From Lactarius indigo (lineage: Eukaryota > Basidiomycota > Agaricomycetes > Russulales > Russulaceae), in assembly GCA_025766275.1 (NCBI GenBank), contig JAFKAC010000019.1:496001-560000 (forward strand): a stretch of 64,000 nucleotides of DNA, written 5' to 3'. A program made the position numbers and the translations under genes. The notes under the pieces are model-generated. The model saw nothing but the letters and a program-made list of their open reading frames with translations, did not search any database and was not told the DNA's origin. This document shows positions 1-64,000 of the stretch, piece by piece (the stretch's first letter is position 1; every line of letters starts with the position of its first letter).

Positions 1-243
1 CATCTTGGTCTTCTTCAATCCACCACTTGACTCGTCTACTGTTTGCCTTAGTCTCAGACTAAGAGTACTTCCGCTTCTGTCCACCAAGGGACAGTCTACT
101 TCTACCTTCTACTGCAGCGTGTGCCAGTGTGCCCCTGTTCAGTCTGCGTTGGGTTGACATGTGATCCCCATTCGCCTATCCTTCGCTAAGTCGATTACGC
201 CTTCTTCTGGTCCAAGTCAGACTAACGCCGGTGGAGCGTAACA
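1..243 (-). mobile_element. Partial LTR (retrotransposon), cut by the window edge
   Basis: The reverse complement of this stretch matches the first half of the solo LTR at 4880-5371, including shared blocks such as GGGGCACACTGGCACACGCT and GAAGAAGACCAAGATG. The LTR 5' end (TGTTA on the minus strand) falls at 243. Sequence to the right is not a polypurine tract, so 244 onward is more likely outside flank than element interior. The remainder of the LTR, and any internal region, lies beyond the left edge. Confidence 0.7.
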
Positions 244-626
244 CCTGGACCAAATGAATGCAGTTGATGAGGACTGCATTGGACATGAATGTTGCTGTGG
301 TGGTTGTTGACATGTTGCAGCAGCGCCTGGTCTGGTGACCTGCGTGCCCAACGAAACCCGTGACCTGTGACATTGGGTAAGGGTTTCGTGAGGGTCACAA
401 ATTCCGTACCCGCCCGAACCCTTGGGCCATACCAGGTTCGGAAACCCCTGTTATATACTAACTCTCAGTGTCCCATGCTTCACGAAGTTTGACTCGCAGC
501 TCAACAAGCACAGCTTCAGGCTGGTGTGCCACACCATTGCAAGGAAACTGCATACTGTGAGACATGACGTGGGACTGAGATGTTGTATATATATCTTGAG
601 CAAAGTGTGTGCGTGCTCGAACTGGG
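244..626. other. Intergenic, no gene recognised
   Basis: No ORF here resembles a known protein. The stretch has several ACCCG/GGGT-type short inverted motifs (about 340-445), similar in flavour to those inside the hAT-like element at 48112-49082, so it may be decayed DNA-transposon sequence. I cannot assign it. Confidence 0.3.
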
Positions 627-745
627 AGGGATGGCAACGCTGCCGAGCAATATGTTGGGACAACTATTTTATAACTTGATTCTTGTGACATAACTAATTT
701 TAAAAACATTTTTCCTCTGACTTAATTATGAACCCCGCTAGTAAA
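627..745. mobile_element. Fragment of the same TIR element as 60535-60827
   Basis: Patchy similarity to the interior of the TIR element at 60535-60827: GATGGCA, CGAGC, CAACTATTTTATAAC, and GACTTAATTATGAACCCCGCT against GACTTAATTATGAATCCCGCT. Neither terminal inverted repeat is present, so it is a relic. Confidence 0.5.
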
Positions 746-802
746 CTTTCAAGTCTGCACCTTGTGTATTTGTTGAAGGGGTCTATCGATTTGGATCCTG
801 CT

Positions 803-1258
803 ATAATAACTGTTGAAATCCTAGATATCCTTGCGACGGACGGGTACCTACACCGGGCCCATCCAAGACATGAAGAGACTCCTGAATGTCGAACTCAAGT
901 TGCAAACAGTCGCAAACGTCACCACAGAATGAACAAATGTCAAGGCACCCAAGACATCAAACAACATTCAGCGGCACAACTTCATTTCGACCTGGTGCAC
1001 AAAGGCGCCTCAGAAGCACTCAACACTTGGCGCAACGCTACGCCACTTCTTCGCTAGGAGTGGGGAGGTCTAAATGGAAGGGGAGAGAAAGAAGCCAGAC
1101 GAAGGACACAAATCAGGTCACGTTAGTATATACAAAGTGAAGTGCTACATAGGGTTCTGTACCCCAAAGCGCACGGAAATGGAATCAAAAAAAAAAAAAA
1201 AAATCCTTGCGACGGCCACAAGGGAATGGAACAGAGTCGAGCGGGTGGGTTCGACCAT
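803..1258 (+). pseudogene. Goodbye-domain fragment (relic D), split by a LINE insertion
   Basis: Bases 803-839 and 1203-1250 together match the 3' part of exon 3 of the NLR genes, encoding the stretch around VEILDILATATKEMEQSR. They are separated by a 5'-truncated LINE. Nothing upstream in the window matches exons 1-2, and downstream the sequence passes directly into antisense ZFP1 sequence. This is the same kind of Goodbye/ZFP fusion as at 41345. It is a remnant of a former NLR copy with no coding potential. Confidence 0.75.
840..1202 (+). mobile_element. 5'-truncated LINE copy with target-site duplication
   Basis: About 360 bp, roughly 93% identical by eye to the 3' end of the full-length LINE (about 7843-8197). 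It ends in a run of about 16 A. It is flanked by the 13-bp direct repeat ATCCTTGCGACGG at 827-839 and 1203-1215. Truncation at the 5' end, a 3' A-tail and a TSD are hallmarks of target-primed reverse transcription. The target is exon 3 of a Goodbye-domain fragment. Confidence 0.9.
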
Positions 1259-1345
1259 TGCGCAGTGTGGGGTTCTTGGACTCGTTTTCGCCTTCCTCTT
1301 CGTCGTCGTCATCATCCATCACTACCATCATATCCTCTGCCGCCT

Positions 1346-1357
1346 TAATTGTCTTCC
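1346..1357. repeat. Left target-site duplication of full-length LINE
   Basis: TAATTGTCTTCC here is repeated exactly at 8198-8209, right after the A-rich tail. Joining the flanks restores the ZFP sequence seen uninterrupted near 41430 (CCGCCTTATTAGTCTTC). Confidence 0.85.
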
Positions 1358-1598
1358 GATACGCTCTACTCTGGACCTCCAACGCTCACGTGTTGTACAT
1401 ATTCGACTGACTCTGCGCCATAAATCTCTATAGTTCACCTTGGAGTGGACTTCCTTTCTCGGTAACCACCACCACAAAGTCGCGGAAACGCGCCTTGCTG
1501 GCAGTGGAAACTAGAATACTCTACACATACCCACATACACTATCTGCTTTAAAAATCCCGAAAGCAAACCCACATTTCAGTGAAAAGAAAATACCAAA

Positions 1599-3389
1599 AT
1601 GGCCTCAAAAGGTGCCAGTCAAACTGGCACCGCAGGTCAACCCCCCCCGACTTTGAGCAGAACCACTCGGTCTAGCACGAAAACAGGGACAGCCGCCCTC
1701 ACAAAAGAGAACGGAACAATCTCAGACGCAAGAAAAGTCAAACCCGTGGCAGGTACGGAGGCATGAGGTATATTGACTAAAGAAAACTGTATCCTAGACG
1801 GTGAACAAATCACGCAAGGAACTCTTTTCAAAATTTACAAGAGAATCCTCATACGGTACGGCGACACAATCCCAGCAGACCTCCACCTGTCGCTGCAAGC
1901 CTTTGCAATTCTACTACAAGAATGCGAGGGAGCTCACAACAGAGTCATGGAGAAGCTGACGCAAAAGATAGAGGAAAAGGTCGAGAGTGCAATGGACAAA
2001 GGGCTAACCAAGATGAGTACCATAATCGAAAGCACCCTTGCTAACCAGAAAGAATGGCAGACATCAACCAACACAATAGCGGAAGCTGTGGAATCACTCC
2101 AAAAACTCACACAAGAGATCTCCAACAGTGTCAAGGAGGCCACAGCAAACTCAGATCAGATCTCAAATACAATATCGTCCTACAAGGAGGCTCTCCTAAA
2201 GACAAGCAGCATACCCCCGAACGACAACACAACGCCGGTCCACAGGCAAACCGAGGACCCAAGGCTGACAAGAGACCTAGAACACAAGAAGAGGCAAATC
2301 CTCCTGGAATTCAGCGGCGACTTCTCAAAAGACAAAAGCATCATAGACCTCAAAGAGAAAATCAATGCTGCACTTGCAAACACCACCCCTCCTCCACCAG
2401 AGGGGACGAAAGTGCAAGAGATCAACAAACTTCGGAACAGCGGGCTGATTGTGCAACTAACGACCAAAGAAGCTGCAGACTGGCTCCGTGAGCCCGCCAA
2501 CGAACTTGCCTTCATCCACCAACTGGACCCGAATGCATACATCAAAGAAAGGGTCTATCCATTACTGGTTCCAAGGATACCACTCTCATTTGAGCCAGAC
2601 AACGAAGAACACCTATGGGAGGTGGAATGCATCAACAATTTGGCGCCCAAAACAGTCAAAAGCGCAAGATGGATAAAGCCCGACTACAGACGTAGCCAGC
2701 ATCAGAAAACCGCATTTGCCACAATTACTCTCACATCTGCATTAGAAGCTAACCGACTGATTAGGGACGGAATGTATATCTGCAACACAAGAACCTACCC
2801 CAAGAGGCTAAAATACGAGCCGAAACAATGTATGAAGTGCCACAAATGGGGACACTTCGCCTCCGACTCCCACGCAACCGTAGACACCTGCGGCACCTGC
2901 GGAGAGGAGCACCTAACCAAAGACTGCGTGGAACAAATCAAAAGGTATTGCGTGACATGCCGATCAAATGACCACGCAAGTTGGGATTGGGCCTGCCCCA
3001 ATTTCCAGAGGAAATGCGCTCACTTTGATGAGCTACACCCAGAAAATGCTCTGACCTACTTCCCCATGGAAGAAAGTTGGACATTAGTAGCGAGGCCCGA
3101 AAGAATCCCGCTAGACAAGCGCTTCCCCACCAAACACGCAGTCATCGGCCTCCCCCCACCCAATCGCAAAGCCAGACCCCACCCAGTCAGAATGTCAGAG
3201 CGCAAACCAAAACGTGGAAAAGGGAACAAAGGTACCAATGGCACAGGAACCCTAGACGGTTTCGTCTACCCGTTACCCTCACTCAGGCATGTTCAAGATG
3301 CCAACGAAAACCACGCGGCGGACCAGCTCAAAGACTGGGAGGACAAAACAGTGGACAACCTTTTATCACACGACAACCTATGGCTATAA
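1599..3389 (+). pseudogene. LINE ORF1 (gag-like RNA-binding protein), one premature stop
   Basis: From ATG 1599 (MASKGASQTG) the frame is open to TAA 3387-3389 except for an in-frame TGA at 1764-1766 (codon 56). This would be a protein of about 595 residues binding element RNA in an RNP. The central part is coiled-coil-like (KLTQKIEEKVESAMDKG). Three zinc-knuckle-like motifs lie at about 2829-3025: CMKCHKWGHFASDS, CGTCGEEHLTKDC and CVTCRSNDHASWDWAC. The first lacks its last Cys (Ser instead). The stop could come from a CGA to TGA transition. The last 10 bases overlap the start of ORF2. Confidence 0.85.
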
Positions 3390-6300
3390 GGCCCATCAAC
3401 GCACAAGACAGCAAACTAACCATCTGGCAGCAAAACCTCAACAAATCAACCACAGGCCAACACGACCTCATCAGCAGCGGAAGACTGAAGAACTCAAACA
3501 TCGACATCATCGCCCTTCAAGAACCAGCAGTCAACTTCCTTAACAAGACCATCGCATCACAAGCCTGGTCACCTATATACCCCACAACACACGAGAAAGA
3601 GCCGAAGAAAACACATGCGCTAATCTTGATGCGAAGTGACTTGCCCACCGAAAGTTGGGAACAGATCGACTTCAACTCAGGTGACGTAGTAGTAGTGAAA
3701 TTACTCGGGGAATGGGGCCAAGTAACAATCTTCAACGTCTACAATGACTGCCAGCATGATCACACTATACACAAGCTGATGAACTTCCACAGGCACAATC
3801 GCGACCGCCTCCTAGGGGCCAACACAGAAGGAAACCTGAGACATTTAATTTGGCTAGGTGACTTCAACAGACACCACCCGGCGTGGGACAACCCAGACAA
3901 CGAACGTTTATTCAACAACAACGCCCTAGAGGCGGCAGAGACGCTCATCAAGGCCACAGCAGACTATGGACTCGTGTCTGCACTAGCCGCGGGCGTCCCT
4001 ACGCACGTCCACAACGTCACCAAAAAGTGGACCAGGCTGGACCAAGTCTTCACGTCGGAACACACTCTAGAGAGGTTATTAATATGCAAAGCACGCTTTA
4101 ATGACAGAGGCCTAAACACAGACCACGTCCCAATCATAACCACACTGGACCTGTCTACAGGAACGTCGCCAGCACGCACATACAACAACTTTAGAGATGT
4201 AGACTGGGAAGAATTCCGTAAAGCCTTAGAAGAAGAGTTAAAGGACTTCGGCGTACCAAAAAGACTAGGATCCCAAACTGCTTTAGACCGCGAATGCCTT
4301 AGGCTCACCAAAGCTTTACAGAACGCGATCAAAAGAACGGTCCCCATGACCGACCTATGCCACAAATCCAAACGCTGGTGGTCGAAAGAACTTGATGGCC
4401 TTAGGAAACGCAGACAGAAGCTTGGTAGGAAGGCCAGCCGCTACAAAAACTGGCCGGAACATGCGGTGCACGTGGAGTACAAGGACATCAGCAGGCAATA
4501 CAACAAAGCCATCAAATACAATAAGCGGCATCACTGGCGCAACTGGTTAGAAAGGGCAATGGACCTGGACCTTTGGACGGCCAATAAGTACATCACAGCC
4601 CAGGTGAGCGACGGAGGCAAGCCAAGAACACCAAACCTCAAACTCACCAAAGACGGGCAGGACTGGATGGCCAATAACAATAAGGACAAAGGAGATATGT
4701 TGGCAAAAACATTCTTCCTGCCCAAACCAGTCAACACCAACAACAACATGCAAACGCCAGTCGAGTACCCCCCGCCAATCTGCACCACCCATAGCATTAC
4801 CAGGGAGCAAATTCGCTGCCAAATAAAACACCTGAAGCCCTTTAAGGCACCCGGGCCAGATAATATTCCTAATATTGTCTGTTATGCTCCACCAGTGTTA
4901 GTCCGACTTGGACGCAAAGATGGCGTAATCGACTTAGCGAAGATTAGGCGAATGGGGATCACGTATCAACCCAATGCAAGCTGAACAGGGGCACACTGGC
5001 ACACGCTGCAGCAAAGATAAAGAGAGACTACCTCTTGGTTGGTAGAAGCGGAGGTACTCCTAGTCGAAGACTAGGGCAGGCAAAAGACGAGTCAAGTGGT
5101 GGATTGAAGAAGACCAAGATGGGGACTCTTGGTCTTCCAAGTCAACTACTTATACAGGTACACACGGGCTTTAAAGCGCCGCTGGAACAGTAAGTAACCA
5201 ATAGTGTAACTAGCTCGAACCCTAGTACAGCTATCCTAGGAATGAGTCATACATGAGTCACAATCACATGCGAACTACTATGCTGACTGATGCGATGTAA
5301 AGTCCATGACTAATATCAGTACCGGGCCGTAGTCATAACCGGCCATGAGTCATATAGTTCGTACTGTAACATCATCTTATCCAAATGCGCTGACCTACTC
5401 GTGGACAGACTATGGTACATCTACAGCGAAATCCTGGAACGCGGAACATACTACGCGCCCTGGAAACAGTTTACCACGATCGTCTTACGTAAGCCCGGGA
5501 AGCCTCGGTACGACACACCTAAAGCATACTGCCCCATCGCTCTGCTAAACACAATGGGAAAATTGCTCACCGCAGTAATCGTGGAACAACTCACTTACTA
5601 CACAGAGAAGTTCAACCTATTACCCTCACTTCACTTCGGGGGAAGACCAGCACGCACGACCACTGACGCGCTGCACGCTCTCACTTACAGGATCAAAGAC
5701 GCCTGGCACAAAAAGCAGGTCGTCGCAGTCCTCTTCTTGGACATCGAAGGCGCATTTCCAAATGCGGTCAATGAAAGACTAGTTCACAACATGAAGTCGA
5801 GAAAAGTACCAGAGAAAATAGTTAAGTTCACACACAATTTACTGAGTAACCAACACACTACGCTCAAATTCGACGATTACATCTCAGATAACATAGCCTT
5901 AGATAACGGGATCGGACAAGGAGACCCGCTCTCCATGATCCTATATCAATACTATAACCCAGACCTGCTAGACATCCCCAAAGGCCCGGAGGAATTAGCG
6001 GCAGCATATGTCGATGATGCCATTCTCGTTGCAACAGCCAAAAACTTCACTGAAGCACACAAAATATTATCAGACATGATGATCAGACCAGGCGGAGCGA
6101 TCGAATGGGCCAAGGACCACAATTCACAATTTGAATTCAGCAAACTAGCGCTGATTGACTTTGCACACAGGAACAACACGAAAGAACGCTGCCCGCTCTC
6201 CCTCCCTAATATCACCATCGATCCAGTAACAAATACAAAATATCTAGGGGTATACGTGGACCAGCACCTCACATGGAATACACACATTGCGCACGCTGTC

Positions 6301-7802
6301 AAGAAAGGCTCAATGTGGAGCACCCAACTGAGACGTGCGGTAGCTCCCTCTTGGGGTTTATTGCCGAAATACGCGAGGAAACTCTTCATAAGTGTCGCAA
6401 TTCCCAAGATACTATATGCAGCAGATGTATGGGGAGCCCCTAAACCCATCACAATGCTGGCACCGCACAAGAAAGGAACGAGCAAGGCAATTTCAAAACT
6501 AACGGCTACACAAAGGGCAGGAGCGTTGGCAATCACAGGAGGATTAAGAACATCGCCCACGGACGTTCTTGACGCACACGCATTCCTCCCACCGCTGCAC
6601 CTGGCAATTGACAAGATTTGCCACAGAGCAGCCACGAGAATAGCAACCCTCCCATTAGATCACCCCCTCTCAAAGCCAGCCAGAAAATGCACAAGCAGAT
6701 CCATCAAACGCCACCCATCACCGCTACATATACTAATGCGCACATACAACATCCGCCCAAACAACTTCAAGACCATCAGACCAATGCCGCGCAACCCAGC
6801 ACTTACACACAAAAGGCCATTCACAGTAAGCATCCCAGTCAACAAGGACGCTTCGGTGAGCGAAGAGGGTCATGCGAAGGAGGAAGCAAAAGTATACACC
6901 GACGGGTCGGCCCACGACGGAAAAGTAGGTGTGGCTGCGATTCTATTCAGAAAAGGAGGACCGATCTGCAAATTGCACTACCACCTCGGCCCAGCTTCAG
7001 AGCACACCGTACACGAAGCAGAACTAACCGGCATTTTATTAGGCTTACACTTAATAAAAACGGACAAAAAGGGGAAAACAAGCTACTCTATCGAGGTAGA
7101 CAACCAAGCGGCGTTAAGCGCCCTCTCAGCGGTAAAATCATCACCAGGCCAACACATTGCTGATGAAATCTTAGAGACCGCAGCACGAATAAAGAAACTC
7201 AGAAACTCTCCAAGATATACACTCAAATTCAGATGGACAGCAGGACACGCCGGGATCAAAGGCAACGAGGAAGTAGATGGCGAAGCCAAACGAGCAGCGG
7301 ATGGATTAACGTCGGACAAAAAGTCGCTGTCCCCACTGCTCCGAAAACCACTGAAAGTCAACAGATCAGCCACGCTACAGCAGAGGAAAACAACCCTCAC
7401 CGTTGGAAAGAGGAATGGAAAACATCGGCCCGTGCACCACGAATAAACGCCATGGATCCTTCCCTCCCATCTAATAAATATATCAAGCTGACCAGCGACG
7501 ACAGGTTAACATGGCTGGACATAAGTCGCATATTCCAGCTGAGAACAGGACATGTCCCACTCAACGGACACCTGGAACGCATTAAACGAGTTGACAACGC
7601 AAGATGCCCAGCTTGCGGACACCCAAAGGAAGACGCCCGTCACTTCCTACTCGAATGTCCATCATACGGACACGAGAGATGGGCGCTCCTAGAACATTGC
7701 AAAAAGAAAGATCCCAAACTAGAAGACATCCTGAACGACGCAAATTTGCTAGTCCCACTAGCAAATTATATACATGCAACAGGTCGCTTCGAACAAACAT
7801 AA
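3380..7802 (+). pseudogene. LINE ORF2 (endonuclease, reverse transcriptase, RNase H), broken
   Basis: The likely start is ATG 3380, overlapping the ORF1 stop (ATGGCTATAA), which suggests coupled reinitiation. The APE-type endonuclease at about 3410-4140 shows ALQEP, WLGDFNRHHPAWD, RLDQVF and TDHVPI. RT begins at APGPDNIPN (about 4850), is interrupted by the solo LTR 4880-5371, and resumes with FLDIEGAFPNAV (motif A), GIGQGDPLS and AYVDDAIL (catalytic DD, about 6004). RNase H at about 6890-7310 shows VYTDGSA, a HEAEL glutamate and HAGIKGNEEVD. A frameshift at about 7380-7440 moves the C-terminal CPACG...H...C zinc motif (about 7605-7660) into another frame. The element encodes no working enzyme. 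Confidence 0.9.
4880..5371 (+). mobile_element. Solo LTR inserted in LINE RT domain
   Basis: A 492-bp sequence with TGTTA...TAACA ends interrupts the RT reading frame between PNIV and LSKCADLL. Removing it restores the expected peptide. The flanking 5-mers TTGTC and TCATC differ by two transitions, so the TSD is imperfect and probably old. The second family member is at 1-243. No internal retrotransposon sequence remains, so it is a recombination-derived solo LTR. Confidence 0.8.
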
Positions 7803-9107
7803 CACAGCGGCCCCAGCGTACACAATTCAAACCCCACGTTACAACGGGTACCTACACTGGGCCCATCCAAGACATGAAGAGACCTCTGAATGTCAAACTC
7901 AAGTTGCAAACAGCCGTAAACGTCACCACAGAATGAACAAATGTCAAGGCACCCAAGACATCAAACAACATTCAACGGCACAACTTCATTTCGACCCGGC
8001 GCACAAAGGCGCCTCAGAAGCACTCAACACTTGGCGCAACGCTACGCCACTTCTTCGTTAGGAGTGGAGAGGTTTAAATGGAAGGGGAGAGAAAGAAGTC
8101 AGGCGAAGGACGCAAATCAGGTCATGTTAGAATATACAAAGTGAAGTGCTACATAGGGTTCTGTACCCCAAAGCGCACGGAAATGGAATCAAAAAAATAA
8201 TTGTCTTCCTCTCGCTGGGTCCCGTGCTGGGTGCTGGGTGCCAGTTGTTCTCAAATCCAATCTACAGCACGTAAAGACATCCTTGGAGCTCGAATTGTCC
8301 CCCGCCTGTGCCTTGGCTGCGGTCTGGCGCTGGTGCATGCGGGGCTATTGCCCTATCAGCACGTAGTCTAACTTGCGCGCGCCGGGGGGAGGCGTGGTAT
8401 AAGGACATACACTATGAACTGCCCCTGTCCCCTCCGTTTCTGAGTCTTGCGCGGGCTGCGCAGAGGAGGCGGCGGTGGCGAGGAGGAGGAAGAGGAGTTG
8501 ACAGATATGATGCCCAGCGGGTCACGGTCCCTGTCCCTGCCACGTTGGCGGTGGTGAGTTTGGGATGAATCGGATTCGGAGGGGGAGGGGAGGAAGAGGA
8601 GACTATTTGACATGTGGAGTGAGGGTACATATGATTGAGGGGACGAGGAGCGCCTGGAGGAGGGGGCTGAATATGTCACACGACGTATTTATACACGCAG
8701 AAAGGGGGTAAAACATGGGCACAGACCTGTAGTAGGCCATTGTCCCAATCGCATGATGGGCAACATCGCGCATCTCGATGTCACTACTTGTGCTTTTCAT
8801 GCTGGACCTGTTTGGCCGTCGTCGTCCTCAGGAGACACCATCGCGTAGCTAATGACCCACTTTCCCGTGGTGGGGTCGTTGCCGAGAACAGTGGTGGGGA
8901 TCACCGTTATATTGCTTTCATGTTCTGGCAGCTTGGAGGTCTGATGGGACGAAGATCAGGACGGCGGAGGGAAATACGAGGGTGAGACCGATGAGGAGGC
9001 TGACGCGACGATGTAGACAAGGGATCTTGACTCGTCATCAAGAAAAATTTAGTAAAAAAGACTTGCTTGGAGCAAGTCCGAAGTCGCGTTAAGACGTGTC
9101 ATTGAGC

Positions 9108-9259
9108 TGTTGGACTCTGGCGTGTTTTGTGACTGTGATTCAGAATGGAATGTATAAACACGACATGTACATATGCCCGAGTAGCGAACCCAAATAAAAT
9201 AACACATCCTATCCCAATCCTTGTCCTATCTCCGCACGAAGGGAGTTCCGAACTCAAAA
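9108..9259. mobile_element. 152-bp insertion in ZFP1 exon 1, class unknown
   Basis: ZFP6 and other copies are contiguous here. In ZFP1 152 bp are inserted between two TGAGC repeats (9103-9107 and 9260-9264). The insert starts TGTTGG but does not end in CA, so it is not a clean LTR. It destroys the first ZFP exon after WLWSL. Confidence 0.55.
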
Positions 9260-9293
9260 TGAGCGACCAGAGCCATTTCTTCAATGGGCCCAT

Positions 9294-9531
9294 ATTCTTA
9301 TGACGACACAGTAGAGCGGATTTGCAGGCATTGGGAGGGAATAGATTGTCGGACGGCGACACGTTTGGTGCATGGTCTGGTCGTGTCCTGGTGACAGTGG
9401 CAAATGAAGTGGAGGTGCCGGCCCGTGTTACCGCGTCTATCTGATTCTTCCATATCCCGGTCCTTCGTTTGTCGACATGAGGTACCTGCGTTCTCTCACC
9501 GTCGTCCACCAGACTGTTAACAACCCCCAAC
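9294..9531. promoter_or_regulatory. Divergent promoter between ZFP1 and NLR1
   Basis: The 238 bp between the two start codons. It contains the conserved block GCCGGCCCGTGTTACCGCG (9417-9435, 97 bp before the NLR start) and the degenerate box GACACGTTTGGT (about 9357), which reads GACGCGTTTGGT in other copies. A CACCGTCGTC pyrimidine-rich stretch leads to CCAACATGAG. Because the genes are back to back with nothing else between them, this segment should drive both. Confidence 0.6.
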
Positions 9532-12500
9532 ATGAGTCAATCCCCTTCTCCCGCACCCGCTTCCATACCCCAGGCTCCCGTGACTACACTCTCTGAGTCC
9601 TCTTCCACCAGTATCGAACGCATCTTTGATGCCGCTTTAAAGTCGTACAAGAAAAAGACCAAGAACGATCTCAAGAACCACGATCTCTTCAAACAGCTTG
9701 AAGAATGCAATTCCCCCGCTGCCATTCTCGCCGTGTTGCAAACCGCCCAGTTCGATCCTTCGAGGACTGCCAGCAATGATAGGTTGAAAAAATGGCTCGT
9801 TCCGACCGTCAACGTTCTCTGTGCCTTCTCTGGGACGCTAAGTGAAGGCGTCAATTTGGTAAATACACAATCATCTGTCCTTGAATGCGCTCTGATGTTG
9901 ATCCGGCAGGTATTCCCACCTGCCAAACTTGTATTTACCGGTGTTGGTGTCCTCCTCTTGGTGAGTCGCTTCGTTTGTTCCCTCGTGCGGGAACCTCCGG
10001 CATTGAGCGTTCTTAGGCAGCTAAAGATGTTGCCGCAAGCCAAGACATCCTCGTCGACATCTTCGGACGCATCGAAAGTTTCTTCGTGCGACTCGAGACC
10101 TATACTGGGGTCCCGTTGACTCCGGTAATGACGGACAAAATGGTTCAAATCACGGCTGAGGTCCTGGATATCCTTGCGACGGCCACAAAGGAAATGAAAC
10201 AGAGTCGAGCTAGTGAGTTTGACTACCGCTGCCTTCATTGGTCGATGCTAATATCTGTTGAGAAACATTTCTCAAGAAGGTGGTGGGGCGGACGGATCTG
10301 GAGGATGGGCTGAAGAAGCTCGATAAGCTGACGAACGAAGAGGTCGTGATGGCGAGTTCGCAGGTTCTAAGGCTCACGCACACCGTCGATAACAAAGTGA
10401 CGGTGGTTGGCGATGGCGTGAAGGGTGTCGACGAGAAAGTGCAGGTTGTCAAAAGCGAGGTACAGCTCGTTGGCGACAACGTTAAAGCGATCGACGATAA
10501 GGTGCAAACAATAACTGACGGTGGGCGGAGTCTGTTTGGCAACTCATCAGCGTCATCACTCACTTCTATCGTCTAGACTCACTGGAAGTGAAGTTGATCA
10601 CTCGACAAACCGCGGACCAAGTAGCCGACGTGAAGCGTTCGTAATCAGTTCCCATCTTCCCTGGCAGTCGGGCGTCTAACGTGATCACAGGCAACCAATT
10701 ACGGGAAAACCTTAGGAAATGGCAATCTCCACCGGATCCGTCTACAAATCATAACATCGCCGGCGATCGCCAACATGAGGGAACCGCAGAGTGGTTCATC
10801 GAAAGTGACCATTTCGAAACCTGGAAGGTGACTGGTTCCCTTCTGTGGATTCACGGCAAACGTACGTTTTTTTATCCGCGGCTTCGGTGATCTTACGGAC
10901 GACATGTTTCGCAGCGGGCTCTGGGAAAAGTATCCTATGGTCCGTCGCTCTTTACATCTTGCAGTATTTGGAAACTTATGATTGTCGAGTGTAGCTCCGC
11001 AATCATCAACAATGTCAAAACCCTGTGCGAGGCAGGATCGGCTTCGATGGCGTATTTTTATTTCGACTTTCGAGATGTCGACAAGAAAGCTCGCCGCAAC
11101 CTCCTCCCGTCACTCCTCGTCCAACTCTCTACTCGTTCAAATACCTTTTGCGACATATTCTCCTGTCTCTACAAGACACATGACAACGGCGCGCATCAGC
11201 CCAGCGACAAGGCTTTGACCCAGTGCCTTAAGGAGATGCTTACGCTTCCAAGTCAAGGCCCAGTTTATCTTATCATAGATGCCCTTGATGAATGTCCTGA
11301 CACCTCTGATGTCCCATCCGCTCGCGAACTGGTCCTTGATCTCATCAAGGATCTTGTCGGCCTTCGACTTTCTAATCTCCATATCTGTGTCACGAGTCGC
11401 CCGGAGGTCGACATCTGCGATGCACTTAAATCGCTCGCCTCTCAGACAATTTCGCTTCAGGATGAACGCGGGCAGAAGAGCGATATCGCCTCCTACGTCA
11501 GATCTGTGGTCTATTCTGGGTCGGGTAAATTTATGAGGAGATGGAGGAAAGACGACAAAGAGCATGTAATCGAGACGCTGTCAGAAAGAGCTGACGGAAT
11601 GTAAGTGCATAGACAGGTGATTATGACTTGAATTGACGGTATTTAACAGGTTCCGATGGGTCTTTTGTCAGCTCGAAGTGTTGCGAAATTGTCTCCCACA
11701 GAATGTCCAGCGCATCCTCAGAGAGTTGCCCAACTCTTTGGACGAAACATACGAACGCATCTTGAGGGAGATCGGGAAGGTCAATCCAGATCAAGCATAT
11801 CGACTGTTACAATGTCTCGCTGTTGCGACCCGGCCGCTTCGCGTCGATGAGCTTGCAGAAGTTCTTGCGCTCGACTTCGATGGCGCCAAGGGAGGGATAC
11901 CGGTGCTGAACTCAGATTGGCGATGGGATGACGAGCAACAAGGTGTTCTGTCTACGTGCTCGAGCCTGATCGTCGTCGTCGATGATGCTCGCTCGAAGAC
12001 GCGGGTTGTACAATTCGCACATTTCTCTGTGAAGGAGTTCTTGACTTCGGATCGTCTTGCCAACTTGGCAGCAGACATTTCCCGGTTTCATATCCGTCTC
12101 GAGCCAGCCCACACGGTCATTACCCAGGCTTGCTTGGCAATTCTTCTTCAATCCGATTACAATGATACGGTCGAAAGTGGCTCTTCTCTATCTTACTATG
12201 CCGCTCGGCACTGGGTTGACCATGCCCAATTCGAGAATGTATCGTTACATGTACAAGACGGGATGCGACATCTTTTTGATCCTACAAAACCTTATTTCGC
12301 AGCGTGGCGCGAGTTATTTGACATCGACGACTACTTTGAACCGCCCTCTGAGGAACTTGAACTTGAATCTAGCAAAGCTAATGCACCATTATGCCTTTAC
12401 TACTCTGCGTTATGCGGATTCTGTGACTTAACGAAACGTCTCATCGCCGAATATCCGCAGCATGTAAATGCTAGAGTTGGTTCGAAGAGGAGTCCGCTGG

Positions 12501-14044
12501 CGGCAGCATTGTACAATGAACACATTCAAATTGTAGAGCTACTACACCAACATGGCGCAGTCCTGGATATTGGTGGCGGAAGCCCGGGCATCCCTCCTAT
12601 ACTACACACCGCATCGGATCTCGGATTGATGGATGCTGTACAATGGCTTCTCAGCATCGGCGCTGATGTGAATGCACAAGACTACAATTGGACTCCACTC
12701 GACTATGCAGCGGCGAGTGGACACCTGGATGTTGTTCGAACCTTATTGAGACACGGTGCTGGTATCAACGGCGCTACGACGACGGACAACCATACGCCGT
12801 TGCATAAAGCGTCAAGTCTGGGTCACGTCGATATCGTGCGGTTATTGATACATAATGGGGCAGATATCAACGCACAGGATAAGAACCACCAGACACCTTT
12901 GCATCTAGCGTCGTCACCGTCATCATCGTCGAATAATGATGTTGTGCAGACATTGATCGTAAACGGGGCAGATGTTAACGCACGGGATGGGAACCACCAG
13001 ACACCTTTGCATCTAGCGTCGTCCTCATCGTCGAATGATGTTGTGCGGACATTGACCGTAAACGGGGCAGATGTCAATGCACGGGATGGGAACCACCAGA
13101 CACCTTTGCATCTAGCGTCGTCCTCATCGTCGCGGTTGTCGAATGATGTTGTACAGACATTGACCGTAAACGGGGCAGATATCAACGCACGGGATGGGAA
13201 CCACCAGACACCTTTGCATCTAGCGTCGTCCTCATCGTCGAATGATGTTGTGCAGACATTGATCGTAAACGGGGCAGATGTCAACGCACGGGATGGGAAC
13301 CATCAGACACCTTTGCATCTAGCGCCGTCCTCATCGTGGTGGTCGCCGAATGATGTTGCGCAGACATTGATCGTAAATGGGGCAGATGTCAACGCACGGG
13401 ATGAAAGCCACTCGACACCGTTGCATCTCGCGTTATCGCCGCAGTCGTCGTCGCCGCCGAATGTTGATGTTATGCAGACATTGATCCTGAACGGGGCAGA
13501 TGTCAACGCACGGGATGGGAACCACCAGACACCTTTGCATCTAGCGTCGTCCTTATCGTTGAATGATGTTGTGCAGACATTGATCCTGAACGGAGCAGAT
13601 GTCAACGCACGGGATGGGAACCACCAGACACCTTTGCATCTAGCGTCGTCCTCATCGTGGTGGTCGCCGAATGATGTTGTGCAGACATTGATCGTAAACG
13701 GGGCAGATGTCAACGCACGGGATGGGAGCCACTCAACACCTTTGCATCGGGCGTCGTGGTCGTCGCAAGTTGATGTCATGCAGACATTGATCCAGAATGG
13801 GGCGGATGTCAACGCACGAAACCAGGGCCAGTCAACACCTTTGCACCTATTATTTGATACTCTAGTATTTGATGCCGATGCCGATTGCTTGCGTGTGCTA
13901 CTTGCAAACGGTGCAGATGTAGATGCAGTGGATGATAAAGGTCGCACTCCGTACCGGCTTGCTTCATCAGGAGGATATGCCAGTCGCGAGCTGGCACAGT
14001 CGCTATTAGACCATCGCGCCAGTGTCGAACAGAATAGAACATAG
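9532..14044 (+). CDS. NLR1: Goodbye-NACHT-ankyrin STAND receptor
   Basis: Nine exons; introns 9859-9909, 9961-10016, 10213-10262, 10521-10576, 10637-10690, 10862-10914, 10940-10994 and 11601-11649. Spliced length is 4089 nt (1362 aa), one open frame. Residues 1-190 are a fungal STAND N-terminal Goodbye domain (IERIFDAALKSYKKKTKNDL, WLVPTVNVLCAFSGTL, VFPPAKLVFTGVGVLLL). About 225-265 is a short coiled coil. NACHT has Walker A GKPGSGKS (353-360) and Walker B VYLIIDALDEC (453-463), followed by the winged-helix region (LDETYERILREI...HFSVKEFLTS). About 16 ankyrin repeats fill 808-1350. The predicted role is intracellular sensing with nucleotide-controlled switching, by family analogy. Start ATG 9532 opens the conserved MSQ...PAP leader. 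NLR1 lacks the degenerate sixth repeat that NLR2-5 carry. The donor at 10521 (GTGGGC) is the least certain site. Confidence 0.9.
12878..13819 (+). repeat. Near-identical ankyrin-repeat block of NLR1
   Basis: Nine tandem coding repeats of about 96-120 bp. They share TPLHLAS and NGADVNARD almost unchanged at DNA level. They differ at the residues before TPLHL (NHQ or SHS) and in the Ser-rich loop (SSSSSND, SSSSSRLSND, PSSSWWSPND, SPQSSSPPNVD) encoded by TCG/TCA runs. High identity implies recent duplication or gene conversion within the gene. Confidence 0.9.
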
Positions 14045-14330
14045 CATTTCAATTTGTTGTACCTACCTCCCCACACGTCTAGTACTTGTGTCGATTCCGA
14101 GCCAGAGACCGTCTCCGTTGTTAATATTGATTAGCTTTTGTGATGCCATACAATATGAAGTATTGCAACGTTGGGCTTTCGCATTCACAAAATAATAGTG
14201 CTCTCAATTTGTGTGAGATCGAACTTGCGTGGCACGAACAAGACTAGAAATATTCCATTCACTCCGGTGCGATGAGGCGAGGACGCAACAGGGTCCCTTG
14301 AGCATGTCGAGGAGGGTCGGAAGCGGAGGC
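14045..14330 (+). other. 3' flank of NLR1 (conserved 3' UTR-like)
   Basis: Downstream of the stop codon the sequence (TTCAATTTGTTGTAC, CTAGTACTTGTGTCGATTCC, ACAAAATAATAGTGCTCTCA) is closely conserved behind all five NLR genes. It therefore belongs to the duplicated unit and probably contains the 3' UTR and polyadenylation region. No ORF of interest is present. Confidence 0.5.
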
Positions 14331-14759
14331 TGTTAAATATGTCTCGTATCTTATCTTCAGTGAGTCGATATCTCGACCATACGTTCTATTCCCGATTATT
14401 TTACGACTAAACGGATATCGTGCAAACCCACGCGATGTCTAGGTATTTGTATACTGACCATCTCGATTCATTCCCCGGTCGTACCAGCGACCGCTTATAC
14501 CTTTTACCTGTAGCTCCTCGAAATCCGAGCGAGGCTCATTACTTTACCTTCCCTCAAGTACCTAAGCCGATAGCTTTCGTATCGTAGCACCTCAGTCCTG
14601 CCTTCAGCGTGCGCAGGAACTGAGGTGCATATTCTCGTAGTTTAACTTTTGTCTTAGCCTGTACTCACTCGCCCCGGTGCGCTCTCTCTTTGTACAGGTG
14701 AATAAAACCTTTAGTTCTGCTTTTAGCGTGCGCAAGAACTGAGTGCGATCTCTCTTTCA
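14331..14759 (+). mobile_element. LTR-like insertion replacing the NLR1-ZFP2 spacer
   Basis: In other units the NLR 3' flank continues into a conserved spacer; here it is replaced from TGTTAAATATG to about CTCTCTTTCA. It contains two copies of a roughly 25-bp motif around GCGTGCGCARGAACTGAG (14606-14627 and 14726-14743) and an AATAAA (14701). The TG..CA ends suggest a solo LTR, but I find no matching TSD and part of the host spacer is missing, so deletion accompanied or followed it. Confidence 0.4.
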
Positions 14760-17700
14760 TTACTACCCTCATCAACATTTCCGTCCTCGTCATAGTCGTT
14801 CAGCGATGTCAAAGACGCAGACCGTGGCCGCCTCCGCGCTGCCAATAACGGTTCTAGGCTCCCCACACAGAGCCGAATCCGCTTACTCCGGCGTCCCCGG
14901 CCCGCGATGACCGTCAATTTCCACTTCCCCTTCGTCGATTTCTGCTCCGGCTGGTCGTGGTTGGGATCTGGGAGGGACACGAGCCGCACCCACCTTCTGC
15001 GCAGTTTCCCGATAAACATATACCGGGCCATTGCAGTTTCTGCGAGGGTTCAGGTATCGGGCTGGTGGAGATAGTGGCGGGGGCAGCTGGGGTGGTGGCA
15101 GCAGGGGCAGGGGAGGTTGTAGGTTGCGAGACGGGTATGATGCGGGCTTTGTTGCCGTGCAAGAACGTACTACCGAGCGGCCGGCCCGAAACCGTGAACG
15201 CTGCGGTCACGCTCCAGCTCGTGTCAAAGACCTGCACATCCGTCGTTGTCGTTGTCTTCACTGGACGCTGCTCGGCTAGCAACGGTGGCGGGACCGATAC
15301 CGGTTCCCTGTTCTTGCTTGCAGGGGTGGATGCAGCACGATGGGAGCCAGCTTGGCGTGCCAATCAACTATGCCACCCACCATCACGTTCGGGGATGTAC
15401 GCCTCTCCGCGCTCCGCGAGCAAAGCGAGCAGTTACAATAATTGCGACAAGCCGGGCACTCGAAGTCTTCCACGGTGCGACCGAACGTCAGCTGGGGATA
15501 CCTACGCTCCCATGAGAGTCAGAATGATGTACTGTATGTGAAGAAATGGATGGAAGCACGCCCGATGACGACGGTGCCGAGGTGCGTTTCTTACGACAAG
15601 CATTTGTAGAAACAGGCGCAGATATTGCGTGGGGGCGTGCGTGGACCATCGCCATTGAAGCTTTCGTCGTCGTTGTCCGCGTTGTGCCTAACCTCGACTT
15701 CGTCTGCAAGTTCCTTGCGCCGGCTCTTCCTCCGCATCCTCGACCCAGCAGCGGCAGCTACGCTCCCCGGCGACTCAACGACGCCATCCGCAACGACCGC
15801 TCGATCCTTGCCCTTGCCCAATCCAGGATTTTTGCTATGAGGGGGCCGCGGTCGGCGCGCACGGTCTCCTCGCAACTTCTCCCCGCACCGCACATCTCCA
15901 CTGCTGCACACCGCGGGCGTCCATGACTATCCAGACGGGCCCATGCTCGGTTTTGTGATACCCGAGCGTGACGGTGTCGACCATAGCCCTAGCCCTAGCG
16001 TTAACGTGGGCCGCGCTCTCACGAGTCCAAGCCAGGGCCTGAACTCTAACCTCACTTCTCCGAATCGCGGCGCCGAAGGGTGGATCGACTGGCGCGCCGG
16101 GAACGTTTTCGGTGGTGCGGGTGCCAGTACAGACACAGACGTCGGTGAGTACGCTGGCGACGGGTCGATCGACCCGTCCATCCTTGGCGGGGGGGGGGAC
16201 AACCTCAGTCCTGGAAAGCTTGGAGACGAGGCGAGCTCGCCAGTTCGTGGGTTCGACGGCGTGCAACCCTCGCGCACGACAGATGAAGACGACGAGGAAG
16301 AGGAAGAGATCATGGAGATGCTGTTTGAGAACACGGCGACGACGACTTTGTGTCGCCATCTGCCGGATCACGTACTGTTCTGTCGCTTGCAATTTGCGCA
16401 CAGGATCTGGAGGATCGGGGAACGAGTGGAAGTGGCTGAGTGCGCATGATGGGATAGCGATCTCCGTGCGTGCGGGTTCTGGCAGGATTGTAAGCCGGAG
16501 AGAGTTGACGTCTTGGGGGTGATTGGTAATGCCTGTTCCTCCAGGGGCAAGGTCGACTCGAGCGTAGACGTGTTAATAGATATGGACGTATGTATGACCT
16601 TGGGTGCATGGCGTAGTCCCCGCGGCGCATCGACAAAAATCACAATTTCTGAGTCGTCGTCATCGTCTTGGTCCTGCTCGTCTACCACGTATCGTCGTTT
16701 CTTCGTGGGCTGGTCGGTGTGTGCGGATGGTGTCTCCCCTTTCTACGCAGCGACACAGCCTGCGCACCCGCGTGCGTGCGAGCTCGTTTCGTCGGCAACG
16801 GGATGACGACCTCCACTCGCGCTGTCACTTGTCGCCTCGGCGCGTGTCTCCTTCGCAAACCGACGCGTAGTAGTCGCCGCCGTGCTGGCGCCGAAGCTAC
16901 CACGTTAGGATTTGTCGAGTTATATGTGAATGCCGCAGCTAACGCCTGGTCACGGGGCGCGGGGATCTTGGACTTGCCTCTCTCTTCCTCCTCGTTGTCC
17001 TCATCGTCTACAACTACCACCGTCTCTTGCCGTCTTTTTCGGCTTCTTCCCTCTAGATCCCGTTCTGCCAGCTCCGGGCCAATTGTTCTCGAACGCGACT
17101 TGCAGTACGTGCACGAGTTCCTTCGAGCCCGAAATAACCCCTGCCCACCCTTTCCCGGCGCATAGTCTGACTTGCGCGCGCCGGGGGGGAGGGCGGTACG
17201 AGAACGTATGCCATCAGCGGCCCCTGTCTCCTCCGTTTCTTGGTCTTTCGCGGGCTGCACTGAGGAGGTCGTCGTCGTGAGGAGGAGGAAGAGGAGTCGA
17301 TGGATATGATGTCCAGGGGGTCGTAGTCCCTGTCTCTGTCACGTTGACCAGGGAGAGGTTCGGACGAAGTGCTTTCGGAGGGGGGAGGGAGGAAGAAAGG
17401 TGTCTACGACATGCGGCGCGAGGGTACACGGGATTGTGAGGATGTGGAACACCTGGGAATACCCACAGGAGCAAGAGGGGGGTGACTCTGTCGCACGACG
17501 TTATGTATACGCATAGAAAGGGTAGAAGGGGAGGGACACACCTCTAACTCCCGATCGTGCTGAGTAACAACGCGCATCTCGACGTCGCCGTCCGTGCTTT
17601 TTCGTGTTAGGTCTGTTGACCGTCCTCACGAGACACTGGCGCGGCGTCATCACCGGCACCAGTGATGGATATTGCCGTCATGTTGCTTTCAGGTTCCGGC

Positions 17701-17920
17701 GCCGACGATCTGGACGGCGGGGCGAAAAGTGAGGGCGAGACTGACGAGAAGGCCGATGCGAGTGTGGGGACAGGAGACCTTGGTTGTGTGAGAGAAAAGC
17801 TGTTATCGACCCGAATCGCGTTGTATAAAAAAAGACCTGCGTGGAGTAAGTCAAAATCGCGTCGTTGAGCGACCAGAGCCGCGTGGCAGGGTCATATGGA
17901 TCAATAGTGATGTGTGCCAT
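14760..17920 (-). pseudogene. ZFP2: zf-4CXXC_R1-family gene, zinc finger broken
   Basis: The minus-strand start at 17920 gives MAHITIDPYDPATRLWSLND. The family order then follows: Ser/Pro-rich part, KKTEEAARETVVVVDDEDNEE-type acidic stretch, KRRRV basic cluster, the LGFVIPE segment, an acidic DEEEE patch, the zinc finger and the C-terminal SLEPLLAARRR region. The second half of the finger is intact (FECPACRNYCNCSLC, about 15420-15470) but a 1-bp deletion follows it (SRSAERRTSP instead of SRKRGEAYIPE). About 140 bp holding the first half (CHHC...FCDLC) are deleted at about 15555. A nuclear role fits the family's known members; this copy cannot make it. It diverges from Goodbye relic A, not an intact NLR. 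Confidence 0.72.
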
Positions 17921-18170
17921 GAGACCGCATTCTTATGACGATAGGGCGAATTCATGAGCATTAGGTAGGAATGGACTGTTGGACGACGGAGGACGTGTTT
18001 GTGGGTGCGTGATCGTGGGATTGGCCTGGTTGTGGGACTGGAGGTTCCGGCCCGTGTTACCGCGTGTTGTTTCAGTGTCTATCTGACTCTTCCATAACTG
18101 GCAGTGTCCTTGCTTTATCGGCAGAAGAGGCCCTAGTATTCTCCCACCAGACTGTTGCCATACCCTCAAC
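17921..18170. promoter_or_regulatory. Divergent promoter between ZFP2 and Goodbye relic A
   Basis: Retains the conserved block TCCGGCCCGTGTTACCGCG (18046-18064), 107 bp before the ATG at 18171. The ACGCGT-type box has drifted (GACGTGTTTGTGG, about 17990). Both genes it would drive are broken. Confidence 0.45.
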
Positions 18171-18922
18171 ATGAGTCAACCTCCCGCTCCTGTTTTCATG
18201 CACCAGGCTTCCGCAACTACATCTTCCGAGTCCTCTTCCAGTATTGAACGCATCTTTGATGCAGCTCTAAAATTGTACGAGAAAAAGATCTCAAGAACCG
18301 AGACCTCTCGAAACATGCGGTCCTCCCACTGCCATTCTGGCCATATTTCAGGCCGCCCAGTTTGGTCCCTCTCGGACTGCCAACGATGACAGGTTCTCTA
18401 TGCCTTTTCCCAAATCTCTTCTGGCACGCTTACCGAAGGCGTCGCTTTGGTAAACATCCACTCATTTGTCCATCCGCTAATGAACACTCTCTGATGTCAA
18501 TTCGCCAGGTATTCCCACCTTCAAACTAGTATTTGATGGCGTCGGTATCCTCCTCCTGGTAAGTCGCTTCGCTTCTTCCCTCGCGTGGCCATTTCTGGTG
18601 TTGAGCCTTCTTAGGCAGCTAAAGATGTCGCCGCGAGCCAAGACATCCTCATCGACATCTTTGGACGCATCGAATGTTTCTTCGTGCGGCTCGACATTTA
18701 TACTGGGGTCCCACTAACTCCAACAATGATGGAGAAAAAGTGCAAATCACGGTCGAGATCCTGGATATCCCTGCGACGGCCAAAAAGGAAATGGAACAGA
18801 ATCAAGCGAGTGAGTGAATTCACCATTTTACGTTGATTGAGGCTAATATCGGTTCAGAAAGATTTGTCAAGAAGGCAGCGGGGCGCACGAACCTAGAGGA
18901 TGGGCTGAAGAAACATGGCAAA
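18171..18922 (+). pseudogene. Goodbye-domain relic A
   Basis: Begins exactly like the NLR genes (MSQPPAPVFMHQ...ESSSSIERIFDAALKLYEKK). Deletions after codon 40 throw it out of frame (KISRTETSR). Exon 2 (GTATTCCCACC), exon 3 (GCAGCTAAAGATGTCGCC) and the beginning of exon 4 (LEDGLKKHGKL) can still be traced, each with small lesions. At about 18922 it joins the 3' end of ZFP3. NACHT and ankyrin parts are absent. Confidence 0.85.
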
Positions 18923-21900
18923 CTGGGAGTCTGCGACAGCGTGAGAGTACGCTCCACCACCTCCGGCGTGATCCTCGCCATCTCCTCCACCTGAATAGGC
19001 GGTACGGGCACGACGTACTCCCCAAGCCAGATTTCATCATCTGCATCTGCATCTGTGTCCGCATCGGCATCGGCATCGCTGCCTTCATCAAGAATTCCAT
19101 CCTCCTCGCCGTCGTCATCGTCGTTCAGCGGTGTCAACGACCCAGACCGTCGCCATCGCCGCCTCTGCCGTGTCGCCAACAATGGCTCTAGGCCACAAAG
19201 AGCCGAATTCACTTATCCCGGCCCGCCATACTGTTGACCCCCCCTTCACCTTCGTCTTTTTCTGCTGCAACGGCTGCTCGTGCTTGGGATCCGGAAGGGA
19301 CACGACGCGCCTCCACGTCTTGAGAGGTTTCCAGATGAATGTATACCGATGCCTTCACAGCAGCTGCTTCTGCGTAGATGTTGGTATCGCTCAAGCTCGC
19401 GTCAAAGACCTGCGCGTTGGTTGTCGTCGGCCGTTGCTTCGTCGCCACCGGCACCTGCGCCGTTCCGGGGTCTTTTCTCTTACTCTTTCTTGCGGGGGTG
19501 GGCGCGGTGGCGCAATGGGAGTCTACTTGGCGCGCCACCCAACTGCGCCTCCCACCATTGCGTTCGGGGATGTACACCTCTCCGCGCTTCCGCAAGCAGT
19601 TACAATATTTGTGGCAAGCCGGACATTCGAACTCTTCTGCTGAGCGATCGAACGTCAATTTGGGGTACCTGGTGTAGCGAGTAATAGACGTCGACCCAAG
19701 GGGAAGCGTAGACAAAAGAGATAGAAGAGAGTTCATATACGTTTGATTAGCAATCAAATGATAACAAGTAAAGTTTTGTTCCGAGTCCAGGAGGACTGTG
19801 ATCCTTACACTGCGTTCCAAGAGTCAGAAATGTAATGTATATATGAAAGGATGTGGCATGCTATTCCTCAATGCAGAGGTCGCAAAATAGGGTATTGCTC
19901 GTCCGTAGAACTTTGATCAATGTACAGCACATCTCAGGTCGGCGCATCTTGTGCCTACGATGGTAGCAGAACGTTAACCTCCCCGAGAGCACGCCTGATG
20001 ACGACGATTCCGGCATGCGTTTCTTGCGACGAGCGTCTATAAAAGCAGGCACAGATATTGCGTGGGTGCGCGGACCTTCATCGTCGTCACTGTCACCGCC
20101 CCTGTCGCCATCGTGCCTGAGTCGTCCGCAAGTGCCTCGTGCCAGCTCTTCCTCCGCATCCTCGGACCAGCAGCGGCAGAAACGCTCTCCGGAAACACGA
20201 TGACACAGTCCACAACAACAGCTCGGCCCTTGCCCTTGCCCAGTCTCGACGGCGGCGCAAAGTCGTGGTCGCTAGCGTTCCAAAACAACAGGTCCACGAA
20301 GTCTTCCTCTTCTTCCTCGTCTTCGTCCGTCACGCATAAGGGTTGCGTGGCGCCGTCATCGCTGATCATGAACTGGCGAGCTCGTGCTGTCTCTGACCTT
20401 GCCGGGACAATTGTTGCACCCCCACCAAGCACAGGCAGGCCGATAGTCCCGTCGCCAGCGTACTCACCGACGACCGTGTCGGTCCCAGCACCCATACCAA
20501 CAGTATTCCCGGCGCGCGAGTTGATCGATCCTCCACTAGTGCGATTTGGAGAAGTAAGTTCAAAGTTCAAGCCTTGACCAGAAGTCGTGCGAGCGCGGCC
20601 CACATCCACGCTGTGGTTAACACCGTCATGCTCGGGTATCACAAAGCCAAGCATGGGCCGGTCTGGGTGGTCATGGGTACCCGCAGTGCAGGAGTACGGC
20701 GTTGACAACGACCCTGTGTGTATGTGGATCTGCATCCACAGGCCCATCCCTGAGGTCCGCGGATATGCTCAAGTCGAGGTGAAGATCCGGATTCGCATGC
20801 AGCACTGTAGATAGGGATCGATTGCGGGGTGGAGTTGGTGACAGTGGTACAAGCACCGCTGGCCGTGGTAGAAGTGGGTGCAGCAGCGGGGAGACCGTAC
20901 GCACGGACCGCAGCCTCCTCATAGTAAAAACACTGTTGGATCGCATGTTGGTACATCTCTTACACTTTGTCTTTGCGCAAGGCCCCGTGGTCTGGAGGTC
21001 ATGAAACGCTTGCAGGTGACTGAATGTGCACGGGGGAATCATGATCTCCATGCGTGCAGGTTTTTGCAGGATTGTCAGCGGGACACCAGCGAGCGAGTTG
21101 ACATTTGGGGGTGTGATTGGCGAGGACTGCTTGTGCGGGGGTGGAGTTGATGCGCGATGCTGCAGGGCGACACGACGGGGCTTATGTCTATGCAGCTGTC
21201 GGCCAGATGGTGAGTACGGCATGGCCCTGGGCACGCGCCGTAGTTTGCGCGGCGCATCAGCGGCGATCTCAATTTTGGAGTCGTCGGATTCGTCTTGTTC
21301 GTGCTCATCTACCACGCGCCATCGTTTTCTATGTGGACTGGCTGGCGTGTGCGGATAGTGTTTCCCATTTCCATACGGCAACACAGGCAGGTGATCGTCG
21401 TTCCGGCTCGACACGGCCTGCGGGCGATTGTGTTTAGTCGGCAATGTGACAATGACCTCCACGCTCGCGCTATCTATTGAAGTCTCAGCGAATGTCTTCT
21501 TTGCCAACCGGTGCGTACCGGCCGCCGCTGGTGCTGACCCCGACATCGCCACGTTAGGGTTCGCTGAGTTGTATGTGAGAATGCCGTAGCTGACGCCTGA
21601 TCGAGGGACGTGGGGGTCTTGGACTTGACTTCTTTAACTTCGTCTTCTTCATCATCCACTACCACCGTCCCTCATATCTCTTTTTCGTCTTCTTCCCACT
21701 AGGTCCCGTGCTGACAGCACCTGTCCAGTTGTTCTCAAACGCATCTTGCAACATCTGCACGAGTTACTTGGAGCCAGATTTGTCCCCCGCCCGTGCCTTT
21801 CGCTTGGCTGCGGTCTGGCGCTGGCGCATGCGGGTCCAGGTTTTACTGGTGCATAGTCTGACACACATAGACCAAGCGGGAAGGGGGGTATGAGGACGTA

Positions 21901-22559
21901 TGTCATTGGTTTCCCTCCGTTTCTTGGTCTTGCGCGGGCTGCGCCAAAAAGGCGGCAGTGGCGATGAGAAGGCATAAGATGTCCAGCGGGTCGTGGCCGC
22001 TTTCTCTATTGGGTTGGCAGGGGAAGGGGAGAGAGATAGACGTCTTTGATATGCAGCTTGAGGCAACACGGGATTGTGAAGACGAGGAGCACTTGGGGGC
22101 ACTCACAGGAGGGGGCTGACTATTTCAAATGGTTTATGTGTATGCATCTAGATGTCGCTGTCCGCGCCTTTCCGTTTTGGGACTGTTTGGCCATTGTCCT
22201 CACGAGACACCCCGGCGCGTGGCCAATGAAGTACTCGCTCGTGGTAGATCGTTGCCAAGCAAGACTACTGTCACATTACTTTCTCGTTCCGGCGACTTGG
22301 AGGCCTGATGGGACGACGATCTGGACGGTGGGGTGAAGGGCAAAGGTAAAATCGATGAGGAGGCAGACGCGACAACGGGGCCGGGGAACCTTGACTGGGA
22401 GAATAGCATCATCGACCCAAATCGCGTTCGTGTCAGGTAAGAAGGCCTGCGTGGAGCAAGTCCGAAGTCGCATTTGTGTTGGGCAACGACGCATTATTGA
22501 GCGACTAGAGCCACGGGCGCGGTCATTTGGACCGAGGGTGGTGTCTGAAATGGGCTCAT
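18923..22559 (-). pseudogene. ZFP3: zf-4CXXC_R1-family gene, degraded finger
   Basis: The best-preserved middle region of the family: a 293-codon open stretch (20671-21552) with ETSIDSASVEV, the basic RKRWRV cluster followed by DESDDSKIEI, and NSLAGVPLTIL; and a 236-codon stretch (20037-20747) with GFVIPEHDGVNH and an EDEEEEED patch. The finger is defective: the first pair reads CYHR instead of CxxC, the second half reads YCNCLRKRGE with SLC deleted, and the intron between them holds a 137-bp LTR-like insert. The 3' end (EEMARITPEVVERTL) is fused to Goodbye relic A. The first exon is also out of frame (AQ stop). It is the divergent partner of NLR2. Confidence 0.72.
19673..19809 (+). mobile_element. 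Short LTR-like insert in the ZFP3 zinc-finger intron
   Basis: TGTAGCGAGTAATAGACG...ATCCTTACA, with TG/CA ends, sits between CTGG and CTGC. A longer version (234 bp) lies at the identical position in ZFP8 (54234-54467). ZFP3 and ZFP8 therefore descend from one copy that already carried the insert. Confidence 0.6.
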
Positions 22560-22775
22560 ATACTTGTGGCTATACAGTAGGGCAGCGACGCATTTAGCGA
22601 TTCTGGGGTCGGCCTGCTTCTGCCGGTCATGTGTTGGTCAAGCAATGAAATGGAGGTGACGGCCCGTGTTACCGCGTCTATCTGATTCTTCCATATCCAG
22701 TTCCTTGGTTTATCGGCACGAGGCACCAGCATTCTATCACCGTCGTCTACCAGACACTGTTAACATACCTTCAAC
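22560..22775. promoter_or_regulatory. Divergent promoter between ZFP3 and NLR2
   Basis: The conserved block reads GACGGCCCGTGTTACCGCG at 22658-22676, 100 bp before the NLR2 ATG. The upstream box is GCGACGCATTTAGCG (about 22583), a CpG-transition variant of ACGCGT. Confidence 0.55.
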
Positions 22776-25700
22776 ATGAGTCAACCTCCCGCTTCCATGT
22801 CCCAGGCTCCCGTAACTACACCCTCCGAGTCCTCTTCCACTATCGAAGGCATCTTTGATATCGCTCTAAAGTCGTACAAGAAAAAGACCAAGAACGATCT
22901 CAAGAATCACGATCTCTTCAAACAGCTCGAAACATGCAATTCCCCCGATGCCATTCTCGCCGTGTTTCAAACCACCCAGTTCAATCCCTCGAGGACGGCT
23001 AGCGATGATAGGTTGAAAAAATGGCTCGTTCCAACCATCAACGTTCTTTGTGCCTTCTCTGGGACGCTAAGCGAAGGTATCAGTTTGGTGAGTATCAAAT
23101 CATCTGTCGGTGAACACGCTCTGATGTTGATCCGGCAGGTATTCCCACCTGCCAAACTAGTATTTACCGGCGTTGGTGTCCTCCTCTTGGTAAGTCGCTT
23201 CGTTTCTTCTCCGTGCGGGAACTTCCGGTGTTGAGCGTTCTTAGGCAGCTAAAGACGTTATCGCAAGCCAAGACATCCTCGTCGACATCTTCGGGCACAT
23301 CGAAAGTTTCTTCGTGCGACTCGAGACTTATGCCGAGGTCCCGTTGACTGCGGCGATGACGGACAAAATGGTGCAAATTACGGTTGAGATCCTGGATATC
23401 CTTGCGACGGCCACAAAGGAAATGGATCAGAGTCGAGCAAGTGAGTTCGACCATCACCTTACGTTTCTCGAGGCTAATAACCAGTTTAGAAAAGTTTCTC
23501 AAGAAGGTAGCGGGGTGGACGGATCTGGAGGATGGGCTGAAGAAGCTCGACAAACTGACGAATGAAGAGGTGGTGATGGCGACTTCGCAGGTTCTGAAGC
23601 TTACGCACACGGTCGATAACAAAGTGACGGCGGTTGGTGACGGCGTGAAGGGTGTCGAGGAGAAAGTGCAGGTCGTCGAAAGCGAAGTGCAGGTTGTCAA
23701 AAGTGAAGTGCAGGTTGTCAAAAGCGAGGTACAGCTCGTTGGCGACAATGTTAAAGCGATCGACGATAAGGTGCAAACAATAACTCACGGTGGGCGGAGT
23801 CTGTTTGGCAACTCACCAGCGTCATCACTCACTTCTATCGTCTAGACTCACTGGAAGTGAAGTTGACCACCCGACAAACCGCGGACCAAGTAGACGACGT
23901 GAAGCGTTCGTAATCAGTCCCATCTTCGCTGACAATCGGGCGTCTAACATGATCACAGGCAACCAATTACGGGAAAGCCTTAGGAAATGGCAATCTCCAC
24001 CGGATCCGTCCACAAATCACAACATCGCCGCTGATCGCCAACATGAGGGAACCGCCGCGTGGTTCATTGAGAGTGACCAATTCGGAACCTGGAAGCTGAC
24101 TGGTTCCGTGTTGTGGATTCACGGCAAACGTACGTTTCATTTATCTGCGGCTTTGGTGATCTTACGGACGATACATTTCGCAGCGGGCTCTGGGAAAAGC
24201 ATCCTATGGTTCGTCGCTCTTTACATCTTGCAGTATTAGGAAAACTTATGATTGTTGAGTAGCTCCGCGATCATCAACAATGTCACAACCCTCTGCGTGG
24301 CCGGATCCGCTTCGATGGCATATTTTTATTTCGACTTTCGAGACGTCGACAAGCAAGCCCGCCGCAACCTTCTTTCGTCACTCCTTGTTCAACTCTCTGC
24401 TCATTCTGATGCCTTTTGCGACATACTCTCCCGTCTCTATGAGACGCACGGCAGCGGCGCACGTCAGCCTAGCGACAAGGCTTTGACCCTGTGCCTTAAG
24501 GAGATGCTTACGCTTCCAAATCAAGGCCCAGTTTATCTTGTCATAGATGCCCTTGATGAATGTCCCGACACATCCGATGTCCCATCCGCTCGCGAACAGG
24601 TCCTTGATCTCATAAAGGATCTTGTCAGCCTTCGACTTTCCAATCTTCACATCTGTGTCACGAGTCGCCCAGAGGTCGACATCTGCGATGTACTTGAGTC
24701 GCTCACCTCTCAGACAATTTCGCTTCAGGATGAACGCGGGCAGAAGAAGGATATCGCCGACTATGTCAGATCTGTGGTCTATTCTGGGTCTGGTAAATTT
24801 ATGAGGAGATGGAGGACGGACGACAAAGAGCATGTGATTGAGACGCTGTCAGAAAGAGCCGACGGAATGTGAGTGCATATACAGGTGATTATGACTTGGA
24901 TTGACGGTATGTAATAGGTTTCGATGGGTCTTTTGTCAGCTCGAAGTGTTGCGAAATTGTCTCCCACAGAATGTCCAGCGCATCCTCAGAGAGTTGCCCA
25001 ACTCTTTGGACGAAACATACGAACGCATCTTGAGGGAGATCGGGAAGGTCAATCCAGATCAAGCATATCGTCTGCTACAATGTCTCGCTGTTGCGACCCG
25101 GCCGCTTCGCGTCGATGAGCTTGCAGAGGTTCTCGCGCTCGACTTCGATGGAGCCAAGGGAGGAATACCGGTGCTGAACTCAGATTGGCGATGGGATGAC
25201 GAGCAACAAGGTGTTCTGTCTACGTGCTCGAGTTTGATCATCATCGTCGATGACGAGTCCTCGAAGACCCGGGTAGTACAATTCGCACATTTCTCTGTGA
25301 AGGAGTTCTTGACTTCCGATCGGCTTGCCAACATAGCAGCAGACATTTTTCGCTTTCATATTTGTCTTGAGCCGGCGCACACGATCATCACGCAGGCTTG
25401 CTTGGCAATTCTTCTCCAGTCAGATCTCAGTGGTTCGGTCAAACGTAGCTCTCCTCTATTGGACTATGCCGCTCAGCATTGGGTAGGCCATGCTCAATTC
25501 AAGAACGTCTCATTAGTTGTGGAAGATGGGATGCGACGTCTTTTTGATCCTACAAAGCCATATTTCGCAGCATGGCTCAAGTCGTTCAACATCGACAGGA
25601 GATGGTATTCTTTTGTACCACGTCCTATTGGCGGAACCACCCTTGAAAACCCACTGGAATCTATTTCATTGAGCGAATCCTCAGCCTCGTTGTGCCTCTA

Positions 25701-27537
25701 CTACGCAGCGTTGTGCGGATTTCGTGACCTAACAAGACACCTCATTTCCGGGTATCCGCAGCATGTAAATGCTAGCGTTGGTCATAACAAGAGTCCGTTG
25801 GCAGCAGCACTGTGCAACAAGCACATTCAAGTTGCAGAGTTACTATACCAGCATGGCGCGGTCTTGCATATTGGTTTCCAAAGCCGCACTCTACTTCACG
25901 CCGCATCAGAGAACGGGTTCATTGAAGTTACACAATGGCTACTAAATATTGGCGCAGATGCGAATGCGCAACAATATGACCACACGACTCCACTTCACTT
26001 GGCAGCGGCGCATGGGCACATGGAAGTTGTTCGAACCCTACTCGAGCACGGTGCAGATGTCAATGTCACTATGAAAATAGGCAACCTTACTCCATTACAC
26101 AAAGCATCAAGTGGTGGTCACGTCGATATCGTGCAGCTATTGATACAGAATGGGGCAGATATAAGCACCGACCTTCAGAGGCTGTTTTTTCTAGCGTCAG
26201 AGTCGGGGAGTGCCGAAACTGTGGAGTTCTTCATCCGACTCTGCGGGGATGTGAACGTACGGGATGTGAGCCACAAGACGCCTTTGCACCTGGCATCGAT
26301 GTCGTCCTTCTCGAAGCTAGATGTTATACAGACACTGGTACAGAATGGGGCGAATGTCAATGCACGGGATGGGAGACACAAGACGCCTTTGCACCTGGCA
26401 TCCGAGTCGTTTTCCTTAAAAGCTGATATTGTGCAGACGTTAATCCTGAATGGGGCGGATGTTCACGCTCGGGATGGGAGCCACAAGACACCTTTGCACC
26501 TGGCATCCGAGTCGTCTTCCTCAGGCTCGAAAGCTGATATTGTGCAGACATTGATCCTGAACGGGGCGGATGTTCACGCACGGGATGGGAACCACAAGAC
26601 ACCTTTGCACCTGGCATCCGGGTCGTTTTCCTCAGGCTCGAAAGCTGATATTGTGCAGACATTGATCCTGAACGGGGCGGATGTTCACGCACGGGATGGG
26701 AACCACAAGACACCTTTGCACCTGGCATCCGAGTCGTCTTCCCCAGGCTCGAATGCTGATATTGTGCAGACATTGATCCTGAACGGGGCGGATGTTCACG
26801 CACGGGATGGGAACCACAAGACACCTTTGCACCTGGCATCCGGGTCGTTTTCCTCAGGCTCGAATGCTGATATTGTGCAGACATTGATCCTGAATGGGGC
26901 GGATGTTCATGCACGGGATGGGAACCACAAGACACCTTTGCATCTGGCATCCGAGTCGGAGTCGTATTCCTCGAAAGCTGATGTTGTGCAGACATTAATC
27001 CTGAACGGGGCAGATGTCAACGCACGGGATCAGGAGGGTTACAAGACACCTTTACATCTGGCATCAGAGTCACGGTCGTATTCCTCGAAAGCTGAAGTTG
27101 TGCAGATGTTGATCCAGAATGGGGCAGATGCAAATGTACGGGATGGGAGTCACTCGACGCCTTTGCATCTCGCGTCATCGTCATCGTCGTTTCTGTCGTC
27201 GCTGATGCTGGTGCCGTCGTCGTCGTTAAAAGGTGATGTCTTGCAGACATTGATTCAGAATGGGGCGGATGTCAATGCACGAAATCAGGGCCAGTCAACG
27301 CCCTTACACCTATTGTTTGACTGTGACTGGCAGTTCACTTCAAGTTTTCGTCAGGTACCCGATACCGACCCTGAATCAACCGATTACTTGCGCGTGCTAC
27401 TTAAAAATGGTGCAGACGTAGATGCATTGGATGATGAAGGTCGGACTCCGTACCAGCTTGCTTTATCAAGAGGATATCACAAGATGGCACAGTTGCTATT
27501 GGACCACCGTGCCAGTGTCGAACAGAACAGAATGTAG
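22776..27537 (+). CDS. NLR2: Goodbye-NACHT-ankyrin STAND receptor
   Basis: Nine exons; introns 23088-23138, 23190-23244, 23441-23489, 23790-23845, 23906-23958, 24130-24183, 24209-24262 and 24869-24917. Spliced length is 4341 nt (1446 aa), one frame, the longest of the five. The Goodbye domain (IEGIFDIALKSYKKK) is followed by a coiled coil with extra heptads (VQVVESE, VQVVKSE, VQVVKSE). NACHT has Walker A GKPGSGKS, assembled from two exons, and Walker B VYLVIDALDEC. About 17 ankyrin repeats follow, the later ones with HKTPLHLASES and Ser/Gly loops such as SSSSGSKAD. The final Ser-rich loop is unusually long (SSFLSSLMLVPSSSLKGD). Predicted cytosolic receptor ATPase. The start is the conserved MSQ leader. 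The neighbouring ZFP3 on the minus strand is broken. Confidence 0.9.
26263..27281 (+). repeat. Near-identical ankyrin-repeat block of NLR2
   Basis: Nine coding repeats. Those at about 26461-26950 are the most alike in the window, with runs of about 120 bp differing at only a few bases, chiefly GAG/GGG and TCT/TTT in the ES/GS loop. All read NGADVHARDGNHK, whereas other genes have VNAR, so the block was homogenised within NLR2. Confidence 0.9.
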
Positions 27538-28087
27538 TATTCCAATTTGTTGTACCCACCCACATGTCTAGTACTTGTGTCGATTCCGAGCCAGAGACCG
27601 TCCCCGTTGTTGATATCGATTAGCTTTCGTGATGCCATACAAATACTAGTATGAAATGTTCACCGTGTTGTAGGTCTAACGTTGGGCATTCGCAGCCACA
27701 AAAATTGACAAAATAATAGTGCTTTCAATTTGTGAGATCGAACTTGTGTGGCACGGACAAGGCTATCTCCTCCCTTCACGCAGGTGCTATAAGGCAAGGA
27801 CACAACAGGGTCCCTGTAGCACTTCGACGAGGGTCAAAAGCGGAGGCTTTGTCACCGCGGTGTGTGAGAAGGAAAGCTATATGCGGCGCATCGTCCGTTT
27901 GCTTTCAGTCTCAATTTTTGGGTGAATTATGAGCACACGCAAGACCGATATGATGGACGTAATAACCAAGGTACTTCGAACCAAGGAAGCCGGAAAACCA
28001 AAATGGATATACAAGTAATAATAATCGTTCTGCTAATTCTACCACCTACTACCGACTCATTATTTTTGTGCAACCCGACGAGGACGA
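27538..28087 (+). other. 3' flank of NLR2 and spacer to ZFP4
   Basis: The NLR 3' UTR-like segment (27538-27735) is followed by a spacer with the motif GTTCTGCTAATTCTACCACC and a T-rich stretch. This spacer is conserved at 37128, 47757 and 60897. The two genes converge here. No coding signal. Confidence 0.5.
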
Positions 28088-31000
28088 CTATGGAACAGCA
28101 CTAATAGCGAACGAGGCGCTGATAGCACGCTCCACCTCCTCCGGCGTGATCCTCGCCAGCTCCGCCTGAGCAAAGGGTACAGGTACTACGTACTCCCCGG
28201 GCCAGATCCCGTTGTCTGCATCTGCGTCCACATCGACATCGTCACCCGTATTTCCATCCTTGTCCCAGTCCTTCAGTGACGTCAAAGACGCAGACCGTCG
28301 CCGCCATCGCCGCCTCCGCGCCACCAACAATGGCACTAGGCTCCAGCAAAGAGCCGAATACCCTTACCCCGGCATCCCGGCCCGCCATTGCCGTTGTCTT
28401 CCCCCTTTTCTGCTCTGGCCGGCCGTGGTATGGATCTGGAAGGGACCCCCACGTCTTGCGCGACTTGCCGACGAACACATACCTGCGCAGTTGCAAATGC
28501 TGCTGTTTCTATACAGATTCGGGTATCGGGTGGGTGGCGATAATGGCGGGGGCAGTGGGGGCGGTGGTAGCAGCAGGAGGGGAGGCACTGGGTCGCGAGA
28601 TAGGCACGATGCGCGCTTTGTTGCCATGCAAGAACGCACCGCCGAGCGACTCGCCAGAACTCGTAAACACCACCGTTGCGTTCCAGCTCGCATAAAAGAC
28701 CTGTGCATCCTTCATTGTTATTGTCTTCATTGTGTGCTGCTTTACTGGCGGCAACGGCGGCGGTACCGATACAGGTTCTCTACTCTTGCTCTCGCTTGCG
28801 GGGGATGGCGCAGCGCGATGGGAGCCACCTTGACGTGCCACCCAGCTGCGTCGTCTGCCATCAAGTTCAGGGACGTATGCCTCTCCACGTTCCCGCAAGC
28901 AAAGCGAGCAGTTACAATAGTTGCGACAAGCTGGAGACTCGAAGTCTTCCGCGGTGCGATCCAACGTCAACTGGGGATACCTGTGCCCCATGAGGGTCAG
29001 AAATATGTACTGAATGTGAAGGGATGGATGGAAGGCGTACCGTTTCTCGATGCGGAGACCACAAAACAGGTTGCAGCATTGCTCATCCGTCGATGCCTTG
29101 ATCAGCATACAGCGCATCTTAGGTCGAGGTGTCTTGTGCCTGTAAAGGTGGCAGAACGTTAGGCCCACTGAGAGCATGCCTGACGACGATGGTGCCGGGG
29201 TGCGTTTCTTGTGACGGGCATCTGTAAAAACAGGCGCATATATTGCGGGCGTGCGTGGACCATCGTCATTGGAGCTTTCGTCGTCGCTGTCGTCGCTGTG
29301 CCCAACCTCGACTTTGTCTGCAAGTCCCTCGCACCAGCTCTTCCTTCACATCCTCGAACCAGCGGCAGCAGCGACGCTCTCCGGCAACTCGACGATGCCA
29401 TCCACAACGACTGCTCGGCCCTTACCCTTGCCCGGTCCCAATGGCGGCACAAAGTCGTCGTCGCTCGTGTTCTCAAACAACATCCCCATGACATATTCCT
29501 CTTCTTCGTCGTCTTCGTCCGTCACGCCCGAGGGTTGCACGCTTCCCGATCCACGAGCCGGCAAGATCATGTCGTCTACGAGCCTGCCAAGTACGGATGG
29601 GTTGATAGTCATGTCGCTAGCGTACTCTCCGACGCCCATGTCTTTGCTAGCACCCACACCACTGGGAGTGTTCCCGACCAACAGCCACGCCATGGTCAAC
29701 ACTGTCATGCTCGGGTATCACAAAGCCGAGCATGGGCCCGTCAGGACGGTCATAGGTGCCTGTGGTGTGCAGCAGCGGCGCACGGGGGAGGGGGGGGGGG
29801 CACGTCGCCGACGACGACCGCATGCGTATCTTCGTCATCAACTTCTGCGGGCCCATCCCCGAGGTCGATAGAGATGTCGAGGTTGAGGTCGAGATCCGGA
29901 CTCGCGTCCTGCAGATTATCGGGCAGAATTGGTGGTGTCGCAAGCGCCGCTGTCTGAGGCGGGGGTAGGTTCAGCAGCGGGAGAAGTCACAAGAAGACCG
30001 TGCACGCCGACCGCGGCCCCCTCAAAGCAAAAACCCTGCTGGACTGCAGACTGTTGTGTCTCTTGCATCTTGCGCACGGGATCTGGAGGATCGGAGGACG
30101 AGTGCAGGTGACTGAGTGGGGGTAAGGGGATCGCGATCGCTGTGCATGCAGGTTCTAGCAGGATTATAAGCTAGAGGCTTGCGAGAGAGTCGACGTCTGG
30201 GGGAGTGATTAGCGATGACTATTCCTCCGGGGGCGAGGTCGACACGGGCGTGGACGTATGCACATGTGTATGGCTGGTGGGTTTGATGTGCAATGCTGCT
30301 GGGCGGAATGGCGGAGCTTATGTCTAGAAGGTGGTCGGGCAGGCAGTTGTGATTGTAGCTTGGCTTTGGAGACGCGGTGTAGTTCGCGCGGCGTATCGAC
30401 AGTGATTTCAATTTCGGAATCGTCTGAGTCGTCTTGTTCACGTTCATCTGCCACGCGCCGTCGTTTTCTGCATGGACTGGTCGGAGTGTGCGGATGGTGC
30501 TTCCCCATTCGACGCGGCGATACAGCCTGCGTGCGCGTATGCGTGCGTGCGTGTTTCGTCGGCAACGAGATGACGACCTCCACGCTGGCACTGTCACTTG
30601 AAGTCTCGGCACGTGTCCCCTTCACCAACCGGCGCGTACAGGTCACCACCGATGGTGACCTCGACGTCATCATGTTAGGATTTGTTGTGGGTGAATGCTG
30701 CAGCCAACGCCTGGTTGAGGGGGGTTTGGGTCTTAGACTTGGACTTAAACTTGTCTTTCTCTCCCTCTTCGTCGTCCGAGTCGTCCCCCACAAATACAGT
30801 CTATCTGGCCGCCTTCTCTGTCTTCTTCCTACTGGGTCCCATGCTGCCAGCACCGGGCCAGTTGTTCTCGAACGCAAATTGCAGCACGTACACGAGCTCC
30901 TTCGAGCCCAATTTGTCCCCCTCGCGTGCCTTTCCCTTGGCTGCCGTCTGATGCTGGCGTGTCCGGGACCGTTGCTTTGCTTGCGCATAGTCTGACTTGC

Positions 31001-31744
31001 GCGCGCCAGGCAGGAGGCGCCGCATGAGAACATATGCCATCAACTGCCCATATCCTCTCTCTTTCTTGGTCTTGCGCGGGCTGCACGGGGAGGCGATTGT
31101 AAGGAGGAGGAAGGAGAGTCGATGGATATGATATCCAGCGGGCTGTGGTCCCTGTCTCTGTCACGTTGGCAGGGTGGAGGTTCGGACGAAGTGCTTTCGG
31201 AGGGGAAGGGAGGAATAGGGGCGTCTTTGAGACGCAGTGTGAGCGAGGACGTGGAGCGCCTGGAGGCACCCGTAGGAATAGAAGGGGGCTGACTCTGTCG
31301 CACAGCGTATGTATGCGAATAGAAAGGGCGGAATGAATGGGACATACCTGTACGTCCTGATCGTGCGGAGAAACAACACGCATCCTGACGTCGCCGTGCC
31401 TTCTCGTGCTGGGTCTGGTTGGCCGTCGTTCTCACGAGACACCGGGACGTGGTCCGTGGGGGGGTCGTCGCCTGGACCAGTGACGAAGATAGCCGTCATA
31501 TTGCCTTCCTGTTCTGGCGGCAACGATCTAGACGGCGGGGCAAAAGGCGAGGGTGAGAATGACGAGGAGGCTGACGCGACAGCGGGGACAGGGGACCTTG
31601 GCTGTGAAGAAAAAACGTTATCGACCCGAATTGCGTCATGTAAAAAAAGACCTGCCTGGAGGTCAAAGTCGCGTCTGTGTTGGGGAAAGACGTATCGTTG
31701 AGCGACCAGAGCCACGCGGCGGGGTCACCTGGATCGAGGGTCAT
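28088..31744 (-). pseudogene. ZFP4: zf-4CXXC_R1-family gene, zinc ligands lost
   Basis: The minus-strand start at 31744 (MTLDPGDPAAWLWSLND) and stop at 28088 (ISAVP) define the full gene span with several introns. The finger is split by an intron (about 28985-29045): first half CHLYRHKTPRPKMRC...FCGLR, second half FESPACRNYCNCSLCLRERG. Compared with the family consensus a Cys is replaced by Tyr, Arg and Ser at three ligand positions, so zinc binding should fail. The basic cluster CRKRRRVADE followed by DDSDDSEIEI is kept at about 30405-30470. A segment between GFVIPEHDSVDHGV and VGEYASDMT is deleted. Family members are nuclear; CDCA7-type fingers bind DNA. It is the divergent partner of NLR3. 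Confidence 0.72.
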
Positions 31745-32151
31745 GAGACCGCATTTTTATGGGGGGGTTCATGTTCGTTAGTGTTGGGAGGGAATATTGG
31801 ACGACGACGCGTTTGGGTGGTGATTGGCCTGCTCCGGCCGGTCGTGTCCCGGATCCGGAGGGGACCGAGAGCGACAATGGCAATAACTTTACCAGTAAAG
31901 TCTTTCAATGCCTCGCATGGGACTCAGTGTAACCACTCTGTATGTCTGTGCTTGCATCCTCCTAATCTATTCTCCCCCACGTAGTGCAAAGTGAGTGGAA
32001 GGACTGAGGAAGGCGACCTAAAGGGGCTGGTGGTGCCGGCCCGGGCCACCGCGTATCAGATTTCTGCCATATTCAGGTCCTTGGTTTATCGACACCAGAG
32101 GCACCAGCATTCTCCCACCGTCGTCCACCAGATTGTTGCCACTCCCTTGAC
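31745..32151. promoter_or_regulatory. Divergent promoter between ZFP4 and NLR3
   Basis: At 407 bp it is longer than its counterparts, through about 130 extra bases (about 31865-32000) partly shared with the ZFP5 promoter (CTTGCAT, GTGCAAAGTGAG). It has an intact ACGCGT box (GACGACGCGTTTGGGTG, about 31803) and a diverged block GCCGGCCCGGGCCACCGCG (32035-32053), 99 bp before the NLR3 ATG. Confidence 0.55.
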
Positions 32152-35100
32152 ATGAGCCAACCTCCCGCTCCCGTTTCTATTCCTCAGGATCCCGCAACTA
32201 CGTCGTCCGAGTCCTCTTCCAATGTCGAAGCCATTTTTGACGCCGCTCTCAAGTCGTACAACAAAAAGACCAGGAATGATCTCAAAAACCACGATCTCTT
32301 CAAACAGCTCGAAGCATGCGATTCACCCGCTGCCATTCTGGCTTCATTTCAAGCCTTCCAATTTAATCCCTCGAGGACTGCCGCCGATGACAGGTTGAAA
32401 AAGTGGCTTATTCCGACCATCAACGTTCTTTGTGCCTTCTCTGGGACGCTAAGTGAAGGTGTCGGTTTGGTAAGTATCGAATCAACTGTCGGTGAACATG
32501 CTCTGATGTTGATCCGGCAGGTATTCCCACCTGCCAAACTAGTATTTGCCGGCGTTGGTGTCCTCCTCTTGGTGAGTCGCTTCGTTTCTTCCCCCGTGCG
32601 GGAACTACTGGTGCTGAGCATTCTTAGGCAGCTAAAAATGTTACAGCGAGCCAAGACATTCTCGTCGACATCTTCGGACGTATCGAAAGTTTCTTCGTGC
32701 GACTCGACATTTATACCGGGGTCCCGCTGACTCTGGCGATGACGGAGAAAATGGTGCAAATTACGGTTGAGATCCTGGATATCCTTGCAACTGCCACAAA
32801 GGAAATGGAGCAGAGTCGATCCAGTGAGTTTAACAGTCGTCTTACGTTTCTCAATGCTGATATCAGTTCAGAAAATTTTCTCAAGAAGGTGGCGGGGTGG
32901 ACGGAGCTGGAAGATGGGTTGAAGAAGCTTGACAAACTGACAAGCGAAGAGGTTGTGATGGCTAGTGCGCAGCTTCTGAAGGTCACACACAAGATCGATA
33001 GCAAAGTGACGGTCGTCGGCGACGGCGTGAGGGGTATCGACGCGAAAGTGCAGGTTGTCAACAACAACGTCAAAGCGGTAGCTGACGGTGCGCAAAGTCT
33101 GTTCGCCAATTCACCAGCGTCGTCTCCAATTTTTAGCTTTTAGAAGGAAAGGCAACCGCAACGGAAGTGAAAACAATCCTTCGACAAACGGCGGGCGATG
33201 TAGACGACATGAAGCGTTCGTAATTAATCCCGTCTTCGCTGACAGTAGAATGTCTAATACGATCGCAGGAAACCAATTACGGGAAAGCCTCAGGAAATGG
33301 CAATCTCCACCGGATCCGTCCACCAATCACAACATCGCCGGTGATCGTCAACACGAGGGAACAGCGGGGTGGTTCTTTGAAAGCAGCCAATGCGAAAACT
33401 GGAAGGTGACCGGTTCCCTACTGTGGATTCATGGCAAACGTGCGTCTTTGACTGATGACTTCGCTTCTTCGGCATCTTACGGACTATATGCTTCGCAGCG
33501 GGTTCCGGGAAGACCGTCCTATGGTTCGTTGCTCCCTAAATCTTGCAGTACTAGGAAATTTACGATTGTCGAGTAGCTCCGCAATCATCAACGATCTCAC
33601 AACTCTCTGCGAGGCCGGATCTGCTTCGATGGCGTATTTTTATTTCGACTTTCGAGATCTCGACAAGCAAGCCCGCCGCGACCTTCTCCCATCACTCCTC
33701 ATCCAGCTCTCTACTCGTTCCAATACTTTTTGCGACATACTCTCCCGTCTCTACGAGACACACGACAAAGGCGCGCGTCAGCCTAGCGACAAAGCCTTAA
33801 TCCAGTGCCTCAAGGAGATGCTGACGCTTCCTAATCAAGCGCCAATTTATCTTATCTTAGATGCCCTTGACGAGTGTCCCGACACGTCCGATGTCCCATC
33901 CGCCCGCGAAGAAGTCCTTGATCTCGTGAGGGACCTCGTCAGCCTTCGACTTTCGAATCTCCACATCTGTGTTACGAGTCGCCCGGAAGTCGACATCTGC
34001 GATGTATTTGAATCACTCGCGTCTCAGACAATTTCTCTTCAAGATGAACGTGGGCAGAAGAAGGATATCGCAGACTATGTCAGATCAGTGATCTACTCTG
34101 GCTCGGGTAAATTCATGAAGAGATGGAGGAAGGAAGACAAAGAGCATGTGATTGAGACGCTCACAGAAAGAGCTGACGGAATGTAAGAGCATATGCGTGC
34201 GGGTGATCATGATGGTGTTTGATGTTGTTTGACAGGTTCCGATGGGTCTTTTGTCAGCTCGAAGTGTTACGAAATTGCCTCCCACAGAACGTCCAGCGCG
34301 TCCTCAGAGAATTACCCAGCTCTTTGGACGAGACATACGAGCGGATGTTGAGGGAGATCGGGAAGGTCAACCCGGATCAAGCATATCGACTGTTACAATG
34401 TCTCGCCGTTGCGACCCGTCCACTTCGCGTCGATGAACTTGCAGAGGTTCTTGCGCTCGACTTTGATGGCGCCAAGGGAGGGATACCGGTGCTGAACTCA
34501 GATTGGCGATGGGATGACGAACAGCAAGGTGTCCTATCTACGTGCTCGAGTTTGATCGTCGTCGTCGATGACGCCTCTTCGAAGACGCGGGTTGTACAAT
34601 TCGCGCACTTCTCTGTGAAGGAGTTCTTGACTTCGGATCGGCTTGCCAACTTGGCAGCAGACATTTCCCGGTTTCATATTCGTCTCGAGCCAGCGCACAC
34701 GGTCATCACGCAGGCTTGCTTGGCAATTCTTCTCCAGTCAGATCTCAGTGGTTCGGCCAAACGTAGCTCTCCTCTATTGGACTATGCCGCTCAGCACTGG
34801 GTAGGCCATGCTCAATTCGAGAAAGTATCGTTAGTTGTGGAAGATGGGATGCGACACCTCTTTGACCCTACGAAACCATATTTCGCAGCATGGCTCAAGT
34901 CGTTTGACATCGACAAAAGATGGCATTCTTTCGTACCGCCTCGTGACAGATACCTCCTTTTTCGCCCACCGAAATCTATCAAAGCCTCTGCTTCGCTGTG
35001 CCTATACTACGCTGCGTCGTGCGGATTTCGTGACCTAACGAAACACCTCATCGCCGAGTATCCACAGCATATCAATGCTGGAGTTGGCAAGAACAAGAGT

Positions 35101-36654
35101 CCGCTGGCAGCAGCATTAGGCAACAGGCACATTCAAGTTGCAGAGCTACTACACCACCATGGTGCGGTCCTGCATATTAGTTACGAAAGTCGCACTCTAC
35201 TGCACGCTGCATCGGAGGATGGGTTGACGGATGTTGTGGGATGGCTATTAAGTATCGGTGTAGATGCGAATGTGCAACGATATGACCACACGACACCACT
35301 CCACTTGGCAGCGGCCAACGGGCACCTGGAAGTTGTTCTGGCCCTACTCGAGCACGGTGCAAATGTCAACGTTACTATGATGACGGACAATCTTACTCCA
35401 TTGCATAAAGCGTCAAGAGGTGGTCACGTCGATATTGTGCGGCTACTGATACAGAATGGGGCAGATACAAGCGCCGACCTTCAGAGCATGTTTATTCTAG
35501 CGTCATTGTCGGGGAGCGCCGAAACTGTGGAGTTCTTCATCCGGCTCGGCGGAGATGTGAACACACGCGATGGGAGCCACTCGACGCCTTTGCATCTCGC
35601 GTCATCGTCGTCGAATGGTGTTGCGCAGATGCTGATCCTGAATGGGGCGGATGTCAACGCAAAGGATGGGAGCCACAAGACGCCTTTGCACCTGGCCTCG
35701 GAGTCGTCGTCAAAAGGTGATATTGTGCAGATGTTGATCAAGAATGGGGCAGATGTCAACGCATGGGATGGGAACCACAGGACGCCCTTGCATCTCGCGT
35801 CGAAGTCGTCGTTCAAATGTGATATTGTGCGAACGTTGATCCTGAATGGAGCGGATGTCAACGCACGGGATGGGAACCACAAGACGCCTTTGCACCTCGC
35901 GTCGTCGTCGTCGTCTAGATGTGATATTGTGCAAACGTTGATCCTAAATGGGGCGGATGTCAACGCACGAGATGGGAGCCACAAGACGCCTTTGCACCTG
36001 GCCTCGGAGTGGCCGTCGAAATGTGATGTCGTGCAGACGTTAATCAAGAATGGGGCAGATGTCAACTCACGGGACGGGAGCCACAAGACGCCTTTGCATC
36101 TTGCGTCGGGGTCGTCGGAGTCGAGCTGTGATGTTGTACAGATGTTGATCCTGAATGGAGCGGATGTCGACGCACCGGATGGGAACTACAAGACACCTTT
36201 GCATCTTGCGTCGGAGTCGTTGTCGAGCCTGTCGTTGGAATGTGACGTTGTGCAGACGTTGATCCTGAATGGCGCAGATGTCAACGCACGGGATCGGAAC
36301 TACTCGACGCCTTTGCATCTTGCGTCGTCGTCGTCGTCGTTTAGGCTTCCGCCGCGGTCGCGGGGATCGCAGTCGAAACGTGATGTCCTCCTGACATTGA
36401 TCCAGGGTGGGGCGGATGTAAACGCACGGAATCAGGACCAGTCAACGCCTTTGCACCTATTGTTTGACAAGTGGTCCGATTATTGGGTACCCGATCCCAA
36501 TTGCTTGCGCGTGCTACTTGTAAATGGTGCAGATGTAGATGCAGTGGACGATGAAGGTCTGACTCCGTATCAACTTGCTTTATTAGGAGGATATCCCGAG
36601 ATGGCACAGTGGCTACTAGTTCATCGTGCCATTGTCGAACAGAATAGAACGTAG
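32152..36654 (+). CDS. NLR3: Goodbye-NACHT-ankyrin STAND receptor
   Basis: Nine exons; introns 32470-32520, 32572-32627, 32824-32871, 33088-33143, 33216-33268, 33440-33498, 33524-33576 and 34183-34235. Spliced length is 4074 nt (1357 aa), in frame throughout. The Goodbye domain (VEAIFDAALKSYNKKTRND) precedes a shortened coiled coil lacking the VQVVKSE heptads (VQVVNNNVKAVAD). NACHT has Walker A GKPGSGKT, with Thr where the other four have Ser, and Walker B IYLILDALDEC. About 16 ankyrin repeats follow, including the degenerate repeat DLQSMFILASLSGSAETVEFF. Exon 5 is 72 nt here and in NLR5 but 60 nt in NLR1, 2 and 4, so NLR3 and NLR5 form one subgroup. Predicted role as for NLR1. Confidence 0.9.
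35569..36429 (+). repeat. Near-identical ankyrin-repeat block of NLR3
   Basis: Eight coding repeats with variable tips (SHS, SHK, NHR, NHK, NYK, NYS before TPLHLAS) and loops (SSSSNG, ESSSKGD, KSSFKCD, EWPSKCD, ESLSSLSLECD, SSSSSFRLPPRSRGSQSKRD). Several carry Cys before DIV/DVV, a feature private to this gene. Confidence 0.88.
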
Positions 36655-37189
36655 AATTCCAATTTTGCTGTATCTACCCACACGTCTCGTACTTGTGTCG
36701 ATTCCGAGCCAGAGACCATCTCCGTTGGTGATATTGATTAGATTTCTTGATGTCATGCAGATATGAAGTGTTATGATGTTGGGCATTCGCAACCACAAAA
36801 TGATAGTGCTCTCAATTTGTGTGGGATCGAATTTCATGATACGAACAAGGCTAGAAGTATTCGCGTCACGCCAGTGCTATGAGTCGAGGACACAACAGGG
36901 TCCCTGGAGCACGTCGGTGAGGGTTGAAACATTGAGGGCGGAGGCTTTAGTATGACCGCGGTGCGTGAGAAGGAAAGCTATGTGCGGCGCATCGTCTGTT
37001 CGCTTCCAGTCTCGTTTTTTCGGCGAATTATGAGAACACGCACAGACCGTTATGATGCAGATAACAACTGAGGTGCCATAAGGTATTTCGAACTAAGGTT
37101 GCCGGATATCCAAAATAGATATACGATTCGTTCTGCTAATTCTACCACTTACTGTCGACTCCTTTTTTATTGCAACCTGACAAGGACTA
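36655..37189 (+). other. 3' flank of NLR3 and spacer to ZFP5
   Basis: Same conserved layout as behind NLR2: 3' UTR-like part, then GTTCTGCTAATTCTACCACT spacer. Convergent gene ends; nothing else seen. Confidence 0.5.
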
Positions 37190-40100
37190 CTATGGCACGG
37201 CCCCAATGGCGAACGCGCACCGATAAGCACACTTCACCTCCTCCGGCGCGATCCTCGCCATCTCTTCCGCCTGGGCAGGTGGGACGGGTATCTCGTACTC
37301 TCCGGTCCAGATCCCGTCATCTGCATCTGCGTCTGCGTCCACATCGACATCGCCACCCATATTTCCATCCTCGTCATTGTTGTTCGGCGACATCAAAGAC
37401 GCAGACCGTCGCCATCTCGCCACCCCCGCATCACCAACAACGCGCTTACCCCGGCGACCCCGGCCCGCCATTGCCGTCGACTTCCCTCCCCCTTTGACCT
37501 TTTCTGCTGCTCCGGCTGGTCGTGGTGAGGATCTGGAAGGGACACGAACGGCCTCTACGTCTTGCGCAGTTTTCCGATGAATACATACCTGCGCCGTTGC
37601 AGTTGCTGCGCGGGTTCGGGTATCGGACTGGCGATGAGAGTGGCGGGGGCAGTAGAGGCGGAAGTAGCGGCGGCAGGGGAGGCCATAGGTTGCGAGACAA
37701 GCACGATGCGTGCTTTGTTGCCATGCAAGAACACACTACCGAGCGGCTTTCCAGAAACCGTGAACACTGCCGTTGCGCTCTAGCTTACGTTAAAGACTTG
37801 CGCGTCCGTTGTTGTCGTTGTCTTCGTTGAGCGTTGCTTGGCCGGCGGCAATTGGGGTGGCATCGATATCAGCTCTCTACTCTTGCTCTTGCCTGTAGGG
37901 ATCGCTGCGGTGCAATGGGAGCTGCCTTGGCGCGCCACCCAACTGCGCCACCGGCCATCACGTTCGGGGACGTATGCCTCTCCGTGCTCCCGCAAGCAAA
38001 GTTAGTAGTTACAATAGTTGTGACAAGTGATCGAACGTCAACTGGAGATACCTAAGCTCCATGAGGGTCAGATATATGTACCGTAAGTGAAGGAATGGAT
38101 GGAGGCGTACCGTTTCTCGATACAGATATCGCAAAACAAGTTGCGGTATTGCTCGTCCGTCGATGCCTTGATCAGCGTACAGCGCATCTTGGGTCGAGAT
38201 GTCTTACGCCTGCAATGGTGGAGGGACGTCAACCCTCCCGGGGAGCGCGCCTGATGATGATGATGCCGAAGTGCTTTTCTTGCGAAGGGCATCGGTAAAA
38301 ACTGGCACAGATATTGCGTGCGTGCGTGGACCATCGTCATTGGAGAGTTCGTGATCGCTGTCGTCGTTGTGCCAAACCTTGACTTCTTCTGCAAGTTCCT
38401 CGCGCTGGCTCTTCCTCCGCGTCTTCGAACCAGCGGCGGCAGCTAAGCTCTCCGGGGGCTCAACACCCCCCGTCCGCAACGACCGATTTGCCCTTGCCCT
38501 CGCCCAATCCCGAAAGCGGCACAAAGTCGTTGTCGCTCGTGTTCTCAAACAACATCCCCATGAAGTCTTCCTCTTCCTCATCAACTCCATCCCTCACGCG
38601 CGGGGTTTGGACACCGCCGAATCCTCGAACCGGCTGAGGTTACCGCCACCGCCAAGCACGGAAGGGTCGATTGTCACGTTGCCAGCGTACTCGCCGACAC
38701 CCGTGTCTGTACTGGCACCCGCACCACCGAATACGTTCCCAGCGTGTCAGTCGATCCACCCTTCGGCGCTGCGATCCGGGGAAGCAAGGTCAAAGTTCAG
38801 GTCCTAGCTTGGGCTGTCTACGCCTAGGCCAGGGTTGTGGTCGACGCCGTTATGCTCGGGTATAACAAAGACGAGCATGGGTCCGTCTGGATGGTTATGG
38901 GTGACGGCGGTGCTCAGCAGCGAGGGCGGAGCGTGCGGAGGCATGTCGTCGTCGCTTATGTCTAGGCTGTGGTCAGGCAGGCGGTTGGAATTGAGGCTTG
39001 GGCTTGGGTACGCGCCGCCGTTTGCGTGGCGCATCAACGATAATCTCAATTTCGGAGTTGTCATCATCGTCTTGGTCCTGATCGTCTGCCACGCGCCGTC
39101 GTTTCTGCATGGACTGGTCAGCATGCGCGAATGGCGCTTCCCCTTTCTATGCGGCGATACAGGCAGCTAATCCTTAATCCGGTTCGATAACTTGCGCACG
39201 CGCGGCAGTCGCCGCCGGTGCTGACGCCGACGCTACCATGTTAGGATTTGTCGAGTCGTGTGCGAATGCCGCAGCTAACGCTTGGTCGAGAGGCGTGGGG
39301 ATCTTGGACCTGGACTCGGACTTGTCTATCTCTTCCTCTTCGTTGTCCTCATCGTCCACAAGTACAACCATGCCTCTTGCCGCATTTTTCGCCTTCTTCC
39401 CACTATGTCCCGTGCTGCCAGCTCCGGGTCAATTGTTCTCGAACGCGACTTGCAGTACGTGCACGGGCTCCTTCGAGCCCGAATTGCCCCTGCCTGCGCC
39501 TTCCCCTTTGCTGCAGTCTGGCGCTGCCGGGTCCGGGGCTGTTGCCTTACTGGCACGTTGTCTGACTTGCGCGCACCGGGCGGGAGGGGCGGTACGAGGA
39601 CGTAGGCAATTAGCTGCCCCTGTCCCCTCCGTTTCTCGGTCTTTCGCGGGTTGGCCTGAGGAGGCGGGGGTGGCGAGGAGGAAGCGGAGTCGACGAATAT
39701 GATGTCCAGGGGTCGTGATGCTTGTCTCTGTCACATTGACCGGGGGAAGGTTCGAACGAGGTGCTTTCGGATGGGAAGGGGAGGGAGTGGCGTCTTTGAC
39801 ATGCAGCGTAGAGGTATGCGGGATTGCGAGGATGAGGAGCGCCCGGAGGTACCCGCAGGAACAGGAGGGGTGACTCTGTCCCACGGCATATGTATGCGCA
39901 TAGAAAGGGCGGAAGAGACGGACATACCTCTAAGTCACGATCGTGAGGGGTAAAAACGCGCATCTCGACATCGTTGTTCATGCCTTTTTGTGCTGGTTTT
40001 GTTTGACTGTCGTTCTCACGAGACACTCGCGCAGGGTCGGTCGTCGCCGGGGCTAGTGACGGAGGTCGCCGTCATGTTGCTTTCCCGTTCCGGCGGCGAC

Positions 40101-40292
40101 AATCTAGATGGCGAAGGCGGAGACAGGAGACCTTGGCTCTGAGGAAAAGCCGTTATCGACGCGAATCACGTTATGTAAAATTAAAAAAAACCTGCCCGGA
40201 GCAAGTCAAAGTCGCTTTGTTCGGCAAAGACGTGTCATTGAGCGACCAGAGCCACGCGACTGGGTATCTGGATCAAGAGTGATGTCTGTCAT
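37190..40292 (-). pseudogene. ZFP5: zf-4CXXC_R1-family gene, finger deleted and frameshifted
   Basis: The minus-strand start at 40292 reads MTDITLDPDTQSRGSGRS; compared with DPxxPATRLWSLND in other copies it has shifted frame within the first exon. In the finger the first half reads LHHCRRKT...FCDICIEKR (first Cys lost). In the second half about 27 bp are missing, so FD is followed directly by out-of-frame sequence (38020-38050) and a stop. The C-terminal region (GKLRKTW, PAQAEEMARIAPEEVKCA) and stop at 37190 remain. It is paired head to head with Goodbye relic B, also broken. Confidence 0.72.
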
Positions 40293-40715
40293 GAAACCGC
40301 GTTCTGGTAGCGATAAGACGGATTCGTGGGCATTGGGAGGGGAGGGAATACAGTAGTCCATTGCATGACGACGACGCGTTTGGGTGAGTGATGGTGGGAT
40401 TGGTCTGCTCCTAGATCCGGAAGAAACCGAAAGTGACAATACGGTGATGACCAGTGAAATCTAACATAGCCTCAATGTAGCCACCAATGTATGTCCGTGC
40501 TTGCGATCTCTCGATGTGTTCTCCTGCCAGTGTATAATGCAAAGTGAGAGGGGGTTTGGTGGTGCCGGTTACCGCCTGTTCTTTCGGCGTCTATCTGATT
40601 CTTCACATGCTTCACAACTGGCAGTGTTCTTGCTTCATCAGCAGAAGAGGTCCAGTACAGTATTCTCCCACCGTCATCCACCAGACTGTTGTCATACCCA
40701 AGCTATACCATCTAC
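40293..40715. promoter_or_regulatory. Divergent promoter between ZFP5 and Goodbye relic B
   Basis: Carries an intact ACGCGT box (GACGACGCGTTTGGGTGA, about 40369) but the main conserved block is shortened to GGTGCCGGTTACCGCC (about 40561), having lost CCCGTG. This fits the loss of function of the downstream relic. Confidence 0.45.
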
Positions 40716-41345
40716 ATGAGTCAACCTTCCGCTCTTGCTTCTATGCGGCTTCCGCAGCTACATCTTCCAAGTCCTCTTCCAATATTGAACGCATCTTTGA
40801 TCCAGCTCTAAAGTCGTACAAGAAAACGATCTTAAGAACCACGACCTCTCGCAGCATACGGTCCTCCCACCGTCATTCTGACCGGTGTTTCTGGCTGCTC
40901 CGTTTGGTCCCTCTCGGACTGCCAACGATGACAGGTTGAAAAAGGTTCTTTATGCTTTCTCTGGCACGCTTACCGAAGGTGTCGCTTTGGTGAATATCCA
41001 CTCATTTGTCTATCCGCTAATGAACACGCCCTGATGTCAATTCAGCAGGTATTCACACTAGCCAAGGAAGTATTTACTGGCGTCGGTGTCCTCCTCTTGG
41101 TGAGTCACTTCGTTTGTTCCCTCGCGTGGCCATTTCTGGTGTTGAGCCTTCTTAGGCAGCTAAAGATGTTGCCGAAAGCCAAGACATCCCCATCGACATC
41201 TTTGGACGCATCGAAAGTTTCTTCGTGCGGCTCGACATTATACCAGGGTCCCACTAACTCCGAAAATGACGGAAAAAATGGCGGAATTCACCGTCAAGAT
41301 CCTGGATATCTTTGCAATGGCCACAAAGGGAATGGAACAGAGTCA
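40716..41345 (+). pseudogene. Goodbye-domain relic B
   Basis: ATG 40716 aligns with the NLR start, but a small deletion puts it out of frame and it stops within about 32 codons. Traces of exon 1, exon 2 (GTATTCACACTAGCC) and exon 3 (GCAGCTAAAGATGTTGCC ... GGAATGGAACAGAGTCAAG) persist to about 41345. There the sequence changes to antisense ZFP6. A shared GTCAAG at the junction suggests microhomology-mediated joining. Confidence 0.85.
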
Positions 41346-42403
41346 AGAAAGGCGTGGGGATCTTGGACTTGTTTTTGTCTTTGTCTTTGTCATCCTTATC
41401 ATCCATCACTACCACCATATCTTTTGCCGCCTTATTAGTCTTCTCCTCACTGGGCCCCATGCTGGGTGCTGGGTGCCAGTTGTTCTCAAATACAATATAC
41501 AGCACGTAAAGACATCCTTGGAGCTCGAATTATCCCACACCTATGCCTTGGCTGCGGTCTGGCCCTGGTGCATGCGGGGCTATTGCCCTACCAGCACGTA
41601 GTCTGACTTGCGCGCGCCGGGCGAGAGGCGCAGTATAAGGACGTACACTATTAACTGCCCCTGTACCCTCCGTTTCTGAGCCTTGCGCGGGTTGTGCCGA
41701 GGAGGCGGCGGTGGTGAGGAGGAGGAAGAAGAGGAATTGACAGATATGATGTCCAGCAGGTCACGGTCCCTGTCCCTATCACGTTGGTGGGAATGAGTTT
41801 GGGATGGATCGGATTCGGAGGGTGAGGGGGAGGGGAGGAAGAGGTGACTATTTGACATGCGGCGTGAGGGTACATACGGCTGAGAGGACGAGGAGAGCCT
41901 AGAGGGACCCTCAGAAAAGGGCTGAATCTGTCACAGAGCGTATTTATACACGCAGAAAGGCGGGAAAAGATGGACACAGACCTGTAGTGGGCCATTGTCC
42001 CAATCACACGATGGGCAACATCGCGCATCTCGATGTCACTACTCGTGCTCTTTCGTGCTGGACCTGTTTGGCCGTCGTCCTCGTGAGACACCGTCACATA
42101 GCTAATGACCCACTTTCCCGTGATGAGGTCGTTGCCGCGACCAGTGGTGGGGATCACCGTCATATTGCTTTCCTGTTCTGGCAGCTTGGAGGTCTGATGG
42201 GACGACGATCTGGACGTTCGGAGCGAAATACGAGGGTGAAACGGACGGAGAGGCCGACGCGATGACGTAGACACGGGACCTTGACTTGTTATCAACCAAA
42301 ATTTAGCAAAAAGGCTTACCTGGAGCAAGTCCGAGGTCGCGTTTATGTGAGCAAAGACGCGTGCATCGTTGAGCGACCAGAGCCATGTCTTCCATGGGCC
42401 CAT
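41346..42403 (-). pseudogene. ZFP6: 5' half of zf-4CXXC_R1-family gene
   Basis: The minus-strand start at 42403 gives the clearest first exon in the array: MGPWKTWLWSLNDARVFAHI and then NATSDLLQ before a GTAAGC donor (about 42321). The Ser/Pro-rich second exon, the RDRDRDLLDIISVNSSSSSS part and the acidic VVVMDDKDDKDKDKNKSK stretch follow. The gene then ends abruptly at the fusion with Goodbye relic B, so the basic cluster, zinc finger and C-terminus are absent. It is the divergent partner of NLR4, 255 bp away. The promoter-proximal half may have been retained because it is tied to the NLR4 promoter. Confidence 0.72.
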
Positions 42404-42658
42404 ATTCTCATAACGACACAGTAGGGCGGATTCGCGGGTATTAGGAGGGAATAGATTGTTGGACAGCGACGCGTTTGGTGCGTGATCTTGGGGTTAGCCT
42501 GCTTCTGCTGCCAGTGGTCGTGCTCTGCAATGAAACGGAGGTGCCGGCCCGTGTTACCGCGTCTACCATTCTTCCATATCGAGGTCCTTGGTTTGTCGAC
42601 ACGAGGCACCAGCATTCTCTCACCGTCGTCTACTAGACACTGTCAACATACCCCCAAC
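42404..42658. promoter_or_regulatory. Divergent promoter between ZFP6 and NLR4
   Basis: The canonical version: intact GCGACGCGTTTGGTGCGTG (about 42466) and GCCGGCCCGTGTTACCGCG (42543-42561), 98 bp before the NLR4 ATG, then TCTTCCATATC and CACCGTCGTC. Confidence 0.6.
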
Positions 42659-45600
42659 ATGAGTCAATCTCCTGCTCCCGCCCCCGATTCCATGCCGCAG
42701 GCTCCCGTAGCTACACCCTCCGAGTCCTCTCTCACCAGTATCGAACGTATCTTTGATGCCGCTCTAAAGTCATACAAGAAAAAGACCAAGAACGACCTCA
42801 AGAACCACGATCTCTTCAAACAGCTTGAAACGTGCAATTCTCCCGATGCCATTCTCGCCGTGTTTCAAACCACCCAGTTCGATCCCTCGAGGACGGCTAG
42901 CGATGATAGGTTGAAAAAATGGCTCGTTCCAACCATCAACGTTCTTTGTACCTTCTCAGGGACGCTAAGTGAAGGCGTCGGTTTGGTAAGTATCGAATTA
43001 TCTGTTGGTGAACTCTCTCTGATGTTGATCCGGCAGGTATTCCCACCTGCCAAACTAGTATTTACCGGCGTTGGTGTCCTCCTCTTGGTGAGTCGCTTCG
43101 TTTGGTCTCCCTGTGCGGGAACTTCCGGTGTTGAGAATCCTTAGGCAGCTAAAGATGTTATCGCAAGCCAAGACATCCTCGTCGACATCTTCCGGCGCAT
43201 CGAAAGTTTCTTCGTGCGACTCGAGACTTATACCGATGTCCCGCTGACTCTGGCGATGACGGAGAAAATGGTGCAAATTACGGTTGAGATCCTGGATATC
43301 CTTGCGACTGCCACAAAGGAAATGGAACAGAGTCGAGCAAGTGAGTTCAACTATCACTTCCGTTGCTCCAGGCTAATATCAGTTCAGAAAAGTTTCTCAA
43401 GAAGGTGGCCGGGTGGACGGATCTGGAGGACGGGCTGAAGAAGCTCGAGAAACTGACGAACGAAGAGGTGGTGATGGCGAGTTCGCAGGTTCTGAAGCTT
43501 ACGCACACGGTCGATAACAAAGTGACGGCGGTTGGCGAGGGCGTGAAGGGTGTCGAGGAGAAAGTGCAGGTCGTCGAAAGCGAAGTGCAGGTTGTCAAAA
43601 GTGAGGTGGAGGTCGTCAAAAGTGAAGTGCAGGTTGTCAAAAGCGAGGTACAGCTCGTTGGCGACAATGTTAAAGCGATCGACGATAAGGTGCAAACAAT
43701 AACTGACAGTGGGTGGAGTCTCTTTGGCAACTCACCAGCGTCATCACTCACTTCTATTGTCTAGACTCACTGGAAGTGAAGTTCATCACTCGACAAACCG
43801 CGGACCAAGTAGACAACGTGAAGCGTTCGTAATCACTCCCATCTTCGCCGACAGTCGGCCATCTAACACGATCACAGGCAACCAATTACGGGAAAGCCTT
43901 AGGAAATGGCAATCTCCACCGGATCCGTCCACAAATCACAACATCGCCGCTGATCGCCAACATGAGGGAACCGCCGAGTGGTTCATTGAAAGTGACCAAT
44001 TCGAAAATTGGAAGCTGACTGGTTCCCTGCTGTGGATTCACGGCAAACGTACGTTTTCTTTATCTGCGGCTTCGGTGATCTTACGGACGACACGTTTCGC
44101 AGCGGGCTCTGGGAAAAGCATCCTATGGTTTGTCGCTTTTTACATCTGGTGGTATTGGGAAACTTATGGTTTTCGAGTAGCTCCGCAATCATCAACGATC
44201 TCACGACCCTGTGCGAGGCCGGATCGGCTTCAATGGCGTATTTTTATTTTGACTTTCGAGATCTCGACAAGCAAGCTCGCCGCAACCTTCTCCCGTCACT
44301 CCTCGTCCAACTTTCTACTCGTTCCAATGCCTTCTGCGACGTACTCTCCCGTCTCTACGAGGCACATAACAACGGCGCACGTCAACCTAGCGACAAAGCT
44401 TTGACCCAGTGCCTTAAGGAGATGCTGGCGCTTCCAAATCAAGGCCCAGTTTATCTTATCATAGATGCCCTTGATGAATGTCCCGACACCTCTGATGTCC
44501 CATCCGCTCGCGAACAGGTCCTTGATCTCATAAAGGATCTTGTCAGCCTTCGTCTTCCTAGTCTCCATATCTGTGTTACGAGTCGCCTGGAGGTCGACAT
44601 CTGCGATGCGCTTGAGTCGCTCACCTCTCAGACAATTTCGCTTCAGGATGAAGGCGGGCAGAAGAAGGATATCGCCGACTACGTCAGATCAGTGGTCTAT
44701 TCTGGTTCGGGTAAATTTATGAGGAGATGGAGGAAAGACGACAAAGAACATGTGATTGAGACGCTGTCAGAAAGAGCTGACGGAATGTGAGTCCATATAC
44801 AGGTGATTATGACTTCAATTGACGGTGTTTAACAGGTTCCGATGGGTCTTTTGTCAGCTCGAAGTGTTGCGAAATTGCCTCCCACAGAATGTCCAGCGCG
44901 TCCTCAGAGAACTGCCCAAATCTTTGGACGAGACATACGAGCGGATATTGAGGGAGATCGGGAAGGTCAATCCAGATCAAGCATATCGTCTGTTACAATG
45001 TCTCGCTGTTGCGACGCGGCCTCTTCGTGTGGATGAGCTTGCAGAGGTTCTTGCGCTCGACTTCGATGGCGCCCAGGGAGGGATACCGGTGCTGAACTCA
45101 GATTGGCGATGGGATGACGAACAGCAAGGTGTCCTATCTACGTGCTCGAGTTTGATCGTCGTCGTCGATGACGCCTCTTCGAAGACCCGAGTTGTACAAT
45201 TCGCACATTTTTCGGTGAAGGAGTTCTTGACTTCGGATCGGCTTGCCAACATGGCGGCAGACATTTCCCGGTTTCATATTCGTCTCGAGCCAGCGCACAC
45301 GGTCATCACGCAGGCTTGCCTTGCGATTCTTCTTCAGTCAGATTTCAGTGGTTCGGTCGAACGTAGCTCTCCTCTATCTGGCTATGCCGCTCGACTCTGG
45401 GTGGGCCACGCCCAATTTGAGAACGTATCGTCAGTTGTGGAAGACGGGATGCGACGTCTTTTTGATCCCACAAAACCATATTTCAAGGCATGGCTCAAAT
45501 CGTTTAACATCGACGATGAATGGCTTGTTTTTGTAGGTTTTGGAAAGTTCTCGAGTTCACCTCTAGAATCTACTTCATCGAGAGAAGCCGGTCCACCATT

Positions 45601-47266
45601 GTGTCTATACTACGCTGCGTTTTGCGGATTTCGCGACCTGACGAAACATCTCATCGCCGAGTACCCGCAGCATGTAAATGTTAGGGTTGGTAACAAGAGT
45701 TCGCTGATGGCAGCATTGTACAACAAACACATTCATGTCGCAGAGCTACTACACCAGCATGGTGCGGTCCTGCATACCGGTTACAAAAGTCGCACTCTAC
45801 TGCACGCTGCATCGGAGGATGGATTGACGGATGTTGCACAATGGCTACTAAGCGTCGGCGCAGACGTCAATGCGCGAGACGACGACGGCAGGACTCCACT
45901 CTACAATGCAGCGGCGAAGGGACACCTGAAATTTGTTCGAATCCTGCTTCGGCACGGTGTAGATGTCAGCATCGCTACAATGTGGAAAAATTGCTGGCAT
46001 ACTCCACTGCACCAAGCAACAAGATATGGTCACGTTGACGTCGTACGGCTGTTGATCCAGTATGGGGCAGATGCAAAGATCAACCTCCAGGAGCTATTTC
46101 GTCTAGCGTCATCGTCGTCGAGTGCCGAAACCGTGCTGTTCTTCATGAAACTCGGGGGGGATGTCCATGCACGGGATGGGTGCTACAACACACCTTTGCA
46201 TTTCGTGTCGTTCTTGTCGTGGAGAGTTGATATTATGCAGACATTGATCGATCACGGGGCAGATGTCAACGCACGGGATCGGAGCCACAAGACACCTTTG
46301 CATTTCGCATCATTGGCGTCTGAGCCGAGGCACGATTTTGTACAGACATTGATTCTGAACGGGGCAGATGTCAACGCACAGGATGAGAGCCACTCGACAC
46401 CTTTACATTTCGCATCGTCTTCGACAATGGCGTCGAATGAAATTGTGCAGACACTGATCCTAAACGGGGCAGATGTCAATGCACGGGATTGGAGCCACCG
46501 GACACCTTTGCATCTCGCGTCGTCGTCGTCATGGTTGTCGTCGAAAATTGATATTGTGCAGGCATTGATCCTGAACGGGGCGGATGTAAACGCCCGGGAT
46601 GAGAGCCACAAGACACCCTTACACATCGCATCATTGTCGTCGGATGCGTCGAATGATGTTGTTCAGACACTGATCCTGAATGGGGCAGATGTCAACGCAC
46701 GGGATGGGAGTCACTCGACACCTTTACATTTCGCATCGTTGAAGGAGTCGAATGCCGTTGTGCAGACATTGATCCTGAACGGGGCAGATGTCGACGCACG
46801 GGATGGGAGCCACTCGACACCTTTGCATCACGTGTCATCGTTGCCGTCGTCGTCGTCGAGACGTGATATTGTGCAGACATTGATCCTGAATGGGTCGGAT
46901 GTCAACGCACGGGATGAGGGCCACCAGACACCTTTGCATCTCGTGTCGTCGTCGTCGTCGTCGTCGTCAGGATTGCAGTGGTTTAAAGGTGATGTTGCAC
47001 AGATATTGATCCAGAATGGGGCGGATGTCAACGCACGAAACCAGGGCCAGTCAACACCTTTGCACCTATTAATTGATACTTTTAGGAGACGCGATGCCTT
47101 GCCCGATGCCAAATGCTTGCGCGTACTACTTAATCACGGTGCGAATGTAGATGCAGTGGATGATAAAGGTCACACTCCGTACCAGCTTGCTTTATCAAGA
47201 GGACATCGCGAAATGGCACAGTCGCTATTGGACCATCGTGCCAGTGTTGAACAGAATATAATGTAG
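42659..47266 (+). CDS. NLR4: Goodbye-NACHT-ankyrin STAND receptor
   Basis: Nine exons; introns 42986-43036, 43088-43144, 43341-43387, 43709-43764, 43825-43877, 44049-44102, 44128-44180 and 44787-44835. Spliced length is 4188 nt (1395 aa), one frame. The Goodbye domain (SIERIFDAALKSYKKKTKND) leads into the longest coiled coil of the set, with repeated heptads VQVVESE, VQVVKSE, VEVVKSE, VQVVKSE and VQLVGDN. NACHT has Walker A GKPGSGKS and Walker B VYLIIDALDEC. About 16 ankyrin repeats are the most diverse here (HFASLASEPRHD, SSSWLSSKID, SLKESNAV). Predicted intracellular receptor. The GTGGGT donor of intron 4 is the best match to a fungal consensus and supports that site in the paralogues. Confidence 0.9.
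46175..47038 (+). repeat. Ankyrin-repeat block of NLR4
   Basis: Eight coding repeats sharing TPLHxAS and NGADVNARD. Tips vary (CYN, SHK, SHS, SHR, GHQ) and the Ser loop runs from KESN to SSSSSSSSGLQWFKGD, the latter encoded by consecutive TCG codons at about 46945-46970. Confidence 0.88.
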
Positions 47267-47817
47267 CATTGCAATTTGTTGTACTCACCCACACGTCTAT
47301 TACTTATTTAGATTCAGAGCCAGACACCGTCTCCGTTGTTAGTATTGATTAGCTTTCGTGATTCCATACAAATAAGAAATCTTGTAGGTATGACGTTGTG
47401 CATTCGCAACCAATAAAATAATAGTGCTCTCAATTTATGTGAGATTGAATATCGTGGCGCGAACCAGGCTAGAAGTACCCCCTTCGCTCCGATGCTGTGG
47501 GGCGAGGACACAACAGTGGCCCTAGAGTACGTCGATGAGGGTCGAAAGTGGAGACCTTATCACCGCAGTCACGGTGCAGTGCGTGAGAAGGAAAGCTGTA
47601 TACGGTGCATCGTTTGTTCGCTTTCAATCTCATTTTTTCGGTGAATCATGAGAACGTGCACAGACCGTTATGTTGGACTTAACAACCAAGGTGATATAAG
47701 ATATTTCAAACCAAGGAAGCCGGAAAACCAAAATGGCTATACAGGTAATAATAGTCGTTCTGCTAATTCTACCAACTACTACTGACTTTTTTTTTTTTTG
47801 CAACCCGAGGAGGACAA
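47267..47817 (+). other. 3' flank of NLR4 and spacer to ZFP7
   Basis: NLR 3' UTR-like part, then the GTTCTGCTAATTCTACCA spacer and a run of about 13 T (47788-47800). No gene seen. Confidence 0.5.
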
Positions 47818-48111
47818 ATATGGCACGTCCTCAATGGCGAACGCAGTGCTGATAGCACACTCCACCTCTTCCGGCGTGATCCCTGCCATCTCCACCTAAG
47901 CAGGTGGTACAGGTACCACATCAAGTACCACGTACTCCCCGGGCCAAATCCCGTCGTCTGCATCTGGGTCCACATCGACATCGCCACCCTCATCAACATT
48001 TCTGTCCTTGTCATTGTCATTCAGCGATGTCAAAGAAGCAGACCGCCACTGGCGCCGCCTCCGCACCACCAACAACGGCTCAAGGCTCCCCACAAAAAGC
48101 CGAATCCACTT

Positions 48112-49082
48112 CAAGGGGGGGCCGGAATTCTTAAAATTGCACGGGGTCGGTAAATTTTTTTAAGGGGTTGGGCCATACCCCCCCCTCCCCCCAAAAAGGA
48201 AATTAAATGCCAAATATGGAAATTTCTTAGATTACCCCCCCCATCGTGCATTGCTGCCAAACTGCTGGCACCACACACGTTTCTGTGTGTTCTATAAACA
48301 TTGCCATGAGTGCTGTATGCTACCACCAAGCTGGGAACATGCAACTTCATTGCTTACATTTATCAAAGTTGAGTTCCCCTAACTTTTAAGCTCAGTGTCA
48401 GTGTGGCTCATTCTTTTTGTTCTCCGGCTTTCTGCATTTGTCCGCAGCCTTATTGGCTCAAACAAGACGTATCTCCGACTCATACAACTACATATGTGAA
48501 GTTTTGTGTTATGTGCAAATGTGCACAATCATTTTCGACCCTCTGCAACAACCTGACCTTGTTTCTGTTCTCGACCCCGCCACACATCTACGCACGTTTA
48601 TCCTTTCGAGATAAACACGTCCCCAATCACCGCGGACCTGTATGCGACAGCGCGCGTTCCGCGGACGTGTGCGCGACACCTTGCGACGCATCACATGCCC
48701 CAAGACCTGTAGATGCTCTTAGACGGAGTTGGGGCTCAGGCCACTGTAACTGTAGTTAAATAGATTCCTTGTAGAATAGTACAGTAACATGTAGTAAATA
48801 GAATTCTAGTATCCCTTTGAAAAAACCCACCATGCAACGGGTATGGGTTTTGTGTGGGTACCTCAGATCTGACCCACACCCACACCCACAAACCCATATT
48901 CGGGTACCCGCATGGGTTTACAAACACACAATATGCACTATTGCTGAGATGATACAGGGGAAAAGCAGGAAATTTCCAGATCGGCCTGGCCTTAGACACC
49001 CAAAAAGCAAATTTTTTTAGAGACTTTTGGCTGACCCCCCCCCCCACCTCGGGTCATGGAACCACGGCCCGGCCCCCCCTTG
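48112..49082. mobile_element. hAT-like non-autonomous DNA element
   Basis: 971 bp with terminal inverted repeats CAAGGGGGGGCCGG / CCGGCCCCCCCTTG, flanked by the perfect 8-bp direct repeat ATCCACTT (48104-48111 and 49083-49090). Uninterrupted paralogues (ZFP2, ZFP9) confirm the empty site (GAATCCGCTTACCCCGGC). 8-bp TSDs and CA-G-rich ends are typical of hAT. Internal short ORFs show no transposase motif. The right part has ACCCG/GGGT inverted motifs (48838-48920). Confidence 0.88.
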
Positions 49083-50863
49083 ATCCACTTACCCCGGCGT
49101 CCCCGGCCCGCTATTACCGCCAACTTCCTCTTCCCCTCAAGCTTCCCCTTCGTCTTTTTCTGCTGCCCTGGCTGGTCGTAGTTGGTATCTAGAGGAGAAA
49201 CGAGCCGCCCCCACCTCTTGCGTTGTTTCCTGATGAACAAATGTCTACGCCGTTGCAGTTGCTGCAGTTTCTGCGCGGGTTCGGGTATCGGGCTGGTGGA
49301 GATAGTGACGAGAGCAAGGGGTGATAGCAGTAGCTGCAAGAGAGGCCCTGGGTTGCGAGAGGGGCACGATGTGCACTTTGTTGCCGTGCAAGAATGCACT
49401 TCCAAGCGGCTCGCCAGAAACTGTGAAGACCGCGGTGGCGCCCCAGCTCGCGTCAAAGACTTGCGCATCTGTCGGTGTGGCTGTCTTCGCTGGGCGCTGC
49501 TTGGCTGGCGGTGGCGGCGGCGGCGGCGGCACCGATACCTGTTCCCTAGTCTTGCTCTTGCTTGCGAGGGTGGATGGGGCATGATGGGAGCCACCTTAAT
49601 GTGCCAACCAACTGCGCCACCCGCCACCACGTTCAGGGATGTACGCCTCTCCGCGCTTCCGCGAGCAAAGTAAACAGTCACAATAGTTACGACAAGCCAG
49701 ACACTCGAGGTCTTCCGCGGTGCGAGCAAACGTCAATTGGGGGGACAGTACCTACGCTCCATGAGAGTCAGCAATACGTACTGTATGTGAGGGGACAGAG
49801 GACGTACCGTTTCTCAGTCCAGAGGTCGCAAAACAAACTGCGGTATTGCTCGTCCGTCGATGCCTTGATCAACGTGCAGCACACCTTGAGCCGGGGTATC
49901 TTACGTCCTCAATGGTGACAGAACATAAGCCCCCTCGGGAGCATCCTTAATGACGACGATGCTGGGGTGCGGCGATTCCTGTGTCGAGCATTTGTAAAAC
50001 AGGCGCAGATGTTGCGTGCGCGCGCAGACCGTCGTCATCGCTGTCGTCGTTGTGCCCAACCTTGACTTCATTGGCAAGTTCCTCACGCTAGCTCTTCCTC
50101 TGCATCCTCATACCAGCGGCGGCAGCAATGCTCTCCGGCAACTCGACGGCGCCGTCTACAACGACCGTTCGACCCTTTCCCCTGCCCAATCCCAATGGCG
50201 GCACAAAGATGTCGCTGCTCGTGTTCCCAAACGACATGTCCATGACATCTTCCTCTTCCTCTTCCCCATCATCTTCGTCCATCACGCGCGAGGGTTGTAC
50301 GCCACCGAGTCCACGAACTGGGGAGCTCACATTGTCCACAAGCCTGCCAGGACTGAGGTCGCCACCCCTGCCAAGTACGGATGGGTCAGTCGTCCCGTCA
50401 CCAGCATACTCGCCGACGCCCGTGTCTATACTGGCGCCTGCACCACCGAAAATGTTCCCGCCGTGCCAGTAGATCCCCCCTTCAGCGCCGCGATTTGGGG
50501 AGGTAAGGTTAAAGCTCAGGCCTTCGCTTGGGCTCGTGAGAGTGCGGCCCACGTCCACGCTAGCGCTAGTGTCGACGCCGTCATGCTCGGGTATCACAAA
50601 ACCGAGCACGGGCCCGTCTGGATGGTCATGGGCACCCGCAGTGCGCAGCAGTGGAGGTGCGGGGTGCGGGGGCACAAAGTCGCCGTCGATCCCGTGCGCA
50701 TCTGCGTCTGCATCTGTATCTGCAGGCCCAGCTCGAGGTCCATAGAAATGTCAAGGTCGAGATCCAGGCTCGCATCCTGTAGATCATCGAGATCGGTTGC
50801 AGTTGCAGGAGTAGAGTTGGTGGTGGTGGCACAAGCACCGCTGACCGAGGCGGGGGTAGGTTC

Positions 50864-51301
50864 TAATGAAACGCAGTAAGTGAAATTATGTCTGGCAGCC
50901 CAGATAGAACGTAAGTTTTTCTTATTGTGAACATAAAACGATACTCGCCTGGCACCCCAGATAGTACATAAGTTTCTGGTGTGCCAGTCCATACAACGCG
51001 CGAATAAGTACTGGCTAAGGAGCGTGAATGCACGTGAATACGTGCTCGGGCATAACGGGCATACAAAACCACAATCGTACAGTGATACCACAATCGAGTA
51101 CATACAGGAGTTGTCCCCGATCACAAACTGATTGTAACTAAGTCGTAAAGTAAAGTAACGAATAACAAATGAGTGTGTTCCATACAAGTCTATACATCTC
51201 GACTCTTCTACCATTACACCTCCAGGGTGTACTTCCATCCGCACATGAGATGCGGTCGACTCCCAACGCCGAAGTGTGACACGCATGAGCACCACTTCAA
51301 C
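50864..51301. mobile_element. 438-bp insertion of unknown class in ZFP7
   Basis: Lies between two AGGTTC copies (50858-50863 and 51302-51307) where ZFP9 is contiguous (GGGGTAGGTTCGGCAGC). The ends (TAATGAAACG / CACTTCAAC) are neither TG..CA nor clear inverted repeats. It contains a degenerate internal duplication: CCCAGATAGAACGTAAGTTT and CCCAGATAGTACATAAGTTT. Possibly a solo LTR of an atypical family or a SINE-like element. Confidence 0.6.
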
Positions 51302-53060
51302 AGGTTCGGCAGCGGGAGAAGTTGCGAGGAGACCGTGTGCGCCGACCGCGGCCTCCACATAGCAAAAACCCTGCCGATTGCGTACGGTTCTGTCGCTTGC
51401 AATTTGCGCACGGGATCTGGAGGATCGGGCGACGAGTGCAGGTGGCTGAGTGCGCGCGGAGGGATAGCCATCTCCGTGCATGCGCGTTCAGGCAGGATTG
51501 TAAGCGGGAGGCCTGCGAGAGAGTTGACGTCTGGGGGAGTGATTGGTGATGACTGTTCCTCCGGGGGCGGGATTGATTCGGGCGTGGATGTGTGGATAGA
51601 CATGGACGTGTGTATGGCGAGTGGGGTTGAGGCGCGATGCTGCTGGGCGGAACGACGAGGCTTATGTCTAGACTGTGGTCGGGCAGGCGATTGTAATTAG
51701 GGCTTGGCCTTATGGTACCCGGCCATTGACGATAACCTCAATTTCGGAGTCGTCGGAGTTGTCTTGGTCCTGCTCGTCTCCTACGCGTCGTCATCTTCTG
51801 CGTGGGTTGGTTGACGTGTGCAGATGACGTCTCCCCTTTCTACGCGGCGACACAGCCTGCGCACGCGCCTGCGTGCGAGCTCGTTTCGTCGGCAACGGGA
51901 CGACGACCTCCATGCTCGCGCTGTCACTTGTCGCCTCAGCGCGTGTCTCCTTCGCAAACCCGGCGCGTAGTAGTCACCGTCGGTGTTGACGCCGACGCCA
52001 CCACGTTGGGATTTGTTGAGTTGTGTGTGAATGCCGCAGCTAACGCCTGGTCAAGGGGCGTGGGGATCTTAGAATTGGACTTGTCTATCTCTTCCTCTTT
52101 GTCGTCCTCGTCGTGCACAACTACAACCGTCTCTCTTGCTGCTTCCTTCGTCTTCTTCCCACCAGGTCCCGTGCTGCCCGCTCTGGGCCAATTGTTCTTA
52201 AATGCGACTTGCAGCACGTGCACAAATTCCTTCGAGCCCGAATTGTCCCCTGCCCGACCCTTACCCTTTGCTGCGGTCTGGCGTTGCCGTGTCCGAGGCC
52301 GTTGCCTTATTGGCGCATAGTCTGACTTGCGCGCGCCGGGCGGGAGGGGCGGTACGAGGACGTAAGCCATCAGCTGTCCACGTCCCTTCCGTTTCTTGGT
52401 CTTTCGCGGGCTGCACAGAGGAGGTCGTCATCGTGAGGAGGAAGGGAAGTCGATGGATATGATGCCCAGGGGGTCGTAGTCCCTGACTCTGTCACGCCGA
52501 CTGGGGGGAGGTTCAGAAGAGGGGCGTCTTTAACATGCGGCGTGAGGGTACACGATATTGCGAGGAAAAAGAGCATCTGGAGGCACCCGCAGGAGCAGGA
52601 GGTGGCTGACTCTGTCGCACGGCATTATGTGTGTACATAGAAAGGGTAGAAGGGGACGGACACACCTCTATGACCCGATCGTGATGAGTAACGACGCGCA
52701 TCTCGACATCACCGCACTTTTCGTGTTAGGTCTGTTGGTCGTCGTTCTCATGAGACACTGGCGTGGGATCATCACTAGGAGCAGTGTCAGGTATCGCCGT
52801 CATGTTGCTTTCACGTTCCGGCGGCGACGATCTGGACGGCGGGCGAAAGGCGAGGGTGAGAATGACGAGGAGGCTGGCGCGACTGCGGAGACAGGGGACC
52901 TTGGCTATGTGAGAGAAAAGCCGTTATCGACCCCAATCGTGTTGTATAAAAAAGACCTGCCTGGAGTAAGTAAAACTCGCGTTTGTGCTGGGAAAAAAAC
53001 GTGCCGTTGAGGGACCAGAGCCACGTGGCGGGGTCGTCTGGATCGACAGTGATGTCTGCC

Positions 53061-53290
53061 CTGAGACCGCATCCTTGTGACGATAGGGCGGATTCGTGAG
53101 CATTAGGTGGGAATGGACTGTTGACCACGAGGGCGCGTTTGGGTGCGTGATCGTGGGACTGGAGGTGCCGGCCCGTGTGTTCCGCGTGTTGTTTCGGGGT
53201 CCATCTGGTTCTTCCGCAACTGGCAGTGTCCTTGCTTTATCGGCAGAAGAAGCCCTGGTATTCTCGTCACCAGACTGCCATTCCCTCAAC
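53061..53290. promoter_or_regulatory. Divergent promoter between ZFP7 and Goodbye relic C
   Basis: Contains GCCGGCCCGTGTGTTCCGCG (about 53167), a variant of the conserved block, and GGGCGCGTTTGGGTGCGTG (about 53132) at the ACGCGT-box position. Confidence 0.4.
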
Positions 53291-53560
53291 ATGAGTCAAC
53301 CTCCCGCTCCTGTTTCTATGCTCTTGGCTTCAGCAACTACATCTTCCGAGTCCTCTTCCAATATTGAAGCATCTTTGATGTAGGCTCGTTCAGACTCTCA
53401 ACGTTCTTTATGCCTTCTCTGGCACGGCTTACCGAAGGCGTCACTTTGGTAAATATCCACTCATTTGTTCATCTGCTAATGAACATGCTCTGATGTCAAT
53501 TCGGCAGGTATTCACACCAGCTAAGGTAGTATTTGCTGGCGTCGGTGTCCTCCTCCTGCG
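53291..53560 (+). pseudogene. Goodbye-domain relic C
   Basis: Starts MSQPPAPVSMLLASATTSSE like the NLR leader, then a deletion jumps from SNIEASL to the NVLYAFSGT region and stops. Intron 1, and exon 2 as far as GTATTTGCTGGCGTCGGTGTC, can be traced. At about 53560 it fuses to the antisense 3' end of ZFP8. Shares features with relic A (GGTAAATATCCACTCATTTG) and is probably its sister copy. Confidence 0.82.
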
Positions 53561-55374
53561 TGATCCTCACCACCTCCTCCACCTGAACAGGCAGTACGGG
53601 CACGACGTACTCACCGGCCCAGATTCCGTCGTCTGCATCTACATCTGTATCCACATCAGCATCGCTGCCCTCATCAAGAACTCCATCCTCGTCCCCACCG
53701 TCATCGCCGTTCAGCAGCGTCAATCACCCAGACTGTCGCCGTCGCCGCCTCTGCCGTGGCACCAACAATGGCTCTAGGCCACGAAGAGCCGAATCCACGT
53801 CCCTGGCCCGCCATACCGTGAACTTCCCCTTCCCCTTCGTCTTTTTCTGCTTCATCGGCTGGTCGTGCTTGGGATCCGGAAGGGACACAAGGCGCCCCCA
53901 CGTCTTGAGAGGTTTCCAGTATACCGATGCCTTCGCAGAAGCTCCTGCTGCTTCTGTGCAGGTGTCGGTACCGCTCAAGCTCGCGTCAAAGACCTGCGCG
54001 TTGGTTGTCGTCGGGCGTCGCTTCGTCGCCACTGGCACCTGCGCCGTTCCGATGTCTTTTCTCTTACTCTTTCTTGCGGGGGCGGGCACGGTGGCGCAAT
54101 GGGAGTCTCCTCCTGCCATTCCGTTCGGGGATGTACACCTCTCCGCGCTTCCGCAAGCAGTTTCAATCTTTGTGGCAAGCCGGACATTCGAACTCTTCTG
54201 CTGAGCCATCGAACGTCAACTTGGGGTACCTGCTGTAGCAAGTAATAGACGTCGACCCAAGGGGAGGCGTAGACAAAAGAGATAGAAGAGAGAAATAGGA
54301 AATACAGACGGGAAAGCAGACTCAGGCTGATATCGTTAACGTGAAAGTGGGAGTATAAGTTCTGTTCATTTTTCCGTAATCGACCATAGAGTAAATACGT
54401 CTAATTAGTAATCGAATAGTAACAAGTAAAGTATTATTCCAAGCCCAGGAGGACTATAATCCTTACACTGCGCTCCAAGAGCCAGAATTGTCCCCCGCCC
54501 GTGCCTTTCCCTTGGCTGCGGTCTGGCACTGGCGCATGCGGAGTCGTTGTTGTATTGGTGCATAGTCTGACACGCATACACCAAGCAGGAAGGGAGGTAT
54601 GAGGACGCACGTCATTAGTTGCCCTCCATTTCTTGGTCTTACGCGGGCTGCGCCGAAAAGGCGGCGGTGGTGGTGAGAAGGCATGAGATGTCCAGCGGGT
54701 CGTGGCCCCTTTCTCTATCGCGTTGGCAGGGGAAGGTCCGGACGGATTTATTTCGGAGGAGAAGGGGAGGAAGAGGAACGTCTTTGATATGCAGCGTGAG
54801 GCAACACGGGATCGTGTAGACGAGGAGCGCCTGGAGGCACCCGTAGGAGGGAGCCGCCTCTGTAACATGGAGTATGTATACACGCAAAAAGGGTGGGACG
54901 GATGGACAAACCTGTGATGAACCCTGATCCCGATCGTGGGGGGCGATAACGTGCATCTAGACGTCGCTGTCCGCGCCTTTTCGTTTTGGGCCGGCCTGTT
55001 TGGCCGTTATCCTCACGGGACACCCCGACGTGTAGCCAATGACGTACTCACTCGTGGTAGATCGTCGCCAAGCGAAGTTGCCGTCTCATTACTTTCTCGT
55101 TCTGGCGGCTTGGAGGCCTGATGGGACAAAGATCTGGACGGCGGGGTGAAAGGCAAAGGTGAAATTGATGAGGAGGCTGACGCGACAATGGGGCCGGGGG
55201 AATCTTGACTGGGAGAAAGGCATCATCGAACCAAATCGCGTTCATGCTAGCTAAGAAGGCCTGCATGGAGCAAGTCCGAAGTCGCATTTGTGTTGGGCAA
55301 AGCTGCATCATTGAGTGACTAGAGCCGCTGGGCGCGGTCAGTTGGACCGAGGGTAGTATCTGAAATGGGCCCAT
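53561..55374 (-). pseudogene. ZFP8: internally deleted zf-4CXXC_R1-family gene
   Basis: Only the two ends remain. The minus-strand 5' part (start 55374, MGPFQILPSVQ, frameshifted relative to LWSLND) runs to about 54484. It is joined there to the zinc-finger 3' half (FECPACHK ... NCLRKRGE, about 54120-54232) and the C-terminal KTWGRLVSLPDPKHDQP / DADDGIWAGEYVVPV region. The basic cluster, acidic middle and first finger half are missing, about 2 kb compared with ZFP4. It shares the NCLRKRGE deletion and the 54234-54467 insert with ZFP3. It is the divergent partner of NLR5, 255 bp away. Confidence 0.72.
54234..54467 (+). mobile_element. LTR-like insert shared with ZFP3
   Basis: TGTAGCAAGTAATAGACG...ATCCTTACA with TG/CA ends, flanked by CTGC on both sides (54230-54233 and 54468-54471). 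234 bp here against 137 bp in ZFP3, where about 95 bp of the middle are deleted. Probably a small solo LTR. Confidence 0.65.
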
Positions 55375-55629
55375 ATTCTTGTGGCGATACAGTAGGGCGG
55401 ATTCGCAGGCATTATGAGGGAATGGCGACGCATTTAGTGATTCTGGGGTCGGCCTGCTTCTGCTGGTCGTGCCCCGGAGACAGTGGCAATGAAACGGAAG
55501 TGCCGGCCCGTGTTACCGCGTCTATCTGATCCTTCCACAACTGGCAGTGGCTGTGTCCTTGGTTCGTTGGCACAAGAGACACAGGCGTTCTCCCACCCTC
55601 GTCCACCAGACCGTTGCCATACCCTCGAC
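55375..55629. promoter_or_regulatory. Divergent promoter between ZFP8 and NLR5
   Basis: Has GCCGGCCCGTGTTACCGCG (55502-55520), 110 bp before the NLR5 ATG, and GGCGACGCATTTAGTG (about 55425) at the ACGCGT-box position (one CpG transition). Confidence 0.55.
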
Positions 55630-58600
55630 ATGAGTCAACTTCCTGCCCCTGTTTCTATACCTCAGGCTCCCGGAAATACGCCCTCCGAGTCCTCTTCCAA
55701 TATCGAACGCATCTTTGATGCCGCCCTAAAGTCGTACAAGAAAAAGACCAAGAACGATCTTAAGAACCACGATCTCTTCAAACAACTCGAAACATGCAAC
55801 TCTCCTGCTGCCATTCTCTCCGTATTTCAAGCAGCACACTTTGATCCCTCTCGGACTGCCGGCGATGACAGGGTGAAAAAATGGCTTGTCCCGGCCATCA
55901 ACGTACTTTATGCCTTCTCCGGGACGCTTAGCGAAGGTGTCACTTTGGTAAATATCAACTCACTTGTCCATCTGCTAATGAACGCGCCTTGATGTCAATT
56001 CTGCAGGCATTCCCACCTGCCAAGCTAGTATTTGCCGGCGTTGGCGTCCTCCTCTTGGTGAGTCGCATCGTTTCTTCCCTCGCGCGGGAACCTCCAGTGT
56101 TGAGCGTTATTAGGCAGCTAAAGATGTTTCCGCGAGCCAAGACATCCTCGTCGACATCTTCGGACGCATTGAGAGTTTCTTCGTGCGACTCGACATTTAT
56201 ACCGGGGTCCCACTAACTCCGGCAATGACGGACAAAATGGTGCAAATCACGGTTGAGATCCTGGATGTCCTTGCGACAGCCACAAAGGAGATGGAGCAAA
56301 GTCGAGCGAGTGAGTCCGACCACCATTTTATGTTGATCGATGCTAATATCGATTCAGAAAAATTTGTCAAGAAGGTGGCGGGTTGGACAGACCTAGAGGA
56401 TGGGTTGAAGAAGCTCGACAAGCTGACGAGCGAGGAGGTTGTGATGGCAGCCGTGCAGGTTCTGAATGTGGCGCACCAGATCGATAACAAAGTGACGGGG
56501 GTCGGCGAGGGCGTGAGTGGCGTCGACGAGAAAGTCCAGGTTGTCAACGACAACGTCAAAGCGGTCAGTGATAAGGTGCAAACAATAGCTGACGGTTCGC
56601 AAAGTCTCTTTGGCAATTCAGCAGCATCATCTCCAATTTTTATCATCTAGACGACAAGGCAACCGCAGTGGAAGTAAAACTGATCCTTCGACAAACTGCG
56701 GACGAAGTGGGTAACGTGAAGCGTTCGTAATCAGTCCCATCCTCGCTAGCAGTTGAGTATCTAACCCAATCACAGGGAACCAACTACGGGAAAGCCTTAG
56801 GAATTGGCAATCTCCACCGGATCCGTCCACCAATCATAACATCGCCGGTGATCGCCAACACGAGGGAACCGCCGAGTGGTTCATTGAAAGTGGCCAATTC
56901 GAAAACTGGAAGTTGACTGGTTCCTTACTGTGGATTCACGGCAAACGTATGTTTCTTTTACCTGTGACCTCGCCTCTTCGGTGATTATATGGACCACACG
57001 TTTCCCAGCGGGCTCCGGGAAGAGCGTCCTATGGTTCGTCGCTCCTCAAATCTTGCAGTGTCGTGAAACTTATAATTGTCGAGTAGCTCCGCAATCATCA
57101 ACGATCTCACAATCCTATGCGGGGCCGGATCGGCTTCGATGGCGTATTTTTATTTCGACTTTCGAGATCTCGACAAGCAAGCCCGCCGCAACCTTCTTCC
57201 ATCACTCCTCATCCAACTCTGTACTCGTTCCGATGCTTTTTGCAACATTCTCTCCCGTCTCTATGAGACACACGACAACGGCGAGCGCCAGCCTAGCGAC
57301 AAAGCTTTAACCCAGTGCCTTAAGGAGATGCTTACGCTTCCAAATCAAGGACCCATTTATCTTGTCATGGATGCCCTTGATGAGTGTCCCGACACCTCTG
57401 ATGTCCCATCGGCCCGCGAACAGGTCCTTGATCTCGTAAAGGACCTTGTCAGCCTTCGTCTTCCTAGTCTCCATATTTGTGTTACGAGTCGCCCGGAGGT
57501 CGACATCTGCGATGCGTTCGAGTCACTCGCGTCTCAGACAGTTTCGCTTCAGGATGAACACGGGCAGAAGAAGGATATCGCCGACTATGTCAGATCAGTG
57601 GTCTACTCTGGCTCGGGTAAATTTATGAGGAGATGGAGGAAAGAAGACAAAGAACATGTGATTGAGACGCTCTCAGAAAGAGCCGACGGAATGTAAGAGC
57701 ACATACGGGTGATTATGACGACGGTGGTTGATGGTATTTAACAGGTTCCGCTGGGTCTTTTGCCAGCTCGAAATGTTGCGAAATTGCCTCCCACAGAACG
57801 TCCAGCGGGTTCTTAGAGAATTACCCAACTCTTTGGACGAGACATACGAGCGAATGTTGAGGGAGATCGGGAAGGTCAACCCAGATCAAGCTTATCGTCT
57901 GTTACAATGTCTCACCGTGGCAACTCGGCCACTTCGTGTCGAAGAGCTTGCAGAAGTTCTCGCGCTCGACTTCGATGGGTCCAAGGAAGTAATACCCGCG
58001 CTAAACAAAGACTGGAGATGGGACGACGAACAACAAGGTGTCCTTTCTACGTGCTCGAGCCTGATCGTCGTCGTCGATGACGAGTCTTCGAACACGCGGG
58101 TTGTACAATTCGCACATTTCTCGGTGAAGGAGTTTTTGACTTCGGATCGGCTTGCCAACCTAGCAACAGACGTTTCCCGGTTTCATATCCGTCTCGAGCC
58201 AGCACACACGGTCATCACGCAGGCTTGCTTGGCAATTCTTCTTCAGTCAGACTTTAGTGGTTCGGTCGGACGTAGCTCACCTCTATCTGACTATGCCGCT
58301 GAGCACTGGGTAGACCATGCCCAATTCGAAAGTGTATCGTTAGCTGTAGAAGACGGGATGCAACATCTTTTTGATCCTGCAAAACCATATTTCGCAGCAT
58401 GGCTCAAGTCTTTCGACATCGACAGAAGATGGTATTCTTTTCTACCGTCTCCTATTGGTGCATATCCCCCTGTTCACCCACGGGAATCTATTCCGTCAAG
58501 TGAAGCCTCTGCTTCGCTATGCCTATACTACGCTGCGTTGTGCGGATTTCGTGACCTAACGAAACACCTCGTCGCTGAGTATCCGCAGCATGTAAATGCT

Positions 58601-60136
58601 ACGGTTGGTCGTAACAAGAGTCCGCTGGCAGCAGCATTGAGTAAGAGGCACATTCAAGTTGCAGAGCTATTACACCAGCATGGCGCGGTCCTGCGTATTG
58701 GTTACGGAAGTCGCACTCTTCTTCACGCTGCATCGGCGGATGGGTTGGTGGATGTTGCAGAATGGCTATTAAATATCGGTGCAGATGCGAATGCGCAACA
58801 ACATGACCACACGACACCACTCCACTTGGCAGCGGCGGGTGGACACTTGAAAGTTGTTCGAACGTTACTGAGGCACGGTGTAGATGTCGACGCCGCTACA
58901 ACGACGGACAACCATACTCCGTTGCATAGAGCATCAAGAGGTGGCCACGTCGATATCGTGCGGTTATTGATTCAGAATGGGGCGGACGCAAGCACCGACC
59001 TTCAGAGGCTATTTCTTCTAGCATCATCGTCGGGGAGTACCGAAACTGTGGAACTCTTCATCCGGCGCGGGGGGGACGTGAACGCACGAGATATGAGCCA
59101 CAAGACGCCTTTACACCTGGCATCGTCGTCTCTTTTCTCGAAAAGTGATGTTGTACAGACATTGATCCTGAGTGGGTCAGATATCAATGCACGGGATGGG
59201 AGCCACTCGACGCCTTTACATCTCGCATCAGAGTCGTCGAATGGTGACGTTGCGCAGACGTTAATCCAGAACGGGGCGAATGTAGATGCACGGGATGGGA
59301 GCCACTCAACGCCTTTGCATCTTGCGTCATCTTCCTGTAAAGGTGATATTGTGCAGACATTGATCCTGAATGGTTCGGATGTCAACGCACGAGATGGGAG
59401 TGGCAAGACGCCTTTGCATCTCGCGTCGGAGTCGCTGTCGGAGTCGAAAGGCGATGTTATGCAGACGTTGATGCTGAATGGGGCGGATGTCAACGCACGG
59501 GATGTGAGGCACAATACACCTTTGCATTTGGCGTCGTCGTGGTCGTCCTCAAGTGGCGATGTTGTGCAGACGTTGATCCTGAATGGGGCGGATGTCAACG
59601 CACGGGATTGGACCCACTCGACACCTTTGCATCTCGCGTCGCTTTACCCGAGAGTTGATGTTGTGCAAACATTGATCCTGAATGGGGTGGACGTCGATGC
59701 ACGGGACATGACGCACAAGACGGCTTTGCACCTGGTGTCAGAGTCGCGTTATTCGAAAGGTGATGTCGCGCAGACATTGATCCTGAATGGGGCGGATGTC
59801 AACGCACGGGATGAGAGCTACTCGACGCCTTTGCATCTCGCGTCGAAGTCGTCAAATGGTGATATTGTGGAGACGTTGGTCCTAAATGGGGCAGATGTCA
59901 ACGCACGGAATCAGGACCAGTCAACGCCTTTGCACCAAATATTTTACCGTCAATCTGATCATTCTTTGGAGCCCAATGCCGATTCCTTGCGCCTGCTACT
60001 TGAAACAGGTGCAGAAGTAGATGCAGTGGATGATGAAGGTCGGACTCCGTATCAGCTTGCTTCGTCAGGGGGATATCACGAAATGGCACAGTCGCTATTA
60101 GACCACCGTGCCAGTGTCGAACAGAATAGAACGTAG
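55630..60136 (+). CDS. NLR5: Goodbye-NACHT-ankyrin STAND receptor
   Basis: Nine exons; introns 55948-56006, 56058-56113, 56310-56357, 56595-56650, 56723-56775, 56947-57008, 57034-57086 and 57693-57744. Spliced length is 4068 nt (1355 aa), in frame. The Goodbye domain (NIERIFDAALKSYKKKTKND; exon 2 begins AFPPAKLVFAG rather than VFPPAK) is followed by a short coiled coil without VQVVKSE heptads (VQVVNDNVKAVSDKVQ). NACHT has Walker A GKPGSGKS and Walker B IYLVMDALDEC. The winged-helix region diverges from the other copies at DFDGSKEVIPALNKDWRWDD. About 16 ankyrin repeats follow. Exon 5 is 72 nt, as in NLR3. Predicted cytosolic receptor; divergent partner ZFP8 is deleted. Confidence 0.9.
59090..59908 (+). 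repeat. Ankyrin-repeat block of NLR5
   Basis: Eight coding repeats with tips MSHK, GSHS, GSGK, VRHN, WTHS, MTHK and ESYS and loops SSLFSKSD, ESSNGD, SSCKGD, ESLSESKGD, SWSSSSGD, LYPRVD, ESRYSKGD and KSSNGD. Loops are shorter on average than in NLR1. Confidence 0.88.
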
Positions 60137-60534
60137 CATTCCAATTTGTTGTACTTACCCACACGTCTAGTACTTGTGTCGATCCCAAGCCAGAAACCGT
60201 CTCCGTCGTTAATATCGATTAGCTTTCGTGATGCCATACAAATATGAAGTGTTGTACGTCTAACGTCGGACGTTCGCGGCCACAAAATAATAGTGCTCTC
60301 AATTTGTGTGAGATCAAATTTCGTGGCATGAATAAGACTAGAAGTACTCCAATGTTGTGAGGCGAGGACACAACAGGATCCCTGGAGCACGTCAATGAGA
60401 GTTGAGAGTCGAAAGCGGAGGCCTTGTCACCGCGGTGCGTGAGAAGGAAAGCTATATGCGGCGCGTCGTTTCTTCTCATTTTTTCGGCGAATTGTGAGAA
60501 CGTGCACAGACCATTATGATGCACATAACAACTA
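60137..60534 (+). other. 3' flank of NLR5
   Basis: Conserved 3' UTR-like segment as behind the other NLRs (CTAGTACTTGTGTCGATCCC, AATAATAGTGCTCTC), then diverging spacer. No gene. Confidence 0.5.
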
Positions 60535-60827
60535 CAGCTGGTTCCATAACGATTGTCCCCTGGTGACCAAATTTTGGACATAGGCGAGGTTTGAATTGGT
60601 AACTCCGCCACCGAGATGGCACAGCTCTCGAGCGCAGCAATACAGATACAGTAACCATTCCATAACCACAATTGTTACAAGATAACTATTCTATAACCTT
60701 AATTCTTTGAGATAACCTGATTTCCTGAGAATTTCTCCCTCGACTTAATTATGAATCCCGCTCTCGAGTTTTGGATGGCCGACTATGTTCTCAAAATGGC
60801 AGGGGACAATCGTTATGGAACCAGCTG
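60535..60827. mobile_element. MITE with perfect 28-bp inverted termini and TA target site
   Basis: 293 bp. The left end CAGCTGGTTCCATAACGATT continues through GTCCCCTG and is the exact reverse complement of the right end (60800-60827). TA flanks both ends (60533-60534 and 60828-60829). Size, lack of an ORF and the TA site suggest a Tc1/mariner-type MITE. Perfect termini imply a young insertion. A decayed relative lies at 627-745. Confidence 0.85.
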
Positions 60828-60910
60828 TAAGGCGATATAAGGTATTTCGAATCAAGGGAAGCCGGAAAACCAAAATGGATATACAAGTAATAATAGTCGT
60901 TCTGCTAATT

Positions 60911-63900
60911 CTACCACCTACTACCGACTCTTTTTTTTGCAACCCGACGAAGACGACTATGGCGCGGCGCCAATGGCGAACGCGGCACGATGGCACGCTC
61001 CACCTCATCTGGCGTGATTCTCGCCATCTCGTCAGCCTGAGCAGACGGTACATGTATGTACTCCTCAGGCCAGATCCTGCCGTCTGCAACTGCGCCCACA
61101 TCGACGTTGCCATCCTCATCAATATTTCCGTCGTCGCCATCGTCGTTCAGCGACGCCAAAGACGCAGACCGTCGCCGCCGTCGCCGCCTCCGCGCCATCA
61201 ACAACGGCTCTAGGCTCCCAACAAAGAGCCGAATCCGCTTACCCCGGCATCCCGGCCCGCTATTACCGCCCGCTTCCCCTTCATCTTTTTCTGCTGTTCT
61301 GGTTGGTCGTACTCAGGATCCGGAAGGGACACGAGCCGCCCCCACCTCCGGCGCGGTTTTCAGATAAACATATACCTGCGCCGCTGCAGTTGTTGCATTT
61401 CTGCGTGAGCTAGGGTGTTGGGCTGGTGGAGATAGTGGCGGAGGCAGTGGGGGTGGTGGAGGGGAGGCCGTGGGTTGCGAGACGGGCACGATGCAGGTTT
61501 TGTTTCCATGCAAGAACACCCTCCCAAGCGGCTGGCCGGAAATTGTGAACACCGCGGTCGCGCTCCAGCTCGCGTCAAAGACCTGCGCATCCGTCGTTGT
61601 CGTTGTCTTCGCGGGGCGCAGCTTGGCTAGCAGCGGTGGCGGCACCAATACCGGTTCTCTGCTCTTGCTCTTGCTTGCAGGGGTGGGTGCGGCACAATGG
61701 GAGCCACCTTGGCGCGCCAACCAACTGCATCACCCGCCATCATGTTCGGGGATGTACGCCTCTCCGCGCTTCCGCGAGTAAAGCGAGCAGTTACAATAGT
61801 TGCAACAAGCCGGATACTCCAAGTCTTCCACGACGCGACCAAACATCAACTGGGGGTACCTGCGCTCCAAGAGAGTCAGAAATATATACTGTATGTGAAG
61901 GGATGGATGAAGGGCGTACCGTTTCTCAATGCAGAGACCGCAAAACGGGTTGCGGCATTGCTCGTCCATCGACGCCTTGATTAGTGTACGGCGCATCTTG
62001 GGTCGAGGTGTCCTGCGCCTGCAATGGTGGCAGAACGTGAACCTCCCTGGAAGCACGCCTGATGACGACGATGCCGGGGTGCATTTCTTGCGACGGGCAT
62101 CTGTAAAAACAGGCGCAGATATTACGGGTGTGCGCGGACCATCGTCATCGGAGCTTTTTTCGTTGCTGTCCCCGTTGTGCCCAACCTTGACTTTATCTGC
62201 AAGTTCCTTGCGCCAGCTCTTCCTCCGCACATCGAACCAGCAGCGGCAGCTACGCTCTCCGGCAACTCGACGATGCCGTCCACAATGACCGCTCGACCCT
62301 TGCTCTTGCCTTGGCCCAATCCCGACGGCAGCACAAAGTCGACGTCACTCGTGTTTTCGAACGACATGGACACGACGTCTTCCTCTTCTTCGTCGTCTTC
62401 ATCCGCCCGAGGGTTGCACGCCGCCGAATCCACGAACCGGTGAGCTCACGTCATCCACGAGCTTTTCAGGACTGAGGTCGCCGCTGCTGCCGCCAAGCAC
62501 GGACGGGTCGATCGTCCCATCGCCAGCGTACTCGCCGACGCTCGAGTCTGTACTGGTACCCGCAGCACCGAAAACATTCCCGGCGCGCCAGTCGATCCGC
62601 CCTTCGGCGCCACGATTCGGGGAAGCAAGGTCAAAGTTTAGGCCCAGGCTTGGGCTCGTGAGAGCGTGGCCCACGTCTACGCCAACACCAGGGCTGTGGT
62701 CGACACTATCATGCTCAGGTATAACAAAGTCGAGCATGGGCCCATCTGGGTGGTCATGGATGCCCGCGGTGTGCAGTAGTGAGGGCGGAAGGTGCAAAGG
62801 CACGTTGTCATCGACGACCCCGTGCGCGTCTGCGTCTGCGTCTGTATCCGCAAGCCCGGCCTCGAGATCCATATAGATATCAAGGTTGAGGTCGAGATCC
62901 AGGCTCGCGTCCCGCAGATCATCAGGGTCGGCTGTAATTGCGGTGGTAGATTGGCGGTGGCGGCACAACCGCCACTGTCCGAGGCAGGGGTAGGTTCGGC
63001 AGCGGGAGAAGTTGCGAGGAGACCGTGCGCGCCGACCGCCGACCCCTCATAGCAAAAGCCCTGCCGGATCGCATTCTACTGCGTCTTTTACATTTTGCGC
63101 ACGGGGTCTGGAGGATTGGGATGACGAGTGCACGTGACTGAATGCACGTGGGGGGATCGCGATTTCCGTGCGTGCGAGTTCTGGCAGGACTGTCAGCAGG
63201 AGGCCTGCGAGCGAGTTGATGCCTGCGAGCATGATTGGCGAGGACTTCTCCTGCGGGGGCGGCGTGGGCTCGGGTGTAGACGTGCTGATAGACATGGGCG
63301 TGTGTATGGGGGGTGGCGTTGACGCGCGGTGTTTCTGGGCGGAACGACGGGCTTGTGTCTCGGCTGGGGTCGGGTAGAGGCTGTGATTGATGCTTGGCCT
63401 TGGGTATGCGGCGTAGTTCCCGCGGTGCATCGACGATGATCTCATTTTTGGAGTCGTCAGAGTCATCTTGGTGCCGCTCGTCTGCTACGCGCCGTCGTTT
63501 TCTGCGTGGGCTGATTGGTGTGCGGATGACGTCTCCCCTTTCTACGCGGCGACACAGCCTGCGCACGCGCCTGCGTGCGAGCTCGTTTCGTCGGCAACGG
63601 GATGACAACCTCCACGCTCGCGCTGTCACTTGAAGATTCAGCGCGTGTCTCCTTCGCAGAGCGGCGCGTAGCAGCCGCCACCACTGCCGACGCCGACGCC
63701 ATCATGTTAGGACTTGTCGAGTTGTGTGTGAATCCCGCAGCTAACGCCTGGTCAAGGGGTGTGCGGATCTTGGACATGTCTCTATTCTTCTTCGTCGTCC
63801 TCATCGCCGACAACTACCCCGCCTCGCTTGCAACTTCCTTCGTCGTCTTCTTACTCGGCCCCGTGCTGCCAGCACCAGTCCAGTTGTTCTCAAACGCGAC

Positions 63901-64000
63901 TTGCAGTACGTGCACGAGTTCCTTCGAACCCCAATTGTCCCCAGCCCGCGCTTTTCCCTTTGCTGCTGCCTGGCGCTGCCATTTCCGGGGCCGTTGCCTC
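60911..64000 (-). pseudogene. ZFP9: zf-4CXXC_R1-family gene, 5' end outside the window, degraded
   Basis: The minus-strand gene runs in from beyond the right edge: TPLDQALAAGF, ESSSDSASVEVVIPLPTKRA, basic RKRRRV followed by DDSDDSKNEI, and the GGSSGDLSPEKLVDDVSSPV part. In the finger (61755-62035, split by an intron at about 61855-61915) CHHC and FCGLC survive, but KMRC reads KMRR, FECPAC reads LEYPAC and NCSLC reads NCSLY. Three cysteines are thus lost, two by Cys to Tyr. A 2-bp deletion near 63515 shifts frame between RRKGRRHPHT and SPRRKRRRV. The C-terminus is WPEEYIHVPSAQADEMARIT. It converges on NLR5; whatever gene it diverges from lies outside the window. Confidence 0.72.

What the first reader, a model, noticed from the sequence alone, without database searches (positions are those of the whole stretch)
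9294..60136. Tandem array of divergent NLR / zf-4CXXC_R1 gene pairs
Seen: five intact Goodbye-NACHT-ankyrin genes on one strand, each with a zinc-finger-family gene starting 215-410 bp upstream on the other strand, plus more pairs in which both members are broken. Known: Goodbye and NACHT-ankyrin architectures are common among fungal NLRs, and zf-4CXXC_R1 is the zinc finger of CDCA7, a chromatin and DNA-methylation factor. Inference: the repeat unit is the pair, not the NLR alone, so the two genes were probably co-inherited and co-expressed. They may have formed a receptor plus nuclear effector module, analogous to head-to-head plant NLR pairs. I know of no description of this pairing.
Basis: partly seen in the sequence, partly recalled or inferred. 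Interest (0 to 1): 0.8.

Follow-up and report, generated by a model that had tools for sequence, protein, structure and literature searches.

The report
Immune-receptor array carrying dead passenger genes
In a milk-cap mushroom genome, a cluster of immune-receptor genes grew by repeated duplication and dragged along copies of a neighbouring zinc-finger gene; every checked copy that faces a receptor gene is broken, so the striking head-to-head gene pairs look like a by-product of duplication and not a working two-gene module.

Summary
The window lies in Lactarius indigo. The geometry holds: five Goodbye-NACHT-ankyrin genes on +, each facing a zf-4CXXC_R1-family copy on -, plus degraded pairs. 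But the zf copies are pseudogenes. Of 31 zf copies projected on the full gene, 2 are intact: A7, 26 kb beyond the window, and its counterpart on C57. Both lie beside an SSZ1-like Hsp70 gene and face no NLR; of the 29 broken ones, 28 face an NLR or NLR remnant. Homology to A7's upstream region never passes a point 108 bp above A7's start codon: 23 of 31 places end there, 8 short of it. So the head-to-head spacer is a tandem-duplication joint; the unit was probably NLR-> <-zf. NLR pairs show dN/dS 0.18-0.30; the four closest broken zf pairs 0.53-0.83, five other broken pairs 0.28-0.41. The two most similar NLR pairs face strongly diverged zf copies. zf and SSZ1 share a contig length in Russula earlei, so zf is probably an old resident gene. 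Verdict: hitchhiking passenger, not a receptor-effector module; the NLR-zf linkage itself is probably older than L. indigo.

The parts
8202..8803 (-). zf fragment (A7 residues about 95-281), faces NLR1
   Evidence: tblastn, 3 HSPs, 4 stops; homology to A7 upstream region ends at 9359
9538..14044 (+). NLR1, Goodbye-NACHT-ankyrin; annotated protein P0035 matches it by eye
14759..17920 (-). zf copy A1, pseudogene, with an internal inverted piece at 15824-16338
   Evidence: 19 frameshifting indels; inverted piece
18171..18925 (+). NLR remnant (Goodbye part only), faces A1
   Evidence: 5 stops
18943..22522 (-). zf copy B1, pseudogene; finger lacks 3 codons including one Cys of the last CxxC
22776..27537 (+). 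NLR2, Goodbye-NACHT-ankyrin
28091..31744 (-). zf copy A2, pseudogene (PF10497 still hits at 5.3e-6, several Cys lost)
   Evidence: 13 frameshifting indels, 6 stops; Pfam; finger row
31824..32152 (.). spacer of the A2/NLR3 head-to-head pair: duplication joint near 31824, then NLR upstream sequence
32152..36654 (+). NLR3, intact 9-exon gene, 1357 aa, Goodbye-NACHT-WHD-ankyrin
37193..40292 (-). zf copy A3, pseudogene
   Evidence: 18 frameshifting indels, 9 stops
40754..41355 (+). NLR remnant facing A3
41317..42424 (-). zf copy B3, truncated (26% of the CDS), faces NLR4
42659..47266 (+). NLR4, Goodbye-NACHT-ankyrin; annotated protein P0033 matches it by eye
47821..53062 (-). zf copy A4, pseudogene with an insertion
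   Evidence: 12 frameshifting indels, 7 stops
53291..53558 (+). NLR remnant facing A4
53550..55366 (-). zf copy B4, truncated pseudogene, faces NLR5
   Evidence: 17 frameshifting indels, 9 stops, 44% of the CDS
55630..60136 (+). NLR5, Goodbye-NACHT-ankyrin
60989..64000 (-). zf copy A5 (continues to about 68.4 kb in window numbering, split by a retroelement-like ORF), pseudogene

Best explanation
The array is an expanding fungal NLR cluster that carries a passenger. An old resident gene for a large zf-4CXXC_R1 protein (about 1230 aa) lay beside SSZ1, with an NLR on its 3' side (NLR-> <-zf SSZ1). A segment with one break 108 bp above the zf start codon and the other above the NLR was duplicated in tandem. 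This set each new zf copy head-to-head with the next NLR and cut it off from most of its native upstream region. Further exchange multiplied the unit on C101, C46 and C57, in both orientations. Selection kept the NLRs; the surplus zf copies lost function one after another, and the resident copy next to SSZ1 survived. Shown: joint position, intact and broken copies, relaxed divergence among the closest broken pairs, partner changes. Inferred: the ancestral order NLR-> <-zf, the exchange mechanism, promoter truncation as a cause of decay, and immune function of the NLRs.
For: Homology to A7's upstream region ends at A7 position 94262-94266 in 23 of 31 other places and short of it in 8; only A7 and its C57 counterpart run on into SSZ1. 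In the 25 other copies aligned, sequence beyond the joint is common to them and differs from A7. 2 of 31 zf copies are intact, the two beside SSZ1. dN/dS: 55 pairs among 11 NLRs 0.18-0.30; A7 versus C57 counterpart 0.22; the four broken pairs with dS up to 0.124 give 0.53, 0.62, 0.72 and 0.83. NLR3/46N3 differ at 3.4% of exon sites but face zf copies 26.7% apart, and 57bN2/57bN3 at 3.6% but 22.2%. zf and SSZ1 share a contig length of 57,243 in Russula earlei and of 8,496 in an environmental contig, whose two proteins (1086 and 511 aa) leave at most 3.7 kb, too little for a full NLR. A7 and the NLRs on the same contigs read cleanly, so the lesions are not general sequencing error.
Against: Five other broken pairs give dN/dS 0.28-0.41, and broken copies versus A7 0.22-0.67, with 0.34-0.36 for A2-A5; about 0.6 would be expected for a copy free from birth, so some copies were constrained, or converted, for a time. 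Five broken copies (A6, 46A1, 57aA2, 57bA2, 57bA3) keep all finger cysteines in the projected frame, and A6 is annotated as a 939-aa protein with the finger (P0001), so shortened proteins cannot be excluded. Most B-type units keep NLR and zf distances in step (for example NLR6/57aN1 0.049 and 0.078). Intactness is judged against one gene model whose first intron (GC-AG) is inferred. The ancestral NLR position on the 3' side was not seen in another species.
Confidence: 0.88

Rival explanations
1. Working receptor-plus-nuclear-effector module: the NLR senses and the divergent zf protein acts on chromatin.
For: Some zf copies seem to have been constrained for a while after duplication.
Against: 0 of 28 projected zf copies facing an NLR or remnant intact; partner changes; the intact gene faces SSZ1; related zf proteins occur across Agaricomycetes such as polypores and Auriscalpium.
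Confidence: 0.03
2. The head-to-head pair is ancestral and was once functional; the copy next to SSZ1 lost its NLR partner and later the other zf copies died.
For: All other copies share one joint, which would also follow if that joint were the original state.
Against: SSZ1 and zf share a contig length in Russula earlei and in two environmental contigs, one only 8.5 kb long, which suggests that zf beside SSZ1 is the older state. In Auriscalpium vulgare and Taiwanofungus camphoratus the listed lengths differ.
Confidence: 0.06
3. Promoter capture: the retained zf 5' end serves as upstream control region of the NLR, so zf pieces are kept for their promoter, not their protein.
For: Truncated copies (B3, 46y, rA1, rA2) keep the zf 5' part next to the NLR or remnant.
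Against: Among 11 units the 100 bases on the zf side of the joint are no more alike (0.82) than the adjoining dead zf body (0.81-0.86), and the first 100 bases beyond the joint have 37% gaps.
Confidence: 0.05
4. Assembly or sequencing error makes the zf copies look broken.
For: Intactness rests on one draft assembly.
Against: A7, its C57 counterpart and the NLRs on the same contigs read cleanly; broken copies have 3-19 frameshifting indels each, and B copies share the loss of three finger codons.
Confidence: 0.02

Closest known systems
Fungal NLR (STAND) genes with Goodbye N-terminus (passages of PMC9815663 read; PMC4986451 seen as a listing only)
   Same: Goodbye PF17109, NACHT/NPHP3_N and ankyrin repeats, in a large family
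   Different: Nothing in the NLRs themselves was found unusual; the difference is the passenger gene in the repeat unit
NWD2 / het-S type NLR-effector neighbour pairs (passage of PMC9815663)
   Same: An NLR gene next to another gene
   Different: There the neighbour is a cell-death effector with a shared amyloid motif and works; here every projected NLR-facing neighbour is broken and partners can change
CDCA7 / CDCA7F zf-4CXXC_R1 proteins (section 8 and passages of PMC10538959)
   Same: A7 has 11 cysteines and matches human CDCA7 structures (8yv8, E 8e-7); its main exon gave no other Pfam domain at E <= 0.01
   Different: Long fungal protein with another sequence after the last CxxC; a second zf-4CXXC_R1 gene on C170 matches CDCA7 slightly better (3.1e-7), so A7 need not be the CDCA7F orthologue
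Head-to-head plant NLR pairs (recalled, no call)
   Same: Divergent geometry
   Different: In plants both partners are NLRs and both are maintained (recalled)

Membership tests
Fungal Goodbye-type NLR | N-terminal Goodbye domain | tested here: met
   PF17109, 8.7e-16 in NLR3; the other four by homology to NLR3
Fungal Goodbye-type NLR | NACHT/STAND NTPase with Walker A | tested here: met
   NPHP3_N and NACHT hits in all five; GKPGSGKT in NLR3
Fungal Goodbye-type NLR | C-terminal superstructure-forming repeats | tested here: met
   ankyrin repeats in all five
Fungal Goodbye-type NLR | ligand-triggered immune or incompatibility function | not testable with these tools
   no expression or phenotype data
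zf-4CXXC_R1 / CDCA7F | 11 cysteines of the finger | tested here: met
   met in A7; lost in many facing copies
zf-4CXXC_R1 / CDCA7F | class II signature (substitution at the ICF glycine) | tested here: inconclusive
   A7 has N and D where human has G around the FCxxC motif in the alignment; which of the two is the ICF glycine was not settled
zf-4CXXC_R1 / CDCA7F | orthology to CDCA7F (own clade) | not tested
   no CDCA7F sequences were fetched; C170 holds a rival candidate
NLR plus divergent effector module | both partners intact | tested here: not met
   0 of 28 projected zf copies facing an NLR or remnant intact
NLR plus divergent effector module | partners stay together through duplication | tested here: not met
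   not met in NLR3/46N3 and 57bN2/57bN3, the two closest NLR pairs of 13 units; most B-type units do stay in step
NLR plus divergent effector module | co-expression | not testable with these tools
   no RNA data

The most novel reading that the evidence does not exclude
The NLR-zf linkage is shared by several Lactarius species, and in one with a complete finger in the zf protein annotated on the NLR contig (L. sanguifluus, contig length 210,672) the two may still work together, the L. indigo pairs being the decayed remains of a once functional receptor-chromatin module.
Probability: 0.05. Interest if true: 0.65.

Novelty: new member of a known kind. Interest (0 to 1): 0.27.

Why it matters
It warns against reading function from a repeated divergent gene pair: tandem duplication of a convergent pair yields divergent pairs for free. 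It also gives something useful: about 30 dead passenger copies interleaved with live NLRs form a built-in, largely neutral yardstick for dating duplications, partner changes and selection in a fungal NLR cluster.

Tried and rejected
Receptor-effector module: rejected on intactness, partner changes and the duplication joint. Shared promoter under constraint: identity around the joint is no higher than in the dead gene body. A7 as the CDCA7F orthologue: left open, because C170 holds a finger that matches CDCA7 slightly better. DNA methyltransferase presence was checked (7 DNA_methylase matches) but says nothing about A7. Literature: searches listed no paper that describes an NLR/zf-4CXXC_R1 pairing or this array, judged by titles and abstract starts; beyond listings I saw section 8 and passages of PMC10538959 and passages of PMC9815663.

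Left out or capped: C57:270-300 kb could not be fetched, so at least three more zf places there are not classified; the fragment at window 8202-8803 and a small piece at C101:639954-640123 were not projected. Copy 46A2 is broken but no NLR coding piece was found within about 10 kb on its facing side, only NLR-upstream sequence at the joint. Whole-genome counts are lower bounds: 121 of 759 NLR candidates and 41 of 667 A7 candidates were scored. The NLR list shows the best 120 of 217 and that the best 120 of 513, so absence of a shared contig length is weak evidence. Against linkage in other species: zf contigs of L. vividus (175,932), L. pseudohatsudake (725,140), R. earlei (57,243) and R. dissimulans (592,529) do not appear in the listed NLR rows, and L. 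deliciosus has close NLRs but no listed zf. Against SSZ1-zf linkage: the listed lengths differ in Auriscalpium vulgare (58,440 and 58,290) and Taiwanofungus camphoratus (4,278,167, the longest of three, and 221,158), and R. dissimulans is not among the listed SSZ1 rows.
Full report
WHERE. The window is C101:496001-560000 of a 90.3-Mb, 291-contig assembly. A protein from the array is Lactarius indigo H4582DRAFT_496407 on a contig of the same length, 907,742, so the species is L. indigo. C101:585458-599087 matches C57:239032-252655 at 96.2%, and parts of C46 match C101 at up to about 93%, so both haplotypes, or large duplications, are probably in the assembly.

NLRs. Five + strand NLRs in the window carry NPHP3_N/NACHT and ankyrin exons. 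NLR3 was modelled as nine exons giving 1357 aa without a stop, with GKPGSGKT and a Goodbye domain at 8.7e-16. Nineteen NLRs were projected on it. The seven of the main C101 array have no stop and no net frameshift up to the winged-helix region, apart from insertions at the alignment ends. Of the other twelve, rN1 has no recognisable N-terminal half and rN2 is deleted in part; 46N2 shows one stop codon inside an 18-base compensated indel; 57bN1, 57bN2 and 57bN3 have compensated indels only; 46N4 has a one-base gap at the variable exon 4-5 joint; the remaining five show no lesion. The 330-residue winged-helix query scored 121 of 759 candidate places; the 20 with at least 80% identity all lie on C101, C46 and C57.

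ZF GENE. The intact copy, A7, lies outside the window at 90265-94158 (window numbering, - strand): four exons, 1232 aa, the first intron read as GC-AG. Its finger has 11 cysteines and matches human CDCA7 structures. 24 proteins at E <= 0.001 include Lactarius, Russula, Auriscalpium and several polypores. In L. indigo all 26 hits of the second finger exon and all 68 listed A7 matches (41 of 667 candidates scored) are on C101, C46 and C57. One different zf-4CXXC_R1 gene is on C170.

GEOMETRY. In the mapped stretches (C101 476-650 kb, C46 730-790 kb, C57 90-130 and 200-260 kb) the zf 5' end faces the 5' end of an NLR or of a Goodbye-only remnant in 28 of the 31 copies that were later projected: 16 face an NLR with its NACHT part and 12 a remnant. 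The exceptions are A7 and its C57 counterpart, which face SSZ1, and 46A2, where only NLR-upstream sequence was found. Two zf types recur: A, which mostly faces a remnant, and B, which has lost three codons in the last CxxC and faces an NLR with its NACHT part.

THE JOINT. A search with A7's upstream region and SSZ1 found 31 other places with the zf 5' end: in 23 homology ends at A7 position 94262-94266, in 8 it ends short of that, and only A7 and its C57 counterpart continue into SSZ1. In an alignment of 25 of these copies with A7, the copies change at or near that point to sequence that leads to the NLR start, and A7 does not. A single founding break 108 bp above the zf start codon is the simplest reading. 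Tandem duplication of NLR-> <-zf makes exactly such head-to-head joints.

DECAY. 31 zf copies were compared with A7. A7 and 57bA4 (C57:239820-243828) have no frameshift and no early stop. The other 29 have 3-19 frameshifting indels each. Rates: 55 pairs among 11 NLRs 0.18-0.30; A7 versus 57bA4 0.22. Nine pairs of broken zf copies: the four with dS up to 0.124 give 0.53 (46A1/57bA3), 0.62 (A3/46A2), 0.72 (B5/B6) and 0.83 (57bB1/57aB1); the five with dS 0.13-0.22 give 0.28, 0.28, 0.28, 0.30 and 0.41. Against A7, 27 broken copies with more than 300 shared codons give 0.22-0.67. The low values suggest a period of constraint, or conversion, before loss, and soften the claim that the copies were dead on arrival.

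PARTNER CHANGES. Among 13 units the two closest NLR pairs are NLR3/46N3 (3.4% of exon sites) and 57bN2/57bN3 (3.6%); their facing zf copies differ at 26.7% and 22.2%. The 7.6-kb block shared by C101 and C46 holds NLR3 with the zf copy on its 3' side (A3/46A2) and only the 5' end of the facing one. Most B-type units, by contrast, keep NLR and zf distances in step.

OTHER SPECIES. The protein tables give contig lengths. zf and the closest NLRs share a length in L. sanguifluus (210,672), L. akahatsu (229,854) and L. hengduanensis (122,031); the annotated zf proteins of the last two lack a complete finger, which could be a gene-model fault. zf and SSZ1 share a length in R. earlei (57,243) and in two environmental contigs (8,496 and 19,848). 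Equal length is taken as the same contig; distance and orientation are unknown. Two zf proteins of L. vividus share a length of 175,932, one with a complete finger and one degraded, so duplication with decay is probably not limited to L. indigo.

CONCLUSION. The NLR is what selection keeps; the zf copy is a passenger, and the working zf gene is the old neighbour of SSZ1.

Noticed in passing
window 3032-7446: LINE-like element at the left end of the array: endonuclease (Exo_endo_phos_2), reverse transcriptase and RNase H frames.
   Followed up: no
L011:813-4628 (window numbering 64813-68628), - strand: A 1272-aa ORF that looks like a reverse transcriptase (by eye) interrupts zf copy A5; its first part reads as A5 sequence.
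   Followed up: partly
window 15824-16338: An inverted piece inside zf copy A1.
   Followed up: no
window numbering 100848-113212, - strand: Tandem family of four ORFs of about 480 aa with an F-box-like N-terminus (by eye) right of SSZ1.
   Followed up: no
G000, contigs C135, C212, C221, C245: Large expansion of related NLRs (about 59-65% identity, dozens of scored places); no zf finger hit on these contigs.
   Followed up: no
L006:1400-1680, - strand (C170): A separate zf-4CXXC_R1 gene slightly closer to CDCA7, followed by a long frame of unknown type; no scored NLR hit on that contig.
   Followed up: partly
window 23663-23739 and 43562-43658: A 21-base repeat coding for a heptad varies in number between NLR copies, in the linker before NACHT.
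   Followed up: no
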